Source: Oscillospiraceae bacterium | GTDB taxonomy: Bacteria > Bacillota > Clostridia > Oscillospirales > Oscillospiraceae | Direction: 5' to 3' | DNA length: 64,000 bases | Assembly: GCA_022846075.1 (NCBI GenBank) | Contig: AP025582.1 | Span: 3,100,001-3,164,000 of the forward strand | Part shown: one piece after another, positions 1-64,000 of the stretch | Position numbering within the stretch: the first letter of the stretch is position 1 | Layout: every line of letters begins with the position of its first letter | The notes under the pieces: generated by a model | Database searches by the model: none | Told to the model about the DNA's origin: nothing | Seen by the model: only the letters and a program-made list of their open reading frames with translations | Program-made: the position numbers and the translations under genes

Positions 1-353
1 TTCTGGGCGGCGATGACGGCGTCGGCCATGGCCAGCAGCAGGTCGCCGGGCCCCGGCTTCCGTGCCTCGGTCCCCGCCTCGCCGTACACGTCCAGCCACC
101 GCTGGCAGTCGGCGCAGAAGATGAGGACCACCGGGGCCTGGGCGATGAAGGGCTGGTGGTCGCACAGCTCAGCCAGCTCCTCCTTTTCCCCCTGATCCAC
201 GATGTCCAGGATGGTGTAGAGCTGCTGGCACCCCGCCGTGGGGGCCTGGAAGGCGCACTCCAGCAGAAGCTCCTTCACCTCCGGGGCCACCGGCTCCTGG
301 GTGTAGGCCCGGACCGACCTGCGGTCAAACAGACTTTGGATGATCTGATTCAT
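1..353 (-). CDS. Nitroreductase family protein (partial, C-terminus outside window)
   Basis: The reverse strand opens with ATG at 353, preceded by GGGGGAGGTGAAGCGAT, a strong Shine-Dalgarno site. About 117 codons are visible and start MNQIIQSLFDRRSVRAYTQ. The RRSVRAY segment is the usual FMN-phosphate-binding start of the nitroreductase fold, and it is followed by a LLECAFQAPTAGCQQL-like stretch matching the family's A-P-S/T-A motif. Members are FMN-dependent NAD(P)H oxidoreductases, usually dimeric and cytosolic. The substrate cannot be inferred. The gene runs off the left edge, so length and C-terminal motifs are unknown. It is divergent from the AraC gene at 592. Confidence 0.8.
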   Translation of the reverse strand, partial: MNQIIQSLFDRRSVRAYTQEPVAPEVKELLLECAFQAPTAGCQQLYTILDIVDQGEKEELAELCDHQPFIAQAPVVLIFCADCQRWLDVYGEAGTEARKPGPGDLLLAMADAVIAAQ

Positions 354-427
354 ATCGCTTCACCTCCCCCCTATCCTACCCGCTTTTTTCTCCCGCGTCC
401 ATCCCCATTCGCGCAATTTGCAAAAAA

Positions 428-450
428 GCCGTCCCGGAGGCCGGGACGGC
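428..450. terminator. GC-rich hairpin with A/T tracts on both sides
   Basis: GCCGTCCCGG (428-437) pairs perfectly with CCGGGACGGC (441-450) across an AGG loop. Six A's precede it, giving a U-run on the minus strand, and ATTTTTC follows it. It lies in the spacer between two divergent genes, where neither gene needs a terminator. It is best placed to stop minus-strand transcripts arriving from the right, such as read-through from the van-type operon. It could instead sit in the nitroreductase leader. Confidence 0.6.
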
Positions 451-498
451 AGATTTTTCTTATTTGGCCCCTTGATACCGGGACAAAGGGGCCCCTTC

Positions 499-528
499 TT
501 GCCATCACCCCGCCGGGCATGGTATGAT
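499..528 (+). promoter_or_regulatory. Putative promoter of the AraC-family gene
   Basis: TTGCCA (499-504) and TATGAT (523-528) are separated by 18 bp, a reasonable sigma-A promoter about 65 bp before the AraC start codon. Confidence 0.45.
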
Positions 529-591
529 AGCCGCAGCGGCGCCTGGCGCCTGTGGGATGCGGTATCATTTTATGACGGAGGAGGGGATTTT

Positions 592-1392
592 ATGGAGCTG
601 AGCTTTCGGGGCGCCCATGACCGCCGTTTTCTGCGGACCCCCACCCATATCTATCTCCTCCCCCACCCGGCCCTCCGGCCCATGGTGGCCCACTACACCC
701 TCTGTCTGGCCGGGCCGGTGGCCCCCCACGGGACGGCGTTGACCCTCATTCCAGACGCCAGCGGATGTCTGGTCTTTGATCTGGGCCCCGGGGGCCTGAA
801 GGGCCGCATGTACGGCCCCACCACCCAGACGGTCACCGTCCAGAACGATCTGGGCCAATGTCCCTTCCGGTTTTTCGTGGAGTGCCGCCCCGGCGGGCTC
901 TACGGTCTCACCGGCCTGCCCCAGTGGGAGCTGGCCGACCGGGTCTGGCCCCTGGCGGACACGGCCCCCGCCCTGGAACGGGCGGTGGCGGAGGCCTTTT
1001 ATTCCAGCCGGGATCTGGACCGCTTCATCACCGCCGTGGACGCCCTGCTCCTCTCCCGGCCCGTCTTCGCCAATCCCGCCGCCCCGCTCCTGGCCGGGAT
1101 GGCCGCCGGGGCGCTGGAGCCGGGGGAGAGCGGCTACTCCCCCCGGCACCTGTCCCGGCTCTTCCGGGAGGGGGCCGGCATGGGCCACAAGGCCTTTCTC
1201 CGGGTCCTGCGGGTCAACGCCGCCGTGCGCCGGCTGTCGGAGGGCGTCCCCTCCCTCACCGCCCTGGCCCAGGAGCTTGGCTATTACGACCAGTCCCACT
1301 TCATCCACGACTTCCGTTCCGTCTGCGGCCTTACCCCAGGCGCCTACACCGGGCGGCTGGAGGATTTCTACAATGAGCCGCTGAAGCTCTGA
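592..1392 (+). CDS. AraC family transcriptional regulator
   Basis: A 266-residue protein. The start at 592 is chosen because GGAGGAGGGG lies just upstream; the frame is open further upstream without a ribosome site. The last ~100 residues carry a double helix-turn-helix: YSPRHLSRLFREGAGMGHKA, then the second helix pair around LAQELGYYDQSHFIHDF, and the usual G-x-T-P-x-x-Y end. The first ~150 residues are a poorly conserved effector domain. AraC members normally activate nearby genes in response to a small ligand; the target here is unknown. The last 25 bp overlap the 3' end of the racemase gene on the other strand. Confidence 0.85.
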   Translation: MELSFRGAHDRRFLRTPTHIYLLPHPALRPMVAHYTLCLAGPVAPHGTALTLIPDASGCLVFDLGPGGLKGRMYGPTTQTVTVQNDLGQCPFRFFVECRPGGLYGLTGLPQWELADRVWPLADTAPALERAVAEAFYSSRDLDRFITAVDALLLSRPVFANPAAPLLAGMAAGALEPGESGYSPRHLSRLFREGAGMGHKAFLRVLRVNAAVRRLSEGVPSLTALAQELGYYDQSHFIHDFRSVCGLTPGAYTGRLEDFYNEPLKL

Positions 1393-2537
1393 CCCCTCAC
1401 CGGGATCCGCTCCAGCCGGGGCCCCAGGCGGCTCAAAAGCTCGTTGGTGATGGTGCCCGCCGCCTCGGCGGTCTCGCTGGCCCGGATGGTCTCCTCCCCC
1501 CAGGAGCCGATGACCACCGCCGCGTCCCCCGCCCGCGCCTGGGGGATGTGGGAGACGTCCACCATGGTCTGGTCCATGCAGACCCGCCCCACCACCGGGG
1601 CCCCGCGCCCGTGGAGCAGTACCCGCCCCGCCCCGTTGGACAGGCTCCGGGGGAAGCCGTCGGCGTAGCCGATGGCCAGGGCGGCGATCCGGGTCTCCTC
1701 CCTGGCCTGGAAGGCCAGGCCGTACCCGGCGTATTCCCCCGGCCGGAGCGTCCGCACCGAGGCCACCCGGGCCTTTACCGACAGCACGGGCCGCAGCAGG
1801 TCCTTCCACCGCTCCGTGTCCGCCCGGGTGCTCCCCTCCCCATAGAGGGCGATCCCCACCCGGGCGTAGCTGCCACCCAGCTGGGGATAATTCAGCAGGC
1901 CGTAGCTGCTGAGGAGGTGGGTCTTTCCCACGGCGCGGCCCCGGCCCTCCAGCTCCTCTACCAGCCGCCGGAAGGCCCCGGCCTGGCCCAGGGTGAAGGC
2001 CCGGTCCCGTGGCAGGCAGGTGTCGGCGGCGCACAGGTGGGTGAACACCCCCTCCACCCGAAGGTTTTTCCGCCGGAACACTCCGGCGATGGGCCCCGGC
2101 TCCTCCGCCGGAAATCCCAGACGGCGCATCCCCGTGTCCACCCCGATGTGGACCCGGACCGGCTTCCCGTACTCCTCCAGGGCCCCGGCAAAGGGGCCGT
2201 CCACCACGGTCTGGACCAGATCGTACCGGGTGAGCAGGGGGAAGTCCGAGGGGTGGGTGTAGCCCAGCACCAGGATATCCCCCCGGACCCCGTCCCGGCG
2301 CAGCCGGGCCCCCTCCTCCGCCGTGGCCACGCAGAAGGCGTCCACCCCCAGGCGGTTCAGCTCCCTGGCCACGGGTACGGCCCCGTGGCCGTAGGCCTCC
2401 GCCTTCACGGCGGGCATGAGCTGACAGCCCGGTGGCAGCAGGGCCCTCAGGGCGGCCGCGTTGTGGTCCAGCGCGTCCAGGTCCACCTCCGCCCACGCCC
2501 GGCCCATCCGGCCGGGCGTTTTTCCGTCCTCCGGCAT
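1368..2537 (-). CDS. vanT: VanT-type serine/alanine racemase, soluble (no membrane domain)
   Basis: A 389-residue fold-type III PLP racemase. The PLP lysine lies in LMPAVKAEAYGHGA near residue 40, and GYADGFPRS and GRVCMDQTMVDVS are the other family blocks. The CVATAEEGARL and GDILVLGYT segments and the C-terminal GTITNELLSRLG resemble, from memory, VanT rather than housekeeping Alr, which usually reads TINYE...S-x-R-V-P-R. VanT makes D-Ser for D-Ala-D-Ser precursors. Classic VanT has an N-terminal ~10-TM acyltransferase-like domain that is absent here. It is the last gene of a tight four-gene operon, 5 bp after the acetyltransferase stop. A plain alanine racemase is the alternative. Confidence 0.8.
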   Translation of the reverse strand: MPEDGKTPGRMGRAWAEVDLDALDHNAAALRALLPPGCQLMPAVKAEAYGHGAVPVARELNRLGVDAFCVATAEEGARLRRDGVRGDILVLGYTHPSDFPLLTRYDLVQTVVDGPFAGALEEYGKPVRVHIGVDTGMRRLGFPAEEPGPIAGVFRRKNLRVEGVFTHLCAADTCLPRDRAFTLGQAGAFRRLVEELEGRGRAVGKTHLLSSYGLLNYPQLGGSYARVGIALYGEGSTRADTERWKDLLRPVLSVKARVASVRTLRPGEYAGYGLAFQAREETRIAALAIGYADGFPRSLSNGAGRVLLHGRGAPVVGRVCMDQTMVDVSHIPQARAGDAAVVIGSWGEETIRASETAEAAGTITNELLSRLGPRLERIPVRGQSFSGSL

Positions 2538-2542
2538 TTCCC

Positions 2543-3004
2543 TCACCCCTTTCGGATGATCCGGGGCTGGGGCGCCACCACGGTGCACCCGGCGGGCACG
2601 TCGGCGCTCACCACGGCCCCGGCCCCGATCCTGGCCCCGTCGCCCACGCGGATGTCCCCCACCAGCACGGCCCCGGCCCCGATGAGGCAGCCCGCCCCGA
2701 TCTTCGGGGCCTTTCCCGCCACCTCTCCGATGGTGACGTTCTGGTAGACGCGGCAGTCCGCCCCTATCTCGGCGTAGCGGGAGATATAGACCCCGTGGAG
2801 GCCGTGGGGCAGGCAGGGCTCCCCCCGGATCACCGCCCCATTCCCCACGTATCCCCCGTGTCGGTGGGCCATCCGGCTGAGAAAAAAGGTGAGGATGTGC
2901 CGCTCCAGCCTGCTCCGGCTCCGCTCCCGCCGGGCGAAGAGCCGCCAAAACCGGCGCAGGTTGTCCCCCTTGGAGTAGTCCACCAGCCGCTCCCGCAGAC
3001 TCAT
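2543..3004 (-). CDS. Serine O-acetyltransferase-like left-handed beta-helix protein in the van-type operon
   Basis: A 153-residue hexapeptide-repeat protein. An N-terminal helical stretch rich in Arg is followed by a conserved LPHGLHGVYIS segment and repeats such as IGADCRVYQNVTIG, IGAGCLIGAGAVLVG and IGAGAVVSADVPAGC, typical of CysE/SAT-type acyltransferases. The His residues in LPHGLHG are candidate catalytic residues. It is shorter than CysE (~260 aa) because the long N-terminal helical domain is missing. Its ATG overlaps the VanXY stop (ATGA), so it is translationally coupled. Inference: it acetylates serine or a cell-wall sugar or peptide; the substrate is not readable from sequence. Confidence 0.75.
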   Translation of the reverse strand: MSLRERLVDYSKGDNLRRFWRLFARRERSRSRLERHILTFFLSRMAHRHGGYVGNGAVIRGEPCLPHGLHGVYISRYAEIGADCRVYQNVTIGEVAGKAPKIGAGCLIGAGAVLVGDIRVGDGARIGAGAVVSADVPAGCTVVAPQPRIIRKG

Positions 3005-3597
3005 GCCCCCGCCTCCCCCAAAAGCGCGTGGTACTCCTCCAGGGTGAGGCCCCGCTCCGTCATCAGCTGGGCGTGGGGCGTCCCCACGTAGCGGAAGTGC
3101 CAGGGCTCGTGGGCGATGCCGGTGATCCGTTCCTTCCCCGCGGGATAGCGCTGGATGAAGCCGTAGCGGGCCATCCGCGCCCGGAAAGCCTGGCAGATGC
3201 CCTCGTAGGGGAACTCCGGCCGGATGAAGTCCACCTCTTCCCCCCGCAGACCCAGGTCGATGGCAAGGCCGGTCTGGTGCTCGCTGTGGCCGGGACGGGC
3301 CACGAACTTCCGGGTAAACTCCTCCCCGTTCTCCGCCATGGAGTCGTCCCAGATAGCCCGCTGCTCGGCCTGGGAGCGCCAGCCGCTCACGGGGAGGATG
3401 TCCGCCCAGCCTCCCAGTTCCTCCATGAGGGCATTCAGCATGGCCGCCGCCCGGCGGGTCATCAAAATGCCGCCGTCGGCCGGGTGGACGGGCACCAGCG
3501 GCTCCTCGGGCAGCCCGGGGGGACAGGGGAAGGTCCCGTTGACCAGGACCAGGTCCCCCAGTTCAAACGCCGGACCATGGAAAAGCTCCGTTCTCAT
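3001..3597 (-). CDS. vanXY: VanXY/VanY-type D,D-peptidase
   Basis: A 198-residue zinc D,D-peptidase of the VanY/VanXY family. SGWRS, then RPGHSEHQTGLAIDLG (the SxHxxGxAxD zinc site) and EPWHFRYVG (catalytic Glu and third zinc His) are all present. No signal peptide or transmembrane anchor is seen, so it is cytosolic like VanXY and unlike membrane VanY. VanXY enzymes hydrolyse D-Ala-D-Ala dipeptide and trim pentapeptide precursors, removing the vancomycin-binding end. Its start overlaps the ligase stop (ATGA) and its stop overlaps the next start. Confidence 0.85.
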   Translation of the reverse strand: MRTELFHGPAFELGDLVLVNGTFPCPPGLPEEPLVPVHPADGGILMTRRAAAMLNALMEELGGWADILPVSGWRSQAEQRAIWDDSMAENGEEFTRKFVARPGHSEHQTGLAIDLGLRGEEVDFIRPEFPYEGICQAFRARMARYGFIQRYPAGKERITGIAHEPWHFRYVGTPHAQLMTERGLTLEEYHALLGEAGA

Positions 3598-4643
3598 GTC
3601 CCCACCGCCTCTCCGATGACCCGGTCCAGCACCGCTTCAAAAGAAATACCCGCCGCCGCCATCATGCTGGGGAACCGGCTGTGGGCGGTAAAGCCGGGAA
3701 TGGTGTTCACCTCATTAAAGACGATCTTCCCCTCCGGGGTGAGGAACATATCCACCCGGGCGAAGCCCCGGCAGCCCAGGGCCCGGTAAATCTTCCGGGC
3801 CGCCTCCTTGATCTCCCCGGCCTTCTCCGGGGCGATCCGGGCGGGGACATGGATTTGGGAGGTGATCAGGTTATACTTCTCCGTGAAATCGAAAAAGCCG
3901 CCCGCCAGCTCGATCTCGTCCACTTCCCCAACCACCGGCTCTCTGTGGCCCATGACGGCGCACCCCACCTCAAAGCCGGGGATGGCCTCTTCCACGATGA
4001 CCTCGCCGTCATAGCGGAAGGCCCCGTTGACCGCCGACAGCAGGTCCTCCGGCCCGGTCACCCGGGTCACACCGAAGGAGGAGCCCGCCTTCACCGGCTT
4101 CACGAACAGCGGGTAGCCCAGGCCCTCCGCCCGGGACAGGGCCTCCTCCGCCGCGAAGTCCGGCTCCAGCACGAAGGAGGCGGGCACCGCCACCCCCGCC
4201 AGAGCGGCCAGCTTGTGGGCCCGGTCCTTGTCCATGCCCAGGGCGGAGGCCAGGGTCCCGCACCCCACCAGGGGGATACCGGCCAGCTCGCAGAGGCCCT
4301 GGACCGTCCCGTCCTCCCCGTTTCCACCGTGGAGCACGGGGAACACCCCGTCCACGGGCACCCGCTCCACGCCCCTTTCCCGGAACACCAGCAGGGCATG
4401 CTCGCTCCGGTTGGGGGACAGGGCCGCCGGAGCCAGGCGCTCAGAATCCGCCCAGGTATCCGCCCCGATCTCCTTCCAATCCCCGCCGAACCAGTACCAG
4501 TCCCCCTCCCGGGTGATGCCCACCGGCACCGGGCGGTACTTTTTCAGGTCTATGTGCTCCAGCACCCCGCTGGCCGACTCCAGGGACACGCCGTACTCCG
4601 GCGAGCACCCGCCAAACAGAACCACGATATTTTTCCGCTCCAC
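3594..4643 (-). CDS. vanG: VanG-type D-alanine--D-serine ligase
   Basis: A 349-residue ATP-grasp ligase, the same length as VanG from memory. GTG at 4643 is preceded by GGAAGGGGAG. Blocks: VVLFGGCSPEYGVSLESA at the N-terminus, VFPVLHGGNGEDGTVQG, PLFVKPVKAGSSFGVT, and the C-terminal VFNEVNTIPGFT. The omega-loop segment EKYNLITSQIHVPARI matches the D-Ser-selective VanG/VanC/VanE type rather than D-lactate ligases. The enzyme would join D-Ala and D-Ser so that precursors bind glycopeptides weakly. It is first gene of the operon. No VanRS two-component genes lie nearby, so control must be constitutive, leader-based or in trans. A second housekeeping Ddl is expected elsewhere. Confidence 0.85.
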   Translation of the reverse strand: MERKNIVVLFGGCSPEYGVSLESASGVLEHIDLKKYRPVPVGITREGDWYWFGGDWKEIGADTWADSERLAPAALSPNRSEHALLVFRERGVERVPVDGVFPVLHGGNGEDGTVQGLCELAGIPLVGCGTLASALGMDKDRAHKLAALAGVAVPASFVLEPDFAAEEALSRAEGLGYPLFVKPVKAGSSFGVTRVTGPEDLLSAVNGAFRYDGEVIVEEAIPGFEVGCAVMGHREPVVGEVDEIELAGGFFDFTEKYNLITSQIHVPARIAPEKAGEIKEAARKIYRALGCRGFARVDMFLTPEGKIVFNEVNTIPGFTAHSRFPSMMAAAGISFEAVLDRVIGEAVGT

Positions 4644-4663
4644 TGTTTTTCTCCCCTTCCACC

Positions 4664-4712
4664 GCGGGCGCCGCGGCGCCCGCTTTTGTATATTCATCAT
4701 ACAAAAGCGGGC
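4664..4712 (-). promoter_or_regulatory. Overlapping palindromes in the van-type operon leader
   Basis: A perfect 20-bp palindrome (4664-4683, centred on CCGCGG) overlaps a second perfect dyad: 14-bp arms 4678-4691 and 4699-4712 around a 7-nt spacer, core GCTTTTGTAT/ATACAAAAGC. They share GCGGGC, so in RNA the two hairpins would be mutually exclusive. The palindrome ends about 20 nt before the GTG start of the ligase. This could be a repressor operator at the promoter or an alternative-fold leader. There is no U-run, so it is not a simple terminator. Confidence 0.6.
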
Positions 4713-4873
4713 CCCTTCAAGTCTCAACTTTCCCTGTGGATTCCCTGATGATTTTCTGAAGCGAAACATACGATTTTCTGACGGGGCGCCCTGCCGGTGG
4801 CCGTTTTTTACAAGCGGGGGACCGTTTTTTCTGCTATGCTTTTGCCATCCCATACGAAAAGGAGATTGTTTCA

Positions 4874-5362
4874 ATGGAATTCAGAGGTGTCCTGTTTGCG
4901 GTGCGCTCTATGGCCGTATCCCGCCCCTTCTATGAAAACGTGCTGGGCCGGAAGGTGGCCCTTGACCTGGGAGCCAACCTGGTCTTCGCGGGCGGCCCCA
5001 CCCTCCAGGAGCAGTTTGCCGAGCTGGTGGGCTTTCCCGAGGAGAAAACGGTCTACGGCGCCCACGATACCGAGCTCTACTTCGAGACCGACCACCTGGA
5101 CCAGGAGGTCCCCCAGGTCAAGGCGGCGGGGGTAAAGATCCTCCACGATGTGAAGGAGTACCCTTGGGGCCAGCGGGTCTTCCGCTTTTTCGACCCCGAC
5201 GGCCACATCATCGAGCTAGCCGACAGCATGAAGGCCGTCATTCTCCGCTATCTGGACCAGGGCCTCAGCGAGGAGGAGGTCGCCCGCCGCTGCCAGCACC
5301 CCGTGGAGTTCATCCACTGGTGCAAGGAGCACCCCGACGAGGACGCTCCCCAGGACATGTGA
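4874..5362 (+). CDS. VOC (glyoxalase/bleomycin-resistance fold) family protein
   Basis: A 162-residue protein with one vicinal-oxygen-chelate domain, residues ~1-115. It runs from the N-terminal beta strand and SRPFYENVLG helix to RFFDPDGHIIELAD, where Glu is the usual metal ligand. A ~45-residue helical tail (RYLDQGLSEEEVARRCQ...) follows and is not part of the VOC core. AAGGAG lies 9 nt before ATG. VOC members are metal-dependent lyases, dioxygenases or binding proteins; the function cannot be assigned. It is divergent from the van-type operon and monocistronic. Confidence 0.7.
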   Translation: MEFRGVLFAVRSMAVSRPFYENVLGRKVALDLGANLVFAGGPTLQEQFAELVGFPEEKTVYGAHDTELYFETDHLDQEVPQVKAAGVKILHDVKEYPWGQRVFRFFDPDGHIIELADSMKAVILRYLDQGLSEEEVARRCQHPVEFIHWCKEHPDEDAPQDM

Positions 5363-5368
5363 TCAAAT

Positions 5369-5405
5369 AAAGGACCTCCCCCGGCTGCGCCGGGGGAGGT
5401 CCTTT
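5369..5405 (+). terminator. Rho-independent terminator of the VOC gene
   Basis: A 17-bp perfect stem (AAAGGACCTCCCCCGGC, 5369-5385, against 5389-5405) with a 3-nt loop; the T-run falls in the right arm. Confidence 0.9.
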
Positions 5406-5584
5406 TCAAAGAAAGCAGGTCCGGACCAGGATCATTTAGAAAACCGTCCCGCCGCCTGCCGGAAGGAACTGCGGCGCCGTCCGTCCAGACTGCCCGGCGT
5501 CGGCAGGGCCAGGCGTTCTGGCAGGAGGCACAAAGCGATCCCCCACTCCTTTTTGATCGGCAATCACTTCCCCAATAGAAAAGC

Positions 5585-5620
5585 AAAAGATGAGACGGCC
5601 TTTCGGCCGTCTCATCTTTT
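5585..5620. terminator. Bidirectional terminator downstream of trmO
   Basis: A 16-bp perfect stem AAAAGATGAGACGGCC / GGCCGTCTCATCTTTT with a TTTC loop. It lies ~70 bp beyond the trmO stop. The 5406-5584 stretch between the two terminators holds no supported gene. Confidence 0.85.
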
Positions 5621-5688
5621 GTTCCGCAGGCAGTTATTACGGATCATGCTGGATATCACGGCGAAGGGCCGTTATACCGCCCTTCCCC

Positions 5689-6387
5689 TCAGGGCGTCCG
5701 GTCCCCGTCCTCAACCGCCAGGACCCGCAGCAGGTTTCCCTCCACCGAAAAGCGCACCTCCAGCCCCACGAAGGCCATCCCGTACACCCGCGACCGGTCG
5801 TCCTGGTAGGAGGGCCGGGGATCACAGGCCAGCACCCCACGAAGGGCCTCTCTCCGGTCCTCCGGGACCTTTTCCAGCAGCTCCGGGGGGAACCGCACCT
5901 CCAGCTTCCGCTCCGGCGGAGGGGCGAAGCCCTCTCCGGCTTCCGGGTGGGCGTCGGCATAGGGCACATAGGGCTTAATGTCGTAGATGGGGGTGCCGTC
6001 CATCAGGTCGGCCCCCGAGACATAGAGCACCGGCCCCTCCCCCGTGTGGAGCTCCACCCCCTCCAGCTTCACACAGGACAAGCCCAGGGGGTTGGGCCGG
6101 AAGGGGGATCGGGTGGCGAAAACCCCCACCCGAGTGTTGCCCCCCAGCCTGGGCGGCCGCACCGTAGGGGACCAGTCCCGCCGAAGGGCGGCGGAAAAGC
6201 CCCAGATGAGCCACAGATGGGAAAACCCCTCGATGCCCCGCAGGACGTCGGGGTTTCGGAACTCCTCTTCCAGAACGATCTTTCCCCGCAGCTCCGCCAC
6301 CAGCCCACTCTGCCGGGGGATCCCGAACTTGGTGGGAAACTCGCTCACCATTCGGGCCACAGGCCGCACCTCCAGCCGGTTTTCCAT
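5689..6387 (-). CDS. trmO: tRNA (N6-threonylcarbamoyladenosine(37)-N6)-methyltransferase TrmO
   Basis: A 232-residue TsaA/YaeB family protein. Features include an N-terminal PTKFGIPRQSGLV block, SHLWLIWGF, and TRSPFRPNPLGLSCVKL, the SAM-binding signature of this SPOUT-unrelated beta-barrel family. The C-terminal half holds DPRPSYQDD, a conserved substrate-site motif. It N6-methylates t6A37 in Thr tRNA using SAM. ATG 6387 is chosen over ATG 6396 because AGGAGG abuts 6396 but is properly spaced from 6387. It is monocistronic; the rRNA operon's tRNAs, including a tRNA-Thr(GGU), lie immediately upstream. Confidence 0.9.
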   Translation of the reverse strand: MENRLEVRPVARMVSEFPTKFGIPRQSGLVAELRGKIVLEEEFRNPDVLRGIEGFSHLWLIWGFSAALRRDWSPTVRPPRLGGNTRVGVFATRSPFRPNPLGLSCVKLEGVELHTGEGPVLYVSGADLMDGTPIYDIKPYVPYADAHPEAGEGFAPPPERKLEVRFPPELLEKVPEDRREALRGVLACDPRPSYQDDRSRVYGMAFVGLEVRFSVEGNLLRVLAVEDGDRTP

Positions 6388-6509
6388 TCCCCTCATCCTC
6401 CTATCCGGTCGCCTCTAAACTTCTGACAATCTTCTTACACCGACCTGTCAGATTCCGCACAAGTAAAAAAGAAAAAACCTTAGAACCATTCAGGCTCTAA
6501 GGCTTCCTC

Positions 6510-6585
<76 letters not shown>

Positions 6586-6612
6586 ATGTCAGGCGCGGTT
6601 GCGCCCAACAGA

Positions 6613-6689
<77 letters not shown>

Positions 6690-6728
6690 ATCTTTATATA
6701 TGGTCATGCGGATAAACCGCTTGTACCC

Positions 6729-6804
6729 TGGCAGGGGCAGAAGGACTCGAACCCTCGGCACGCGGTTTTGGAGACCGCTGCTCTACCAACTGAGCTATAC
6801 CCCT
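6729..6804 (-). tRNA. tRNA-Trp (CCA)
   Basis: 76 nt; acceptor AGGGGTA/TGCCCCT, anticodon loop CTCCAAA, CCA encoded. Confidence 0.95.
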
Positions 6805-6807
6805 ATG

Positions 6808-6884
6808 TGGTGGGCCTTCGGGGACTCGAACCCAGGACCGACCGGTTATGAGCCGGCTGCTCTAACCAACTGAGCTAAAGGCCC
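6808..6884 (-). tRNA. tRNA-Met (CAT), elongator most likely
   Basis: 77 nt; acceptor GGGCCTT/AAGGCCC, anticodon loop CTCATAA. A CAT anticodon could also be tRNA-Ile2 (lysidine-modified); the acceptor and overall form favour elongator Met. Confidence 0.85.
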
Positions 6885-6957
6885 GTCTCGCCGCACGATC
6901 CTTTTGGAACAAGGAAAAACGGCACGCCGTCGCAGACAGCGGCGGCATGCCGCATTC

Positions 6958-7033
6958 TGGCTCCCCAAGTTGGACTCGAACCAACGACCCTGCGATTAAC
7001 AGTCGCATGCTCTACCGACTGAGCTATTGAGGA
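6958..7033 (-). tRNA. tRNA-Asn (GTT)
   Basis: 76 nt; acceptor TCCTCAA/TTGGGGA with two G-U pairs, anticodon loop CTGTTAA. It is first tRNA after 5S. Confidence 0.95.
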
Positions 7034-7082
7034 ATATAGAAGAGGGTCTGGCCTGGTCATAGGCCAGACCCTCTTGCATTGT

Positions 7083-7196
<114 letters not shown>

Positions 7197-7197
<1 letters not shown>

Positions 7198-7240
7198 TTA
7201 CTTTTCTTTGAAAAGAAAAGTAAGCAAAAGAAACTTCCAT
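7197..7240 (+). repeat. Hairpin-plus-tail element H1, abutting the 5S 5' end
   Basis: A 13-bp perfect stem CTTACTTTTCTTT/AAAGAAAAGTAAG (7197-7224, loop GA) followed by GCAAAAGAAACTTCC. It is one of four related elements in this rRNA operon (also 7354-7380, 7532-7573, 10867-10905). Confidence 0.7.
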
Positions 7241-7338
7241 ATCTCCGTCTCTGCCCTACGGAACTTTCTTCTCCTTACCGTTCTTATCAACAGTAAGATA
7301 TTATATTCAGTTGTCCTCGCTGTGTCAAGAGCCTTTTA

Positions 7339-7380
7339 TCAAAGTTCTCTTTGCTTACTTTCTCTTTCAAGAGAAAGTAA
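7339..7380 (-). repeat. Hairpin-plus-tail element H2, directly after tRNA-Glu CCA
   Basis: Stem TTACTTTCTCTT/AAGAGAAAGTAA (7355-7380, loop TC). On the minus strand it follows the tRNA-Glu 3' end and carries a GCAAAGAGAACTT tail, matching element H4 after tRNA-Ile. Confidence 0.7.
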
Positions 7381-7381
7381 A

Positions 7382-7456
7382 TGGTGACCCGTGGGAGAGT
7401 CGAACTCCCGTTTGCGGCGTGAGAGGCCGCCGTCTTGACCACTTGACCAACGGGCC
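7382..7456 (-). tRNA. tRNA-Glu (CTC)
   Basis: 75 nt; acceptor GGCCCGT/ACGGGTC, anticodon loop CTCTCAC. It lies between 23S and 5S. Confidence 0.95.
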
Positions 7457-7457
7457 A

Positions 7458-7533
7458 TGGTGCGCCTTCACGGACTCGAACCGGGGACCCACTGATTAAG
7501 AGTCAGTTGCTCTACCAACTGAGCTAAAGGCGC
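7458..7533 (-). tRNA. tRNA-Lys (CTT)
   Basis: 76 nt; acceptor GCGCCTT/AAGGCGC, anticodon loop CTCTTAA. The T-stem has one C-U mismatch. It lies between 23S and 5S. Confidence 0.93.
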
Positions 7534-7575
7534 ATACTTTTCTTCGAGAAGGAAAGTATGCAAAAGAAGCTTTCA
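7532..7575 (+). repeat. Hairpin-plus-tail element H3, abutting the tRNA-Lys 5' end
   Basis: Stem GCATACTTT...AAAGTATGC (about 7532-7561) with tail GCAAAAGAAGCTTTC, in the same orientation as H1. Confidence 0.65.
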
Positions 7576-7642
7576 TAAACCTCTCTTCCATGCGGAGCTT
7601 TCTTAAGGCTCCCTCTTCTTCCGAAGAATGGTGCTTTGGAAC

Positions 7643-7670
7643 GCACCCTCAAAACCGAACAATGTAGATT
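7643..7670 (-). repeat. 23S processing stem, 3' arm
   Basis: These 28 nt are the inverted partner of 10730-10757 (25 of 28 positions complementary; shared core ACAATGTAGATT). The two arms flank 23S, so they would pair in the precursor as the RNase III-type processing stem. Confidence 0.8.
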
Positions 7671-7709
7671 TGGATACTTCAGCAAGCACGCCTTGCATGT
7701 TTCATGTTA

Positions 7710-10551
<2,842 letters not shown>

Positions 10552-10729
10552 TGTAGAACAACCTTGAATTAAAGCTGTTCTCAATAATCATGAATTATGC
10601 AGGCGTCACAGAAGTTTGTCAATTTGGCTTATTATTGTCGTTACCCTACTAAACAGCTTTCGCCATTCAATATTTATTCCACAACATTTTTGCTTTCATT
10701 GCCCTCTGTTGCTTGCTTATCATACTTTC

Positions 10730-10757
10730 AATCTACATTGTTCAGTTTTCAAGGTGC
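10730..10757 (-). repeat. 23S processing stem, 5' arm
   Basis: On the minus strand this reads GCACCTTGAAAACTG... and is complementary, with three mismatches, to the sequence after 23S at 7643-7670. Confidence 0.8.
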
Positions 10758-10866
10758 GTCCCTTCCGGTCTCGCCTTTCGTTGAAACCAGATTCAAACAT
10801 TCAACCCTTTGAACGCTTGAATCCGTTCTCAATGAATATTCTCTTGGAAGGATGATCCGCTATGGA

Positions 10867-10905
10867 AGTTCTCTTTGCCTTCTTTCTCTTTCAAGAGAAA
10901 GAAGG
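10867..10905 (-). repeat. Hairpin-plus-tail element H4, directly after tRNA-Ile CCA
   Basis: A 13-bp perfect stem CCTTCTTTCTCTT/AAGAGAAAGAAGG (10878-10905, loop TC), then a CAAAGAGAACTT tail on the minus strand, as in H2. Confidence 0.7.
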
Positions 10906-10982
10906 TGGTGGGCCAAAGTGGACTCGAACCACCGACCTCACGATTATCAGTCGTGTGCTCTAGCCAGCTGAGCTATTGGCCC
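10906..10982 (-). tRNA. tRNA-Ile (GAT)
   Basis: 77 nt; acceptor GGGCCAA, anticodon loop CTGATAA, CCA encoded; 16S-23S spacer position as usual. Confidence 0.97.
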
Positions 10983-10986
10983 GTCT

Positions 10987-11062
10987 TGGTGGAGGTTACC
11001 GGACTCGAACCGGTGACCCCCTGCTTGCAAAGCAGGTGCTCTACCAGCTGAGCTAAACCCCC
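10987..11062 (-). tRNA. tRNA-Ala (TGC)
   Basis: 76 nt; acceptor GGGGGTT, anticodon loop TTTGCAA, CCA encoded. It is first of the spacer tRNA pair. Confidence 0.97.
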
Positions 11063-11069
11063 AGACAAC

Positions 11070-11098
11070 GTGTGCCCTCTAAATTAAACAACGAAAAG
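11070..11098 (-). repeat. 16S processing stem, 3' arm
   Basis: It is complementary, with four mismatches, to 12863-12891; shared core AAATTAAACAACGAAAAG. The arms flank 16S and would form its precursor processing stem. Confidence 0.8.
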
Positions 11099-11168
11099 TC
11101 ACTCTCTAAGCTCCAGATGAGTTCTGACCTTAGGACGTTACAAGAAGATGTCTCACTTCTTGAAGTCT

Positions 11169-12707
<1,539 letters not shown>

Positions 12708-12862
12708 ATGGTATCTATACAAGCCGTTTCCAGCCTGTCTAAATCATTCTACTGAAACCATTTCCATAGCTTCAAAGAAATTTGTCAAGAGCCTCTCTTC
12801 ACAAGCAATTTCTTGCTTGCTTTAAGAGGACTTCTCATCCTCTTCTGGTGCTTTTTAAGCTT

Positions 12863-12891
12863 CTTTTCGTTGTTTAATTTACAAGGTACAC
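12863..12891 (-). repeat. 16S processing stem, 5' arm
   Basis: CTTTTCGTTGTTTAATTT (plus-strand reading) and following bases pair with 11070-11098 across 16S. Confidence 0.8.
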
Positions 12892-12913
12892 GCCGCTCCC
12901 GCAACGGACTTTT

Positions 12914-12942
12914 AGGATACCACATTCAGCCTTCCTTGTCAA
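12914..12942 (-). promoter_or_regulatory. rRNA promoter, proximal
   Basis: On the minus strand, TTGACA (12942-12937), 17 bp, then TATCCT (12919-12914). Confidence 0.85.
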
Positions 12943-13042
12943 GAGTTATTTTCGAAGTTTTTTGAAGAAAAAACTCGGAAGCTTAACTCCCCCAAGGCTT
13001 TCAGCCCTTTGTGTTTTCCGCCCGTCTCGCAGGTGCCTTATT

Positions 13043-13071
13043 AATATACCAAAACCAAGCCCCTGTGTCAA
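13043..13071 (-). promoter_or_regulatory. rRNA promoter, distal
   Basis: On the minus strand, TTGACA (13071-13066), 17 bp, then TATATT (13048-13043). The tandem arrangement with the proximal promoter is usual for rRNA operons. Confidence 0.85.
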
Positions 13072-13133
13072 CACTTTTTTTCATTTTCTTCGCATCTTTT
13101 TTCAAGGCTCTTTACCGGCGCAATATCTGCTCT

Positions 13134-14222
13134 TTACGTTTCCTTTTTCCCACAAGATGTGGCCCTGCCCGGCTCGTCCTTTTGCCGCCCCATGGTCAAA
13201 ACAGCGACAGAGGGCAGCACAACGCCGAGGACAAGGTTCCCCAGAGGGGCCACCCCCTCGCTGAAAAACAGCACCATTTCCCGCCCGGGGATCAGTCCCC
13301 CGGCCAGAAAGGCCAGCACGACGAGGGCCGTTCCGCCCTTTTCCCATTTGGGCAGGGCCGCCCGCCACAGGCCGCGGCACCCATGTTCCAGGATGCCCAG
13401 CAGGATCAGATCAGCCAGGGCCAGAATGGCGGCCAGCACCGCCTCCCCCCGCTGGAAGGCCCCGGGCACACCGACTCCCTTTAATAAATAGAGGAGGGGT
13501 TCGTCCATCTCCAGGGTCAGGGCGGGGCCGAAGGCTCCCACCACCGCCAGCAGGAGAGCGGACAGGGCCCCGCAGCTCCACACCGCCCAGGGCCAAGACC
13601 GGGGTCGGGCCCCGTCCCCCACGGGCAGGCAGAGCCCATACACGCCATATCCCGCCAGGGACAGCACGCCCAGCGCGCCGGCGGGCACCCCCGCCAGCTC
13701 ATCGGTCCAAAGGGGCAGCAGGTTTTCCCAGCGCAGGGAGGGCACCGAAAGCAGCAGCACCGCCCCCAGGGTCACCCCGGTGGCCAGGAAAAAGAGCCGC
13801 CCCGTCCGGGCAAAGGCCCCCCGCCGCCGGCCCAGCCAGAGGGTCAGGCCCAGGGTCACCAGAAGGAAGAGCCACCGGCTCCCGTCCCCCCGCCCCGCGG
13901 AGAAAAGCCGGTCGGCATACCGCCGGGCGCTCACCGCCAGCAGAAAAAGCCCCCAGGTCAGGTACACCCAGGAGAAGGCCCCGCCCAGGAAGGGGCCCCA
14001 GGCCCGCCGCAAGCCCGCGCCCAGTCCCTCCCGGCCCAGCCGTCCCCAAGCCCGGCAAAGCCACAGTCCCACCGGCAGGGCCAGAATGGGGGCCAGCCAG
14101 GCCCCCCGCCCGGCGGCGGCCACCGGCACGGCCATCAGGCCCACCGCCGCCGGGAACAGGGCGGTCACCGTCAATTCCAGCCGCTCCCGCTGGGAGACGC
14201 TCTTTTCACGCCCGCCGTCCAT
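13134..14222 (-). CDS. Spore germinant receptor B subunit (GerB/GerKB family permease)
   Basis: A 362-residue integral membrane protein with about ten hydrophobic segments, from LELTVTALFPAAVGLMAVP at the N-terminus to LVLGVVLPSVAVLTM near the end. It belongs to the amino-acid/polyamine transporter-like GerB family that forms the germinant-binding part of spore receptors in the inner spore membrane. It is very Ala/Gly/Leu-rich, as expected at this GC content. Its start overlaps the GerC end by 17 bp. It is the last gene of a gerA-gerC-gerB operon; most known operons read A-B-C. The ligand is unknown. Confidence 0.82.
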   Translation of the reverse strand: MDGGREKSVSQRERLELTVTALFPAAVGLMAVPVAAAGRGAWLAPILALPVGLWLCRAWGRLGREGLGAGLRRAWGPFLGGAFSWVYLTWGLFLLAVSARRYADRLFSAGRGDGSRWLFLLVTLGLTLWLGRRRGAFARTGRLFFLATGVTLGAVLLLSVPSLRWENLLPLWTDELAGVPAGALGVLSLAGYGVYGLCLPVGDGARPRSWPWAVWSCGALSALLLAVVGAFGPALTLEMDEPLLYLLKGVGVPGAFQRGEAVLAAILALADLILLGILEHGCRGLWRAALPKWEKGGTALVVLAFLAGGLIPGREMVLFFSEGVAPLGNLVLGVVLPSVAVLTMGRQKDEPGRATSCGKKET

Positions 14223-15156
14223 AGCTTCCCTCCACCTTTCCCGTCACTTCCACATCCAACGCCCCGGGGCCGGCCTGTTCCCCCGTCCAGGGCGCCCATA
14301 CCCGCTGTTGCCTGGTGAGTCCCCAGCAGTCCCAGCCCGGCGCCAGGGCCGCCCGGACGCACCGTGTTCCCCAGGCCTCCAGCTCCTCCGCCGTGCCCTC
14401 CCCCTGGCTCACCTGGGCCGTCAGGGCGCACCGCAGCCGCCCGCCCTTGGCCAGGCACCGGGCCCCGGTGAGCTCCAGGGCCCCCGAGGACAGGGAGATC
14501 ACCTCCCCGTCCCCCAGGCCGACCAGCAGGTCGGCTCCCAGGGCGGCCTCTCCCTCCAGGAAGCCGGCCAGCCCCTCGGGTCCCGCCACCGCCCAGCCCG
14601 CGGGGGCCAGCCTGCCCTCCCCTCCGGGGGCCAGGGCGGGGATGAGGGCATATTCCCCCTCCGTCAGCCGGGACAGGGTCTCCCCCACCGTCCGGCCCCG
14701 CCGGTCCTCCCCGGGGGTCTCCTGGGCGGTCTCCGGGGCGGCGGCGGCCAGTCCGGCCCCCGCCTCTCCCCTTACTATATATAATAGTGTGTCCAGCCGC
14801 AGCTCCCCGTCGGCCAACACGAACTCCAGTGTCTCCCCCAGCCCCGTCTCCGCCTGGGCCTCGCCCAGCAGGAGCCGCTCCGCCTGGCCCAGGTAGGGCC
14901 GGGTGGCCCGGCTCAGTTCCATGGCCCGGCAGGCGGCGGCCATGCTCTCCCCCGCCCCGGTGAGCACCTCCGGCTCCTCCCCCTGGGAGGCCCGGACCCC
15001 GGTGACGGCTGTGACCGTCACCCCATGGCCCGCCTGGTCCACCGCCAGGGCGGTGATCAGGGCCAGTTCCTCCATCTCCTGCCCCCGGGGCAGGATGCCC
15101 GCCCCCCGGGCCGCCAGGATGACCGCCAGCACCGCGGCCCAAACCCGTCCCTTCAT
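14206..15156 (-). CDS. Spore germinant receptor C subunit (GerC family), without lipobox cysteine
   Basis: A 316-residue protein. The region MEELALITALAVDQAGHGVTV matches the conserved start of mature GerC (ELNDLAIVTALGID-like), and a three-domain C-terminal part follows. GerC is normally a lipoprotein with Leu-x-Gly-Cys just before this block. Here the N-terminus reads VWAAVLAVILAARGAGILPR with no Cys, so lipidation by Lgt cannot occur; the hydrophobic stretch may act as an anchor. ATG 15156 overlaps the gerA stop (ATGA). A longer upstream in-frame ORF exists but lies inside gerA. Confidence 0.8.
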   Translation of the reverse strand: MKGRVWAAVLAVILAARGAGILPRGQEMEELALITALAVDQAGHGVTVTAVTGVRASQGEEPEVLTGAGESMAAACRAMELSRATRPYLGQAERLLLGEAQAETGLGETLEFVLADGELRLDTLLYIVRGEAGAGLAAAAPETAQETPGEDRRGRTVGETLSRLTEGEYALIPALAPGGEGRLAPAGWAVAGPEGLAGFLEGEAALGADLLVGLGDGEVISLSSGALELTGARCLAKGGRLRCALTAQVSQGEGTAEELEAWGTRCVRAALAPGWDCWGLTRQQRVWAPWTGEQAGPGALDVEVTGKVEGSYGRRA

Positions 15157-16670
15157 TTCTGCTTCCTCCGGTTCCCCGTATTCAGGTAGGCCGGCCGCTG
15201 CTTGTCCTGAGGCAAGGGCTGGCGGAGCACCACGTCCCCCTCCACCTGCTCCCCGGCGTTGGCGGCAAAGGGGGTCAGATAGGCCGCGCCGAAGCTCTCC
15301 AGCCCCGCCAGGTGGCCCACCAGCGCCGCCGTGCCCGCCATGACCCCGAAGAGCCCGGCCAGCCCGGCCAGCACCGCCAGCAGGAACCGCCACAGCCGCA
15401 GGGCCCCCGCCAAGTCCTGGCTGGGCATGGTGTACCCGGCGATGCCCGCCACGGCCACCACGATGAGCACCGCCGGGGACACCATCTTGGCCTCCACCGC
15501 CGCCGAGCCCACCACCAGCCCGCCCAGGATGGACACGGTCTGCCCGATGGACTGGGGCAGCCGCAGCCCCGCCTCCTGTAAGACCTCGAAGGCCGCCAGC
15601 AGGAGTAAAATCTCAAATAATGTGGAAAAGGGCACGTCCCGCCGGGCCGCCATGATGGACAGGGCCAGCCGGGTGGGGATCATCTCCGGGTGGAAGTTCA
15701 CCATGGCCACGTACACGGCGGGAAGGTACAGCGTCACCAGCAGGCACAGCCACCGCACCACCGTCAGCACCGAGGCCACCATCCAGTTCTCCGACCGGTC
15801 CTGGGGGGCCCGCAGGAAATCCCCGATGACCCCCGGTGCCAGATAGCCCAGGGGGATGCCCTCGATGAGGATGCCCACCTTTCCCTCGGCCAGGCCGTGG
15901 CAGAACCGGTCGGGCCGCTCGGTGTACTGGACCAGGGGGAAGGGGGTGTCCAGCTCGTCGATGATATATTCCTCCAGGTTGCCGGTGTCCAGCAGGGCGT
16001 CGATGTCGATGTCCGCCACCCGCCCCTTCAGCTCCTCCACCGTCCGGGGGCTGGCGATGCCGTCCAGCCACACCAGATCCACCGGGGTCAAGGACTGCCG
16101 TCCCACCACCTGCTCGGAGATTCGCAGCTCGGGGCACCGCAGGTGCCGCCGGGTGAGGGAGGTGTTGGTCCGCAGGTTCTCCACGAAGGAGTCCCGGGCC
16201 CCTTTGATGGAGACCTCGTTCTCCGGGTCCCCGATGCTCCTCTTCTCCTCGGTGCCCGTATTAAAGGAGAGGGCCCGCTCCCGGCCGGGGAAGAGGAGCA
16301 GGCAGTTGCCGGCGATGAGGTCGGCCGCCGCCTCATCCAGGGTGGTCCGCTCGTCCACCGACAGGTTGTAGAGGGCCCCCGAGCGCATTTTCTCCCAGGC
16401 CACGCTCTCCCCCATCCGACCCAGCTCCTCATTTTGGGCCAGAGGCCGGAGGATGTAGTCGCTGACCCGCTCCATCTTCACCATTCCGGCGATAAAAATA
16501 AGGTCGGCCCGCATGGCCTCGTTGCCCCCCACCGTCACGCTGCGGCGGTTATAGTCCACACAGTCGGCGAACACCTGGCCCAGCCGCTCCGCGGTCAGAG
16601 GCCCCTCCAGCCGGGGCTCCTTCCGGGGATGGGGCGGATCGGGCCGCTTGGCCCGTCCAAAAAAGCCCAT
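15153..16670 (-). CDS. Spore germinant receptor A subunit (GerA family)
   Basis: A 505-residue protein. A soluble N-terminal domain (~1-290) with the family blocks GDPENEVSIKGARDSFVENLRTN-type, LTPVDLVWLDGIASP and GKVGILIEGIPLGYLAP is followed by about five membrane segments (VASVLTVVRWLCLLVTLYL, IVVAVAGIAGYTMP and others) and a short hydrophilic tail. GerA subunits assemble with GerB and GerC in the spore inner membrane and trigger germination. GGGAGG lies 8 nt before ATG. It is first gene of the operon. Confidence 0.9.
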   Translation of the reverse strand: MGFFGRAKRPDPPHPRKEPRLEGPLTAERLGQVFADCVDYNRRSVTVGGNEAMRADLIFIAGMVKMERVSDYILRPLAQNEELGRMGESVAWEKMRSGALYNLSVDERTTLDEAAADLIAGNCLLLFPGRERALSFNTGTEEKRSIGDPENEVSIKGARDSFVENLRTNTSLTRRHLRCPELRISEQVVGRQSLTPVDLVWLDGIASPRTVEELKGRVADIDIDALLDTGNLEEYIIDELDTPFPLVQYTERPDRFCHGLAEGKVGILIEGIPLGYLAPGVIGDFLRAPQDRSENWMVASVLTVVRWLCLLVTLYLPAVYVAMVNFHPEMIPTRLALSIMAARRDVPFSTLFEILLLLAAFEVLQEAGLRLPQSIGQTVSILGGLVVGSAAVEAKMVSPAVLIVVAVAGIAGYTMPSQDLAGALRLWRFLLAVLAGLAGLFGVMAGTAALVGHLAGLESFGAAYLTPFAANAGEQVEGDVVLRQPLPQDKQRPAYLNTGNRRKQK

Positions 16671-16753
16671 GGTCCCAGCCTCCCTTTTCTCTTGATTCTT
16701 CCAGTGTCCCCCGTCCCCGCCGCTTTATGCGTCCACAAATTCCGCTTTTCTGG

Positions 16754-16782
16754 TTGCGCCGTGGCCTCAAGGCGGGTATAAT
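16754..16782 (+). promoter_or_regulatory. Promoter of the F420-ligase-fold gene
   Basis: TTGCGC (16754-16759), 17 bp, TATAAT (16777-16782); 34 bp before the start codon. Confidence 0.75.
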
Positions 16783-16816
16783 AAAAGGAAATCGCAGGAA
16801 AAAGGGAGCCTTTGCT

Positions 16817-17521
16817 ATGGATTTTCACGCCAACGAGGGAAAAAACGTCGTCATCGAGGTGGCCGGCAAGCGGTACGCCCGCCACGCCATCACCACCCAT
16901 TTCGTCCAGGTGGGCGAGAGCTATCTGGACCTCTTCACCCAGTATGTCCTCCCCGTCTACCAGCCGGGGGACATCGTCTCCTCCAGCGAGAAGGTCATCG
17001 CCATGTGCCAGGGCCGGGTGGTCACCGAGGATGAGGTGAAGCCCGGCTTCTGGGCCAAGCTCCTCTCCCGCTTCGTCCACCAGACCGAGGCGGGCCCCGG
17101 CATGGGCCTGCCGGTGAAGATGCAGTTCGCCATCAACGTCTGCGGCCTGGGCCGGGTCCTCTGGGCCGCCGTCTGCGCCGCCTTCGACAAGCTGCGGGGC
17201 ATCCACGGCACCTTTTACAAGATGCTGGGCACCGAGGTCTCCGGCCTGGACGGCTTCTACGGCCACGAGATCCCCGAGTACGAGCACATGGGCGTCCGGG
17301 TGCCCAGCGATCCCGACCAGGTCTGCGACGAGGTCTACCAGAAATTGGGCGTCGTCATGATGATCGTGGACGCCAACGACCTGAACGTGGAGCTGTTGGG
17401 CCGGGGAAAGGCTCTGGAGGGGTGGAGCGAGGACGATTTGCTGGGCCTCATCCGGGACAACCCCGCCGGGCAGGACCGGCAGTTGACGCCGTTTGTGCTG
17501 ATCCGGGAAATCAAGGAGTGA
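16817..17521 (+). CDS. F420-0:gamma-glutamyl ligase (CofE) domain family protein
   Basis: A 234-residue protein of the CofE-fold family. Conserved stretches include YARHAITTHFVQVGESYLD, QPGDIVSSSEKVIAMCQGR, VDANDLNVELLG and IRDNPAGQDRQLTPFVLIR. True CofE adds glutamate to F420-0, but anaerobic Firmicutes without F420 carry this homologue and its substrate is unknown. ATG 16817 follows AAAGGGAG. No F420 biosynthesis genes are nearby. It is monocistronic, with its own promoter and terminator. Confidence 0.75.
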   Translation: MDFHANEGKNVVIEVAGKRYARHAITTHFVQVGESYLDLFTQYVLPVYQPGDIVSSSEKVIAMCQGRVVTEDEVKPGFWAKLLSRFVHQTEAGPGMGLPVKMQFAINVCGLGRVLWAAVCAAFDKLRGIHGTFYKMLGTEVSGLDGFYGHEIPEYEHMGVRVPSDPDQVCDEVYQKLGVVMMIVDANDLNVELLGRGKALEGWSEDDLLGLIRDNPAGQDRQLTPFVLIREIKE

Positions 17522-17523
17522 AT

Positions 17524-17554
17524 AAAAGCCGCCGCTGGAAAGCGGCGGCTTTTT
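17524..17554 (+). terminator. Terminator of the F420-ligase-fold gene
   Basis: AAAAGCCGCCGCT / AGCGGCGGCTTTT with a GGAA loop, 3 bp after the stop codon. Confidence 0.92.
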
Positions 17555-17576
17555 GATGTCCTTTTTTCTATGAAGG

Positions 17577-18238
17577 CCCGCCCTCCGGTCGGGGACGGGG
17601 GCAGGGCGGCCCCTGCCGGGGGTCCAGGACCGTTTCTTTTTTCGTGAAAAAAGAAACGGTCCTGGACGCCAAAGAAAAAAGCCAAACTAAATTTATGGCT
17701 GGCGACTCCTAACGACCGGCGCTCACGTCTGTCAACTCGCACTGCTCTTAGCGCCGCTGCCGCTGGGTACTGCTGTACAGACAGCGTTTGCAACTCATAG
17801 GCGCGCCTGGGCCAGGGAAGTTTGTCAAATAGGCTTCCCCTGGGGGAAGCTGTCGAGCGAAGCGAGACTGATGAGGGGAACTTATTGTTTCGCAGGGCCT
17901 TTCCCATATCCGCAGTTCCCCTCATCCGTCAGCCCTCCGGGCTGCCACCTTCCCCCAAGGGGAAGGCTAAGGACACGTGGTAAGGTAGATATCATTCACC
18001 CCCTCCCGCACACGAACCCCGGCGGCGCTACGAAGTGCGCCGCCGGGGTTTCCCCACCCTCTTGTGAACAACCCGGGGAGGTTTCCAAAGGAGGGGCGCC
18101 CGCAGGCGCCCCTCCTTTGGTCGTTTCAAGGGGTGGTCCCGGAGGGGGAAATCGAAATCCCCCTCCGGGTGCTTTCTTGGGGGGTCTGGGGGGCCATTCT
18201 TTCCAGAAAGAATGGCCCCCCAGGCTTTCCCCCACCTT
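17577..18238. repeat. Composite hairpin-train repeat R1
   Basis: A gene-free block between convergent genes. In order: a 22-bp perfect stem with a 2-nt loop (17622-17667, apex TTTCTTTTTTCGTGAAAAAA) followed by GCCAAAGAAAAA; a module with GCTTCCCCTGGGGGAAGC, GATGAGGGGAAC / GTTCCCCTCATC arms (about 17870-17926), AGCCCTCCGGGCT and CCTTCCCCCAAGGGGAAGG; then a module with AACCCCGGCGGCG / CGCCGCCGGGGTT (18015-18051), CCAAAGGAGGGGCGCC / GGCGCCCCTCCTTTGG (18085-18120), CCCGGAGGGGGA / TCCCCCTCCGGG and GGGGGGCCATTCTTTC / GAAAGAATGGCCCCCC. Related blocks occur at 36.3, 40.6, 51.3 and 57.8 kb. Short ORFs in it are artefacts. Confidence 0.85.
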
Positions 18239-18240
18239 TC

Positions 18241-20883
18241 TTAAAAGGTACCCGCCCCCACCCCGGCGGGCCGCCGGTCAGCCGGGGTCTCCTTCTTCCT
18301 CCGCCCCCGGCCCACGGCCTTGACGATCTCACAGATCACCACCGGCGTCACCGCCAGCGCCAGCACCACCGTCCACTCATGGACATCCATGGTCACGGTC
18401 TGGAACACCGCCTGGAGCGGCGGCAGACACAGCACTGCCAGCTGCATGGCCAGCCCCACCAAAAACGCCTTGTTCATGGCCGGATTGGAAAAGACCCCCA
18501 CGTGAAAAAGGGACTGATATTCGCTCCGGGCGTCGAAGGCGTGGAACAGCTGACAGAGGGTCAGGGTGGCGAAAGCCATGGTGTTGGCCAGGGCACTGGC
18601 CTCCCCGGGGTCGGAGAGCACGTACTCCCCCAGCCAGTAGGCCCCCAGGGTCAGCAGCCCCACCATGCACCCCTCCCAGGCCAGCCGCAGGGAGAATTTT
18701 TTGTTAAACAGGCTCTCGTGGGCGTCCCGGGGCCGCTGGTCCATGACCCCCTCCTCCACCGGCTCCACCCCCAGGGCCAGGGCGGGGAGGGCATCGGTCA
18801 CCAGATTGAGCCACAAAAGCTGCACCGGCACCAGGGGCATCTGGTGGAACCCCAGAACGGTGGCAAGGAAGATGGTCAAAATCTCCCCGATGTTGCAGGA
18901 GAGCAGGTAATGGATGGCCTTCTTGATGTTGGCGTAGATGCCCCGCCCCTCCGCCACGGCGGAGACGATGGTGGCGAAGTTGTCGTCGGTGAGGATCATG
19001 TCGGCGGCCTCCTTGGCCACGTCGGTGCCCGACTTGCCCATGGCGCAGCCGATGTGGGCGGCCTTGAGGGCGGGGGCGTCGTTCACCCCGTCCCCCGTCA
19101 TGGCCACCACCTGGCCCTTTTTGCGCCAGGCGTTGACGATGCGGGTCTTATGCTCGGGGGACACCCGGGCGTAGACGGAAAACTGATCCACGTCCTCCTC
19201 CAGGGTCTCCTGGGGCATAAAATCCAGGTCGGCCCCCGTGATGGCCAGGTCGCCGGGGCGGCAGATGCCCAGCTCCTTGGCGATGGCCACCGCCGTCAGC
19301 TTGTGGTCGCCGGTGATCATCACCGGGCGGATGCCGGCGGCCCAGCACTGCTCCACCGCCGCCTTGGCCTCGGGCCGGGGCGGGTCGATCATGCCGATGA
19401 GCCCCACGAAGGTGAGGTCTTTTTCCAACGTCTCCGCCGTCAGCTTCCCCGGCAGCCGGTCCAGGTCCCGGTAGGCCACCCCCAGCACCCGGAGGGCGCC
19501 GGCGGCCATGCGGTCGTTTTGGTCCAGGGCCGCCCGGCGGCGGGCGGGGGTCAGCTCACATTTTGAAAGAAGCACGTCGGGGGCCCCCTTCACGCAGACC
19601 CGCCAGCCGCCGCCGGGCTTTGCGTGAACGGTGGACATGAGCTTGCGGCCCGAGTCGAAGGGCACCTCCCCCTGCCGGGGCCGCTCCCGCTCCAGCTCGT
19701 TTTTATTGAGCCCCTCCTTGCGGGCGGCCTCCACCAGAGCCGCCTCGGTGGGCTCGCCGGTGACCGCCCCCCGCTCGTTCAAAACCGCGTCGCAGCACAA
19801 GGCACCCAGGGTCAGGGCCTCCCGCCGGTCGAAGCCGCCCAGGGTCCACACCTGGGTCACCGTCATCCTGTTCTGGGTCAGGGTCCCCGTCTTGTCCGAG
19901 CAGATGACCCCGGCGCAGCCCAGGGTCTCCACCGCGGGCAGCTTCTTGACGATGGCCCCGCGCCTCGCCATCCGCTGGACCCCCAGGGCCAGCACGATGG
20001 TGACGATGGCGGGCAGGCCCTCTGGGATGGCGGCCACCGCCAATGACACGGCGGTCATGAACATATCCAGTATGCCCTTCCCCTGGAGAAGCCCCACGCC
20101 GAACATAACGGCGCACACGCACAGGCAGACAAAGGACAGGGTCTTGGAGATCTCCCCCATCTTCCGCTGGAGGGGGGTCTCGGTCTCCTCCTGGTCCAGC
20201 AGGAGACCCGCCACCTTCCCCACCTCGCTGTCCATGCCGGTGGAGGTGACCACGCACACGCACCGCCCGGCGGTGATGACGGTGGAGCCCACCACCATGT
20301 TGTGCCGGTCGGCCAGGGGGGTGTCCGGGGGCAGGCCCTCCCCCGGGGCCTTGTCCACCGGCACCGACTCCCCGGTCATGGCGCTCTCGTCGGCCTTGCA
20401 GGCGGAGCCCTCCAAAATGCGGGCGTCGGCGGGTACCAGGTCCCCGGCCTCTAGGCGGATCAGATCCCCCGGCACCAGATCGCTGGCCGCCACCCGGACC
20501 TCCTTCCCGTCCCGGGTGGCCCGGGCCAGGGGGGCAGACATCTTTTTCAACGCCTCCAGCGCCCGCTCGGCGTTGTTCTCCTGGGAGATGGAGATGATGG
20601 CGTTCACCACCACGATGAGGAGGATGATGGCCGCGTCCAGCCAGTCCTCCCCCCCGCTGGAGAGGAAGGACAGCACCGCCGCCGCCAGCAGCACCAAAAT
20701 CATGGGGTCCTTCAGCTGCCCCAGCAGCCGGGCCGCCATGCTCTCCTTGGGTTTCCCCGCCAGTTCATTTAGGCCGTATGTACCCTTCCGCCGCTCCGCC
20801 TCCGCCGCCGCCAGCCCCCGCCGCCGGTCGGTCTCCAGGTCCCTCAGGGTCTCCCCCACACTTTTGCTGTGCCAGGCGCTCAT
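18241..20883 (-). CDS. P-type calcium-transporting ATPase
   Basis: An 880-residue type II P-ATPase. It has the phosphorylation motif ICSDKTGTLTQNRMTV, the actuator MTGESVPVDKA, the hinge VAMTGDGVNDAPALKAA, and ten predicted membrane helices. AAIPEGLPAIVTIVLALG is helix M4 with the PEGL Ca-binding motif, and NLVTDALPALALGVEP is in M6 with the N-x-x-T-D site. These residues fit a SERCA/PMCA-like Ca2+ (possibly Mn2+) exporter in the plasma membrane. AAGGAAGGA precedes ATG. Its stop codon directly abuts repeat R1, whose hairpins may terminate it. No regulator is adjacent. Confidence 0.92.
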   Translation of the reverse strand: MSAWHSKSVGETLRDLETDRRRGLAAAEAERRKGTYGLNELAGKPKESMAARLLGQLKDPMILVLLAAAVLSFLSSGGEDWLDAAIILLIVVVNAIISISQENNAERALEALKKMSAPLARATRDGKEVRVAASDLVPGDLIRLEAGDLVPADARILEGSACKADESAMTGESVPVDKAPGEGLPPDTPLADRHNMVVGSTVITAGRCVCVVTSTGMDSEVGKVAGLLLDQEETETPLQRKMGEISKTLSFVCLCVCAVMFGVGLLQGKGILDMFMTAVSLAVAAIPEGLPAIVTIVLALGVQRMARRGAIVKKLPAVETLGCAGVICSDKTGTLTQNRMTVTQVWTLGGFDRREALTLGALCCDAVLNERGAVTGEPTEAALVEAARKEGLNKNELERERPRQGEVPFDSGRKLMSTVHAKPGGGWRVCVKGAPDVLLSKCELTPARRRAALDQNDRMAAGALRVLGVAYRDLDRLPGKLTAETLEKDLTFVGLIGMIDPPRPEAKAAVEQCWAAGIRPVMITGDHKLTAVAIAKELGICRPGDLAITGADLDFMPQETLEEDVDQFSVYARVSPEHKTRIVNAWRKKGQVVAMTGDGVNDAPALKAAHIGCAMGKSGTDVAKEAADMILTDDNFATIVSAVAEGRGIYANIKKAIHYLLSCNIGEILTIFLATVLGFHQMPLVPVQLLWLNLVTDALPALALGVEPVEEGVMDQRPRDAHESLFNKKFSLRLAWEGCMVGLLTLGAYWLGEYVLSDPGEASALANTMAFATLTLCQLFHAFDARSEYQSLFHVGVFSNPAMNKAFLVGLAMQLAVLCLPPLQAVFQTVTMDVHEWTVVLALAVTPVVICEIVKAVGRGRRKKETPADRRPAGVGAGTF

Positions 20884-20944
20884 CGCTCTCGTCCTTCCTT
20901 TTCCACATTCTGGTAAGGATAGGATAAGCGTCCTGCTTGTCCGA

Positions 20945-21649
20945 TTACAAGGGAATCTTGGCGACTCGGGCCAGGGCCTTGAGGAAAACCTCGTTGTTGG
21001 GCGGCCGGTCCGCCCCGGTCAGGCCGGTGACCCGGCGGTAGGTCTCGGAATCCACCGCCCGGGCCGCCTTCACAAAGCTGCGGATATTCTTCTCCACGCA
21101 GTCATAGGAGGTGTCGTTGCTGATGGCCACTTCCAGGTAGATCTCCTTGAGCAGCTCATACCGGCGCCCCGCCATCAGCCCGGCGCATTGGGCGGCAAAG
21201 TCCCGGCCCTTGAGGGGCTTGCGCGTCCGGCCGGGGTCGTCCATCTCCTCCAACAGCTCCCCGCAGCGGCGGCGGACCCCGCCCGCCAGAAAGCGGATAT
21301 CGGCCACCACCTCGCTGTGGGCCACGGGCTTGACCAGAAAGAAGTCCGCCCCCGCCGCCAGGGCCGCGGAGCTCACGGCCTCATCGGCGCAGCGGGTGAT
21401 GACCATCACCTTGGCCTCTCCCCCCTTCGCCCGGTACCGGCGCAGCAGCTCCATCCCGCTGACGCCGGGCAGGACCAGATCCAGCAGAATGACGTCCGGC
21501 TCCCGGGCCCAGGCCAGCTCCAATCCCGTGAGCCCGTCCCCCGCCAGGCCGCAGGCCTCCATGCCGGCGGTGTTCTCCAGAAGGTCCGCCAGCATCCCCC
21601 GCTGGGCCGGATCATCCTCCACCACCAGCACTTGGATCACCCCGCTCAT
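20945..21649 (-). CDS. Spo0A-like response regulator
   Basis: A 234-residue protein. The receiver domain spans residues ~1-120: acidic pocket VVEDD, phospho-acceptor Asp in VILLDLVLPG, Thr in MVITR, Lys in FFLVKPV. The C-terminal ~100 residues (YELLKEIYLEVAIS, VEKNIRSFVKAAR, GLTGADRPPNNEVFLKAL) have the pattern of the Spo0A DNA-binding domain but are diverged. It is probably not the master Spo0A, whose C-terminus is much more conserved. No kinase is adjacent. It starts 1 bp after the stop of the upstream HTH gene, so the two are co-translated. Confidence 0.75.
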   Translation of the reverse strand: MSGVIQVLVVEDDPAQRGMLADLLENTAGMEACGLAGDGLTGLELAWAREPDVILLDLVLPGVSGMELLRRYRAKGGEAKVMVITRCADEAVSSAALAAGADFFLVKPVAHSEVVADIRFLAGGVRRRCGELLEEMDDPGRTRKPLKGRDFAAQCAGLMAGRRYELLKEIYLEVAISNDTSYDCVEKNIRSFVKAARAVDSETYRRVTGLTGADRPPNNEVFLKALARVAKIPL

Positions 21650-21650
21650 A

Positions 21651-22025
21651 TCACTCGTCTTCCGGGGCCAGGGTATCCAGGATCCCCCGCAGGAGGATGA
21701 TATTCCGGGCCAGGATGTCCCGCTCGATGGGGTTGAGCCTGCCCATATACTCGGCGGCCACCCCCGCCGGGCCCACCGCCTTGTCGTGGCCGTAGAGGAT
21801 ATAGTCGCTGGACACATCCAACGCCTTTACCAGCTTGGAAAATTTCCACGTGGTCATGCTCTGCTCTCCCTTCTCCACCTTGGAGAGAAATTGGGTGGAC
21901 GTATCCGCGGCCTCGGCCAGCTTTTCCATGGTCAACCCCTTGGCTTTGCGGGCGGCCCGGATCCGTTCCCCGATCGCCTTGATCTCCGGATCGATCTCTT
22001 TCTTGGCATTATTCTCGTCTTTCAT
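21651..22025 (-). CDS. XRE-family helix-turn-helix protein
   Basis: A 124-residue protein. The Cro/CI-type HTH spans about residues 18-75 (IGERIRAARKAKGLTMEKLA, DTSTQFLSKVEKGEQSM, KLVKALDVSSDYILYG). A ~45-residue tail (YMGRLNPIERDILARNIILL) may dimerise. AAGGTGGGG precedes ATG. It forms a two-gene operon with the Spo0A-like regulator and is probably a regulator of the same promoter. Its targets are unknown. Confidence 0.85.
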   Translation of the reverse strand: MKDENNAKKEIDPEIKAIGERIRAARKAKGLTMEKLAEAADTSTQFLSKVEKGEQSMTTWKFSKLVKALDVSSDYILYGHDKAVGPAGVAAEYMGRLNPIERDILARNIILLRGILDTLAPEDE

Positions 22026-22108
22026 TGACTATACCCCACCTTATAATAAGAATGATAGGTATAGCTTGCCACAACTGCGGCCTTATCAAAATCAATTATA
22101 GTTTCTAT

Positions 22109-22193
22109 ATTATACCACTATTATTTCAATTCTTTCATTTTGTCGATGTCGGTCGACAAGTTCTCCCCCATTTCTCCCTATAATCCGACAAAC
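22109..22193 (-). promoter_or_regulatory. Promoter with 0A-box-like operator upstream of the HTH/Spo0A-like operon
   Basis: On the minus strand a TATAAT -10 (22114-22109) lacks a good -35. Just upstream is a perfect dyad TTGTCGA-N6-TCGACAA (22140-22159), and a third related site GTTTGTCGG lies at 22193-22185. Spo0A boxes have the core TTTGTCGAA, so three 0A-like sites cluster here. A weak -35 with adjacent boxes is the usual layout of a Spo0A-activated sigma-A promoter. Confidence 0.55.
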
Positions 22194-22209
22194 TCCGCGC
22201 AAAACAAAG

Positions 22210-22241
22210 GCCGGGGAGACGTCCTGCGGCGTCTCCCCGGC
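22210..22241 (-). terminator. Terminator of the PrsA-type foldase gene
   Basis: GCCGGGGAGAC / GTCTCCCCGGC with a 10-nt loop, then CTTTGTTTTG on the minus strand. Confidence 0.8.
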
Positions 22242-22259
22242 GGGGTGTTTTTGGATGGT

Positions 22260-23468
22260 TCAGCCGCCCGCGGAGGCGGTTTCCGCGGGGCTGGCCGCCG
22301 GCTGGCTTTCGGCGGGGCTCTCCACGGGGGCCTCACTGGCCGCGGGGCTGGCGCTGGCCCGGGCCGCCTCCCTGGCGTCCAGGACGCTCTGAAGCCGGTC
22401 GTAGAAGGCTTTGGGGTCCAGCTCGTCATAGGCCTTGGTGGTCTTTACCTGGGCCTCGTCCAGCCACTTCTGGGTCAGCTGGTTGAACTTATAGTCGGCG
22501 TTGCACTCCTGCTTGGCCTGCTCCTGGTCCACGGCGATCCGCAGGATGATGTGATAGCCGTAATCGGTCTCGATGGGCTCGCTGACCTCCCCCACCGCCA
22601 GGGCCTTGGCACCCTCCTCGAACTCGGGGACCATCTGTCCGGCGTAGATGTAGGTGTAGCCCTGGGGATAGTAGAGGGCCCCGTCCTCTCCCCGGCCGTC
22701 CTCGCTGTACTCGTTCATCAGCTCGTCGAACTTGGCCTCGCTGTCCCCGGCCTCCTTGAGCTGCCGGCGCAGATCTTCGGCCTTCTCCATGGCCTGGGCC
22801 TTCTCCTCGTCGGTGAAGTCCTCATAGGACTGCCCGTCGGCGCTGATGTGCCGGGTGGAAATGAGGATATGCTTGGCGGCGTAGATGCCCTGCTGATCCA
22901 GATAGTCGCTGATGTCGGCGTCGGAGACGGTCAGCTCCCCCGCCTGCTCCAGCTTTTCCCGCAGGCCCTGGTTGAGGTAGTAGACCTGGTTGAGCTGGGT
23001 GAAGCCCTCCCGTGAAATGCACCGGGCGTCCAGCCAGGCCTGGAGCTGGTCCTCGCCCCCCAGCTGCTCGGCCACGGCGGCCAGCTCGTCCTCGATCTGC
23101 TTATGCTGTTCCTCGGTGAGGACCACCCCCTGCTCCCCGGCCTTGGTCTCGATGACCCGGTAGAGCTTGGCGGTCTCCAGGGCGTCGGCCTTCAGCGTGT
23201 CCCCCGTGGGGGTGCCGTCGGCGCTCAGGCTCTCCTCCCAGGCGGTGTCGTCCCTGAGCTTCCCGTAATACTTCTGCTGGGAGATGGCGTTCAAAAGCCA
23301 GAACAGGTATTCCTCGGTGTCCACGCTCTGGCCGTCCACCTGGACGATCTCGCTGTCCCGCTTCAGGTCGGCGGTCTGATAGGCCATGTCGTCGGGATCG
23401 GCCGTCACCCCGCAGCCCGCCAGCAGGGTCAGCGCCAGCGTCCCGGCGATCAGCTGTAACTTTTTCAT
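22260..23468 (-). CDS. Peptidylprolyl isomerase lipoprotein (PrsA/parvulin type)
   Basis: A 402-residue exported foldase. The signal peptide ends in the lipobox TLLAGC, so it is predicted to be a lipoprotein on the outer membrane face. A SurA/PrsA-like N-terminal chaperone region is followed by a parvulin domain (about 215-325) with AAKHILISTR, FDELMNEYSEDG and EPIETDYGYHIILR. The last ~40 residues are low-complexity Ser/Ala/Pro/Glu. The protein catalyses prolyl cis-trans isomerisation during folding of secreted proteins. GGAGGAG precedes ATG 23468. It is a monocistronic gene with its own promoter. Confidence 0.88.
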   Translation of the reverse strand: MKKLQLIAGTLALTLLAGCGVTADPDDMAYQTADLKRDSEIVQVDGQSVDTEEYLFWLLNAISQQKYYGKLRDDTAWEESLSADGTPTGDTLKADALETAKLYRVIETKAGEQGVVLTEEQHKQIEDELAAVAEQLGGEDQLQAWLDARCISREGFTQLNQVYYLNQGLREKLEQAGELTVSDADISDYLDQQGIYAAKHILISTRHISADGQSYEDFTDEEKAQAMEKAEDLRRQLKEAGDSEAKFDELMNEYSEDGRGEDGALYYPQGYTYIYAGQMVPEFEEGAKALAVGEVSEPIETDYGYHIILRIAVDQEQAKQECNADYKFNQLTQKWLDEAQVKTTKAYDELDPKAFYDRLQSVLDAREAARASASPAASEAPVESPAESQPAASPAETASAGG

Positions 23469-23505
23469 GGTTCTCCTCCTTGGTGCGTTTCGTGTCACGT
23501 GTGCC

Positions 23506-23534
23506 ATTGTACCACCAATTTCCTGTCGAGACAA
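23506..23534 (-). promoter_or_regulatory. Promoter of the PrsA-type foldase gene
   Basis: Minus strand TTGTCT (23534-23529), 17 bp, TACAAT (23511-23506). Confidence 0.75.
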
Positions 23535-23591
23535 TGAAAACCGGCGGCCCTTTTTGAAATGTTTACAAATTTCAGAAAAGCGGGCCCCGCG

Positions 23592-23630
23592 AAAAAAAGG
23601 CGGCGGCACGGCATCCGCCGTACCGCCGCC
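23592..23630 (-). terminator. Terminator of the thiolase gene
   Basis: A 14-bp stem GGCGGCGG...GCCGCC (one G-U pair in RNA) followed by seven U's on the minus strand. Confidence 0.9.
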
Positions 23631-23651
23631 CTTCCGTTCAGATCAAAAGGC

Positions 23652-24911
23652 TCAGCACTTCTCGAAGATGGTGGCCACGCCCTGGCCGCCGCCGATGCAC
23701 AGGGTGGCCAGGCCCTTCTTGGCCTCGGGCCGCTTCTGCATCTCGTGCAGGAGGGTGACGATGATCCGTGCGCCGGAGGCGCCCACCGGGTGGCCGATGG
23801 AGATGGCGCCGCCGTTGACGTTCACCTTGTCCATGTCGAAGCCCAGCTCCCGGGCCACGGCGATGGACTGGGCGGCAAAGGCCTCGTTGGCCTCCACCAG
23901 GTCGATGTCCTTGATGGTCACGCCGGCCTTCTTCATGGCCTCACGGGAGGCGGGCACGGGGCCCACGCCCATGATCTTGGGGTCCACGCCGCCGTGGCCC
24001 CAGCTCACCAGCTTGGCCATGGGCTTCAGGCCGTACTTCTCCACCGCCTCGCCGGAGGCCAGGAGGATGGCGGCGGCGCCGTCGTTGATGCCGGAGGCGT
24101 TGCCCGCGGTGACCCGCTGGACGTGCTTGTGGGCGTCGGCCTCGTGGATCTCCTTGGGCTCAAAGGTGTGGACCACCTCGTTCTCCACGCCGTCGGGGCC
24201 CACGGGGAAGGCGCCGCGCAGCTTGGCCAGGCTCTCCACGGTGGTGCCAGCCCGGGGGAACTCGTCCACCTTGAACTCCACCATCTCCTTCTTCTGCTTG
24301 ACCATGACGGGGACGATCTCGTCGGCGAACTTACCCGCCTTCTGGGCGGCCTCGGCCTTCTGCTGGGAAGAGGCGCCGAAGGCGTCCAGCTCCTCCCGGG
24401 TGATGCCCCACACGTCGCAGATGTTCTCGGCGGTGGTGCCCATGTGGTAGTTGTTGTAGGCATCCCACAGGCCGTCCTTGATCATGGTGTCCACCATCTT
24501 GGTGTCCCCCATGCGGGCGCCGTAGCGGCCGGTGGGGATGGCGTAGGGGGCGGCGGACATGTTCTCGGTGCCGCCGGCCACGATCACGTCGGCGTCGCCG
24601 CACATGATGGCCCGGGCGGCCTCAATGACGCTCTTCATGCCGGAGCCGCAGACCATGCCCACGGTGTAGGCGGGGACGGAGTAGGGCAGGCCGGCCTTCA
24701 CGCCCACCTGGCGGGCGGGGTTCTGGCCCAGGGCGGCGGTGAGGATGCAGCCGAACATCAGCTCGTCCACCTGCTCGGGCTTCACGTTGCCCCGCTTCAG
24801 GACTTCCTTGACCACGGCGGCGCCCAGGTCGGCGGCGGGGACGTCCTTCAGGCTTCCGCCGAAAGAACCAACGGCGGTCCGGCAGCAGTTCACGACATAG
24901 ACTTCCTTCAT
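23652..24911 (-). CDS. Acetyl-CoA acetyltransferase (thiolase)
   Basis: A 419-residue thiolase II. The nucleophile Cys is in [12 protein letters not shown] near residue 88, with the catalytic His in [13 protein letters not shown] and the second Cys in CIGGGQG. It condenses two acetyl-CoA to acetoacetyl-CoA, the first step of butyrate formation in gut Clostridia, or acts in reverse. Biosynthetic thiolases are ~392 residues. The extra ~25 residues lie before [14 protein letters not shown] and read [14 protein letters not shown] within them, an acidic/His-rich insertion. It has its own promoter and terminator and is not adjacent to other butyrate genes. Confidence 0.93.
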
Positions 24912-24976
24912 ATGTATGACCCTCCAAAAATAAATGTTTGTGGCCCGAAAGCCCGGTTTCTTCTCCGATAGCCCTT

Positions 24977-25005
24977 ATTATAAACGCCCGGTCTGAAAAA
25001 TGCAA
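24977..25005 (-). promoter_or_regulatory. Promoter of the thiolase gene
   Basis: Minus strand TTGCAT (25005-25000), 17 bp, TATAAT (24982-24977). Confidence 0.85.
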
Positions 25006-25046
25006 TACAAAGTTTGTGAAAAGTTTAACGTTTTTTCGATTAGGGA

Positions 25047-25083
25047 AAAGAGAGCGCCTCCGGCCGGGGCCGGAGGCGCTCTT
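25047..25083 (-). terminator. Terminator of the LPxTG surface protein gene
   Basis: AGAGCGCCTCCGGC / GCCGGAGGCGCTCT with a 4-nt loop, followed by CTTTTCCC on the minus strand. Confidence 0.8.
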
Positions 25084-25115
25084 CTCATGGCAGTTTTTTC
25101 AGGGGTTCAGCCTCT

Positions 25116-28100
25116 TCAGGCCTCCCCGTCCTCCCGCTTGCGCAGCAGCCACAGTCCCGCCGCCGCCAGGGAGACGCTGACCGCCAGCAGGCCCAGAGTA
25201 ATGGTGGGGTCCGCCGGCTGGGCCGTGGTGCCGGTCTGGGGCAGATTGCCCAGAGGCGTGCCCTCGTCCAGGATCACGGTCCCGGTGTCCTCATCCGGCG
25301 TGTCCGCCAGGGGGACCGAAGGCTCTTCGATGATCGTCTCCTCCTGGGGCAGGTCGGTCAGGGGAACCTCCTCGTCGGGAATGATCACCTCTCCGTTCTC
25401 GGCAGGGGGCGTCACCTCAGGAGGCGGAGTTTCGGAAGGCTGTTTGGTGTTGGTCGTGTCCCGATCGTTGTTCCGGTCGTCATCCCGGTTATCGTCCCTG
25501 CCGGGGTCCCCGCTGGTGATAACGGTGTAGGCGTTGGTGACCACCATCGACCACTCTTTCCCGCCGCCCACGGTCACCTGGTTGGTGTTGGTGTGGGTGG
25601 TGCTGCTTTCCACGTATTCGTCCAGCTGATAGCTGACCGCGGGGCCGTTATAGCCGCCCACGGAGGAGCCGCTGGTCTCTTGAATGGTGTAGGTCCCCGC
25701 CTCCACCCGCGCCTGGAAGAGGAAATTCGCCCGGTAGCTGCCGTCATCCATCCGGGTAAAATCCCCGGCGGTGAGGGTCACGGTATCCAGCTCGGTCTCC
25801 CCGTTCTTCAGGGCCAGGGTCACGGAGTAGCCCTGGGGCAGGCTGGAGAGGCCGGTGACGACCTTCTCGCCGCCCACCGAATAGGTGTCCACTCCCCGGA
25901 GGTACTTCAGCGTGACGGTGAGGGTCCCCTCGGCGGGCACCGTCAGATTATCCGGGGTATGCCCGGTGTAGGTGTAGTCGTCGTGTCCATCATAGGTGGT
26001 GACCTTCTCCAGGTCGGCCGCCTTGACCTTTTGCCCCACGATGATCTTGGCTCCGGCTACGGTGTCCACGGTCACCGGATCGCTGGCGCCCACCTTGACG
26101 GGCGCGCCGCCGTTCTCCGACTGCCAATACTCATGGACCACCTGGATGCTGGTCTCCTTGGGCAGGACCGGGACGGGTTTTTCGTCTTCTTTCAGCCGGT
26201 AGAGGACCCCGTCCACGTGGTAGGGGCAGTTATCGTCGCCGTACTTGACCACGTACCACATCACGCCCACCGTACCGTTATCCAGCTCTTCGTCGGTGAC
26301 GTCGAAGTAGGTTTGGATGGTTTTGCGGAGGGCCTTGTCGCCGGGCAGGGTCCGGATCGCGTCGTCGACGGTATCCAGCAGACCTGCCAGCGTGGACAGA
26401 TCGTTCTTCTCAATGCCCTGGGTGATATACCCTTCGGCCCCCGGTACGGAGATGTTCTTCTCGTACACGCTCCCCTTCATGAGCCCATGGGGGGTATAGT
26501 AAACTTGGTTATACCGGGTGGTGCCGTCCTCTTTCTGGATGGTGCTGTCCAGCCGCAGGAAGAACTGGGCGGAATAGTGCGTCGTTCTGGGGGTCCAAAC
26601 CGCGTAGAGATCCATATCCTCATTCAGCGTCAGGCTCTCCCCGGCGGTGTACTTGGGCGTCTCGGCCTCCGCGTCGCCGGCCCAGCCCAGGAAGGCGTAG
26701 TCGATCCGGGTCATCCCCTTGCCGTCCCGCACGGGGACGGAGCTGCCCTGGGCAGTGGTCTTGGTCTCAACGGGGTCGCTGTGGACGCCGTCGTTCCAGA
26801 AATACCGCAGGGTGACGGTCTGCCCCGGCTGCGTCTGTTCCTCCACTGTGGTGGTGACCGAGGCGGTCTCTTTGGTGCCCGGCAGCTTCACGGTGTTCGT
26901 GTACTCCCCCGCCGTCTGGGCGGTGACCTCAAAGGTCAGCTCGGTCCAGGTCAGGTCCGGAAGGGGCTTTTCATTCTGGGCCGCCAGGGTGCCCACGGTC
27001 CAGGTCAGGGTCCGGTCGCCCGTGTCGTACGCCGCGCTTCCCTGTCCGGCGGACAGGGTGTTTTCCGCCAGCGCCAGCCCTGCGGGGATCACGTCGTGGA
27101 GGACCACGCCATCGGCCGCCGCCGTGCCGTTGTTGCACACCCGGAGCGTATAGGTGAAGGGCTCCCCCACCTTCGCCTTTGGGGGCGCGGCCTTGCCGAT
27201 GAGCACCTCGGGGGCGGCGGGCTCGGTCCCCTGCTCCAGCACCGCGTAGAGGTCCAGGTTCTCCCCCATCACGGTGTACTTGTCTTCCGCGTGGTAGCGC
27301 ACATCGCCGTTGGGCGCGGTGCTCCAGCCCACCAGGACCATCCCGCCGCCGGGGGTATAGCCGGCGATGGTCAGCTCGGTGTTCCAGGTGCCCTTCTGGG
27401 CCAGATCGGTCAGTACCTTGTCGCCGTCATGGTAAGTGACGGTGTACTCCGTATCGTCCTTTTCCGCCGTGATCCGGAAGCCCCGGATGCCGTGGCCGCC
27501 GTTCCAGCTATCGTCAAACTCATGATAGTAGAACTTGTGGGAATAGCCCTGGCTCAGAGCCTCCGCGTCTATGCCGGAGGCGGTGGCACCGTTGAGGGGG
27601 AAGATCTCCCCCCTCTGGCTGCCGGTGGTGTCGCTAAATTCCCCGTTCATCGGGAAATAACCCTTGCTGGCCTTCACGAAGAAGGTGACGCCCTTGCCCT
27701 TGTCGAGCCTCACAATGGAGTCGCTCAGCCCGGGGTTCGCCCGGAGGACCCGCTCGTAGACCGTCTGGTTGTCGAAGCAGTAGAGCCGGTCGGTGGTCAT
27801 CTCTACTACCGTCTCGCCGTCCACGCTGTACGCATACTTCACGCCGGTGGAGCCCAGGTCCACAAAGGTGTAGGGCCAATCGCTTAAAAGGTGAACTTCC
27901 TCCGCGGAAGTCACTTTCCGTTCCTTTTCTAATCCTGCGCTCCCATAGTAGGCATACAGCTCCGTACGCCCGCTCTTTTCTTTCAGCGTAAAATAACTGA
28001 TGTCATACCACAGGGCGATTTGCTTTCCCTGCATATAGCTGAACAGGAACATCCAGCCATCGTATTCGACCGGAGCGACGATCAACCCCTGATCCACCAG

Positions 28101-28871
28101 ATCTTGGATCGTGATATGCTCTCCGGCCTTTGCCTGAAACGTAATGTCGACTGTGCCGCCCTCCAGATCCTTGTTGATCCCGTGCGAGCTCTTCCAGTAC
28201 AGCTTCACCCCGGACAGGGTGTAGCTCAGCGTCTCCCCGTTGGTCAAGAACTCGTTGCTCACGGAGGAAAGGCCCGCCTCCGGCATATCCTCGTTGGTTT
28301 CCGGCTCCGTCGTTTCCCCGCCGGTCCAGGCGGCGAACAGCTGGGCGTCACCGGTCAGCTCCATGGGGTCGGCCCAGTCGCCTTCGGCGTCCCGCCAGCC
28401 GTCGAAGGTCATGCCTTCGGGGGCCTCAAAGTCGGGGATCTCCTCAGAAAACTCCGGGGCCTCCGGCACCAGCCGGGCGTCCGCGGAGTGTCCGCTCTCC
28501 TCGTCGGTAAAGGTCACGGTGTAATAGGGGTAGGGAGTGCACTCCCAGGTCCCCTCACTGCTCTGGGTCTCAAAGCAGTCCGCCCCGTGCTCATGGGTGT
28601 TGTCCGCCCCGTCGCACAGGTATTCCCCCGTTTCCTCGTCCACCTCACAGCTGTCGTCGTGAATGTGGACGTTGGGGGCCTCATCGCACACCTGGACCTC
28701 TTCGTCCTCTCCCTCGGTGTACGAACAGTCGTAGTAAAAGCCGTCGTCATTGAACGCGTTGTGTTCATGGTCCCTCTCCGGGGCGGCGAACGCCGCCGAC
28801 GGCAGAGTGCCGAGGGTCATAATAAGCGCCAGCGCCGTGGCCGCCGCGCGTCTTCCCTTTTTTGCCAGCAT
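25116..28871 (-). CDS. Large LPxTG cell-wall-anchored surface protein
   Basis: 1251 residues. Signal peptide AATALALIMTLGTLPSAAFA; a Cys/His-rich N-terminal segment with DDGFYYDC and HIHDDSCEVD blocks; InlB-like beta-grasp repeats (FDGWRDAEGDW, DLYAVWTP); a DUF11-like adhesion domain around residues 565-660 (KVGEPFTYTLRVCNNGTAAA); a SpaA/Cna-type domain near the end; a Pro/Asp/Glu-rich linker; then LPQTG, a hydrophobic helix and RKRE, the sortase A signal. It probably mediates adhesion to host or mucus or neighbouring cells. ATG 28871 has GGAGGAG upstream. A cyclic-di-GMP riboswitch lies in its leader. Confidence 0.9.
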   Translation of the reverse strand: MLAKKGRRAAATALALIMTLGTLPSAAFAAPERDHEHNAFNDDGFYYDCSYTEGEDEEVQVCDEAPNVHIHDDSCEVDEETGEYLCDGADNTHEHGADCFETQSSEGTWECTPYPYYTVTFTDEESGHSADARLVPEAPEFSEEIPDFEAPEGMTFDGWRDAEGDWADPMELTGDAQLFAAWTGGETTEPETNEDMPEAGLSSVSNEFLTNGETLSYTLSGVKLYWKSSHGINKDLEGGTVDITFQAKAGEHITIQDLVDQGLIVAPVEYDGWMFLFSYMQGKQIALWYDISYFTLKEKSGRTELYAYYGSAGLEKERKVTSAEEVHLLSDWPYTFVDLGSTGVKYAYSVDGETVVEMTTDRLYCFDNQTVYERVLRANPGLSDSIVRLDKGKGVTFFVKASKGYFPMNGEFSDTTGSQRGEIFPLNGATASGIDAEALSQGYSHKFYYHEFDDSWNGGHGIRGFRITAEKDDTEYTVTYHDGDKVLTDLAQKGTWNTELTIAGYTPGGGMVLVGWSTAPNGDVRYHAEDKYTVMGENLDLYAVLEQGTEPAAPEVLIGKAAPPKAKVGEPFTYTLRVCNNGTAAADGVVLHDVIPAGLALAENTLSAGQGSAAYDTGDRTLTWTVGTLAAQNEKPLPDLTWTELTFEVTAQTAGEYTNTVKLPGTKETASVTTTVEEQTQPGQTVTLRYFWNDGVHSDPVETKTTAQGSSVPVRDGKGMTRIDYAFLGWAGDAEAETPKYTAGESLTLNEDMDLYAVWTPRTTHYSAQFFLRLDSTIQKEDGTTRYNQVYYTPHGLMKGSVYEKNISVPGAEGYITQGIEKNDLSTLAGLLDTVDDAIRTLPGDKALRKTIQTYFDVTDEELDNGTVGVMWYVVKYGDDNCPYHVDGVLYRLKEDEKPVPVLPKETSIQVVHEYWQSENGGAPVKVGASDPVTVDTVAGAKIIVGQKVKAADLEKVTTYDGHDDYTYTGHTPDNLTVPAEGTLTVTLKYLRGVDTYSVGGEKVVTGLSSLPQGYSVTLALKNGETELDTVTLTAGDFTRMDDGSYRANFLFQARVEAGTYTIQETSGSSVGGYNGPAVSYQLDEYVESSTTHTNTNQVTVGGGKEWSMVVTNAYTVITSGDPGRDDNRDDDRNNDRDTTNTKQPSETPPPEVTPPAENGEVIIPDEEVPLTDLPQEETIIEEPSVPLADTPDEDTGTVILDEGTPLGNLPQTGTTAQPADPTITLGLLAVSVSLAAAGLWLLRKREDGEA

Positions 28872-28904
28872 GATTTCTCCTCCTTTGATCAATGAAAGGG
28901 TGTT

Positions 28905-29009
28905 ATCATGTGGCAGCCGGACTGGCTTGACGGTGGGTCCGTGTTAGCCTCCAAAGCTTTGCGTCCCGGCTTTTCAGCCGGTTTGCCCTTTTCACCTTGC
29001 GTGGATGAT
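28905..29009 (-). ncRNA. Cyclic-di-GMP-I (GEMM-I) riboswitch
   Basis: The minus strand has the class signature in order: CACGCA, GGGCAAACC, a GGCTGAAAAGCC P1b-like stem with GNRA-type loop, GGGACGCAAAGC (rc of 28956-28967), GGCTAAC, and closing arms ATCAT/ATGAT at 29009-29005 and 28909-28905. It is 105 nt long, usual for the class, and ends ~20 nt before the Shine-Dalgarno site of the LPxTG gene. No terminator is seen, so control is probably translational. The 62-residue gene ends at its 5' edge. Confidence 0.8.
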
Positions 29010-29198
29010 TTACGCCTCCTTTTCCACCTCCCCCTCCTGGGGCAGGGCGCTGTCGATGAGCTTGATCAGCTCCAGCGCGCTGCGAAAGGCCTCGGAACGC
29101 CGTCCGTCCATCCAGTCGATGGTCCCCTGCCAAGTGGCGTTCTGCGTATTCAGGATCTTCACCACGAAGGTCGCCCGGCCACTGCCAGCCTGTGCCAT
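29010..29198 (-). CDS. Small conserved protein upstream of the surface protein gene
   Basis: 62 residues, MAQAGSGRATFVVKIL..., with no signal peptide or membrane segment. A beta-rich first half (TFVVKILNTQNATWQGTIDW) and a helical second half (FRSALELIKLIDSAL) are followed by an acidic tail. From memory similar small proteins sit next to surface-protein genes in gut Clostridia; their function is unknown to me. GGAGGCGGAGGT precedes ATG. Its stop codon TAA abuts the riboswitch, so the transcript is small protein, riboswitch, surface protein. Confidence 0.65.
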   Translation of the reverse strand: MAQAGSGRATFVVKILNTQNATWQGTIDWMDGRRSEAFRSALELIKLIDSALPQEGEVEKEA

Positions 29199-29264
29199 AC
29201 CTCCGCCTCCTTTCTGTGTTTGTACTGCCAGTGTAATCTGCGCCGGATACATTTCGGTTACATT

Positions 29265-29306
29265 AAAAAAAAGAAAAAGCGCCGTCACCCGAAAGGTGAC
29301 GGCGCT
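29265..29306 (-). terminator. Terminator of the ABC permease gene
   Basis: AGCGCCGTCACC / GGTGACGGCGCT, loop CGAAA, then a long U-run on the minus strand. It separates the YtrA-type operon from the surface-protein operon. Confidence 0.95.
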
Positions 29307-29321
29307 CTTGCATTTGAATTG

Positions 29322-31313
29322 TTACCGGGTGGACGCCCGTTCCGCCAGGACCGTCTCCACGCCGCCGGAGGCCTCCGCCCCCCGGGCCAGCAGCCGGTCC
29401 CGCAGGCCCAGCTCCTCCAGCGCCTTCAGGGTGGAGGTGGAGGTGGTCTGGATGGTGAACGTGACGTCGGAGGAGCCGGTGCTCCGGGTGCCGTCCTGCC
29501 CCACCGCGGGCCAGGCCAGAGAGAGGGTAATGTCCGTGTAGTAGCAGTTGGCCTCCCGGTCCCGGTCGTCCAGGAGATAGCGCCGGCCGATCCGCCCGGC
29601 CTCCAGGTCCTCCTGGAAGGCCGTCCACAGCGTCCGGGCCTGGGCCGCGGTCAGATCGTTCCCCAGGTATCTCCCATCGTCGTCGGTGTTGTTCAGATAA
29701 CCACCCACGGCCTCGGCGGTGCCGGCATCCATGGCCTCTCTCAGGCTCCACCGGCCCAGATAGGCGCTCTTCACCATCTCGGGCCGGTTGATCAGCGCTT
29801 GGAGCCGAGAGGCGTAGGAGTTCGGATCGGTGAGCGCCTCGGCGGTGATGGGCACGTAGTTGTACAGCCGCTCCACCAGCCGCCCGTCGGCCATAAGATA
29901 GCTCAGGCGCAGGGTGTTGACGGTCTTGATCTGGTAGCCCTCGCTGTCGTAGCGCTGGTCTCCGTTCCAGCGGGCGGCCTCCTCCCGCTCCATGGCGTCC
30001 AGGTGTTCCACCAGGCCCGCGTGGATGGCCACCACCTGAGCGACGGCCTCCGGGTCCGTGATGTCATAGTCGGCGTAACGGCCCCCGTCGTTGGGGACGC
30101 TGTACGCCCCCCGGAGATTGACCGTCACCACCTGGTCCGCCCGGGGCGTCCACTTCTGGTAGCCGAACAGGTCCATCCGGGCGCCCCCCAGCAGGACCAG
30201 AAGGCATACCGCCAGCACGGCGCAGCCCTTCCAGCCGTCGGCAAAGACCCTCAGGGTCTTTTTCAGCAGCATCCGCCCGGCGAAAGCGAAGATGACGGCG
30301 CACACCGCGGTCAGGAAGATGAAAGCCCAGGTGCCCAAGCGGTCGAAAAAGTTCATATAGAGGACGGTCCCCAGGGTCATACCCCCGCAGACCCCCAGGC
30401 CGTACTGGAACACGGGCCGAACCCAGCCCACGGTGACCAGGTCCCCCGCCCGCTCCAGCTGCCGGCGGCGGTAGACCTCCAGGGCCAGGGCGGTGAGCAC
30501 CGCCCCCACCACCACGCAGTAGGCGATGGCGGCGGCAGGGGTGCCGTTGTCAAAGCCGCGGGTGGCTACAGACACCATTTGGTCGTCATAGGGGGTATAG
30601 CTGGTGGTGTATTCCAGCAGGTGCACCAGCTGGTAGGGGGGCGTGAACCACCGCACCAGGACGGAGGAGGAAAACCGGCCCCCGTTGAAGCCGATGAGCA
30701 GGGTGGCCAGCGCCGTGTCCATCAGGGTGCCGATGCCGTAGGCCAGGATGTTGACGATGCCGTAAAAGGCGGGCAGGGCCAGAATGTGGCCGGTGAACAT
30801 GGCGCAGAACACCGCCAGGCAGAAAAAGAACATGGACACCGCCGTCTGGGCCAGGAACCACCAGGCCACGAGGCCGGGCATGGCCGCCCCGGCCACCGCC
30901 TGGGCGCACAGGGTGATGAGGGCGATGGCCAGGTCGGGCGCCAGGAAGAAGGCCAGGCCCGACAGCCAGTTGGTGAGGAACAGCCCCTCCCGCCGGATGG
31001 GCAGGGCGTGGAGCATCCCCGTGGAGCGGTTGTTCATCAGGTAGGAGAACAGGGCCATGCCCGCCATCAGCCCGAAGATGACGCCGACGAACACCGTGTT
31101 GGAGATGGCCCCATAGACATGGGACTCCACCTGGTCCAGCAGGTCGGCCCGGACGTATCCCCGCCCCGCCGCCAGGATGATCTCCATGGGCAGGGTGAAG
31201 AAGAGGACGGCGGCGTACACCGCCCAGATGGGCCAGAACCGGGTCATGTTTTTCCGAAAGAGGGCGGCGTTGAACCAGCCCTTGCCCTCAAAGGATGATG
31301 TCGCGGACGGCAT
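29322..31313 (-). CDS. ABC transporter permease with extracytoplasmic C-terminal domain (DUF6449-like)
   Basis: A 663-residue permease. About 8-10 membrane helices lie in residues 1-370, and a large hydrophilic region (~380-663) follows a last TM (ALLAVCLLVLLGGARM-type), with YDITDPEAVAQVVAIH and similar. This architecture matches YtrC/D-type permeases of ABC exporters paired with YtrB ATPases. ATG 31313 follows GGGAGGTGAGG and overlaps the ATPase 3' end; the upstream ATG 31334 lacks that site. The substrate is unknown; related systems respond to cell-wall antibiotics. Confidence 0.8.
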   Translation of the reverse strand: MPSATSSFEGKGWFNAALFRKNMTRFWPIWAVYAAVLFFTLPMEIILAAGRGYVRADLLDQVESHVYGAISNTVFVGVIFGLMAGMALFSYLMNNRSTGMLHALPIRREGLFLTNWLSGLAFFLAPDLAIALITLCAQAVAGAAMPGLVAWWFLAQTAVSMFFFCLAVFCAMFTGHILALPAFYGIVNILAYGIGTLMDTALATLLIGFNGGRFSSSVLVRWFTPPYQLVHLLEYTTSYTPYDDQMVSVATRGFDNGTPAAAIAYCVVVGAVLTALALEVYRRRQLERAGDLVTVGWVRPVFQYGLGVCGGMTLGTVLYMNFFDRLGTWAFIFLTAVCAVIFAFAGRMLLKKTLRVFADGWKGCAVLAVCLLVLLGGARMDLFGYQKWTPRADQVVTVNLRGAYSVPNDGGRYADYDITDPEAVAQVVAIHAGLVEHLDAMEREEAARWNGDQRYDSEGYQIKTVNTLRLSYLMADGRLVERLYNYVPITAEALTDPNSYASRLQALINRPEMVKSAYLGRWSLREAMDAGTAEAVGGYLNNTDDDGRYLGNDLTAAQARTLWTAFQEDLEAGRIGRRYLLDDRDREANCYYTDITLSLAWPAVGQDGTRSTGSSDVTFTIQTTSTSTLKALEELGLRDRLLARGAEASGGVETVLAERASTR

Positions 31314-32190
31314 AGTCCTCACCTCCCAATTCATAGATGAAAATTTCCTCCAGCGTCAGGGGCAGGGCGTCCATCAGGATGGGGGAATAGACCGCCAGCC
31401 GGTTGGTCACCTCGTCGGCCTTCCCCCGGACGATCAGGGTGTGGATGCGCCCCACCTGGGAGACGTTCAGCACCTCCATGTCCTCGGGAAGCTCCGGCAG
31501 CTCCTTCTCCTGGAACACCACCTGCATCTTCACAAGGTTCTCCTGGAGGTCGGAGAGGGACCGCTCGATGAGCACCCTGCCGTGGGACAGGATGCCCACG
31601 TGGTCGCACACGTCCTCCAGCTCCCGCAGGTTGTGGGAGGACACCAGCACCGTGATGTTCTCCTGGGCCACGTCGGACATCAGCAGGGACCACACCTGCC
31701 GGCGCATCACCGGGTCCAGCCCGTCCACCGGCTCATCCAGCACCAGGATCTCGGGCCGGATGCACAGCGCCAGCCAGAAGGCGGCCTGCTTCTGCATGCC
31801 CTTGGACAGGCGGCGGATGGGCCGCTTCTCGTCCACCGCCCGGAACACGTCCTTCAGCGCCTCGTACCGCTTTTCGTCGAACCGGGGATAAAAGCCCTTG
31901 TAGAACCGGGCCATATCCCGGGTGGAGGAGGAGCCGAAGTAATAGAGTTCGTCGGGGATGTCCGCGATGCGCCCCTTTACCGCCGGGTTTTCATAGACCG
32001 GCTGGCCGTCCACAAGCACCTGGCCGCTGTCCTGCTGGTAGACCCCGGTGATGTGGCGCAGGATGGTGGATTTGCCGGCGCCGTTGGGCCCCACCAGGCC
32101 GTAGATGGCCCCGCCGGGCACCGACATGGAAAGCCCGTCCAGGGCCCGGAAGCCGTCGAAGGTCTTGACTACATTCTGGACCTCGATCAT
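31288..32190 (-). CDS. ABC transporter ATP-binding protein (YtrB type)
   Basis: 300 residues. Walker A GLVGPNGAGKSTILRH, signature LSKGMQKQAAFWLAL, Walker B ILVLDEPVDGLDP, and the switch His in VLVSSHNLRELED. It is paired with the adjacent permease. Its ATG overlaps the regulator stop (ATGA). Confidence 0.9.
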   Translation of the reverse strand: MIEVQNVVKTFDGFRALDGLSMSVPGGAIYGLVGPNGAGKSTILRHITGVYQQDSGQVLVDGQPVYENPAVKGRIADIPDELYYFGSSSTRDMARFYKGFYPRFDEKRYEALKDVFRAVDEKRPIRRLSKGMQKQAAFWLALCIRPEILVLDEPVDGLDPVMRRQVWSLLMSDVAQENITVLVSSHNLRELEDVCDHVGILSHGRVLIERSLSDLQENLVKMQVVFQEKELPELPEDMEVLNVSQVGRIHTLIVRGKADEVTNRLAVYSPILMDALPLTLEEIFIYELGGEDYAVRDIIL

Positions 32191-32567
32191 TGCGCCTCCT
32201 CCTCTCTCATCGTCTCCGCCCCGCTGACCCGGTCGGCCAGCTCCCGGGCGGTCATGCCCAAAAACTTCAGCTCGTTGGCCGCGGCGTCGAATTGCCGCAG
32301 CAGCTCGGCCCTGCGTGGGTTCTCCCCCGCCCCGGACCGGGCGGCGAAGGCCCCCTTCCCCGGCTCGGCGTACAGATAACCCTCCGCCTCCAGCGCGGCG
32401 TAGGCCCGCTGGATGGTGTTGGGGTTAATGGCCAGGCTGGCCGCCAGCGCCCGCACGGAGGGCAGCTTTTCCCCCTCGGCGATGGCCCCTGTCACCACTA
32501 AATGCCTCAGGCCGTCCCGCACCTGCTCGTAGATGGGCCGGGCGTCCCGATAATTGAGGCTGATCAT
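32187..32567 (-). CDS. GntR family regulator (YtrA subfamily)
   Basis: 126 residues. A winged HTH (IYEQVRDGLRHLVVTGAIAEGEKLPSVRALAASLAINPNTI region) is followed by a short ~50-residue tail, typical of the YtrA subfamily, which lacks the large effector domain. YtrA members repress their own GntR-ABC operons and are relieved by cell-envelope stress. It is first gene of the three-gene operon. AAGGGAG precedes ATG. Confidence 0.88.
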   Translation of the reverse strand: MISLNYRDARPIYEQVRDGLRHLVVTGAIAEGEKLPSVRALAASLAINPNTIQRAYAALEAEGYLYAEPGKGAFAARSGAGENPRRAELLRQFDAAANELKFLGMTARELADRVSGAETMREEEAQ

Positions 32568-32624
32568 GGCCCCACTCCCTTCCTGATCCCAGGCGGCAAC
32601 TGTATCATGCCGCTTAGTACAGTC

Positions 32625-32654
32625 AGTATACCCTACCCGGCCGGTTACAAACAA
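32625..32654 (-). promoter_or_regulatory. Promoter of the GntR-ABC operon
   Basis: Minus strand TTGTTT (32654-32649), 18 bp, TATACT (32630-32625). No convincing YtrA operator dyad was found. Confidence 0.55.
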
Positions 32655-32707
32655 GGGGGCAGCTCTTACGAAAGTCTTACGTTTTTCAGTGGATTTTCTT
32701 TTTTCCC

Positions 32708-32736
32708 GTGACAAGTGGGAAAATAGACGCTATAAT
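32708..32736 (+). promoter_or_regulatory. Promoter of the HD-domain gene
   Basis: GTGACA (32708-32713), 17 bp, TATAAT (32731-32736). Confidence 0.8.
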
Positions 32737-32785
32737 GGCCTTGCTGTCAGAGATCATCCCTCATTGGAAAGGAGCGGACGCGACC

Positions 32786-33271
32786 ATGGTCACCATCGAC
32801 GCCGCCAACTGGAACGGCTTTTTGAGCTGCCTGGACGGGCTGCTGAACACCCCCCAGGTCCAGTCCATGCGCTGCCTGCCCCACCACCCCGGGGTCAACT
32901 GCTACGAGCACTCGGTCTTCGTGGCCTATGTGGCCTTCCGCCTGGGCCGCCGCTGGGGCCTGGACTACCGGGCCTGCGCCCGGGGCGGCCTCCTCCACGA
33001 TCTCTACCTCTACGACTGCCGGGACGCCTCCGCCCACCCCGGCAACCAATGCCTGGACCACCCGGAGTTCGCCCTCCGCAACGCCAGCGCCCTGACCCAC
33101 CTGTCCGAGGTGGAGCGCAACATCATCCAGGCCCACATGTGGCCCCTGGCCGTCCACCTTCCCCGCAGCCGGGAGGCCTGGGCCGTGTCCCTGGCCGACA
33201 AAATGTGCGCCACACTGGAGGTCTTCGGGATCTGGAAGCGTCTCAAAATGCGCGCGGTCCTCTCCGCGTGA
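32786..33271 (+). CDS. HD-domain phosphohydrolase
   Basis: 161 residues. Metal-binding HD signature: HH in CLPHHPGV, then ...EHSVFV, HD in GGLLHDLYLYD, and D in SLADKMCAT. HD hydrolases act on nucleotides, phosphates or phosphoesters; the substrate is not predictable. ATG 32786 is taken because promoter and AAAGGAG precede it; the upstream ATGs lie inside the promoter. It is monocistronic. Confidence 0.75.
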   Translation: MVTIDAANWNGFLSCLDGLLNTPQVQSMRCLPHHPGVNCYEHSVFVAYVAFRLGRRWGLDYRACARGGLLHDLYLYDCRDASAHPGNQCLDHPEFALRNASALTHLSEVERNIIQAHMWPLAVHLPRSREAWAVSLADKMCATLEVFGIWKRLKMRAVLSA

Positions 33272-33320
33272 GCTTTTTATGTGCTTTTTCGCTGAAATCC
33301 CGTCAATTTTCCCAAAAACC

Positions 33321-33344
33321 GACCCGCCTTCGGCGGGTCTTTTT
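33321..33344 (+). terminator. Terminator of the HD-domain gene
   Basis: GACCCGCC / GGCGGGTC with TTC loop, then T-run. Confidence 0.92.
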
Positions 33345-33346
33345 CT

Positions 33347-33375
33347 TTGCATTTTCTGCCTTCCTTTGTTATAAT
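33347..33375 (+). promoter_or_regulatory. Promoter of the glmU-like gene
   Basis: TTGCAT (33347-33352), 17 bp, TATAAT (33370-33375). Confidence 0.85.
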
Positions 33376-33410
33376 AAAGGTGCTATTTTAACAGAATGGG
33401 AGCGTGCGCT

Positions 33411-34571
33411 ATGGAAGCGTCGGGCGCCATCGTATTTTTACCTCAGGATGAGCATGGTTCCTCCCTCTATCTGGAGGATATCCTCTTCGACCCGGCGGCC
33501 CTCTGGCTGTCCGAGACCCTTCGCCGCCAGGGCGTGGAACGGTTCCTGGTGGTCTGCGGGGAGGGGGACCGGGAAAAGGCCGCCGCCTGCTTCCCCGTGG
33601 GGACGGACATCGTCACCACCGGTGCCGCCGACGCCCCCGCCCGGCTGGCCGCCTTCCTCGCCCTGGTCCCGGGACAGGTGGTGGTGGTCACCCGCCCCGT
33701 CCTTCTGGCTCCCGAGGGCAGCACCTTCGCCCGCTCGGGCAAGGAGCCGCCCAAGAGCGTCTTTACCCTCCGGGGCTCCGCCCTGGCCGCCGCCCTCAGC
33801 GACGGACGGGACTTTGACGACGCCCTGGCCGCCCTGGGAGACCCCAAGCCCTGGCAGGACCGCTGCCTCCCCCTGAAGTCCGACCCGGCCTACCGGGCCA
33901 CCGTGGTGGAACCCATGGCCCGGAGCCTGAGCGTGGAGCGGATGCTCTCCTGCGGTGTGCGTGTTATGGACACGGAGAGCGCCTTTGTGGGCCCCGCCGT
34001 CACCCTGGGTGCGGGCTCCGCCCTCCTCCCCGGCGCCATCCTCCGGGGCCGGGTCACCGCCGGCCGGGACTGCGTCATCGGCCCCAATGCCATGATCCGG
34101 GACTGCCAGCTGGGGGACCGGGTCACCGTCAACGCCTCCCAGCTCAATGAGTCCGTGGTGGACGACGACACCGCCGTGGGCCCCTTCGCCTACATCCGCC
34201 CCGGCTGCCACGTGGGCAAGGGGGTCAAGGTGGGCGACTTCGTGGAGCTGAAGAACTCCACCATCGGCGACGGCACCAAGATCTCCCACCTGACCTACGT
34301 GGGGGACACCGACGCCGGGGCCCACATCAACTTCGGCTGCGGCACCGTCACGGTGAACTACGACGGGGAGAAGAAGTTCCGCACCACCATCGGCGACCAC
34401 GCCTTCATCGGCTGCAACACCAACCTGGTGGCCCCCGTCACCGTGGGGGAGGGGGCCTACACCGCCGCCGGCAGCACCATCACCGACGACGTGCCCGCCG
34501 ACTCCCTGGCCATCGCCCGGGACCGCCAGATCGTGAAAAAGCAGTGGGCGGCCAAGCGCCGCAAGGGCTGA
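33411..34571 (+). CDS. glmU: GlmU-like acetyltransferase with degenerate N-terminal uridylyltransferase domain
   Basis: 386 residues; intact GlmU is ~450. The C-terminal half (~175-386) is a left-handed beta helix with IRPGCHVGKGVKVGDFVELKNS, ISHLTYVGD (catalytic His), NFGCGTVTVNYDGEKKF and VTVGEGAYTAAGSTI, all as in the GlmU acetyltransferase domain. The N-terminal half lacks the L-A-A-G-x-G-T-R-M nucleotide-binding loop and other uridylyltransferase motifs. It should therefore only acetylate glucosamine-1-phosphate, with UDP-GlcNAc formation done by another protein. The gene holds the classical gcaD position before prs and pth. Start is set by GGGAGCG before 33411. Confidence 0.8.
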   Translation: MEASGAIVFLPQDEHGSSLYLEDILFDPAALWLSETLRRQGVERFLVVCGEGDREKAAACFPVGTDIVTTGAADAPARLAAFLALVPGQVVVVTRPVLLAPEGSTFARSGKEPPKSVFTLRGSALAAALSDGRDFDDALAALGDPKPWQDRCLPLKSDPAYRATVVEPMARSLSVERMLSCGVRVMDTESAFVGPAVTLGAGSALLPGAILRGRVTAGRDCVIGPNAMIRDCQLGDRVTVNASQLNESVVDDDTAVGPFAYIRPGCHVGKGVKVGDFVELKNSTIGDGTKISHLTYVGDTDAGAHINFGCGTVTVNYDGEKKFRTTIGDHAFIGCNTNLVAPVTVGEGAYTAAGSTITDDVPADSLAIARDRQIVKKQWAAKRRKG

Positions 34572-34626
34572 ATTCATACATCACCCCCGGATCGGGGGAT
34601 AATAAGAGATGAGAGGATGTAAACAC

Positions 34627-35586
<960 letters not shown>

Positions 35587-35603
35587 TTTCCTCTCCATCT
35601 CGC

Positions 35604-35635
35604 CGGGGCGGAGCGTGACGCTCCGCCCCGGTTTT
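35604..35635 (+). terminator. Terminator after prs
   Basis: CGGGGCGGAGCG / CGCTCCGCCCCG with TGA loop, then GTTTT. Partial read-through to pth is possible. Confidence 0.8.
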
Positions 35636-35667
35636 CTCCATCCTACGAAAAAAGGCGGGACCTTTCA

Positions 35668-36261
35668 ATGTTTTTTTCCAAAAGCAAGACCCCCGGCGTC
35701 ACCTGGCTCATCGTGGGCCTGGGCAATATGGGCGGCGAGTACGACCACACCCGCCACAACGTGGGCTTCGACGTGGTGGACGCCCTGGCCGACCTGCTGG
35801 ACATCCCCGTCCAGCGGTTAAAGTATAAAGCCCTCACCAACACCGCCGTCATTTCCGGGGAAAAGGTCCTGCTCATGAAGCCGGTGACCTTTATGAACCT
35901 CTCCGGCGAGGCGGTGGAGCAGGCCGCCTCCTTTTATAAAGTCCCCCCGGAGCGGATCCTAGTCATCTCCGACGAGGTGGCCCTCCCCCCCGGCAAACTC
36001 CGCGTCCGCCCCTCGGGCTCGGCGGGGGGCCACAACGGGCTGAAAAACATCATCGCCCACCTCCACTCCGACCAGTTCCCCCGCATCCGGGTGGGCGTGG
36101 GCCAGAAGCCCCATCCCGACTACGATATGGCCGACTGGGTCCTGGGCAGGCCCCAGGGCGAGGACCGCAAGGCCATCGACGACGCCGTGAGCCGGGCCGC
36201 CCAGGCGGTGGAGTGCATCGTCAGGGAGGGCACGGACAGGGCCATGAACAAATTCAACTGA
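35668..36261 (+). CDS. pth: Peptidyl-tRNA hydrolase
   Basis: 197 residues. Asn and His in GLGNMGGEYDHTRHNVGFD (the catalytic His is in RHN), Asn in KPVTFMNLSGEAV, and SAGGHNGLKNI are the family's active site. It recycles peptidyl-tRNA dropped from ribosomes. The order glmU-prs-pth-mfd is the ancestral Firmicute order, but the L25/Ctc gene between prs and pth is absent. A weak ribosome site (AGGCGGGA) precedes ATG. Confidence 0.95.
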   Translation: MFFSKSKTPGVTWLIVGLGNMGGEYDHTRHNVGFDVVDALADLLDIPVQRLKYKALTNTAVISGEKVLLMKPVTFMNLSGEAVEQAASFYKVPPERILVISDEVALPPGKLRVRPSGSAGGHNGLKNIIAHLHSDQFPRIRVGVGQKPHPDYDMADWVLGRPQGEDRKAIDDAVSRAAQAVECIVREGTDRAMNKFN

Positions 36262-36269
36262 GAGAGGCA

Positions 36270-36948
36270 TTTTCCCGCCCTCCGGGCGGTGCGGGGGCAG
36301 GGCGGCCCCTGTCGGGGGCCCAAACCCGGTTTATGTTCTCAAGGACAGGGCCCTGGCCGGCACCGCCGGCCAGCCTACGCTAAAAACTTGCCACCGGCAA
36401 GTTTTCTGAACGCTGTGGTGGATGCCAAAGAAAAACGCCGTACTAAATATACAACTGGTAGCTCCTAACGACCGGCGCTCACATCTGTCAACTCCGTCTC
36501 CTCCTAGCGCCGCTGCCGCTGATTACTGCTGTACAGCCAACATTTGCAGCTCATTGGCGCGCCTGAGCCCGGGAAGTTTGTCAAATAGGCTTCCCCTGGG
36601 GGAAGCTGTCTGCGAAGCAGACTGATGAGGGGAACTTATTTCTTTAGCAGGGCCTTTCGTGTTTTCCCCAGTTCCCCTCATCCGTCAGCCCTCCGGGCTG
36701 CCACCTTCCCCCAAGGGAAGGCTAAAGACCAACCTTCTGTCAAGCACACGTCAGCGGCCGAGCGGCGCAAGAGGAATCACGTGTCGCACAGACGCTCCCG
36801 TGCTTTTCCCCCTTTCAATGAGCAGTAGACCTTCTACTAAGAAGGGAACCTGTGCGCAGGGCTGCACCAAAAGACTTTTCTTTAGGGGTCTGGGGGGTGT
36901 TTCTTTTCCTCGGGAAAAGAAACACCCCCCAGAAGGCCGTACCTTCCG
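36270..36948. repeat. Composite hairpin-train repeat R2
   Basis: It fills the pth-mfd gap, the only copy between co-directional genes. It begins with GCCCTCCGGGC-type and GGGCGGCCC sequences shared with R1, AAAACTTGCCACCGGCAAGTTTT-like stem (36383-36405), GATGCCAAAGAAAAACGCC, then the same CTAACGACCGGCGCTCAC segment, GCTTCCCCTGGGGGAAGC, GATGAGGGGAAC / GTTCCCCTCATC arms, CCTTCCCCCAAGGGAAGG, and ends with a GGGGGGTGTTTCTTTTCC / GGAAAAGAAACACCCCCC stem (36893-36931). The AACCCC and CCAAAGGAGGGG modules found in the other copies are absent. Confidence 0.85.
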
Positions 36949-36998
36949 AGGTGCATCGACCCCCCATTCAAACAACAAGATCCCCCTCCCTTTTCCCC

Positions 36999-37027
36999 TT
37001 GACCCCCGCCCTCCAAAGGTCTATACT
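36999..37027 (+). promoter_or_regulatory. Promoter of mfd
   Basis: TTGACC (36999-37004), 17 bp, TATACT (37022-37027); about 90 bp before the mfd start. Confidence 0.8.
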
Positions 37028-37114
37028 GTCACATAACACACCCCCCATTCCTCAGAATCGGGGGCTTTCGCCGTCTCTGTCACTTCCATTTTTTTCTATT
37101 TCCAGGAGGCCGCT

Positions 37115-40100
37115 ATGAAACTTCTCCTCTCCGCCCTGGAGCGGGTCCCCGAATTTCAAACCCTTTTGGCCGCCCTGGACAACGGCGCCTGCCCGGCGGC
37201 CCTGTCCGGGCTTTCCCCGGCCCACCGGGCCCACTTCGCCGCCGCCCTCCGCCAGGAGACCGGCCGCCCCGTGGTGGTCCTCTGCGCCGACGACGCCGAG
37301 TGCGGCCGTATGGCCGCCGACTTGAAGGCCCTCACCGGGGAGGAGGCCCTCACCCTCCCCGCCCGGGAGTTCACCTTCCACAACGCCGCCGTGGTCTCCC
37401 GCCAGTGGGAGCACCGCCGCCTGAGCGTGCTTTGGACCCTGGCCCAGGGCCGCCCCGCCTTCGTGGTGGCCTCGGCGGAGGCCATGGTCCAGCGCACCAT
37501 GCCCCCCGGCCTGCTCACCCGGGCCAGCCGGGTGCTGAGCATGGGGGAGCAATACGACCTGAACGAGCTGGCGGAGACCCTGTCCGCCGCCGGATACGCC
37601 CGCTGCGACCAGGTGGAGGGCATGGGCCAGTTCGCCCTCCGGGGGGGCATCCTGGACTTCTTCTCCCCCGCCCATCCCCAGCCCGTGCGGGTGGAGTTCT
37701 TCGGGGACGACGTGGACTCCATGGGTCTTTTCGACCCCGCCACCCAGCGCCGCACCGAGCAGCTGGAGGAGGCCCGCATCCTCCCCGCCGCCGAGGTCCT
37801 GCCCCAGTTCGCCCCCGGCGGGGCGGCGGGCCTGGTTCAAGCTCTGGACCAGCGGTTGGCCGCCGCCGGGAAAAAGGGCGCCCCCGACCAGCTCCTGGCC
37901 ACCCTGGCGGAGGACAAGGAAAAGCTGGAAAACGGCCTCACCTTCCCCGCCGTGGACCGCTACCTGGCCCTTATCTACCCCCAGCTGGCCACGGCGGCGG
38001 ATTACCTGCCCGAGGACGCCGCCGTCCTCATCAGCGAGAGCCCCCGCTTCCAGGAGCGGTGCAAAAACTACCTGTGGCAGCTCAATGAGGATGTGAAGGC
38101 CCTGACCGAGAGCGGCACCCTCCTCCCCGAGCTGGGGATCCTCTGCCGCACCCCGGAGGAGCTCTCCGCCCGGCTGGAGCAGTGGCCTGTGGCCTACCTG
38201 GACTCCTTCCCCTCCTCCCAGTACCCCCAGCGGCCCCGCACCCTCCTGACGGTGACGGCCAAGCAGCTCCCCTCCTACGGCGTCAGCCTGGAGACCGCCG
38301 TCTCCGACCTGGCCCACTACATGAACTCCGGCTATTCCGTGGTGGTCCTGGCGGGGACGGAGCAGCGCTGCCTGAACCTCCAGTCCCTCCTCCGGGAGCA
38401 GAAGATCCGCTCCGCCGTGGATTTTCAGCTCCACGCCCTCCCCGAGCCGGGGAAGGCTGTCATCGCCTGCGGCGGCCTCTCCACCGGCATGGAGTACCCC
38501 TCCGCCAAATTTGCCATCCTCACCGAGGGGCAGGCCGCTCCGGTGAAGAAGCCCAAGGCCAAGGCCCCCACCAACCGGGAAAAGCTGAAATCCTACGCCG
38601 ACCTCTCCCCCGGGGACCTGGTGGTCCACCAGCAGCACGGCATCGGCCGCTATTCCGGCATGGTCAAGATCCCCGTGGACGGGGTGGACAAGGACTACGT
38701 GAAGATCGCCTACGCCGGGGCCGACGTCCTCTATGTCCCCGCCACCCAGCTGGACCAGGTCAGCAAGTACATCGGCGGCGGCGAGGACGCCAACGAGACC
38801 AGGAAGCTCTCCAAGCTGGGGGGCGGCGACTGGGAGCGGCAGAAGTCCCGGGCCAAGAAGGCGGTCCAGGATTTGGCCAAGGGCCTTATCCAGCTCTACG
38901 CCCAGCGCCAGCGTCAGCCCGGCTTCGCCTTCTCCCCCGACTCCCCCTGGATGAAGGAGTTCGAGGAGGAGTTCGAGTACACCGAGACCGAGGACCAGCT
39001 CCGGTGCGTGGCGGAGATCAAGCGGGACATGGAGGCCCCCCGGCCCATGGACCGGCTCCTCTGCGGCGACGTGGGCTACGGCAAGACCGAGGTGGCCTTC
39101 CGGGCCATCATGAAGTGCGTGCTGGACGGCAAGCAGGCCGCCATCCTGGTCCCCACCACCGTCCTGGCCCGCCAGCACTTCCTGACGGCCAAACAGCGCT
39201 TCGCCAAGTACCCGGTGGACATCGACGTCATCTCCCGCTTCCGCACCCCCGCCCAGATGCGCGCCACCCTGGCCGCCCTGGCCGCGGGCAAGGTGGACCT
39301 GCTCATCGGCACCCACCGGCTCCTCCAAAAGGACGTGAAGTTCAAGGACCTGGGGCTCCTTGTGGTGGACGAGGAGCAGCGCTTCGGCGTCACCCACAAG
39401 GAAAAGCTCAAGGAGCTGGCCAAGCAGGTGGACGTGCTCACCCTGTCGGCCACCCCCATCCCCCGGACACTGAACATGGCCCTCTCGGGCATCCGGGATA
39501 TGTCCACCCTGGAGGAGCCCCCCCAGGACCGCCAGCCGGTGCAGACCTACGTCATGGAGCAGGACTGGTCGGTGCTGGCCGACGCCATGCGCCGGGAGCT
39601 GGAGCGGGGCGGCCAGGTCTACTACCTCCATAACCGGGTAGAGACCATCGCCCGCACCGCCGCCCGCATCCGGGACCTGCTGGGGGAGGATGTGACGGTG
39701 GCCATCGCCCACGGCAAGATGACCCAGGAGGAACTCAACGACGTCATGACCCGCATGTCCGAGGGGGAGGTCAACGTGTTGGTGTGCACCACCATCATCG
39801 AGACCGGCATCGACATCGCCAACGTCAACACCCTCATCATCGAGGACGCCGACAAGATGGGCCTGGCCCAGCTCCACCAGATCCGGGGCCGGGTGGGCCG
39901 CTCCAACCGCCGGGCCTTCGCCTACCTCACCTACCGCCGGGGCAAGGTGCTCTCCGAAGTGGCCACCAAGCGCCTCACCGCCATCCGGGAGTTCGCCGAG
40001 TTCGGCTCCGGCTTCAAAATCGCCATGCGGGACCTGGAGATCCGGGGGGCGGGCAACGTCCTGGGCCCCGAGCAGTCCGGCTTCCTCATGAGCGTGGGCT

Positions 40101-40618
40101 ACGACATGTACCTGAAGCTCCTGGAGGAGGCCGTCCTCCTGGAGCGGGGCGAAAAGCCGGAGACCACCGCCGAGTGCGCCGCCGACCTGACGGTGTCCGC
40201 CTCCATCCCCGACCGGTACGTCCCCTCCCCCGAGCAGCGCATGGACCTCTACCGCCGCATCGCCATGATCCGGGGGGAGGCCGACGCCGACGACCTCACC
40301 GACGAGCTCATCGACCGCTACGGCGATCCCCCCCGGCAGGTCAACAACCTCATCGCCGTGGCCCTTCTCCGCTCCGACGCCGCCCGCCGGGGGGTGTCCG
40401 AGATCACCCAGAAGGGCACCAATCTGCTCTTTACCCTGGACTCCTTCGACCTCCAAAGCCTCTCCGCCCTGTGCGCCCTGCCCCGCTACAAGGGCCGCCT
40501 CCTGTTCTCCGCCGGGGAAAAGCCCGCCCTCACCCTCCGACTCAAAAAGGGGGAGGATCCGCTGAAATTTGCCCGGCTCCTTGTTGAGGATTATCAAAAG
40601 GCGCAGGAGGGTTCTTGA
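37115..40618 (+). CDS. mfd: Transcription-repair coupling factor Mfd
   Basis: 1167 residues, full length. In order: UvrB-like N-terminal domains with the GILDFFSP block, the RNA-polymerase-interacting domain near LSPGDLVVHQQHGIGRYSG, then the RecG-like translocase: DRLLCGDVGYGKTEVAFRA (Walker A), VVDEEQRFGV (DEEQ box), TLSATPIPRTL, and the TRG and C-terminal domains. Mfd removes RNA polymerase stalled at DNA damage and recruits UvrA. CAGGAGG precedes ATG. The stop codon abuts repeat R3. A long antisense ORF is a GC artefact. Confidence 0.98.
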   Translation: MKLLLSALERVPEFQTLLAALDNGACPAALSGLSPAHRAHFAAALRQETGRPVVVLCADDAECGRMAADLKALTGEEALTLPAREFTFHNAAVVSRQWEHRRLSVLWTLAQGRPAFVVASAEAMVQRTMPPGLLTRASRVLSMGEQYDLNELAETLSAAGYARCDQVEGMGQFALRGGILDFFSPAHPQPVRVEFFGDDVDSMGLFDPATQRRTEQLEEARILPAAEVLPQFAPGGAAGLVQALDQRLAAAGKKGAPDQLLATLAEDKEKLENGLTFPAVDRYLALIYPQLATAADYLPEDAAVLISESPRFQERCKNYLWQLNEDVKALTESGTLLPELGILCRTPEELSARLEQWPVAYLDSFPSSQYPQRPRTLLTVTAKQLPSYGVSLETAVSDLAHYMNSGYSVVVLAGTEQRCLNLQSLLREQKIRSAVDFQLHALPEPGKAVIACGGLSTGMEYPSAKFAILTEGQAAPVKKPKAKAPTNREKLKSYADLSPGDLVVHQQHGIGRYSGMVKIPVDGVDKDYVKIAYAGADVLYVPATQLDQVSKYIGGGEDANETRKLSKLGGGDWERQKSRAKKAVQDLAKGLIQLYAQRQRQPGFAFSPDSPWMKEFEEEFEYTETEDQLRCVAEIKRDMEAPRPMDRLLCGDVGYGKTEVAFRAIMKCVLDGKQAAILVPTTVLARQHFLTAKQRFAKYPVDIDVISRFRTPAQMRATLAALAAGKVDLLIGTHRLLQKDVKFKDLGLLVVDEEQRFGVTHKEKLKELAKQVDVLTLSATPIPRTLNMALSGIRDMSTLEEPPQDRQPVQTYVMEQDWSVLADAMRRELERGGQVYYLHNRVETIARTAARIRDLLGEDVTVAIAHGKMTQEELNDVMTRMSEGEVNVLVCTTIIETGIDIANVNTLIIEDADKMGLAQLHQIRGRVGRSNRRAFAYLTYRRGKVLSEVATKRLTAIREFAEFGSGFKIAMRDLEIRGAGNVLGPEQSGFLMSVGYDMYLKLLEEAVLLERGEKPETTAECAADLTVSASIPDRYVPSPEQRMDLYRRIAMIRGEADADDLTDELIDRYGDPPRQVNNLIAVALLRSDAARRGVSEITQKGTNLLFTLDSFDLQSLSALCALPRYKGRLLFSAGEKPALTLRLKKGEDPLKFARLLVEDYQKAQEGS

Positions 40619-40624
40619 CGGAGG

Positions 40625-41305
40625 GTGTTCCGTTTGATTGCTGCCTGCCTGCACGTCGGGACGTGCGTAAATCTGGGGGACATTTCTTTTCCCGAGGAAA
40701 AGAAACGCCGCCCCAGGCCCCCAAAGAAAAGTCTTTTGGTGCAAACCTGCTCGCAGACTCCTTTTTTAGTAGAATGTCTACTGCCCGAAGAAAGGGGTAT
40801 AAGCACGGGTGCGTCTGTGCGACACGTAGTCCCTTTAGCGCCGCTCGGCCGCTGACGTGTTCTTGACAGAAGGTTGGTCTTTAGCCTTCCCCTCGGGGGA
40901 AGGTGGCAGCCCGGAGGGCTGACGGATGAGGGGAACTGCGGATATGGGAAAGGCTTTGCTAGAAAGATAAGTTCCCCTCATCAGTCTGCTTCGCAGACAG
41001 CTTCCCCCAGGGGAAGCCCCAAACAAACGAACCCCGGGGCCGCACTTCGTAGCGGCCCCGGGGTTTTCTTACGCTCATGTGGACAGCCAGAGGTGGTTTC
41101 CAAAGGAGGGGCACCCACAGGCGCCCCTCCTTTGGTCGTTGAGAGGGGGTTCAGAGGGACAGAGTCGAAACCGCAGCGTTAAGAAAATGTACCTGTGGCA
41201 CATTTTAGCGTAGGCCGCCCGGCTATGCCGGGCGGGTCTCTCTTTCAAGGGGAGCACAGCAGGGGGGCCATCTTTTCCGCGTGGAAAAGATGGTCCCCCA
41301 GTCGC
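40625..41305. repeat. Composite hairpin-train repeat R3
   Basis: Lies between convergent mfd and tadA. Order: GCACGTCGGGACGTGC (40651-40666); GGGGGACATTTCTTTTCC / GGAAAAGAAACGCCGCCCC (about 40674-40715) with CCCCCAAAGAAAAGTC tail; a conserved ~120-bp segment ending GCGCCGCTCGGCCGCTGACG; the GGAAGG/GATGAGGGGAAC module in the opposite orientation to R1/R2; CTTCCCCCAGGGGAAG; AACCCCGGGGCCGC / GCGGCCCCGGGGTT (41030-41065); CCAAAGGAGGGGCACC / GGCGCCCCTCCTTTGG (41100-41136); and GGGGGCCATCTTTTCC / GGAAAAGATGGTCCCCC. No protein gene is supported. Confidence 0.85.
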
Positions 41306-41339
41306 CCCCGCCTTCCCCAAGGCGGAAAACGCAAGAAAG

Positions 41340-41500
41340 GCCAGACGCCTGCTCCTGACGTCTGACCCTTCTTGCAAGGAAAGAGGATACAATGAAATGA
41401 AAAGAAACTGTCTCTTGCAAGTATTATGATACCCAAGAGTTGTAAACGATTAAAACAAATTCTGTTACAAAAGAATTAAATCTCAAATATTTTTTGTCGT
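41340..41500 (+). repeat. AT-rich tandem unit 1 with a tiny ORF
   Basis: A hairpin (CCAGACG / CGTCTGACC, 41341-41367), TTCTTGCAAGGA, Shine-Dalgarno-like AAGAGG, then ATG at 41397 for MKRNCLLQVL (10 residues, stop 41427-41429). A stem CTCTTG...GTAT / ATAC...CAAGAG overlaps the ORF, followed by an AT-rich TTGTTAC-like stretch. It is repeated in diverged form in unit 2. Both strands are AT-rich compared with neighbouring genes. Confidence 0.5.
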
Positions 41501-41520
41501 ATTCCTGTAAAGTTGCGGAA

Positions 41521-41683
41521 ATTACAAAAAGACAGCGGCATGACCGCTGTCTTTCTGCAAAAGGATTGGAGGATAGAATGAAAAGAAGTTGTTGTCTCTT
41601 GCTGGTATTTAAGATACCAAGAGATTGTTAAAAAACAAACCATCCTTTGTTACAATTATGTTAAATCGTACAATTTCCCGCCC
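41521..41683 (+). repeat. AT-rich tandem unit 2 with a tiny ORF
   Basis: It has the same order as unit 1: hairpin AAAGACAGCGG / CCGCTGTCTTT, TTCTGCAAAAGGA, GGAGG, ATG at 41578 for MKRSCCLLLVFKIPRDC (17 residues, stop 41629-41631), a stem formed by TCTCTTG...GGTAT / ATACC AAGAGA over the ORF, then a TTGTTACAAT-like AT-rich stretch. Conservation of Shine-Dalgarno, ATG-AAA-AGA and the stem in both units argues for function as peptide, RNA or both. Confidence 0.5.
41528..41554. terminator. Bidirectional hairpin beyond tadA
   Basis: An 11-bp perfect stem AAAGACAGCGG / CCGCTGTCTTT with CATGA loop. On the minus strand it is followed by TTTTTG and could terminate tadA; on the plus strand it opens tandem unit 2. 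Confidence 0.65.
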
Positions 41684-42136
41684 CTATTTTTCCCTCAGCT
41701 TGGTAAAAAAGTCACGCATCACCTGGGCGCACTCGGCCTCCCGGGGCCCCCGGTACAGCCTGGGCCGGTGGCCGAAGCCCTCCTCAAAGAGGTTCAGCAC
41801 CGATCCGCAGGCCCCCATCCCCTCGTCCTTGGCCCCGTAGCGCACCACTGGGATACGGGCGTTGACGATGGCCCCGGCGCACATGGGGCAGGGCTCCAGC
41901 GTCACGTACATGACCGCCTTGTGGAGCCGCCAGCCCCCCACGGTCCCGCAGGCCATGCGGATGGCCGCCAGCTCGGCGTGGCCCAGGGCGTCGCCGTCCT
42001 CCTCCCGCCGGTTGCGGCCCTCTCCCACGATGCGCCCGTCCTCCCAGACGATGACGCACCCCACGGGCACCTCTCCCGCCTCCAACGCCTCCCGGGCCAG
42101 CTCCAGCGCCCGGTCCATATACGCCTCGTCGGTCAT
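41684..42136 (-). CDS. tadA: tRNA-specific adenosine deaminase TadA
   Basis: 150 residues. Zinc site: His and catalytic Glu in LGHAELAAIR, and PCPMCAGAI. It converts A34 to inosine in tRNA-Arg(ACG). The C-terminal region LYRGPREAECAQVMRDFF is typical. Its stop is next to the AT-rich tandem units. It is divergent from mntP. Confidence 0.93.
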   Translation of the reverse strand: MTDEAYMDRALELAREALEAGEVPVGCVIVWEDGRIVGEGRNRREEDGDALGHAELAAIRMACGTVGGWRLHKAVMYVTLEPCPMCAGAIVNARIPVVRYGAKDEGMGACGSVLNLFEEGFGHRPRLYRGPREAECAQVMRDFFTKLREK

Positions 42137-42219
42137 GCCCGCTCATCTCCCCTCATAAAGTATTCTAATCATACCCGATTTTCTCTCCCCCCGCAAGGCG
42201 TGGGGGCCCCTCTTTTCTA

Positions 42220-42248
42220 TTGCTCCCGCCACCAAAGTGTGCTACACT
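42220..42248 (+). promoter_or_regulatory. Promoter of the mntP operon
   Basis: TTGCTC (42220-42225), 17 bp, TACACT (42243-42248). No yybP-ykoY manganese riboswitch fits in the 30-nt leader. Confidence 0.7.
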
Positions 42249-42279
42249 GGACCTAACAAAATTTCAGGGGGAATCATTT

Positions 42280-42843
42280 TTGTTTGAAATTCTCCTCATC
42301 GCCGTCAGTCTGGCCATGGACGCCTTCGCCGTGTCGGTGTCCACCGGCATCGCCGTCCCCGGCTTCGGCCCCCGGCAGGCCGCCCGCATCGGCGCCTGGT
42401 GCGGCTTCTTCCAGTTCGCCATGCCCCTCATCGGCTGGTTCCTGGGCTCCAGCGTCCGGGAGTACATAGAGTTCATCGACCACTGGATCGCCTTCGGCCT
42501 GCTGGCCCTCATCGGCGGTCACATGATCGCCGACGCCCTCAAGGGCGGCGATTGTGGGGAGGACGCGGTCACCGACCTGTCCAACCGCCGCCTCTTCCTC
42601 CTGGCCCTGGCCACCAGCATCGACGCTCTGGCCGTAGGGGTCTCCCTGGCCTTCGTGGACGTGAACATCCTCCTGGCCAGCGCCGTCATCGGCGTGGTGG
42701 CCTTCGTCCTGGCCATGCTGGGCGGGCTTTTGGGCCGCCGCCTGGGCTGCCTCTTTCAGCGCCGGGCCACCCTCCTGGGCGGCGTGGTTCTGGTGTGCAT
42801 CGGCCTGAAGATTTTGCTCGAGCACCTGTCGGAGGCGGCGTAA
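42280..42843 (+). CDS. mntP: Manganese efflux pump MntP
   Basis: 187 residues with six predicted membrane helices. Conserved charged motifs MDAFAVSVSTG in helix 1 and SIDALAVGVSLAF in helix 4 carry the Asp residues that bind Mn2+. The start is an unusual TTG at 42280, set by AGGGGGA 8 nt upstream and by family length; the frame extends upstream without a ribosome site. It exports Mn2+ across the plasma membrane. It is 3 bp before yqeC, so the two are co-transcribed. Confidence 0.88.
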   Translation: MFEILLIAVSLAMDAFAVSVSTGIAVPGFGPRQAARIGAWCGFFQFAMPLIGWFLGSSVREYIEFIDHWIAFGLLALIGGHMIADALKGGDCGEDAVTDLSNRRLFLLALATSIDALAVGVSLAFVDVNILLASAVIGVVAFVLAMLGGLLGRRLGCLFQRRATLLGGVVLVCIGLKILLEHLSEAA

Positions 42844-42846
42844 TCC

Positions 42847-43563
42847 ATGGGCATCTGGACAGACTTGATCTTGGACATGGACGTCCACCGGCTGATCGCC
42901 CTGGTGGGGGGCGGCGGCAAGACCTCCACCCTCTACGCCCTGGCCCGGGAGGCCGTGGACCGGGGCCGTGGGGTGGTGGTGACCACCACCACCCACATCA
43001 TGCCCCACCCCCGCCTGCCCCTGACGGATGACCCCGCCGCCCTCCCCGGCCTTCTGGCGGAGCGGCGGGCCGCCACCCTGGGCCGGTGGGACAAGCCGGG
43101 CAAGCTCACCGGCGCCGTCCCCCCCGATACCCTCCCCGGCCTGGCCCAGACCGTCCTGGTGGAGGCCGACGGCGCCCGCATCCACCCCCTGAAGGCCCCG
43201 GCGGACCACGAGCCCGTCGTCCCCCCCGCCGCCGACGCCGTCATCGCCGTGGCCGGGCTGGACTGCCTGGGACAGGCCGTCTCCGCCGCCTGCCACCGCC
43301 CGGAGCGGGTGGCCGCCCTTCTGGGCGTGGAGCAAACCCACATCCTCACCCCCGCCGACGTGGCCCGCGTCCTCTCCAGCCCCCTGGGGGGCCGGAAGCA
43401 GGTGGCCCCGGCCATGGCCTTCCGCTGCCTGCTCAACAAGGCGGACACCCCCGCCCTCCGGGCGGCCGGGGAAGAGATCCGATCCATCCTGGCGGCCCGG
43501 GGCATTCCCGCCGCCGTCCATCACTATACCGAAGAGGAGCGTGGCGGAGCATGCTGGTTTTGA
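42847..43563 (+). CDS. yqeC: Selenium cofactor biosynthesis protein YqeC
   Basis: 238 residues. P-loop LVGGGGKTSTLYALA near residue 20, VVVTTTTHIMPHP, and VLVEADGARIHPLKAP. The family is a marker of selenium-dependent molybdenum hydroxylases and is thought to act in preparing the labile selenium ligand; the biochemistry is unproven. Overlaps yqeB by 13 bp. Confidence 0.85.
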   Translation: MGIWTDLILDMDVHRLIALVGGGGKTSTLYALAREAVDRGRGVVVTTTTHIMPHPRLPLTDDPAALPGLLAERRAATLGRWDKPGKLTGAVPPDTLPGLAQTVLVEADGARIHPLKAPADHEPVVPPAADAVIAVAGLDCLGQAVSAACHRPERVAALLGVEQTHILTPADVARVLSSPLGGRKQVAPAMAFRCLLNKADTPALRAAGEEIRSILAARGIPAAVHHYTEEERGGACWF

Positions 43564-44360
43564 TCAAAGGCGCCGGGGACCTGGCCACGGGCACCGCCCT
43601 GCGCCTCCACCGCTGTCACTTCCAGGTGGTCATGACCGACCTGGACCACCCCACCGCCGTCCGCCGCACCGTAGCCTTTTCCCAGGCCGTTTACGACGGG
43701 ACAACCACCGTGGAGGGGGTCACCGCCCGCCGCTGTGAGACGGTGGAGGAGGCCCGGGCCGCCCTGGCAGCGGGGTGCGTCCCCGTCCTCCCCGACCCCG
43801 GCGCCCACATTCTCCGCGCCCTTCCCTTCGACGTGCTGGTGGACGCCATCCTGGCCAAGCGCAACACGGGCACGGCCCTCACCGACGCCCCCATTGTCCT
43901 GGCCCTGGGCCCCGGCTTCACCGCCGGAACGGACTGCCACGGCGTGGTGGAGACCATGCGGGGCCACGACCTGGGCCGCCTGATCCTGGAGGGCTCCGCC
44001 ATCCCCAACACCGGCGTCCCCGGCGACGTGGGGGGCTACACCCTGGAACGGCTCATCCGCGCCCCCGGCGACGGACCCTTCCAACCCCTGGTCTCCATCG
44101 GGGACCGGGTGGAAAAGGGCTGCCCGGTGGCCCGTGTGGGGGACGAGCTGGCCCTGGCGGGCCTCACCGGCATCGTCCGAGGGATGCTCCCGGCGGGCCT
44201 GCCCGTCCAAAAGGGGATGAAATCCGGGGACATCGACCCCCGCTGCCAGCCCCGCCACTGCTTCACCGTCTCCGATAAGGCCCGCGCCATCGCCGGCGGC
44301 GTCCTGGAGGGCGTCCTCCACTTTTCCACACCAGAAAGGAGTCCCCTATGGAACGACTGA
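43551..44360 (+). CDS. yqeB: Selenium-dependent molybdenum hydroxylase maturation protein YqeB (EF2563 family)
   Basis: 269 residues. Starts with LVLIKGAGDLATGTALRLHRC, a Rossmann-like loop, then ALTDAPIVLALGPGFTAG, a conserved family block, and a biotin-lipoyl-like segment VSIGDRVEKGCPVARVGD. It always accompanies Se-dependent hydroxylases with yqeC. ATG 43551 lies inside the end of yqeC; its own end overlaps the next start. Confidence 0.85.
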   Translation: MLVLIKGAGDLATGTALRLHRCHFQVVMTDLDHPTAVRRTVAFSQAVYDGTTTVEGVTARRCETVEEARAALAAGCVPVLPDPGAHILRALPFDVLVDAILAKRNTGTALTDAPIVLALGPGFTAGTDCHGVVETMRGHDLGRLILEGSAIPNTGVPGDVGGYTLERLIRAPGDGPFQPLVSIGDRVEKGCPVARVGDELALAGLTGIVRGMLPAGLPVQKGMKSGDIDPRCQPRHCFTVSDKARAIAGGVLEGVLHFSTPERSPLWND

Positions 44361-45094
44361 TCCTCTGCGGCGGCGGCCACGTCTCCCTGGAGCTGGCCCA
44401 CATCGCCGCCCGCCTGGACTTTGAGGTCTGCGTCATCGACGACCGCCCCGAATTCGCCAACGCCGGCCGATTCCCCATGGCCGCCCAAATCCTGGCCCAG
44501 CCCTTTTCCCAGGCCTTGGAGGCCCTGGGCAGCCGCCCCTCCGACTTCTACTGCATCCTCACCCGGGGCCACGTCTACGACAAGGACTGCCTGGAGCAGA
44601 TCTTGCGGGGCCGTTACGCTTACGTGGGCATGATCGGCAGCCGCCGGAAGATCGCCGCCGTGATGGAGGCCCTCTCCGCCCAGGGCTTCTCCCCCGAGCA
44701 GCTCTCCGGGGTCCACACCCCCATCGGCCTCCTCCTGGGGGGCCAGACCCCCGCGGAGGTGGCGGTGGAGATCGCCGCCCAGCTCATCCAGGTCCGCGCC
44801 CAGCTGGGCCCCGCCCTGGCCCCGCCCCCGGCGGACCCCGGTGTGCTTTGCACCATCACCAAAAAGACCGGCTCCGCCCCCCGGGGGCCCGGAGCCTGGA
44901 TGCTGGTGCGCCCCGACGGGCAAACTACCGGCACCGTGGGCGGCGGCGCCGTGGAGTACCAGGTGGCCCAGGACGCCTTGGCCCAGTGGCGGGAGGGCGG
45001 CGATGCCCAGGAGCGCTGCTACGACCTGGGGGACCCCGCCGCCCTGGGCATGGTCTGCGGCGGGCGGATCACCGTCCGTTTTCAGCGGCAATAA
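44348..45094 (+). CDS. XdhC/CoxI family protein with reversed domain order
   Basis: 248 residues. The Rossmann domain comes first (LILCGGGHVSLELAHIAARL, VIDDRPEFAN, YVGMIGSRRKI), and the CoxI domain follows (CTITKKTGSAPRGPGAWMLV, TVGGGAVE, MVCGG). Most XdhC proteins have the CoxI domain at the N-terminus. XdhC binds molybdenum cofactor, protects it and aids sulfuration before insertion into xanthine dehydrogenase. It is the third gene of the maturation set and overlaps yqeB. Confidence 0.85.
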   Translation: MERLILCGGGHVSLELAHIAARLDFEVCVIDDRPEFANAGRFPMAAQILAQPFSQALEALGSRPSDFYCILTRGHVYDKDCLEQILRGRYAYVGMIGSRRKIAAVMEALSAQGFSPEQLSGVHTPIGLLLGGQTPAEVAVEIAAQLIQVRAQLGPALAPPPADPGVLCTITKKTGSAPRGPGAWMLVRPDGQTTGTVGGGAVEYQVAQDALAQWREGGDAQERCYDLGDPAALGMVCGGRITVRFQRQ

Positions 45095-45118
45095 GCACAT
45101 AAGAAAGGACGATATGAT

Positions 45119-45394
45119 ATGAAAGACATTCTCCTCTTCGTCATGGCGGGCTGCCCCCACTGCAGGCTGGCCCTCCAGCTCCAGGACCAGCTTTTCGCCG
45201 ACCATCCCGAGTGGCGAGACATCCCCTTGAAGATCGTGGACGAGACCAGGGAACCCGCCTTCGCCGACCAGTTCGACTATTATTACGTGCCCACCTACTA
45301 CGTGGACGGCCAGAAGGTCCACGAGGGCCACGCCGAGCGGGCGGACGTGGAAAAGGTGTTCCGCCTGGCCGCGGGAGAGCCGGTCAAGAGCTGA
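45119..45394 (+). CDS. Small thioredoxin/glutaredoxin-fold protein
   Basis: 91 residues. CPHC redox motif in VMAGCPHCRLAL near residue 12, and a cis-Pro in YYVPTYYVDGQKVHEGH. It is a cytosolic thiol-disulfide protein; its partner is unknown. AAAGGACG precedes ATG, 24 bp after the XdhC gene, so it may serve hydroxylase maturation or be separate. Confidence 0.8.
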   Translation: MKDILLFVMAGCPHCRLALQLQDQLFADHPEWRDIPLKIVDETREPAFADQFDYYYVPTYYVDGQKVHEGHAERADVEKVFRLAAGEPVKS

Positions 45395-45435
45395 ACCCGG
45401 CGCCGAGGCACCCCCTCCCCATGATAAAAACGGCC

Positions 45436-45466
45436 AGAGCCGGGAACCTTAAGGTTCCCGGCTCTT
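45436..45466. terminator. Perfect 30-bp palindromic terminator shared by convergent genes
   Basis: AGAGCCGGGAACCTT / AAGGTTCCCGGCTCT; TTTCC follows on the plus strand and GTTTTTATC on the minus. The stop codon of the minus-strand gene lies in it. Confidence 0.9.
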
Positions 45467-45721
45467 TTCCTGTCTTTTTCGCTCCATCCGCACGCCCTCC
45501 CGGAACCAGTGGAGGTCTTTGAAGATCCCCATGAAGCACTGGTCCGATATCATCTGGTTCATCAGCTCCCTGTGCTCCTTGTCCAGCACCCGTTCCAGCT
45601 CCCTGCGGCCCTCTCCGTACCTGTGGAGCATCTTTTGATACTCCCAATACTCCCGGAGCTCCCCGTACAGAAAGGGCGTAGCCTTCTGAAACATCTGGAA
45701 GAACTCGTCCTCAATATACAT
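45449..45721 (-). CDS. Hypothetical helical protein divergent from the RHH regulator
   Basis: 90 residues, charged and predicted largely helical (ELREYWEYQKMLHRYGEG, LERVLDKEHRELMNQM), with FREGVRMERKRQ near the end. It resembles small DUF6809-type proteins weakly in its final F-x-x-G-x-x-x-E pattern. GGGAGG lies 9 nt before ATG. The stop TAA falls in the loop of the terminator hairpin. Its promoter region holds the 10-bp repeats shared with the RHH gene. It could be a partner of that regulator; no toxin motif is visible. Confidence 0.6.
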   Translation of the reverse strand: MYIEDEFFQMFQKATPFLYGELREYWEYQKMLHRYGEGRRELERVLDKEHRELMNQMISDQCFMGIFKDLHWFREGVRMERKRQEKSREP

Positions 45722-45740
45722 ATCAGCAGGCCTCCCAGCG

Positions 45741-45782
45741 ATAGTTTAGCAAAGTTTAGCATAGTTTGTCAACCGTTTGTCC
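45741..45782. promoter_or_regulatory. Four 10-bp-phased direct repeats, likely RHH operator
   Basis: ATAGTTTAGC, AAAGTTTAGC, ATAGTTTGTC and AACCGTTTGT begin at 45741, 45751, 45761 and 45771, exactly one helical turn apart. A TATAAT (45793-45798) follows toward the RHH gene. Ribbon-helix-helix proteins commonly bind such arrays cooperatively. Confidence 0.65.
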
Positions 45783-45824
45783 TACATTGTCTTATAATGT
45801 TAAACAATCAGGGAGGTGGGGGCT

Positions 45825-46013
45825 TTGTCCAAAACAGACACGCAGATTGGTTTCCGTGTCACCAGCGAGTTCAAAGCCCGCCTGGAGGCCCAGGCCCGGC
45901 GGGAGCGCCGCCCCGTCTCCAACCTGATCCTCAAGGTCCTGGAGGACTACCTGGACGGGGCCGAGCCCAAAGAATTTTCTCCGCCGCCCCTTGACACCTC
46001 CGAAAAACAGTGA
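45825..46013 (+). CDS. Ribbon-helix-helix (Arc/CopG-like) DNA-binding protein
   Basis: 62 residues. Beta strand QIGFRV followed by helices SEFKARLEAQARRERRPVSN and ILKVLEDYL is the Arc/CopG fold, and a short acidic/proline tail follows. TTG 45825 is preferred, 8 nt after GGGAGG; an upstream in-frame GTG at 45816 overlaps that site. Divergent from the 90-residue gene across the repeat array, so it probably represses both. Its end overlaps the -35/-10 region of the lysine-riboswitch promoter. Confidence 0.75.
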   Translation: MSKTDTQIGFRVTSEFKARLEAQARRERRPVSNLILKVLEDYLDGAEPKEFSPPPLDTSEKQ

Positions 46014-46019
46014 TACTAT
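45991..46019 (+). promoter_or_regulatory. Promoter of the lysine-riboswitch transporter operon
   Basis: TTGACA (45991-45996), 17 bp, TACTAT (46014-46019); transcription would start ~13 nt before the aptamer. Confidence 0.85.
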
Positions 46020-46037
46020 AACACCCAATCTATAATC

Positions 46038-46196
46038 TGATAGAGGCGCGGTTCTCATGAGTACCCTCCGGCAAGGCCAGGCAAGCCGCCGGGGAGGAAA
46101 GGGAGCGCCGCCGAAGGAAGCGAAGGTGCCTGCCGCCGCTTACCTGGGCCGCCGGGAAATACCCGCCGGACTGTCACCGTGTGTGAAGCGCTATCA
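46038..46196 (+). ncRNA. Lysine riboswitch (L-box)
   Basis: P1 is TGATAG...GCGC at 46038 onward pairing with GCGCTATCA ending 46196. Class-specific blocks appear in order: AGAGGCGCGG, CATGAGTA, AGGGAGC, GCCGAAGGAAGCGAAG-type loop, CTGGG, and GGACTGTCACC. It lies directly before a hairpin terminator and an amino-acid ABC transporter operon. Lysine binding would stabilise P1 and favour termination, so the transporter is made when lysine is scarce. Confidence 0.88.
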
Positions 46197-46254
46197 TGAG
46201 ACTGCATCGAGGGGGGCTCCTTATGCCGCTCCCGCAAAACTCAGCTTGCTTTTT

Positions 46255-46292
46255 CGTGAACGCTTTCTCCGGAAAGCGTTCACGTTTTTTTT
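46255..46292 (+). terminator. Riboswitch-controlled terminator
   Basis: CGTGAACGCTTTC / GGAAAGCGTTCACG, loop of three, then eight T's, 45 nt before the binding-protein start codon. Confidence 0.93.
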
Positions 46293-46336
46293 ACGGCAAG
46301 ACAGGATTTTAATTGGAGAAGCGAGGTAAAAAGTTT

Positions 46337-47263
46337 ATGAATGAAAAGAAGATGACCCGCGTGGGCCTGCCCCTGGCCCTGGCCCTCACCCTGACCCTCA
46401 CCGCCTGCGGCGGCGGGACCACCACCGAGAGCGCCGCCCCCTCCGCCCCCGCCGAGAGCGCCGCCGCCGAGTCCGCCGCGCCCTCCGCCGCCGCCGTCTC
46501 CTCCGGCGTGGAGGACGGCGTCCTCACCATCGCCATGGAGTGCGCCTACGCCCCTTACAACTGGGCCCAGAACGACGACTCCAACGGCGCTGTGCCCATC
46601 AAGGGCAGCAGCCAGTACGCCAACGGCTACGACGTGATGATGGCCAAGAAGCTCTGCGAGGCCAACGGCTGGGAGCTGGAGATCATCCAGTCCGACTGGG
46701 ACTCCCTGGTCCCCGGCGTCCAGACCGGCATCTTTGACGCCGTCATCGCCGGCCAGTCCATGACCGAGGAGCGCTCCGAGCAGGTGGACTTCGCCGGGCC
46801 CTACTTCTACGCCTCCATCGTCTGCGTCACCAAGAAGGACAGCCCCTTCGCCTCCGCCAAGGGCATTTCCGACCTGACCGGCGGCACCTGCACCGCCCAG
46901 ATCGCCACCATCTGGTACAACGACATGCTCCCCCAGATCGAGGGCGCCAAGGTCCAGACCGCCGCCGAGACCGCCCCCGCCATGCTCATGGCGCTGGAGA
47001 CCGGCATGGTGGATTACGTCTGCACCGACATGCCCACCGCCCAGGGCGCCGTGGCAGCCTACCCCGATATGACCATCCTGGACTTCACCGGCTCCGACGA
47101 CAACTTCGTGGCCGACGAGGGGGAGATCAACATCGGCATCTCCATGCGCAAGGGCAACACCGAGCTGAAGGAGGCCATGGACAGTGTGCTGTCCACCATG
47201 ACCGCCGACGACTTCAACGACCTGATGGCCCAGGCCATCGCCGTCCAGCCTTTGGGCGAGTAA
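46337..47263 (+). CDS. Amino-acid ABC transporter substrate-binding lipoprotein (probably lysine)
   Basis: 308 residues. Lipobox LTLTAC near residue 25, a Ser/Ala/Glu-rich linker of ~35 residues, then a family-3 bacterial extracellular solute-binding domain (GVLTIAMECAYAPYNW, GYDVMMAKKLCEANGW, FDAVIAGQSMTEERSEQVDFAGPYF). It captures the ligand outside the membrane and feeds the permease and ATPase next to it. The upstream L-box makes lysine the likely ligand. ATG 46337 follows GCGAGGT; an in-frame ATG at 46313 lies upstream. Confidence 0.9.
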   Translation: MNEKKMTRVGLPLALALTLTLTACGGGTTTESAAPSAPAESAAAESAAPSAAAVSSGVEDGVLTIAMECAYAPYNWAQNDDSNGAVPIKGSSQYANGYDVMMAKKLCEANGWELEIIQSDWDSLVPGVQTGIFDAVIAGQSMTEERSEQVDFAGPYFYASIVCVTKKDSPFASAKGISDLTGGTCTAQIATIWYNDMLPQIEGAKVQTAAETAPAMLMALETGMVDYVCTDMPTAQGAVAAYPDMTILDFTGSDDNFVADEGEINIGISMRKGNTELKEAMDSVLSTMTADDFNDLMAQAIAVQPLGE

Positions 47264-47276
47264 AAGGAAGCGCGGA

Positions 47277-47315
47277 GGGCAGGCGCGGGGGCGTATCCGC
47301 CCCATGCGCCCGCCC
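47277..47315 (+). other. Intercistronic stem-loop between binding protein and permease
   Basis: Stem GGGC-A-GGCGC-G-GGGGCG closing on CGCCCC-AT-GCGCC-C-GCCC, loop TATC. No T-run follows. Such stems usually protect the upstream mRNA so that binding protein is made in excess. Confidence 0.7.
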
Positions 47316-47363
47316 CGCGGCGTGATAGCGCCATCCATCATCAAGAAAGGGGCATGAGCGCCC

Positions 47364-48242
47364 ATGAACGTTTTCGCCCAACTGGGGCACGACATCGCCA
47401 AGGTGTGGGCCGGCTACGGCACGGCCTATCTGGGGGGCATCCGCAACACCCTCATCCTGGCCCTGGTGGCCACGGCCATCGGCTGTATCATCGGCCTGGC
47501 CTGCGGCATTTTGCAGACCATCCCCCACGCCAAGACCGACAACCCCTTCAAGCGGTTTTTCCTGGGCCTCATCCGGGTGGTCCTGCGGGTCTACGTGGAG
47601 GTGTTCCGGGGCACGCCCATGGTGCTCCAGGCCGTGTTCGTCTACTACGGCCTGCCCTACTTCACCGCCAACGCCGTCAGCTTCGGCAGCAACGTGTGGC
47701 TGGCGGCCATCGTGGTGGTGTCGGTGAACACCGGCGCCTACATGGCCGAGTCGGTCCGGGGCGGCATCATCTCGGTGGACCCGGGCCAGACCGAGGGGGC
47801 CAAGGCCATCGGCATGAACCACTTCCAGACCATGACCAGCGTCATCCTGCCCCAGGCCCTTCGGAACATCATGCCCCAGATCGGCAACAACTTCATCATC
47901 AACATCAAGGACAGCTCGGTCATGTTTATCATCAGCTTCACCGAGTTCTTCTCCGTCCACCGCACCGCCGTGGGGGGCACCTACCTCTATTTCCCCTCCG
48001 CTGCCATCGAGATGATCGGCTATCTGACCATGACCCTGATCGCCTCCTTCATCCTGCGCTGGGTGGAAAAGCGGATGGACGGCCCCGCCAACTTTGACCT
48101 GGCCCTGGCCGACCCCCTGACCATGACCTCTGGCACCTACGCCCACCCCGACCGGGGCACCCCCTTCGACGAGCACAGCAAGGAGTACCGGGACCGGCTC
48201 CAGCAAGACCTAAAACACGGCCGTACGAGAGGAGACCGCTGA
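47364..48242 (+). CDS. Amino-acid ABC transporter permease
   Basis: 292 residues with about five membrane helices. The cytoplasmic EAA loop [23 protein letters not shown] contacts the ATPase, and [13 protein letters not shown] is the His/Glu-permease family start. The C-terminal ~45 residues after VEKRMDG are an unusual hydrophilic extension ([15 protein letters not shown]). A GAAAGGGG ribosome site lies 12 nt before ATG. Confidence 0.92.
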
Positions 48243-48243
48243 C

Positions 48244-48984
48244 ATGAGTGAGCCTATTCTGGAAGTGCGCCACCTCTCCAAATCCTTCGGCGCCAACGTG
48301 GTCCTGCGGGACATCGACTTCACCGTCTCCTCCGGGGACGTGACCACCGTCATCGGCCCCTCCGGCTCGGGCAAGTCCACCCTTCTGCGGTGCGTCAACC
48401 TGCTGGAGACCCCCACCTCCGGGGAGATCCGCTTCCACGGCAAGGACGTGGCCGCCCGGGGGGTGAGCCCCACCGCCTACCGCTCCAAGGTGGGCATGGT
48501 CTTTCAGTCCTTCAACCTCTTCAGCAACATGTCGGTGCTGGACAACTGCACCGTGGGCCAGCGCAAGGTGCTGAAAAAGGACGCCGAGGCCGCCCGGCAG
48601 AACGCCATGAAGTACCTGGAGCAGGTGGGCATGGCCCCTTACATCAACGCCAAGCCCCGCCAGCTCTCCGGCGGTCAGAAGCAGCGGGTGGCCATCGCCC
48701 GGGCCCTGGCCATGGAGCCGGAGGTCCTCCTCTTTGACGAGCCCACCTCCGCCCTGGACCCGGAGATGGTGGGGGAGGTCCTGGCCGTCATGCGGGACCT
48801 GGCCCGGGCGGGCATGACCATGATCGTGGTCACCCACGAGATGGCCTTCGCCCGGGACGTCAGCAACCACGTGGTCTTTATGGCCGACGGGGTCATCGCC
48901 GAGGAGGGCCCCCCCGCCCAGCTGTTCCAGGACCCCAAAAACCCCCGCACCCAGGAGTTCCTCTCCCGCTTCCGCAACAGCTGA
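48244..48984 (+). CDS. Amino-acid ABC transporter ATP-binding protein
   Basis: 246 residues. Walker [15 protein letters not shown]-loop VFQSFNLF, signature [15 protein letters not shown], Walker [15 protein letters not shown], switch His in VTHEMAFA. Its ATG follows 1 bp after the permease stop. Confidence 0.95.
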
Positions 48985-48990
48985 ATATAC

Positions 48991-49028
48991 AAAAAAGCCC
49001 GGCGGTCTTATGACCGCCGGGCTTTTTT
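48991..49028. terminator. Bidirectional terminator between ABC operon and LysR gene
   Basis: AAAAAAGCCCGGCGGTC / GACCGCCGGGCTTTTTT with TTAT loop. Confidence 0.95.
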
Positions 49029-49046
49029 CTCTCCTTCGCCGCCGGA

Positions 49047-49934
49047 TCAGTCCACCTTGGCGTAGATCCCCCGCAGCTCCTCCAGCAGATCCATATGGTT
49101 GAAATCGTGGTGGTACACCATGTTGATCTCCCGGGTCATGCTGGCGTTCTCAATGGGCACGGACACCAGCCGCCCGGCACGCAGCTCCTCCCGGCACGCG
49201 CTGTGGGCGATGACCGACACCGCCAGGTCCATGGCCACCAGGTTCTTGATCATGGCGATGTTGTCCATCTCCATCATCACGTTGAAATTCTCCAGGCTCT
49301 CCCCGTGCCCCGCCAGGAAGTTTTCAAAGAGCATCCGGGTCCCCGCCGTGGGGGGCCGCAGGATGAGCCGCTCCCCCCGCAGCTCACGGAGCAGCACGCT
49401 CTGCCGCCCGGCAAAGGGATGCTCCGGGGAGACCACGAGGCACAGGTAATCCGTGTCCAGCAGCACCGACCGGTACTGGCTGTTGGGCAGCACCCCCTCC
49501 ACAATGGCCAGGTCCAGCTCGTACAGTCCCAGCTTAGTATAAAGATTCTGAATGGTATCCGTAATAATATTCATATGTGTTTTGGGATGTTCGTCACAAT
49601 AGCGGGCCAACACTTGGGTCATCAGGTTCTCCGCCGCCGTCCGGGTGATGCCGATGTTCAGGTGCCGGGCCTGCCGGCGGTAGTCCTCCAGGCTTTGGCG
49701 GCAGTTCTGGTCCACCGCCGTCAGCCGCCCGGCGTATTTGAGCAGGATCTCCCCTTCCGCTGTCACCGTAAGCTCCCGGCCCCCACGCTGGAAGATCCTG
49801 ACCCCGAATTCCTCCTCCAGCTGCTTGATGTGGTGGCTCACGGCGGGCTGGGTCAGCCCCAGCTCCTCCGCCGCCTTGGTGAAGCTGCCCGCCCGCACCA
49901 CCGTCAGCAAAGTCTTTACTTTGACATCGATCAT
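49047..49934 (-). CDS. LysR family transcriptional regulator
   Basis: 295 residues. N-terminal winged HTH (VRAGSFTKAAEELGLTQPAVSHHIKQLE), then a periplasmic-binding-like effector domain (IGITRTAAENLM, LAIVEGVLPN, FENFLAGHG). Divergent from the antiporter gene, which it very probably controls through the dyad between them. The ligand is unknown. Confidence 0.92.
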   Translation of the reverse strand: MIDVKVKTLLTVVRAGSFTKAAEELGLTQPAVSHHIKQLEEEFGVRIFQRGGRELTVTAEGEILLKYAGRLTAVDQNCRQSLEDYRRQARHLNIGITRTAAENLMTQVLARYCDEHPKTHMNIITDTIQNLYTKLGLYELDLAIVEGVLPNSQYRSVLLDTDYLCLVVSPEHPFAGRQSVLLRELRGERLILRPPTAGTRMLFENFLAGHGESLENFNVMMEMDNIAMIKNLVAMDLAVSVIAHSACREELRAGRLVSVPIENASMTREINMVYHHDFNHMDLLEELRGIYAKVD

Positions 49935-49957
49935 GGCGCTTTCCCCATTCCATTCTA

Positions 49958-49982
49958 AATATTTATGTTAGTCTTAAATATT
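49958..49982. promoter_or_regulatory. LysR-type operator dyad
   Basis: AATATTTA-N9-TAAATATT, 25 bp, fits the T-N11-A rule. It ends 6 bp before the antiporter -35, the usual activator position. Confidence 0.7.
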
Positions 49983-49987
49983 ATGAT

Positions 49988-50016
49988 TTGATTTTATCAC
50001 GCTCTGCCCCTATAAT
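49988..50016 (+). promoter_or_regulatory. Antiporter promoter
   Basis: TTGATT (49988-49993), 17 bp, TATAAT (50011-50016). Confidence 0.85.
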
Positions 50017-50068
50017 CAAGCGATCGGAAGGAAGGAACCAATTCCCTTCCTGAAAGGAGACTTCCGCC

Positions 50069-51292
50069 ATGCTTCATCTGGATGCCCTCACGGCCCCCAC
50101 GGCCCGTGTCACCCTCTCCCTCGCCATCATGCTCCTGGCCGGCTTCCTGGCCACCCGGGTCACAAAAAAGCTCCACCTGCCCGATGTCACCGGCTATATC
50201 CTGGCGGGGGTCGCCATCGGGCCTTACGCCCTGAATCTCCTGCCTCTGGAGGTCATCCAGGGCATGGACTTCATCACCGACGTGGCCCTGGCCTTCATCG
50301 CCTTCGGCGTGGGCCGCTACTTCAAATGGAACAAGCTCAAATCCAACGGTCCGGGGGTCATCGTGGTCACCATTTTCGAGTCCCTGGCCGCCTTCGCCCT
50401 GGTCACCCTGGTGATGGTCTTTCTCTTCCGCCTCTCCCTCCCCTTCTCCCTCCTGCTGGGGGCCATCTCCTCGGCCACCGCACCGGCCTCCACCATCATG
50501 ACCATCCGCCAGTACCGGGCCAAGGGCCCCTTCGTCAACACCATCCTGGAGGTGGTGGCCCTGGACGACGCCGTGTGCCTCATCGCCTTCAGCGTATGCA
50601 CCGCCGTGGTCTCCGCCGAGGGGGGCGCCCGCCTTCACCCCCTGGCCATCCTGGAGCCCATCCTCTTCAGCCTGCTCTCCATCGCCGGGGGCGTCCTGGT
50701 GGGCCTGATCCTCTCCAAAACCGCCGATCCCCGCACCCGGGACCACCGCCTCATCCTGGTGGTGGCCGCCCTTCTGGCCGTCACGGGGCTCTGCTCCGCC
50801 GCCGGGGTCTCCCCCCTCCTGTCCTGCATGGCGGTGGGCACCGCCTACATCAACGCCGGGGGCAGAAAAAAGACCTTCGACCAGGTGGGCAGCGCCACGC
50901 CTCCCATTCTCCTGCTCTTCTTCGTCCTCTCAGGGGCCCGGCTCCAGGTCCCCATGCTGGCCACCGCGGGGGTGGTGGGCCTGGTCTACTTCTTCATACG
51001 CATCCTGGGCAAATACGCCGGCGCCTGGCTGGGCTGCGCCATTACCCACGCCCCCACACCCACCCGCCGTTACCTGGGCCTGGCCCTCATTCCCCAGGCC
51101 GGGGTCTCCATCGGCCTGGCCGTCCTGGCCGAGCGGCTCCTCCCCGGCCCCTCCGGGTCGCTGGTGTCCACCATCATCCTCTCCTCCGGCGTCCTCTACG
51201 AGCTGGTGGGCCCCGCCTGTGCCAAGGCCTCGCTGTTCCTCTCCCATACTTTAGTGAAAGAGGTGCCGGAAGAGACGGAAACGCCGGTATAA
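50069..51292 (+). CDS. Cation:proton antiporter (CPA2/NhaS3-like)
   Basis: 407 residues, ~12 membrane helices. LHLPDVTGYILAGVAIGP in the first helices, DVALAFIAFGVGRYFK, GAISSATAPASTIMTIRQY (discontinuous helix), and LEVVALDDAVCLIAFS with the conserved Asp pair of the ion site. The C-terminal TrkA-N domain seen in KefB/C is absent. It exchanges Na+ or K+ for H+ in the plasma membrane. TGAAAGGAG precedes ATG. Control by the divergent LysR gene is likely. Confidence 0.85.
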   Translation: MLHLDALTAPTARVTLSLAIMLLAGFLATRVTKKLHLPDVTGYILAGVAIGPYALNLLPLEVIQGMDFITDVALAFIAFGVGRYFKWNKLKSNGPGVIVVTIFESLAAFALVTLVMVFLFRLSLPFSLLLGAISSATAPASTIMTIRQYRAKGPFVNTILEVVALDDAVCLIAFSVCTAVVSAEGGARLHPLAILEPILFSLLSIAGGVLVGLILSKTADPRTRDHRLILVVAALLAVTGLCSAAGVSPLLSCMAVGTAYINAGGRKKTFDQVGSATPPILLLFFVLSGARLQVPMLATAGVVGLVYFFIRILGKYAGAWLGCAITHAPTPTRRYLGLALIPQAGVSIGLAVLAERLLPGPSGSLVSTIILSSGVLYELVGPACAKASLFLSHTLVKEVPEETETPV

Positions 51293-51297
51293 AACAG

Positions 51298-51333
51298 AAA
51301 CCGCCTTCCCTAGCGATAGGGAAGGCGGTTTTT
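51298..51333 (+). terminator. Terminator of the antiporter gene
   Basis: AAACCGCCTTCCCTA / TAGGGAAGGCGGTTT with GCGA loop, T-run. Confidence 0.93.
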
Positions 51334-51337
51334 ATCG

Positions 51338-51962
51338 ATGCCTGATTGCACGTCAAACGTGCGCTTATCTGGGGGACATTTCTTTTCCCGAGGAAAAGAA
51401 ACGCCACCCCAGACCCCCAAAGAAAAGTCTTTGGTGCAGCCTTGCGCGCAGTTTCCCTTTTCAGCAGCAGGTCTACTGCCCGTTGATAGGGGTATAAGCG
51501 CGGGATCGTCTGTGCGACACGTAGTCCCTTTAGCGCCGCTCGGCCGCTGACGTGTTCCTGACAGAAGGTAGGTCTTAGCCTTCCCCCTGGGGGAAGGTGG
51601 CAGCCCGAAGGGCTGACGGATGAGGGGAACTGCGGATAACAGCAAAGGCTCTGCCAAGCGATAAGTTCCCCTCATCAGTCTCGCTCCGCTCGCCAGCTTC
51701 AACGACTTCGCTTGCATCAAGTGGCCCTAACGCTATCGCTAAGGGCCACTAGACCCCAGGGGAAGCCCCAAACAAACGAACCCCGTGGCCGCTGCGAAGT
51801 GCGGCCCCGGGGTTTTCCCACCCTCTTGTAAACATCCCGGGGAGGTTTCCAAAGGAGGGGCACCCACAGGTGCCCCTCCTTTGGTCGTTGAGAGAGAAGG
51901 TCTCGGGGGAGGTCTTTTCCAGAAAAGACCTCCCCCGAGCTTTCCCCCACCTTTCGAAAGGT
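51338..51962. repeat. Composite hairpin-train repeat R4
   Basis: Lies between convergent genes and has the same order and orientation as R3: GCACGTCAAACGTGC (51349-51363); GGGGGACATTTCTTTTCC / GGAAAAGAAACGCCACCCC with CCCCCAAAGAAAAGTC tail; GCGCCGCTCGGCCGCTGACG segment; GATGAGGGGAAC / GTTCCCCTCATC arms; a ~54-bp insertion (51698-51753) also found in R5; AACCCCGTGGCCGC...GCGGCCCCGGGGTT; CCAAAGGAGGGGCACC / GGTGCCCCTCCTTTGG; and TCGGGGGAGGTCTTTTC / GAAAAGACCTCCCCCGA, whose arms differ wholly from those of R1, R3 and R5 yet pair fully. Confidence 0.85.
51698..51753. repeat. Nested insertion in R4 (also 58193-58248 in R5)
   Basis: About 54 bp starting CAACGACTTCGCTTGCATC and containing AGTGGCCCT...AGGGCCACT as inverted arms interrupts the CTTCCCCCAGGGGAAG hairpin present intact in R3. 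The R5 copy appears identical. Confidence 0.75.
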
Positions 51963-51969
51963 GGGGACC

Positions 51970-52458
51970 TTATTTCCCCACAAACTTATGGGCCTCATTC
52001 ACCGCCCGCTCGACGGCGTTGAGGATATTCTGATACCCGGTGCACCGGCACAGATGCCCGGAGATGAGCTTGCGCAGCTCCTCCCGGGTGTACTGCTTCC
52101 CGCTGCCCACGATCTCCACCGCCGACATGATGATGCCCGGCGTGCAGAACCCGCACTGGATGGCGGCCTCCTCCACGAAGGCCTTCTGAATGGGTGACAA
52201 CTCCCCGTTTTCATCCTGGAGTCCTTCTACGGTGAGTATTTTCTTTCCCTGGGCCCACACCGACAGGTAAATGCAGGAGTCGATGGCCTCCCCGTCCACC
52301 AGGACGGTGCAGGCGCCGCACTCCCCCACCTCGCAGCCCTTCTTCACGCTGGTCAGGCCCAGCCGCTCCCGCAGGGTGTCGGCCAGGGACTCCCGGGGGT
52401 CGATGCCCACCTCCACATCCCGGCCGTTGACGATACACTTCAAAATTTCCATGCTCAT
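51970..52458 (-). CDS. Molybdenum hydroxylase iron-sulfur subunit (2x 2Fe-2S)
   Basis: 162 residues. N-terminal plant-type ferredoxin site CEVGECGACTV with a further Cys in AIDSCIY, and C-terminal site QCGFCTPG...LCRCTGYQ: eight Cys for two 2Fe-2S clusters. It passes electrons from the molybdenum site to FAD. It is the third subunit gene; ATG 52458 overlaps the FAD subunit stop (ATGA). Stop abuts R4. Confidence 0.95.
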   Translation of the reverse strand: MSMEILKCIVNGRDVEVGIDPRESLADTLRERLGLTSVKKGCEVGECGACTVLVDGEAIDSCIYLSVWAQGKKILTVEGLQDENGELSPIQKAFVEEAAIQCGFCTPGIIMSAVEIVGSGKQYTREELRKLISGHLCRCTGYQNILNAVERAVNEAHKFVGK

Positions 52459-53336
52459 ACCTTCGCGCCCCCTTTCCGGGCGGCCTCGGCCAGAGCCCGG
52501 CCCGACAGCTCTTCCACCAGTTGGAGCCGGAAGGCCTTGGAGGCCCGCCAGCTGTCCCGGGGATTGACCTCCGCCAGGGCGGCGGCGCCGATTTTCTCGA
52601 TGGCCTCCCCAATGGACAGTCCCGCCATGGCCTTTTCGGTCTCCAGGCACCGGAAGGGCACCGGCCCGGCCACGCCGAAGGCCAGCCGCAGGCCGTCCAC
52701 CCTGGTCTTGTCCGCCGACAGCTTCACCAGGCAGGACACCCCCAGGGTGGCGATGTCCATGGCGTTTCGCATGGCGTACTTGATATAGTGTCCGCTCCAG
52801 CCCTCATAGTGATCCTTGGGAATGACGATCTTGACGAGCAGCTCACCCGGCTCCAGCGCCACCTTCCCCACGCCCTTGTACCACTGGTCGATGGGAATTT
52901 CCCGCTCCCCCTTGGGCCCCCTGACCCGTAGGACGGCTCCGAAGGCCATCTGGGTGGAGGCGGTGTCGGCGGAGGTGATGCCGTTGCAGAGGTTCCCCCC
53001 CAGGGTCCCCACCGCCCGGAGCTGGGGCCCGCCCGCCATATCGGCGGCCTCCCCCAGCACGGGGACGGTCCCGCGGATCACGTCGCTGAAGGTGCACCCC
53101 CGGAAGGTGGTCAGCGGCCCAATCTCCACGTCGCCGTTGGGGGCCAGCGCCACCCCCTCCAGCTCCTCCCTCAGCTCGTGAATGGATACCAGGGAGCACC
53201 CGGCGTCCTTCCCCTCCCGGATCTTGATGAGCACGTCAGTGCCCCCGGCAATGACAATGGCCCGGGGGTCCCTTTGCAAGGCCTCAATGGCGTCGTCCAC
53301 GCTCTTGGCCTGATAAATAGATGTAATATCGTACAC
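52455..53336 (-). CDS. Molybdenum hydroxylase FAD-binding subunit
   Basis: 293 residues. FAD-binding PCMH/CO-dehydrogenase type domain: IVIAGGTDVLIKIREG binds the pyrophosphate, then GPQLRAVGTLGGNLCNGITSAD (the T-x-G-G-N motif) and a CO-dehydrogenase C-terminal domain. It transfers electrons from the clusters to NAD+ or another acceptor. It lies 48 bp after the large subunit gene. Confidence 0.93.
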   Translation of the reverse strand: MYDITSIYQAKSVDDAIEALQRDPRAIVIAGGTDVLIKIREGKDAGCSLVSIHELREELEGVALAPNGDVEIGPLTTFRGCTFSDVIRGTVPVLGEAADMAGGPQLRAVGTLGGNLCNGITSADTASTQMAFGAVLRVRGPKGEREIPIDQWYKGVGKVALEPGELLVKIVIPKDHYEGWSGHYIKYAMRNAMDIATLGVSCLVKLSADKTRVDGLRLAFGVAGPVPFRCLETEKAMAGLSIGEAIEKIGAAALAEVNPRDSWRASKAFRLQLVEELSGRALAEAARKGGAKV

Positions 53337-53384
53337 GATAACACCCCTTTGTAATCAAGGTTGTCTGTTCAAACGGGCCGCTGC

Positions 53385-55688
53385 TCAGATCAGCCCCGCC
53401 CTGGTGAACTCCTCCACCAGCTTTTGGGGGCTCAGGGGCAGGCGGTTCACCGCCACCCCCGTGGCGTGGAGCAGGGCATTGCGCACCGCCGGAGCCACCG
53501 GGATGGCCGGGGGCTCTCCCAGGGCCTTGTTCCCGAAGGGGCCCGAGGGGTCGTCGCTCTCCACAAAGAGGGCGTGGAGCTCGGGGTGGTCCATGGCGGT
53601 GGGCAGCTTGTAGTCCAGCAGGTTGCCGTTCAAAAGCCGTCCCTTGCCGTCGAACTTCATCTCCTCGGACAGGGCGTAGCCCAGTCCCATGGACATCCCC
53701 CCGTGGACCTGGGCCTCGGCCAGCTTGGGGTTGATAAGCCTGCCCGAGTCGTGGACGTTCACGATCTGAAGCACCGTCACCTTCCCCAGGGGGATATCCA
53801 CCTCCACCTCGGCGAAGCAGCAGCCGAAGGCGAAGGTGTTGTCCTTGCACTGGTGGGTCCCCTCGGCGGCGATGTGGACCGAGTGGCGGAAGGAGTAGAA
53901 GGCCTCCTGGGCCAGGTCGTACATCTTCAAAACCACTTCCCCGGTCCCGGCGTCCACGATCTCCCCCTCCCGCACGTCCAGCGCCCTGGCGGGCCGCTCC
54001 AGCATCTCGGCGGCGTAGTCCAGGATCTTGCCCTTGAACTCCTCCCCGGTCTGCTTGATGGCCATACCGGTGACGTAGGTCTGCCGGGAGGCGTAGGCCC
54101 CCGTGTCGAAGGGGGCGGTGTCGGTGTCCTGGCTGGAGACGATATGTACCCGCCCGGAGGGGAACCCGGCTGCCTGGGCGGCCATCTGGGTGAACACGGT
54201 GTCCCCCCCCTGGCCGATCTCGGTGGCCCCCAGCTGGAGCTGGACCGACCCGTCCTGGTTCAGCACCATCCGGGCGGCGGCGGTCTCCAGGGAGATGGGC
54301 CACACGCCGGTCTTATAGGAGAAGATGGCCATGCCCACGCCCCGGCGCACCGGCCCGGTCTGGTCCCGGTATTTCTCCCGCAGCTCCTCCCAGCGGATGA
54401 ACTCCTTGCCCTTCTCCATGCACTCCCGCAGGGCCGTGGAGTGGCAGGTGATGCCGTTGGTGGGGTCCACGTAGCCCAGGGGCATGATGTTCTTCATGCG
54501 GAAGGCGTAGGGGTCCCAGCCCATCTCCCTGGCCACGTCGTCCATGAAGCACTCGGAGAAGAAGCAGCTCTGGGGGATGCCGTAGCCCCGCATGGCGCCG
54601 GGGGCGGGGAGGTTGGTATAGACGGTGAAGGCCTCCGCGTGGTGGGCCAGGGCGTCGGGATAGCACTGGCGGAAGCCGGTGATGGTGTTGGCCACGATGG
54701 CGTTGCCGTGGGAGGCGTAGGAGCCCTGGTCGGAGATGGCCTTGGTCCGCCGGGCCATGATGCGCATATCCTTCCCCACCGCCGCCTCCACGTCCATGGA
54801 GATGGCGTGGCGGGAGCGGGTGTTCTGGAATACCTCCTCCCGGGTCAGCTCCAGCTTCACGCACCGGCCCCCCACCGCGCGGGTGAGGAAGGCGTTCAAG
54901 GGCTCGTACAGCACCTCCTGCTTGTTGCCGAAGCCGCCGCCGATGTAGGGCTTGATGACCCGGATATCACCCCAGCCGATGCCAAGGGCCTGGCCGCAGA
55001 CCCGCCGCACGATGTGGGGGATCTGGGTGGAGGACACCACCACGATGCGCCCGCCCTCCATGTAGGCGTAGGACACGGCGGGCTCGATGTGGCAGTGCTG
55101 GACCATCTGGGTGGCGTAGTGGCCGGAAAAGTGGAGGTACTGGGGGTCGGAGAGCACCTCCTCCGCGTTCTTCACCTGGGCCCCCTCGCTGAGGATCTGG
55201 AGATCCATATGCCGCAGTACGTTGTCGGGGTGCTCGTCGTGGACCGCCGCCGCCCCAGGGGCCATGGCCGCCTGGGGATCCAGCGCCGGCTCCCACTCCT
55301 CATATTCCACCCGGATAGTCCGCAGGGCCCTCTGGGCGGTGATCTCGTCCTCGGCCACCACGGCGGCCACGTCGTCACCGTAGTAGCGGACCCGGTCGGT
55401 GAGCATCTTCCGGTCGCACACGTCCTGGTGGGCTTCCTCCACGCTCCAGGGATGCCCCGGGGTGGGGTATTGGATATCCGGCACATCGAAGCAGGTGACG
55501 ATCTTCACCACGCCGGGGAGCTTCATGGCCTCCTCGGTGTGGATGGCCTTCACCCGCCCGTTGGCGATGGTGCTGTGCAGGATCTTGGCCACCAGATGGG
55601 GCCGGGGGATCATGTCGTCGGTGTACTTGGCCCGTCCGGCGGCCTTGTCGGCGGCGTCCACCCGGATCATGCTTTTGCCAACTTCCAC
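53385..55688 (-). CDS. Molybdenum hydroxylase large (molybdopterin-binding) subunit, xanthine dehydrogenase-like
   Basis: 767 residues. AAGRAKYTDD-type N-terminal fold, GGGFGNKQE near residue 250 (molybdopterin contact), AMRGYGIPQS, QLGATEIGQGGDTVF and the C-terminal GEPPAIPVAPAVRNAL with the catalytic Glu. GTG 55688 is set by AAGGAGG 7 nt upstream. Together with the two small subunits it would hydroxylate a purine or other N-heterocycle; Se-type maturation genes lie 7 kb away. The exact substrate is not readable. Confidence 0.92.
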   Translation of the reverse strand: MEVGKSMIRVDAADKAAGRAKYTDDMIPRPHLVAKILHSTIANGRVKAIHTEEAMKLPGVVKIVTCFDVPDIQYPTPGHPWSVEEAHQDVCDRKMLTDRVRYYGDDVAAVVAEDEITAQRALRTIRVEYEEWEPALDPQAAMAPGAAAVHDEHPDNVLRHMDLQILSEGAQVKNAEEVLSDPQYLHFSGHYATQMVQHCHIEPAVSYAYMEGGRIVVVSSTQIPHIVRRVCGQALGIGWGDIRVIKPYIGGGFGNKQEVLYEPLNAFLTRAVGGRCVKLELTREEVFQNTRSRHAISMDVEAAVGKDMRIMARRTKAISDQGSYASHGNAIVANTITGFRQCYPDALAHHAEAFTVYTNLPAPGAMRGYGIPQSCFFSECFMDDVAREMGWDPYAFRMKNIMPLGYVDPTNGITCHSTALRECMEKGKEFIRWEELREKYRDQTGPVRRGVGMAIFSYKTGVWPISLETAAARMVLNQDGSVQLQLGATEIGQGGDTVFTQMAAQAAGFPSGRVHIVSSQDTDTAPFDTGAYASRQTYVTGMAIKQTGEEFKGKILDYAAEMLERPARALDVREGEIVDAGTGEVVLKMYDLAQEAFYSFRHSVHIAAEGTHQCKDNTFAFGCCFAEVEVDIPLGKVTVLQIVNVHDSGRLINPKLAEAQVHGGMSMGLGYALSEEMKFDGKGRLLNGNLLDYKLPTAMDHPELHALFVESDDPSGPFGNKALGEPPAIPVAPAVRNALLHATGVAVNRLPLSPQKLVEEFTRAGLI

Positions 55689-55821
55689 AAAAAAACCTCC
55701 TTCGCACGGTTTCATTGCCATCATTGTAACCCATCCCATGCAAAAAAGAAAGTCAGTTTCCAAAAAAATTTATTTTCTCTGGGCTTCCAGGGCCGGGCCG
55801 TCCTCCGCCCCTCTCCCTCCC

Positions 55822-55850
55822 TTGACCTCCCCCACCCTCCGGTGTACAAT
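55822..55850 (+). promoter_or_regulatory. Promoter of the hydantoinase-mocA operon
   Basis: TTGACC (55822-55827), 17 bp, TACAAT (55845-55850). Confidence 0.85.
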
Positions 55851-55896
55851 GAACCCACCATTTCAGTTCCGCGGATCAACAGAAAGGAGCGATCCC

Positions 55897-57273
55897 ATGT
55901 CCATCCTCCTCCAAAACGGCACCCTGGTCCTCCCCGACGGCCCCCGGAAGGGCGACCTCCGGGTGGAAAAGGGCATCATCACCGCCATCGCCGGCCGCCT
56001 GCCCCCCCAGGACAGCCAGGTCATCGACTGCGCGGGCAAGCTGGTCTTTCCCGGCTTCATCGACACCCACACCCATTTCGAGATGAACAAGGGCCTGCCC
56101 AACCAGACCGCCGACGACTGGGCCACCGGCACCCGCTCGGCCCTCTGCGGCGGCACCACCACCGTCCTGGACTTCGCCGAGCCCGCCCGGGGGGCCTCCC
56201 TCCAGTCCGCCCTGGACACCTGGCACGGCCGGGCCGACGGGCGGGCCTGCTGCAACTACTCCTTCCACATGACCATCAAGGACTGGAACGACGCCATCCG
56301 GGCCGAGCTGCCCCGGATGACCGCCCAGGGCATCACCTCTTATAAGATCTACCTGGCCTACGCCATGCGGGTTTCGGACACCGTGGCCTACGAGGCCATC
56401 CGGGCCATCGGCCGGGAGGGGGGCGTGGTGGGCTGCCACTGCGAAAACGGCGAGCTGGTGGACGAAGGCATTGCCGCCCAGAAGGCGGCGGGCCGCCTGG
56501 GCCCCGATGCCCACCCGGATGCCCGCCCCCCCGCCGTGGAGGCCGAGGCGGTAAACCGCTACCTCACCATCGCCGAGTTGGCCGGGGTCCCCGTCAACAT
56601 CGTCCACCTCTCCACCCTCCGGGGCCTGGAGGTGGTCCGGGCCGCCCGGGCCCGGGGCCAGAAGCTCTACGTGGAGACCTGCCCCCAGTACCTCATGCTG
56701 GACGACAGCGTCTACCACCTCCCCGGCTTTGAGAGCGCCAAATATGTCTTTGCCCCGCCCGCCCGCTCCCCCGAAAACAAGGAGGCCCTCTGGCAGGCGG
56801 TGGCCGACGGCGCCGTGGACACCATCGGCACCGACCACTGCTCCTTCTCCACCGCCACCAAGGCCCTGGGCCGGGAGGACTTCTCCAAGATCCCCAACGG
56901 CATGCCCGGGGTGGAGGACCGGGTGCGCCTCCTCTATACCTACGGCGTGGCCGCGGGCCGGATCTCCCTCTCCCGCATGACCGAGCTGCTCTCCTCCAAC
57001 CCGGCTAAACTCTTCGGCATGTACCCCCAAAAGGGTGCCCTGGCGGTGGGTTCCGACGGCGATATTGTAATTTATGACCCCAATTCTACCAACAGTATTC
57101 AGGCGTCCACCAACCACTCGGCCTGCGACTACGACCCCTACGAGGGCACCCCCGTCACCGGCCGGGTGGACACCGTCCTCCTCAACGGCGAGCCCGCGGT
57201 CCGGGACGGCGCCCTCCTTCTGGAGGGCCGGGGCCGGTTCATCCCCCGGGGCCCGGCCCAGTTCTGGCGATGA
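55897..57273 (+). CDS. hydA: Dihydropyrimidinase/hydantoinase
   Basis: 458 residues of the amidohydrolase superfamily. Metal ligands: FIDTHTHFEM (HxH), carboxylated Lys in SYKIYLAYAM, His in VGCHCENG, His in VNIVHLS, Asp in IGTDHCSF. Opens cyclic diamides such as hydantoin, dihydropyrimidine or related purine breakdown products. AGAAAGGAG precedes ATG. Divergent from the molybdenum hydroxylase genes and overlapping mocA (ATGA), so it belongs to the same catabolic set. Confidence 0.9.
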   Translation: MSILLQNGTLVLPDGPRKGDLRVEKGIITAIAGRLPPQDSQVIDCAGKLVFPGFIDTHTHFEMNKGLPNQTADDWATGTRSALCGGTTTVLDFAEPARGASLQSALDTWHGRADGRACCNYSFHMTIKDWNDAIRAELPRMTAQGITSYKIYLAYAMRVSDTVAYEAIRAIGREGGVVGCHCENGELVDEGIAAQKAAGRLGPDAHPDARPPAVEAEAVNRYLTIAELAGVPVNIVHLSTLRGLEVVRAARARGQKLYVETCPQYLMLDDSVYHLPGFESAKYVFAPPARSPENKEALWQAVADGAVDTIGTDHCSFSTATKALGREDFSKIPNGMPGVEDRVRLLYTYGVAAGRISLSRMTELLSSNPAKLFGMYPQKGALAVGSDGDIVIYDPNSTNSIQASTNHSACDYDPYEGTPVTGRVDTVLLNGEPAVRDGALLLEGRGRFIPRGPAQFWR

Positions 57274-57836
57274 GCGCTCCAGTCTCCGCCGTCCTTCTGG
57301 CCTCCGGCCTCTCCCGCCGCTACGGCTCCAACAAGCTGCTGGAGCCCGTGGACGGCCTGCCCCTCTACCGCCGGGCCTTCGCCGCCCTCCCCGCCCCCCT
57401 CTTCCACCGGGCGGCGGTGGTGAGCTGTTACGACGAGATCCTCCGGGCGGCGGAGGGGGCGGGCTACCTCCCCGTTTTCAACCCCGCCCCGGAGGAGGGC
57501 CAGTCCCTCTCCCTCCGCCTGGGCCTGGAGGCGGTGGCGGAGGGCTCCGCCGCCGTCCTCTTCTCGGTCTGTGACCAGCCCCGCCTGACCCAGGAGAGCG
57601 TAAAAGCCCTCCTGGCCGCCCACCAACGCCGGCCCGGCCGCATCACCGCCCTCTCCCACCGGGGCCGCCGGGGCAACCCGGTCATCTTCCCCGCCCGCTA
57701 TTTTCCCGAGCTGATGGCCCTCACCGGCGACACCGGCGGCGCCCCCATCCTCCGGGCTCACCCGGAGGCCCTCCAGCTGGTGGAGGCCGCTTCCCCGGCG
57801 GAGCTGGAGGATATGGACGTTCCTCTTCACCCTTGA
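57270..57836 (+). CDS. mocA: Molybdenum cofactor cytidylyltransferase-like protein MocA
   Basis: 188 residues. Nucleotide-binding start VSAVLLASGLSRRYGSNKLL and VLFSVCDQPRLT with the metal-binding Asp, then HRGRRGNPVIFPARYF and GDTGGAPIL. The family (MobA/MocA/NTP_transf_3) attaches CMP or another nucleotide to molybdopterin; placement next to the hydroxylase genes supports MocA. Stop lies just before R5. Confidence 0.85.
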   Translation: MSAPVSAVLLASGLSRRYGSNKLLEPVDGLPLYRRAFAALPAPLFHRAAVVSCYDEILRAAEGAGYLPVFNPAPEEGQSLSLRLGLEAVAEGSAAVLFSVCDQPRLTQESVKALLAAHQRRPGRITALSHRGRRGNPVIFPARYFPELMALTGDTGGAPILRAHPEALQLVEAASPAELEDMDVPLHP

Positions 57837-57837
57837 T

Positions 57838-58520
57838 TGACTGCACGTCAAACGTGCGTTTTTCTGGGGGACATTTCTTTTCCCGAGGAAAAGAAACGCC
57901 GCCCCAGACCCCCAAAGAAAAGTCTTAGGTGCTGACCTGCTCGCAGTTTCCCTTTTCAGTAGGAGGTCTACTGCTCGAAGAAGGGGTATAAACACGGGAG
58001 CGTCTGTGCGACACGTGGTCCTTCTTGCGCCGCTGCCGCTGACATGTTCTTGACAGGAGGTTGGTCTTTAGCCTTCCCCCAGGGGGAAGGTGGCAGCCCG
58101 AAGGGCTGACGGATGAGGGGAACTGAGGGTAATAGCAAAGGCCCTACTAAAGAGATAAGCTCCCCTCATCAGTCTGCTTCGCAGACAGCTTCAACGACTT
58201 CGCTTGCATCAAGTGGCCCTAACGCTATCGCTAAGGGCCACTAGACCCCAGGGGAAGCCCCAAACAAACAAACCCCGTGGCCGCACTTTGTGGCGGCCAC
58301 GGGGTTTTCCCACGTTCTTGTGAACAACCCGGGGAGGATTCCAAAGGAGGGGCACCTGTGGGTGCCCCTCCTTTGGTCGTTTCAAGAGGTGGCCCTGGAG
58401 GGGGAAATCGAAATCCCCCTCCGGGCGTCTTTTCTGGGGGGTCTGGGGGGCCATCTTTTCCACGCGGAAAAGATGGCCCCCCAGTCGGTACTGCCTTCCA
58501 AAAGGCGGCACCCCCAAATA
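57838..58520. repeat. Composite hairpin-train repeat R5
   Basis: Lies between convergent mocA and permease genes with the same order as R3 and R4: GCACGTCAAACGTGC (57843-57857); CATTTCTTTTCC / GGAAAAGAAACG stem with CCCCCAAAGAAAAGTC tail; GATGAGGGGAAC / GTTCCCCTCATC-related arms; the nested insertion (58193-58248); AACCCCGTGGCCGC / GCGGCCACGGGGTT; CCAAAGGAGGGGCACC / GGTGCCCCTCCTTTGG; CTGGAGGGGGA / TCCCCCTCCGG; GGGGGGCCATCTTTTCC / GGAAAAGATGGCCCCCC. No gene is supported in it. Confidence 0.85.
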
Positions 58521-58525
58521 ACCCC

Positions 58526-59524
58526 CTACCGCTCCTCCCGGAAATAGGCGCTCCCCAAGCTGGCCGGCGGCTGGTTCTCCCGCTTCTGCCGCATGGAGAC
58601 CACCACAAGCACCACCACCGTCACCACGTAGGGCAGGATCATATACAGCTGCCCCGGAATGAACGGGATGGCCAGCCGCACATAGAGGATCATCAGCCCG
58701 CCGAAGAGCACCGAGCTCCACAGCGCCCGCAGGGGGCTCCACAGGCAGAAGATGACCAGCGCCACCGCCAGCCAGCCCTCCCCGGACAGCCCCTCGTGGT
58801 TCCACACCGCCCCGGCGATGGTCATGATGAACACCATGCCCCCGATGGCGGAGATGCCGCCGCCCACGATGGTGGCCAGGTACTTGTACCGGGTGACGTT
58901 GATGCCCGCCGTGTCCGCCGTGGCGGGGGACTCCCCCACCGACCGCAGCTTCAGCCCCGCCCGGGTCCTGGCCAAAAAGTACCACATCACCACGGCCATC
59001 ACAAGGCCCAGATACACAAAAATGTTGTACCCGAACACCAGCTTTCCCACCACGGGCAGCTCTTGGAGGGCCGCCGGGAAGGGAGACTTCTGGAACACGT
59101 CCTTCAGCGCGTTGCTGAGGGCCACGAAGCCGCCCTCCTTCTCCCGCATGAACTGGCCCATGAACTGTCCCACCCCGGTGCCGAAAATGGTGAGGGCCAG
59201 GCCCGTCACGTTCTGGTTGGCCCGGAGGGTCACGGTGAGGAAGCTGAACACCAGGGCCCCCGCCGCCCCGGCGGCGAAGGCGGCGGCCATGGCCACCGCG
59301 ACGGCCATGGGCCCCGAGGTGGCCACCCCGGCCAGTTTTTCATAGTAGAAGGCCGCCCCCAGGCCGAAGGCGCCGCCCATGTACATCATGCCCTCCACGC
59401 CCAGGTTCAGGTTGCCCGACTTTTCCGTGAGGATCTCCCCCACCGTGCCGTACAGCAGGGGCGTGCCGTTGAGGACGGCGGCGGTGAGCAGGGGGATGAG
59501 GAACATATTCAAAAATCCATTCAT
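58526..59524 (-). CDS. Nucleoside ABC transporter permease 2 (YufQ type)
   Basis: 332 residues, ~9 membrane helices, BPD-transp-2 family. LYGTVGEILTEKSGNLNLGVEG at the N-terminus is the family signature. Overlaps the first permease (ATGA). Encodes one half of the channel in a BMP-type importer. Its stop abuts R5. Confidence 0.9.
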   Translation of the reverse strand: MNGFLNMFLIPLLTAAVLNGTPLLYGTVGEILTEKSGNLNLGVEGMMYMGGAFGLGAAFYYEKLAGVATSGPMAVAVAMAAAFAAGAAGALVFSFLTVTLRANQNVTGLALTIFGTGVGQFMGQFMREKEGGFVALSNALKDVFQKSPFPAALQELPVVGKLVFGYNIFVYLGLVMAVVMWYFLARTRAGLKLRSVGESPATADTAGINVTRYKYLATIVGGGISAIGGMVFIMTIAGAVWNHEGLSGEGWLAVALVIFCLWSPLRALWSSVLFGGLMILYVRLAIPFIPGQLYMILPYVVTVVVLVVVSMRQKRENQPPASLGSAYFREER

Positions 59525-60624
59525 TTGGCCGCCTCCTGTTCCGCCTTCGGCTCCCTGCCCCGGACGATGACCCGGTAGCGGATGAAGAACTCGCACCCCA
59601 GCATGAAGAACAGCAGGATGCCGGTAATGATGTCGGAGATGGACACGGGCACCCCCATCCGGGTCTCCAGGGTGTCCGCCCCCTTCTGGAGGATGGCCAG
59701 CATCCCGGAGATGCCCACCATGCCGAAGGGGTTGAGCTGGGCAAGCCACGCCACGGTGATGGCGGTGAACCCGGCGTTGTTGGCCACCCCGTCGTAGAGG
59801 GTGGTGTTGGCCCCCGACACCAGCAGGAAGCCCACGATCCCGGCGATGGCCCCGGAGAGGAACATGGTGCGCATGATGATCTTCCCCACGTTCATCCCGG
59901 CGTACCGGGCGGTGTTCTCGCTCTCCCCCACCACCGAGATCTCGTAGCCGTGCTTGGTGTGCTTCATGTAGACGTACATCAGCACCGTCAGCGCCAGCAC
60001 CACGATCCAGCCGCAGTAGACCCCCAGGACCTTGGGGAGCACGGCGTTGGCGTCGAACTGGGCGATCTGCTGGCAGCCCTTGGGGGCCTTCTCCCAGGGC
60101 CCGCCCTGGAGCCATTTCACCACCCCGATGATGATGTAGTTCATCATCAGGGTGAACAGGGTCTCGTTGGTGCCCCAGCGGGCCTTGAAAAAGGCGGGGA
60201 TCAGGGCCCACAGCCCGCCCCCCAGGATGCCCGCCAGGGCCATCACCAGCAGCAGGGGCACGTGGGGCAGCTTATCCGCCCAGAACAGGGCGAAGTAGGT
60301 GGAGCAGATGGCCCCTGCGGTGATCTGCCCCTCGGCCCCGATGTTCCAGAACTTCATCTTGAAGCAGGGGGCGATGGCCAGGGCCGTGCCCAGCAGGGGG
60401 ATGAAATTTTTCACCGTCTGCCGGATGGCCGAGGGCTTGCCCAGGGCCCCGTCGATGATGGTGGCGTAGGCCTGGACGGGGTTGTTCCCCAGGGCCCCCA
60501 TGAGGATGCCCCCCACCACCAGGGCCAGCACGATGGAGGCCAGGCGGATGGCCATGGCCTTCCCCTGGGAGAGCCCCTCCCGCTTGGCCAGGCGGAACAG
60601 GGGCGCCTTTTGTGTCTCGTTCAT
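59521..60624 (-). CDS. Nucleoside ABC transporter permease 1 (YufP type)
   Basis: 367 residues, ~9 membrane helices. FWNIGAEGQITAGAICSTYFAL is the family signature, and ATRYAG-type EAA-like loop SENTARYAGMNVGKIIM contacts the ATPase. ATG 60624 overlaps the ATPase stop. Confidence 0.92.
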   Translation of the reverse strand: MNETQKAPLFRLAKREGLSQGKAMAIRLASIVLALVVGGILMGALGNNPVQAYATIIDGALGKPSAIRQTVKNFIPLLGTALAIAPCFKMKFWNIGAEGQITAGAICSTYFALFWADKLPHVPLLLVMALAGILGGGLWALIPAFFKARWGTNETLFTLMMNYIIIGVVKWLQGGPWEKAPKGCQQIAQFDANAVLPKVLGVYCGWIVVLALTVLMYVYMKHTKHGYEISVVGESENTARYAGMNVGKIIMRTMFLSGAIAGIVGFLLVSGANTTLYDGVANNAGFTAITVAWLAQLNPFGMVGISGMLAILQKGADTLETRMGVPVSISDIITGILLFFMLGCEFFIRYRVIVRGREPKAEQEAAK

Positions 60625-62204
60625 TCCGCCCCCTCCTTTCCGCCGCCCACCCGGGTCATGTAGAGCCCCAGCTCCTCCTTGGTGGCGGTCCGGCCGTCCA
60701 CCACGCCGGAGACCTTGCCGCCGCAGAGCACCAGCACCCGGTCGCACAGCTCCACCAGCACGTCCAGATCCTCTCCCACCAGCAGCACGGCCACCCCCTT
60801 CTCCTTCTGCTCATTGAGAAGGTGGTAGATGGTATAGGAGGAGTTGATGTCCAGCCCCCGCACCGGATAGGCCGTCATCAGCACCGTGGGGGAGGAGGCG
60901 ATCTCCCGCCCCACCAGCACCTTCTGCACGTTGCCCCCCGACAGCCGCCGCACCGGGGTGTCCACCCCGGGGGTGACGATCTCCAGCTCCTCCACCAGCT
61001 TCCGGGCCAGCTCCCGGGGGGGCTTGCGGTCCACGAAGAAGCCCTTGGCCTCCCCGTAGGTCTTGAGCATCATGTTGTCCACCATGCCCATGCCCCCCAC
61101 CAGGCCCATGCCCAGCCGGTCCTCGGGGACGAAGGCCAGCCCCACGCCGATGCGCCGGATCTCCCCGGGGGTCTTGCCCATCAGCTCCTCCCCGTCCCGG
61201 TCCACCGGCACGTGCTGCCCGGCGATGGGCTCGCCGGGGTCGGGGGGATAGTAGAGGATGCTCCCCGTCCCCCCCTGGAGCCCGGCCACCGCCTCCAAAA
61301 GCTCCTTCTGGCCGGAGCCCGCGATGCCGGCGATGCCCAATATCTCCCCGCCAAAGGCCTGGAAGGACACGCCGTCCAGCATTTTGACCCCCTCGCCGTT
61401 CTTTACCGTCAGGTCCTTGACCTCCAGCCGCAGGTTGCGCCTCTCGCACAGGGGCCGGTCGATGTTCAGGGTCACCGCCCGGCCCACCATCATGTTGGTC
61501 AGCTGTTGGGGGTCGGTCTCGGCGGTATTCACCGTACCGATGTACCTGCCCTTGCGGAGCACCGCCACCTGGTCGGAAATGTCCATCACTTCGTGGAGCT
61601 TGTGGGTGATGATGATGATGGCCTTGCCGTCCTCCTTCATGTTCCGCAGCACGGCGAAGAGCTTGTCGGTCTCCTGGGGGGTCAGCACGGCGGTGGGTTC
61701 GTCCAGGATGAGGGTGTCCGCCCCCCGGTAGAGGGCCTTGACGATCTCCACCGTCTGCTTCTGGGACACCGACATGTCGTACACCTTCTGGTCCGGGTCG
61801 ATGTCGAAGCCGTACTTCTCGCTGATCTCCCGCACCCTCCGGCCGATGGCCTTCGTGTCGAACTTGCTCTTCTCGTCCAGCCCCAGCACGATGTTCTCGG
61901 CGGCGGTGAACACGTCCACCAGCAGGAAATGCTGGTGGATCATGCCGATGTGGTAGCGGAAGGCGTCCTTGGGGGAGCGGATGGACACCTCCCTGCCGTC
62001 GATGTAGATGTGCCCCTCGTCGGGCAGGTAGATGCCGGCGATCATGTTCATGAGGGTGGTCTTGCCGCTGCCGTTCTCCCCCAGCAGGGCCAGGATCTCC
62101 CCCCGGCGGACCTCCAGGTCCACCCCGTCGTTTGCCACCACCGAGCCGAACCGCTTGGTGATGCCCTTGAGCCGGATGCCGCTGATAGTTTCCAAGGCTA
62201 TCAT
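60621..62204 (-). CDS. Nucleoside ABC transporter ATPase (two nucleotide-binding domains, YufO type)
   Basis: 527 residues. First domain: Walker [16 protein letters not shown], signature [14 protein letters not shown], Walker [15 protein letters not shown]. Second domain: [16 protein letters not shown] with signature [16 protein letters not shown]. The second Walker B region is degenerate ([13 protein letters not shown]), as usual in this family. GGGGAGAGAGG precedes ATG 62204; an in-frame GTG upstream is less likely. Confidence 0.93.
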
Positions 62205-62329
62205 CCTCTCTCCCCCCACCCGGGGGATTCTTCGGGTCCATTATACCACAGGCGCGAAGCGCCGTCGCGGCTTATCTTTTCCATCCGCCGAAGCCGCCGG
62301 GGAAAGCCGCCCCGGCCTCCGCCCTACGG

Positions 62330-62364
62330 CGAGAGCGGGCCGCGCTGCGCGCGGCCCGCTCTCG
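62330..62364 (-). other. Long intercistronic stem between BMP gene and transporter genes
   Basis: A 16-bp perfect stem CGAGAGCGGGCCGCGC / GCGCGGCCCGCTCTCG with TGC loop. On the minus strand no U-run follows, so it probably protects or attenuates rather than ends transcription; it may set a high binding-protein-to-channel ratio. Confidence 0.75.
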
Positions 62365-62386
62365 ATTTTCCCGGGGAATACCCCAG

Positions 62387-63631
62387 TCACTCCTCGGTGA
62401 TGCCGTCGATGATCCAGTAGAACTGGGGCGCGGAGGGAGCCCCGGCGGCCACGTTGGACTCGTCGTAGAACTCGCCCTCGGCCATGGTCTTGGTGTCGGG
62501 AGCGTCGGCGCCGAAGGCGGTGCCGATGCCGGTCCAGGGACCCTGGAAGGGGTGGATGGTGCCGTCGGCGATCTGCTTCTCCACCTCGGCCACCTTCTCG
62601 GCGGTGCCGGGGGCGGCGATCTTCTCATTGAGCTGGGTCAGCACCACGGCGCCCTCGCCCATGCCTGCGGTCCAGTCGGAGGCCAGCTGGCCCCCCTCGG
62701 CCACGGTCTTGATGCAGTACTCGAAGTACACGCTCCAGTCGATGCGGGTGGACACCAGGCTGGCGTCGGGCGCCACGCCGGTCATGTCGTTGTTGTAGCC
62801 GCAGTGGAAGGCCCCGGCGGACTGGGCGGAAGTGGCGGGAGTGGTGTTGTCGGAGTGCTGGGAGATGAGCTTGCAGCCCTCGTCGGCCAGGGCGCTGGCG
62901 GCGTTGGCCTCCTTGGGGGCGTCGGACCAGGAGTTGACGTACTTCACCCGCATGGTGGCGCTGGGGCACACGCTCTTGGCGCCCAGATAGAAGGAGGTGA
63001 AGCCGGAGACCACCTCGGAGTAGGGGAAGGCGCCCACGTAGCCGATGAGGGCCTCGTTCTCCTTGATCTCCCCCTCGTCGATCATCTGCTGGAGCTTCAT
63101 ACCGCCCACCACGCCGGCCAGGTAGCGGCCCTCGAAGATGTTGGCGAAGGCGTTGTGGGTGTTGTCCAGATCGTCCAGGGCGGACATCATGTTGGTGCAG
63201 GAGACGAACTGAATGTCCTTATAGTCGGGGGCCACCTTCAGCATGAAGGGCTCGAAGCCGTAGGAGGTGTTGATGATCAGCTCGCAGCCCTCGTCGGCCA
63301 GCTCGATGTTGGCGTCCTCGCAGGAGGAGTCCTCGTTGATGTTGTTCTTGACCACCCACTCCACATTGATGCCCTGGTCGGCCAGCAGCTTGGTGGCCTC
63401 CTCCTTGCCCCGCATGAAGTTGTAGGTGTAGCCCTGGTCGTTCTCGTCGCCGATGTTGATCATGCCCACCTTGATGGTCTTGCCCTCGGGGGCGGCGGAT
63501 TCCGCCGCGGCGGACGGGGCGGGAGCGGACGCCTCGGGGGTCTTGGACTCTTCGGCGCCCTGCCCGCCGCAGGCGGCCAGGGACAGAGAAAGGGCCCCAG
63601 CCAGGAGCAGCGACAAATACTTCTTTTTCAT
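62387..63631 (-). CDS. BMP-family ABC transporter substrate-binding lipoprotein (nucleoside/purine)
   Basis: 414 residues. Lipobox LSLAAC near residue 21, Ser/Ala/Glu/Pro linker, then a BMP (PnrA/TmpC-like) domain: KVGMINIGDENDQGYTYNFMRG, IINTSYGFEPFM, ANIFEGRYLAGVVGG, ALIGYVGAFPYSEVVSGF, QHSDNTTP. PnrA-like proteins bind purine nucleosides. AGGAGG lies 8 nt before ATG. First gene of the importer operon downstream of the hydroxylase set. Confidence 0.93.
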   Translation of the reverse strand: MKKKYLSLLLAGALSLSLAACGGQGAEESKTPEASAPAPSAAAESAAPEGKTIKVGMINIGDENDQGYTYNFMRGKEEATKLLADQGINVEWVVKNNINEDSSCEDANIELADEGCELIINTSYGFEPFMLKVAPDYKDIQFVSCTNMMSALDDLDNTHNAFANIFEGRYLAGVVGGMKLQQMIDEGEIKENEALIGYVGAFPYSEVVSGFTSFYLGAKSVCPSATMRVKYVNSWSDAPKEANAASALADEGCKLISQHSDNTTPATSAQSAGAFHCGYNNDMTGVAPDASLVSTRIDWSVYFEYCIKTVAEGGQLASDWTAGMGEGAVVLTQLNEKIAAPGTAEKVAEVEKQIADGTIHPFQGPWTGIGTAFGADAPDTKTMAEGEFYDESNVAAGAPSAPQFYWIIDGITEE

Positions 63632-63724
63632 TTCATTTTCCTCCTCATGAATCTTCCGTTGTGGTTGGGTTTGTTATATAAACGGCCCCATCGCCGGAAT
63701 TTCCGCTGTGGAAAAGCAGAAAAG

Positions 63725-63753
63725 AAGGGCCGCCGCTCTGGCTCGCCCTTTTC
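63725..63753 (-). terminator. Possible terminator of the edge ORF
   Basis: AAGGGC...GCCCTT arms with a structured 16-nt middle and CTTTTCT after it on the minus strand. Weak compared with the others. Confidence 0.35.
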
Positions 63754-63823
63754 TCATCCACTCATCACGACCTGAACCAGGCCGCCTGTGGCAGCAAAAA
63801 ATCTTGTCCCGCGCGAAACGCGC

Positions 63824-64000
63824 TCAGCAGAAGGTGACACCCTCCGTCTCACTCATACTCTCAATCCGGGCCAGGGATCTCCCCAACCGGCTCCCGCCGG
63901 CCGGGGACCCCCTCAGGATTTCACATACTCGGTCGGCTTCGTCGTCGCAAAGTCCGCTCTCCTCCGTTTTTGCCAATGGCAAAAACTCCAGACGCTCCCT
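63824..64000 (-). CDS. Unrecognised partial ORF at the right edge (C-terminus)
   Basis: The minus strand is open for 58 codons from the edge to TGA at 63826-63824. The visible part is charged and helical (CDDEADRVCEILRG, LGRSLARIESMSETEG) and ends in FC. No family is recognised. Codon third positions are GC-biased only moderately, so coding is likely but not certain. It is upstream of the BMP operon. Confidence 0.4.
   Translation of the reverse strand, partial: RERLEFLPLAKTEESGLCDDEADRVCEILRGSPAGGSRLGRSLARIESMSETEGVTFC

What the first reader, a model, noticed from the sequence alone, without database searches (positions are those of the whole stretch)
17577..58520. A family of five composite intergenic elements made of trains of long hairpins
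Seen directly: R1 (17.58-18.24), R2 (36.27-36.95), R3 (40.62-41.31), R4 (51.34-51.96) and R5 (57.84-58.52) share modules in fixed order, each module a long near-perfect hairpin with a short loop. Four of five sit between convergent genes with stop codons touching both edges. Inference: either strong bidirectional terminators, or a miniature mobile/REP-like element assembled from modules. R3-R5 carry the GATGAGGGG module inverted relative to R1-R2, so modules move or flip. I recall similar repeats in other gut Clostridia but know no described function.
Basis: partly seen in the sequence, partly recalled or inferred. Interest (0 to 1): 0.75.

Follow-up and report, generated by a model that had tools for sequence, protein, structure and literature searches.

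The report
Nested hairpin repeats scattered between genes
These five stretches belong to a family of dozens of non-coding, mobile-looking DNA repeats, built from hairpin elements sitting inside one another, that lie just behind genes in this bacterium and whose central hairpin recurs in very distant bacteria although the enzyme that copies it is unknown.

Summary
R1-R5 are real, non-coding, highly repeated composites; the genome has about 53 sites with the strict core motif (control motif 0). They are nested palindromes: a ~137-nt two-arm hairpin 'core' flanked by arms X or Y (variants of a unit A found in the genus) and a right part Z; smaller hairpins W and 'ins' sit in loops or tips of the others. 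Core orientation relative to X and Y never varies (43 of 43 adjacent pairs), so modules do not flip freely. Copies lie between genes, near stop codons, and rarely in divergent gaps (1 of 67). R2 lies between pth and mfd, where five relatives (four distinct sequences) lack it. Best reading: non-autonomous REP/RIME-like mobile palindromes. Solo copies show no clear target duplication, hairpins are kept while their letters change, and unit Y runs against the replication fork in 32 of 42 copies, which fits copying through single-stranded DNA at forks (inferred). REPIN membership fails on the transposase (no Y1 gene found here); the tag test is inconclusive. Terminator activity is possible but not distinctive. 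The core also occurs in alphaproteobacterial records. Novelty: new variant of a known kind.

The parts
17577..18223 (.). [not shown]
   Evidence: the only X-core-Z cluster found
36274..36955 (.). R2 composite: X with W (36274-36590), core + (36590-36725), inverted Y (36727-36955); between pth and mfd
   Evidence: absent from the orthologous gap of relatives
40646..41308 (.). [not shown]
51343..51939 (.). [not shown]
57838..58488 (.). [not shown]
36590..36725 (+). Reference copy of the core: outer self-hairpins, two inner variable hairpins, arms ending GATGAGGGG / CCCCTCATC, ~40-nt loop
57915..58066 (+). Reference copy of Ymid, carries GCGCCGCTGCCGCTGA shared with X and with unit A of genus relatives
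41175..41245 (+). Reference copy of W, a two-hairpin module also found within X, Y, Z and another W elsewhere
58189..58250 (+). Reference copy of ins, a hairpin module at the tip of the core's outer hairpin

Best explanation
R1-R5 are copies of a family of non-autonomous, palindromic mobile repeats (REP/RIME-like) that nest in one another. The core is a two-arm hairpin element that also exists alone; X and Y are arms of an imperfect palindrome around it; Z replaces one arm in many copies; W and ins are smaller hairpin elements in hairpin loops or tips. Shown: high copy number, placement between genes near stop codons, fixed order, nesting, presence/absence between species at the R2 site, conserved pairing with changing letters. 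Inferred: that copies arise when one strand folds at the replication fork and is copied or inserted by a single-strand-specific enzyme acting in trans, not found in this genome today, with recombination between palindromes swapping the arms. Retention behind genes is probably selection against damage to genes and promoters, with mild 3'-end (terminator or mRNA-end) effects.
For: Copy number: 88 core-motif matches at 53 sites (hand count), control 0. Placement: of 67 module clusters, 17 convergent, 49 co-directional, 1 divergent, against 26/150/44 of 220 gaps of 60 nt or more in the same fetched regions, element-bearing gaps included (divergent p=7e-5, convergent p=0.010); in co-directional gaps the median distance is 42 nt to the stop and 139 nt to the next start, stop side nearer in 39 of 49. 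Presence/absence: the pth-mfd gap is 853 nt here but 115, 135 and 231 nt in three relatives, and 1036 nt with what reads as a gene in two more that share one sequence; by eye none has the element and a promoter-like stretch (here TTGACC/TATACT) before mfd is kept. Nesting: W in X, Y, Z and W; ins at one position in 7 cores, 94-100% identical to the R5 copy, R5 included. Target duplications: none in 7 of 9 solo cores, 3-4 nt in 2, as in random pairs. Structure: 20 of 22 distinct inner hairpin segments here and 17 of 23 in named genomes keep a stem of 4 or more pairs; shuffles 0.075 and 0.024. Unit Y runs against the fork in 32 of 42 copies (p=0.0009) but follows gene direction in only 15 of 31.
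Against: No transposase is linked to the core: PF01797 is not found here, and around all 18 Y1 match rows of 10 core- or unit-A-bearing relatives (17 stretches) there is no half-core and no unit A motif, only one isolated 10-mer. No strain pair was available; the R2 comparison is between species. The strand bias was noticed before it was tested, copies are not independent, and the terminus was taken as the midpoint. Depletion near the terminus is shared in part by GTAG repeats, so it does not point to this family alone. In viral contigs only 32 of 70 distinct segments keep the stem, so that set contains chance matches.
Confidence: 0.75

Rival explanations
1. Strong bidirectional transcription terminators kept by selection at the 3' ends of genes.
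Against: Convergent gaps without an element have terminator-like hairpins on both strands in 8 of 9, element-bearing ones in 14 of 17 (small numbers). The scan of 50-60 kb, which holds R4 and R5, finds 10 sites against 7.2 (sd 2.5) in shuffles. About half of composites lack one on a given strand. 49 of 67 clusters are in co-directional gaps. A terminator does not need 650 nt in fixed order.
Confidence: 0.15
2. Chromosome-organising sites: a replication-oriented, origin-side family used for segregation, nucleoid folding or fork handling.
For: dnaA-gyrA lie at coordinate 1; no strict core match between 1.14 and 2.27 Mb, 35% of the chromosome (chance about 1e-10 if 53 sites were independent); Y oriented against the fork in 32 of 42.
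Against: A looser half-core pattern has 2 of its 27 listed forward matches in that span (41 forward and 36 reverse in all, list cut), and a degenerate core lies at 1.486 Mb. GTAG repeats are also thin there: 10 of 71 matches. No full-length Y-core match in 59 other genomes, 15 of the genus (at most 11 candidates scored in each).
Confidence: 0.06
3. DDE-type MITEs: short transposons with terminal inverted repeats and target duplications.
For: Y-left and Z-right ends are similar hairpins in inverted orientation.
Against: No target duplication beyond chance at 9 solo cores: 7 none, 2 with 3-4 nt. One-ended and mosaic copies are common.
Confidence: 0.04

Closest known systems
RIMEs (Rhizobium-specific intergenic mosaic elements)
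   Same: Intergenic repeated mosaics (passages of PMC2573895); by eye the core's letters and anatomy occur, whole or nearly so, in Rhizobium, Shinella and Aureimonas records (L116, L169, L163)
   Different: The likeness to the RIME sequence is recalled, the 1995 paper is not held; X, Y, Z and W were not looked for in rhizobia
REP / REPIN / BIME with RAYT transposases
   Same: Inverted hairpin pairs, intergenic, between convergent and co-directional genes (passages of PMC3733652), no clear target duplication, conserved pairing, GTGG beside the left inner hairpin in 52 of 57 own half-cores
   Different: Tag not constant (12 of 23 distinct segments in named genomes; none on the other arm by eye), 137-nt two-arm core, no Y1 transposase found in the genome, none beside the core in relatives
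Small nested palindromic repeats of cyanobacteria (recalled, no call)
   Same: Palindromes inserted in palindromes
   Different: Much longer and in fixed order here

Membership tests
REP/REPIN (GTAG superfamily) | GTAG/GTGG tetranucleotide next to the hairpin | tested here: inconclusive
   GTGG (GAAGGTG followed by G) in 52 of 57 own half-cores, 18 of 22 distinct own and 12 of 23 distinct named segments; the other arm reads GAAGCTG and has none (by eye)
REP/REPIN (GTAG superfamily) | RAYT (Y1 transposase) in the genome | tested here: not met
   PF01797: 0 matches in own genome; 5 of 14 control genomes ring
REP/REPIN (GTAG superfamily) | Intergenic, downstream of genes | tested here: met
REP/REPIN (GTAG superfamily) | Two inverted units that fold into a hairpin | tested here: met
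   50 of 57 own half-cores have the second arm within 150 nt, control 0
RIME | Sequence match to the published RIME consensus | not testable with these tools
   Source paper not held
MITE (DDE type) | Target-site duplication | tested here: not met
   9 solo cores, 7 none, 2 with 3-4 nt, as in random pairs
MITE (DDE type) | Terminal inverted repeats | tested here: inconclusive
   Similar hairpins at Y-left and Z-right, but 13 of 68 clusters are Y-core only and 17 core only
Known structured RNA (Rfam 15) | Match to a family | tested here: not met
   No match over gathering score in R1-R5; below it only weak matches to unrelated families in 4 own and 10 relative loci (one real T-box outside the element in L198)
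Bidirectional intrinsic terminator | Stem followed by T-run on both strands | tested here: inconclusive
   12 of 44 composites

The most novel reading that the evidence does not exclude
The core (GAAGGTG - free hairpin - CGGATGAGGG, two arms) is one mobile family shared by Oscillospirales and alphaproteobacteria (perhaps also Xanthomonas), spread by an unrecognised single-strand, replication-coupled enzyme that is not a RAYT, and it serves in each species as the exchange point around which species-specific palindromes (here X, Y, Z) are built.
Probability: 0.2. Interest if true: 0.75.

Novelty: new variant of a known kind. Interest (0 to 1): 0.5.

Why it matters
If right, a palindromic element with the same constant letters and freely changing but paired hairpins lives in very distant bacteria, here without the transposase expected for its kind. 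That makes the question of how REP-like repeats spread testable: the core supplies an exact motif with which to look for the enzyme, and the nested copies give a relative order of insertions. It may also explain long hairpin-rich gaps and spurious ORFs in genomes of this group.

Tried and rejected
Rfam searches of the window, of 4 own loci and of 10 relative loci gave no family for the elements. RNA folding of 19 copies of unit A from relatives gave almost no supported pairs on either strand, so a structured-RNA reading of A was dropped. G-T against A-C mismatch counts in inner hairpins (own 3:1, viral contigs 11:7, named genomes 2:0) are too few to choose RNA over DNA. Unit A against plasmids and phages: no match; core against plasmids: two 30-nt matches in Novosphingobium. 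An 18-mer of unit A in viral contigs: 13 stretches; by eye only L228 looks like a real unit. The strict core pattern found only the own genome among 394 of the order (no other genome of the genus was drawn); the looser half-core 8 of 147, own included. The terminator idea was tested against element-free gaps. The X-Y copy at 2.764 Mb first looked like an empty site for the core but keeps its outer stem, so I read it as a deletion. Paper searches listed no description of this core or of unit A in Clostridia; several lists were cut (30 of 673) and most subscription papers are not held.

Full report

Context. With a simple codon-usage gene caller 66 of 67 clusters contain no called gene; the exception (2,644,887-2,645,728) is two places merged across a gene. 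Flanks: 17 convergent, 49 co-directional, 1 divergent; the background of 220 gaps comes from the same fetched regions and includes element-bearing gaps. In the window four of five are convergent; R2 lies between pth and mfd, identified by Pfam. Co-directional copies lie nearer the stop of the upstream gene in 39 of 49.

Presence and absence. In genus relatives with pth and mfd adjacent the gap is 115 (L235), 135 (L239) and 231 nt (L238), or 1036 nt with what reads as a gene (L236 and L237, one sequence in two genomes), against 853 nt here; read by eye, none has the element. In the other nine mfd loci pth was not found, so they say nothing. This is between species, so it shows presence/absence, not recent movement.

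Nesting. W interrupts the outer Y hairpin in nine printed copies, lies in X (R2 and three others) and in Z (R3 and three others), and by eye inside another W at 89.9 kb and 2.378 Mb. Ins is at one place in seven cores, 94-100% identical to the R5 copy, itself one of the seven (an eighth, 78% match lies elsewhere), which suggests that a core with its insert was copied on. At the same spot between Y and Z three copies carry a different palindrome, a GTAG-type repeat, in place of the core.

Structure. In the half-core GAAGGTG-N-CGGATGAGGG the inner segment changes freely but stays a hairpin: 20 of 22 distinct segments here, 17 of 23 in named genome loci, 32 of 70 in viral contigs, against 0.075, 0.024 and 0.029 in shuffles. 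The second arm follows within 150 nt in 50 of 57 own, 58 of 62 named (these loci were selected by a two-arm pattern) and 28 of 126 viral half-cores, with 0, 0 and 2 in a control interval; an outer self-hairpin lies directly 5' in 50, 57 and 88.

Spread. A two-arm pattern found 70 stretches in the collection of 84,980 species genomes: by hand count 51 in Clostridia records, 32 of them in the MAG SIG504, and 19 elsewhere. I read the flanks of the 19: L102, L163, L169 and L116, all alphaproteobacterial, have the core anatomy whole or nearly so; L162 (Xanthomonas) has one arm; L103, L107 and L161 have the outer hairpin without an inner one; the rest look like chance or unrelated hairpins. Strict cores are absent from 393 other genomes of the order, and the half-core is in 8 of 147, own included. 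An 18-mer of unit A, from which X and Y seem to derive, is in 8 of 15 other genomes of the genus, reversed control 0; eight copies that I chose align with long invariant stretches. By eye Z-like modules follow it in L199 and L204.

Position and strand. dnaA, dnaN, recF, gyrB and gyrA are at coordinate 1 (named by recall from their sequences). No strict core match lies between 1.14 and 2.27 Mb. The void is not absolute: looser half-cores lie at 1.157 and 1.415 Mb (list cut) and a degenerate core at 1.486 Mb. GTAG repeats are depleted there too, 10 of 71 matches in 35% of the chromosome, so the depletion is in part general. Y runs against the fork in 32 of 42 copies, p=0.0009, with the terminus taken as the midpoint; in co-directional gaps 24 of 31 run against the fork while 15 of 31 follow the gene. 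IS200/IS605 elements use the lagging-strand template (PMC6006769, passages), so a single-strand, fork-linked route is plausible; it is not shown.

Enzyme. PF01797 is not found here. It is in 10 of 12 core- or unit-A-bearing relatives. Around all 18 match rows (17 stretches) there is no half-core and no unit A motif; one isolated 10-mer of the core lies in L384. REPINs are duplicated by RAYTs (PMC8049555, passages), so the family cannot be filed as REPIN here, though it may work like one. In favour of kinship, GTGG, which some REPs use as tag (PMC6006769, passage), stands beside the left inner hairpin in 52 of 57 own half-cores, though in only 12 of 23 distinct named segments.

Terminators. About half of the composites carry a terminator-like hairpin on a given strand, more than shuffles, but element-free convergent gaps do so as often (8 of 9), and the window scan is within chance. 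A 3'-end role is possible as a side effect.

Verdict. A new, nested, composite variant of REP/RIME-like palindromic mobile repeats; the copying enzyme is the open question.

Noticed in passing
L383, L384, L385, L387 (Y1 transposase genes of relatives): RAYT-like transposase genes carry a GTAG-repeat pair inside their own reading frame (4 of the 17 Y1 stretches examined), coding VGADIIRP-like and GRIISAPT-like peptides on either side of the HUH segment; letters differ but the palindromes mostly stay, least so in L387.
   Followed up: partly
own genome, 71 matches to GGCGGATANTATCCGCCCCTAC with up to 3 mismatches: A second dispersed palindrome family of GTAG type exists in this genome although no Y1 transposase is found.
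   Followed up: partly
[not shown]
   Followed up: no
own genome 1.14-2.27 Mb: The terminus third is poor in palindromic repeats of two families.
   Followed up: partly
L208 and L218: In two genus relatives unit A lies upstream of what looks like plsX (recalled from sequence), perhaps an old shared position.
   Followed up: no
window 7337-7410 and 10861-10934: A different hairpin repeat (CTTTCTCTTTCAAGAGAAAG) sits beside tRNA genes of the rRNA operon.
   Followed up: no
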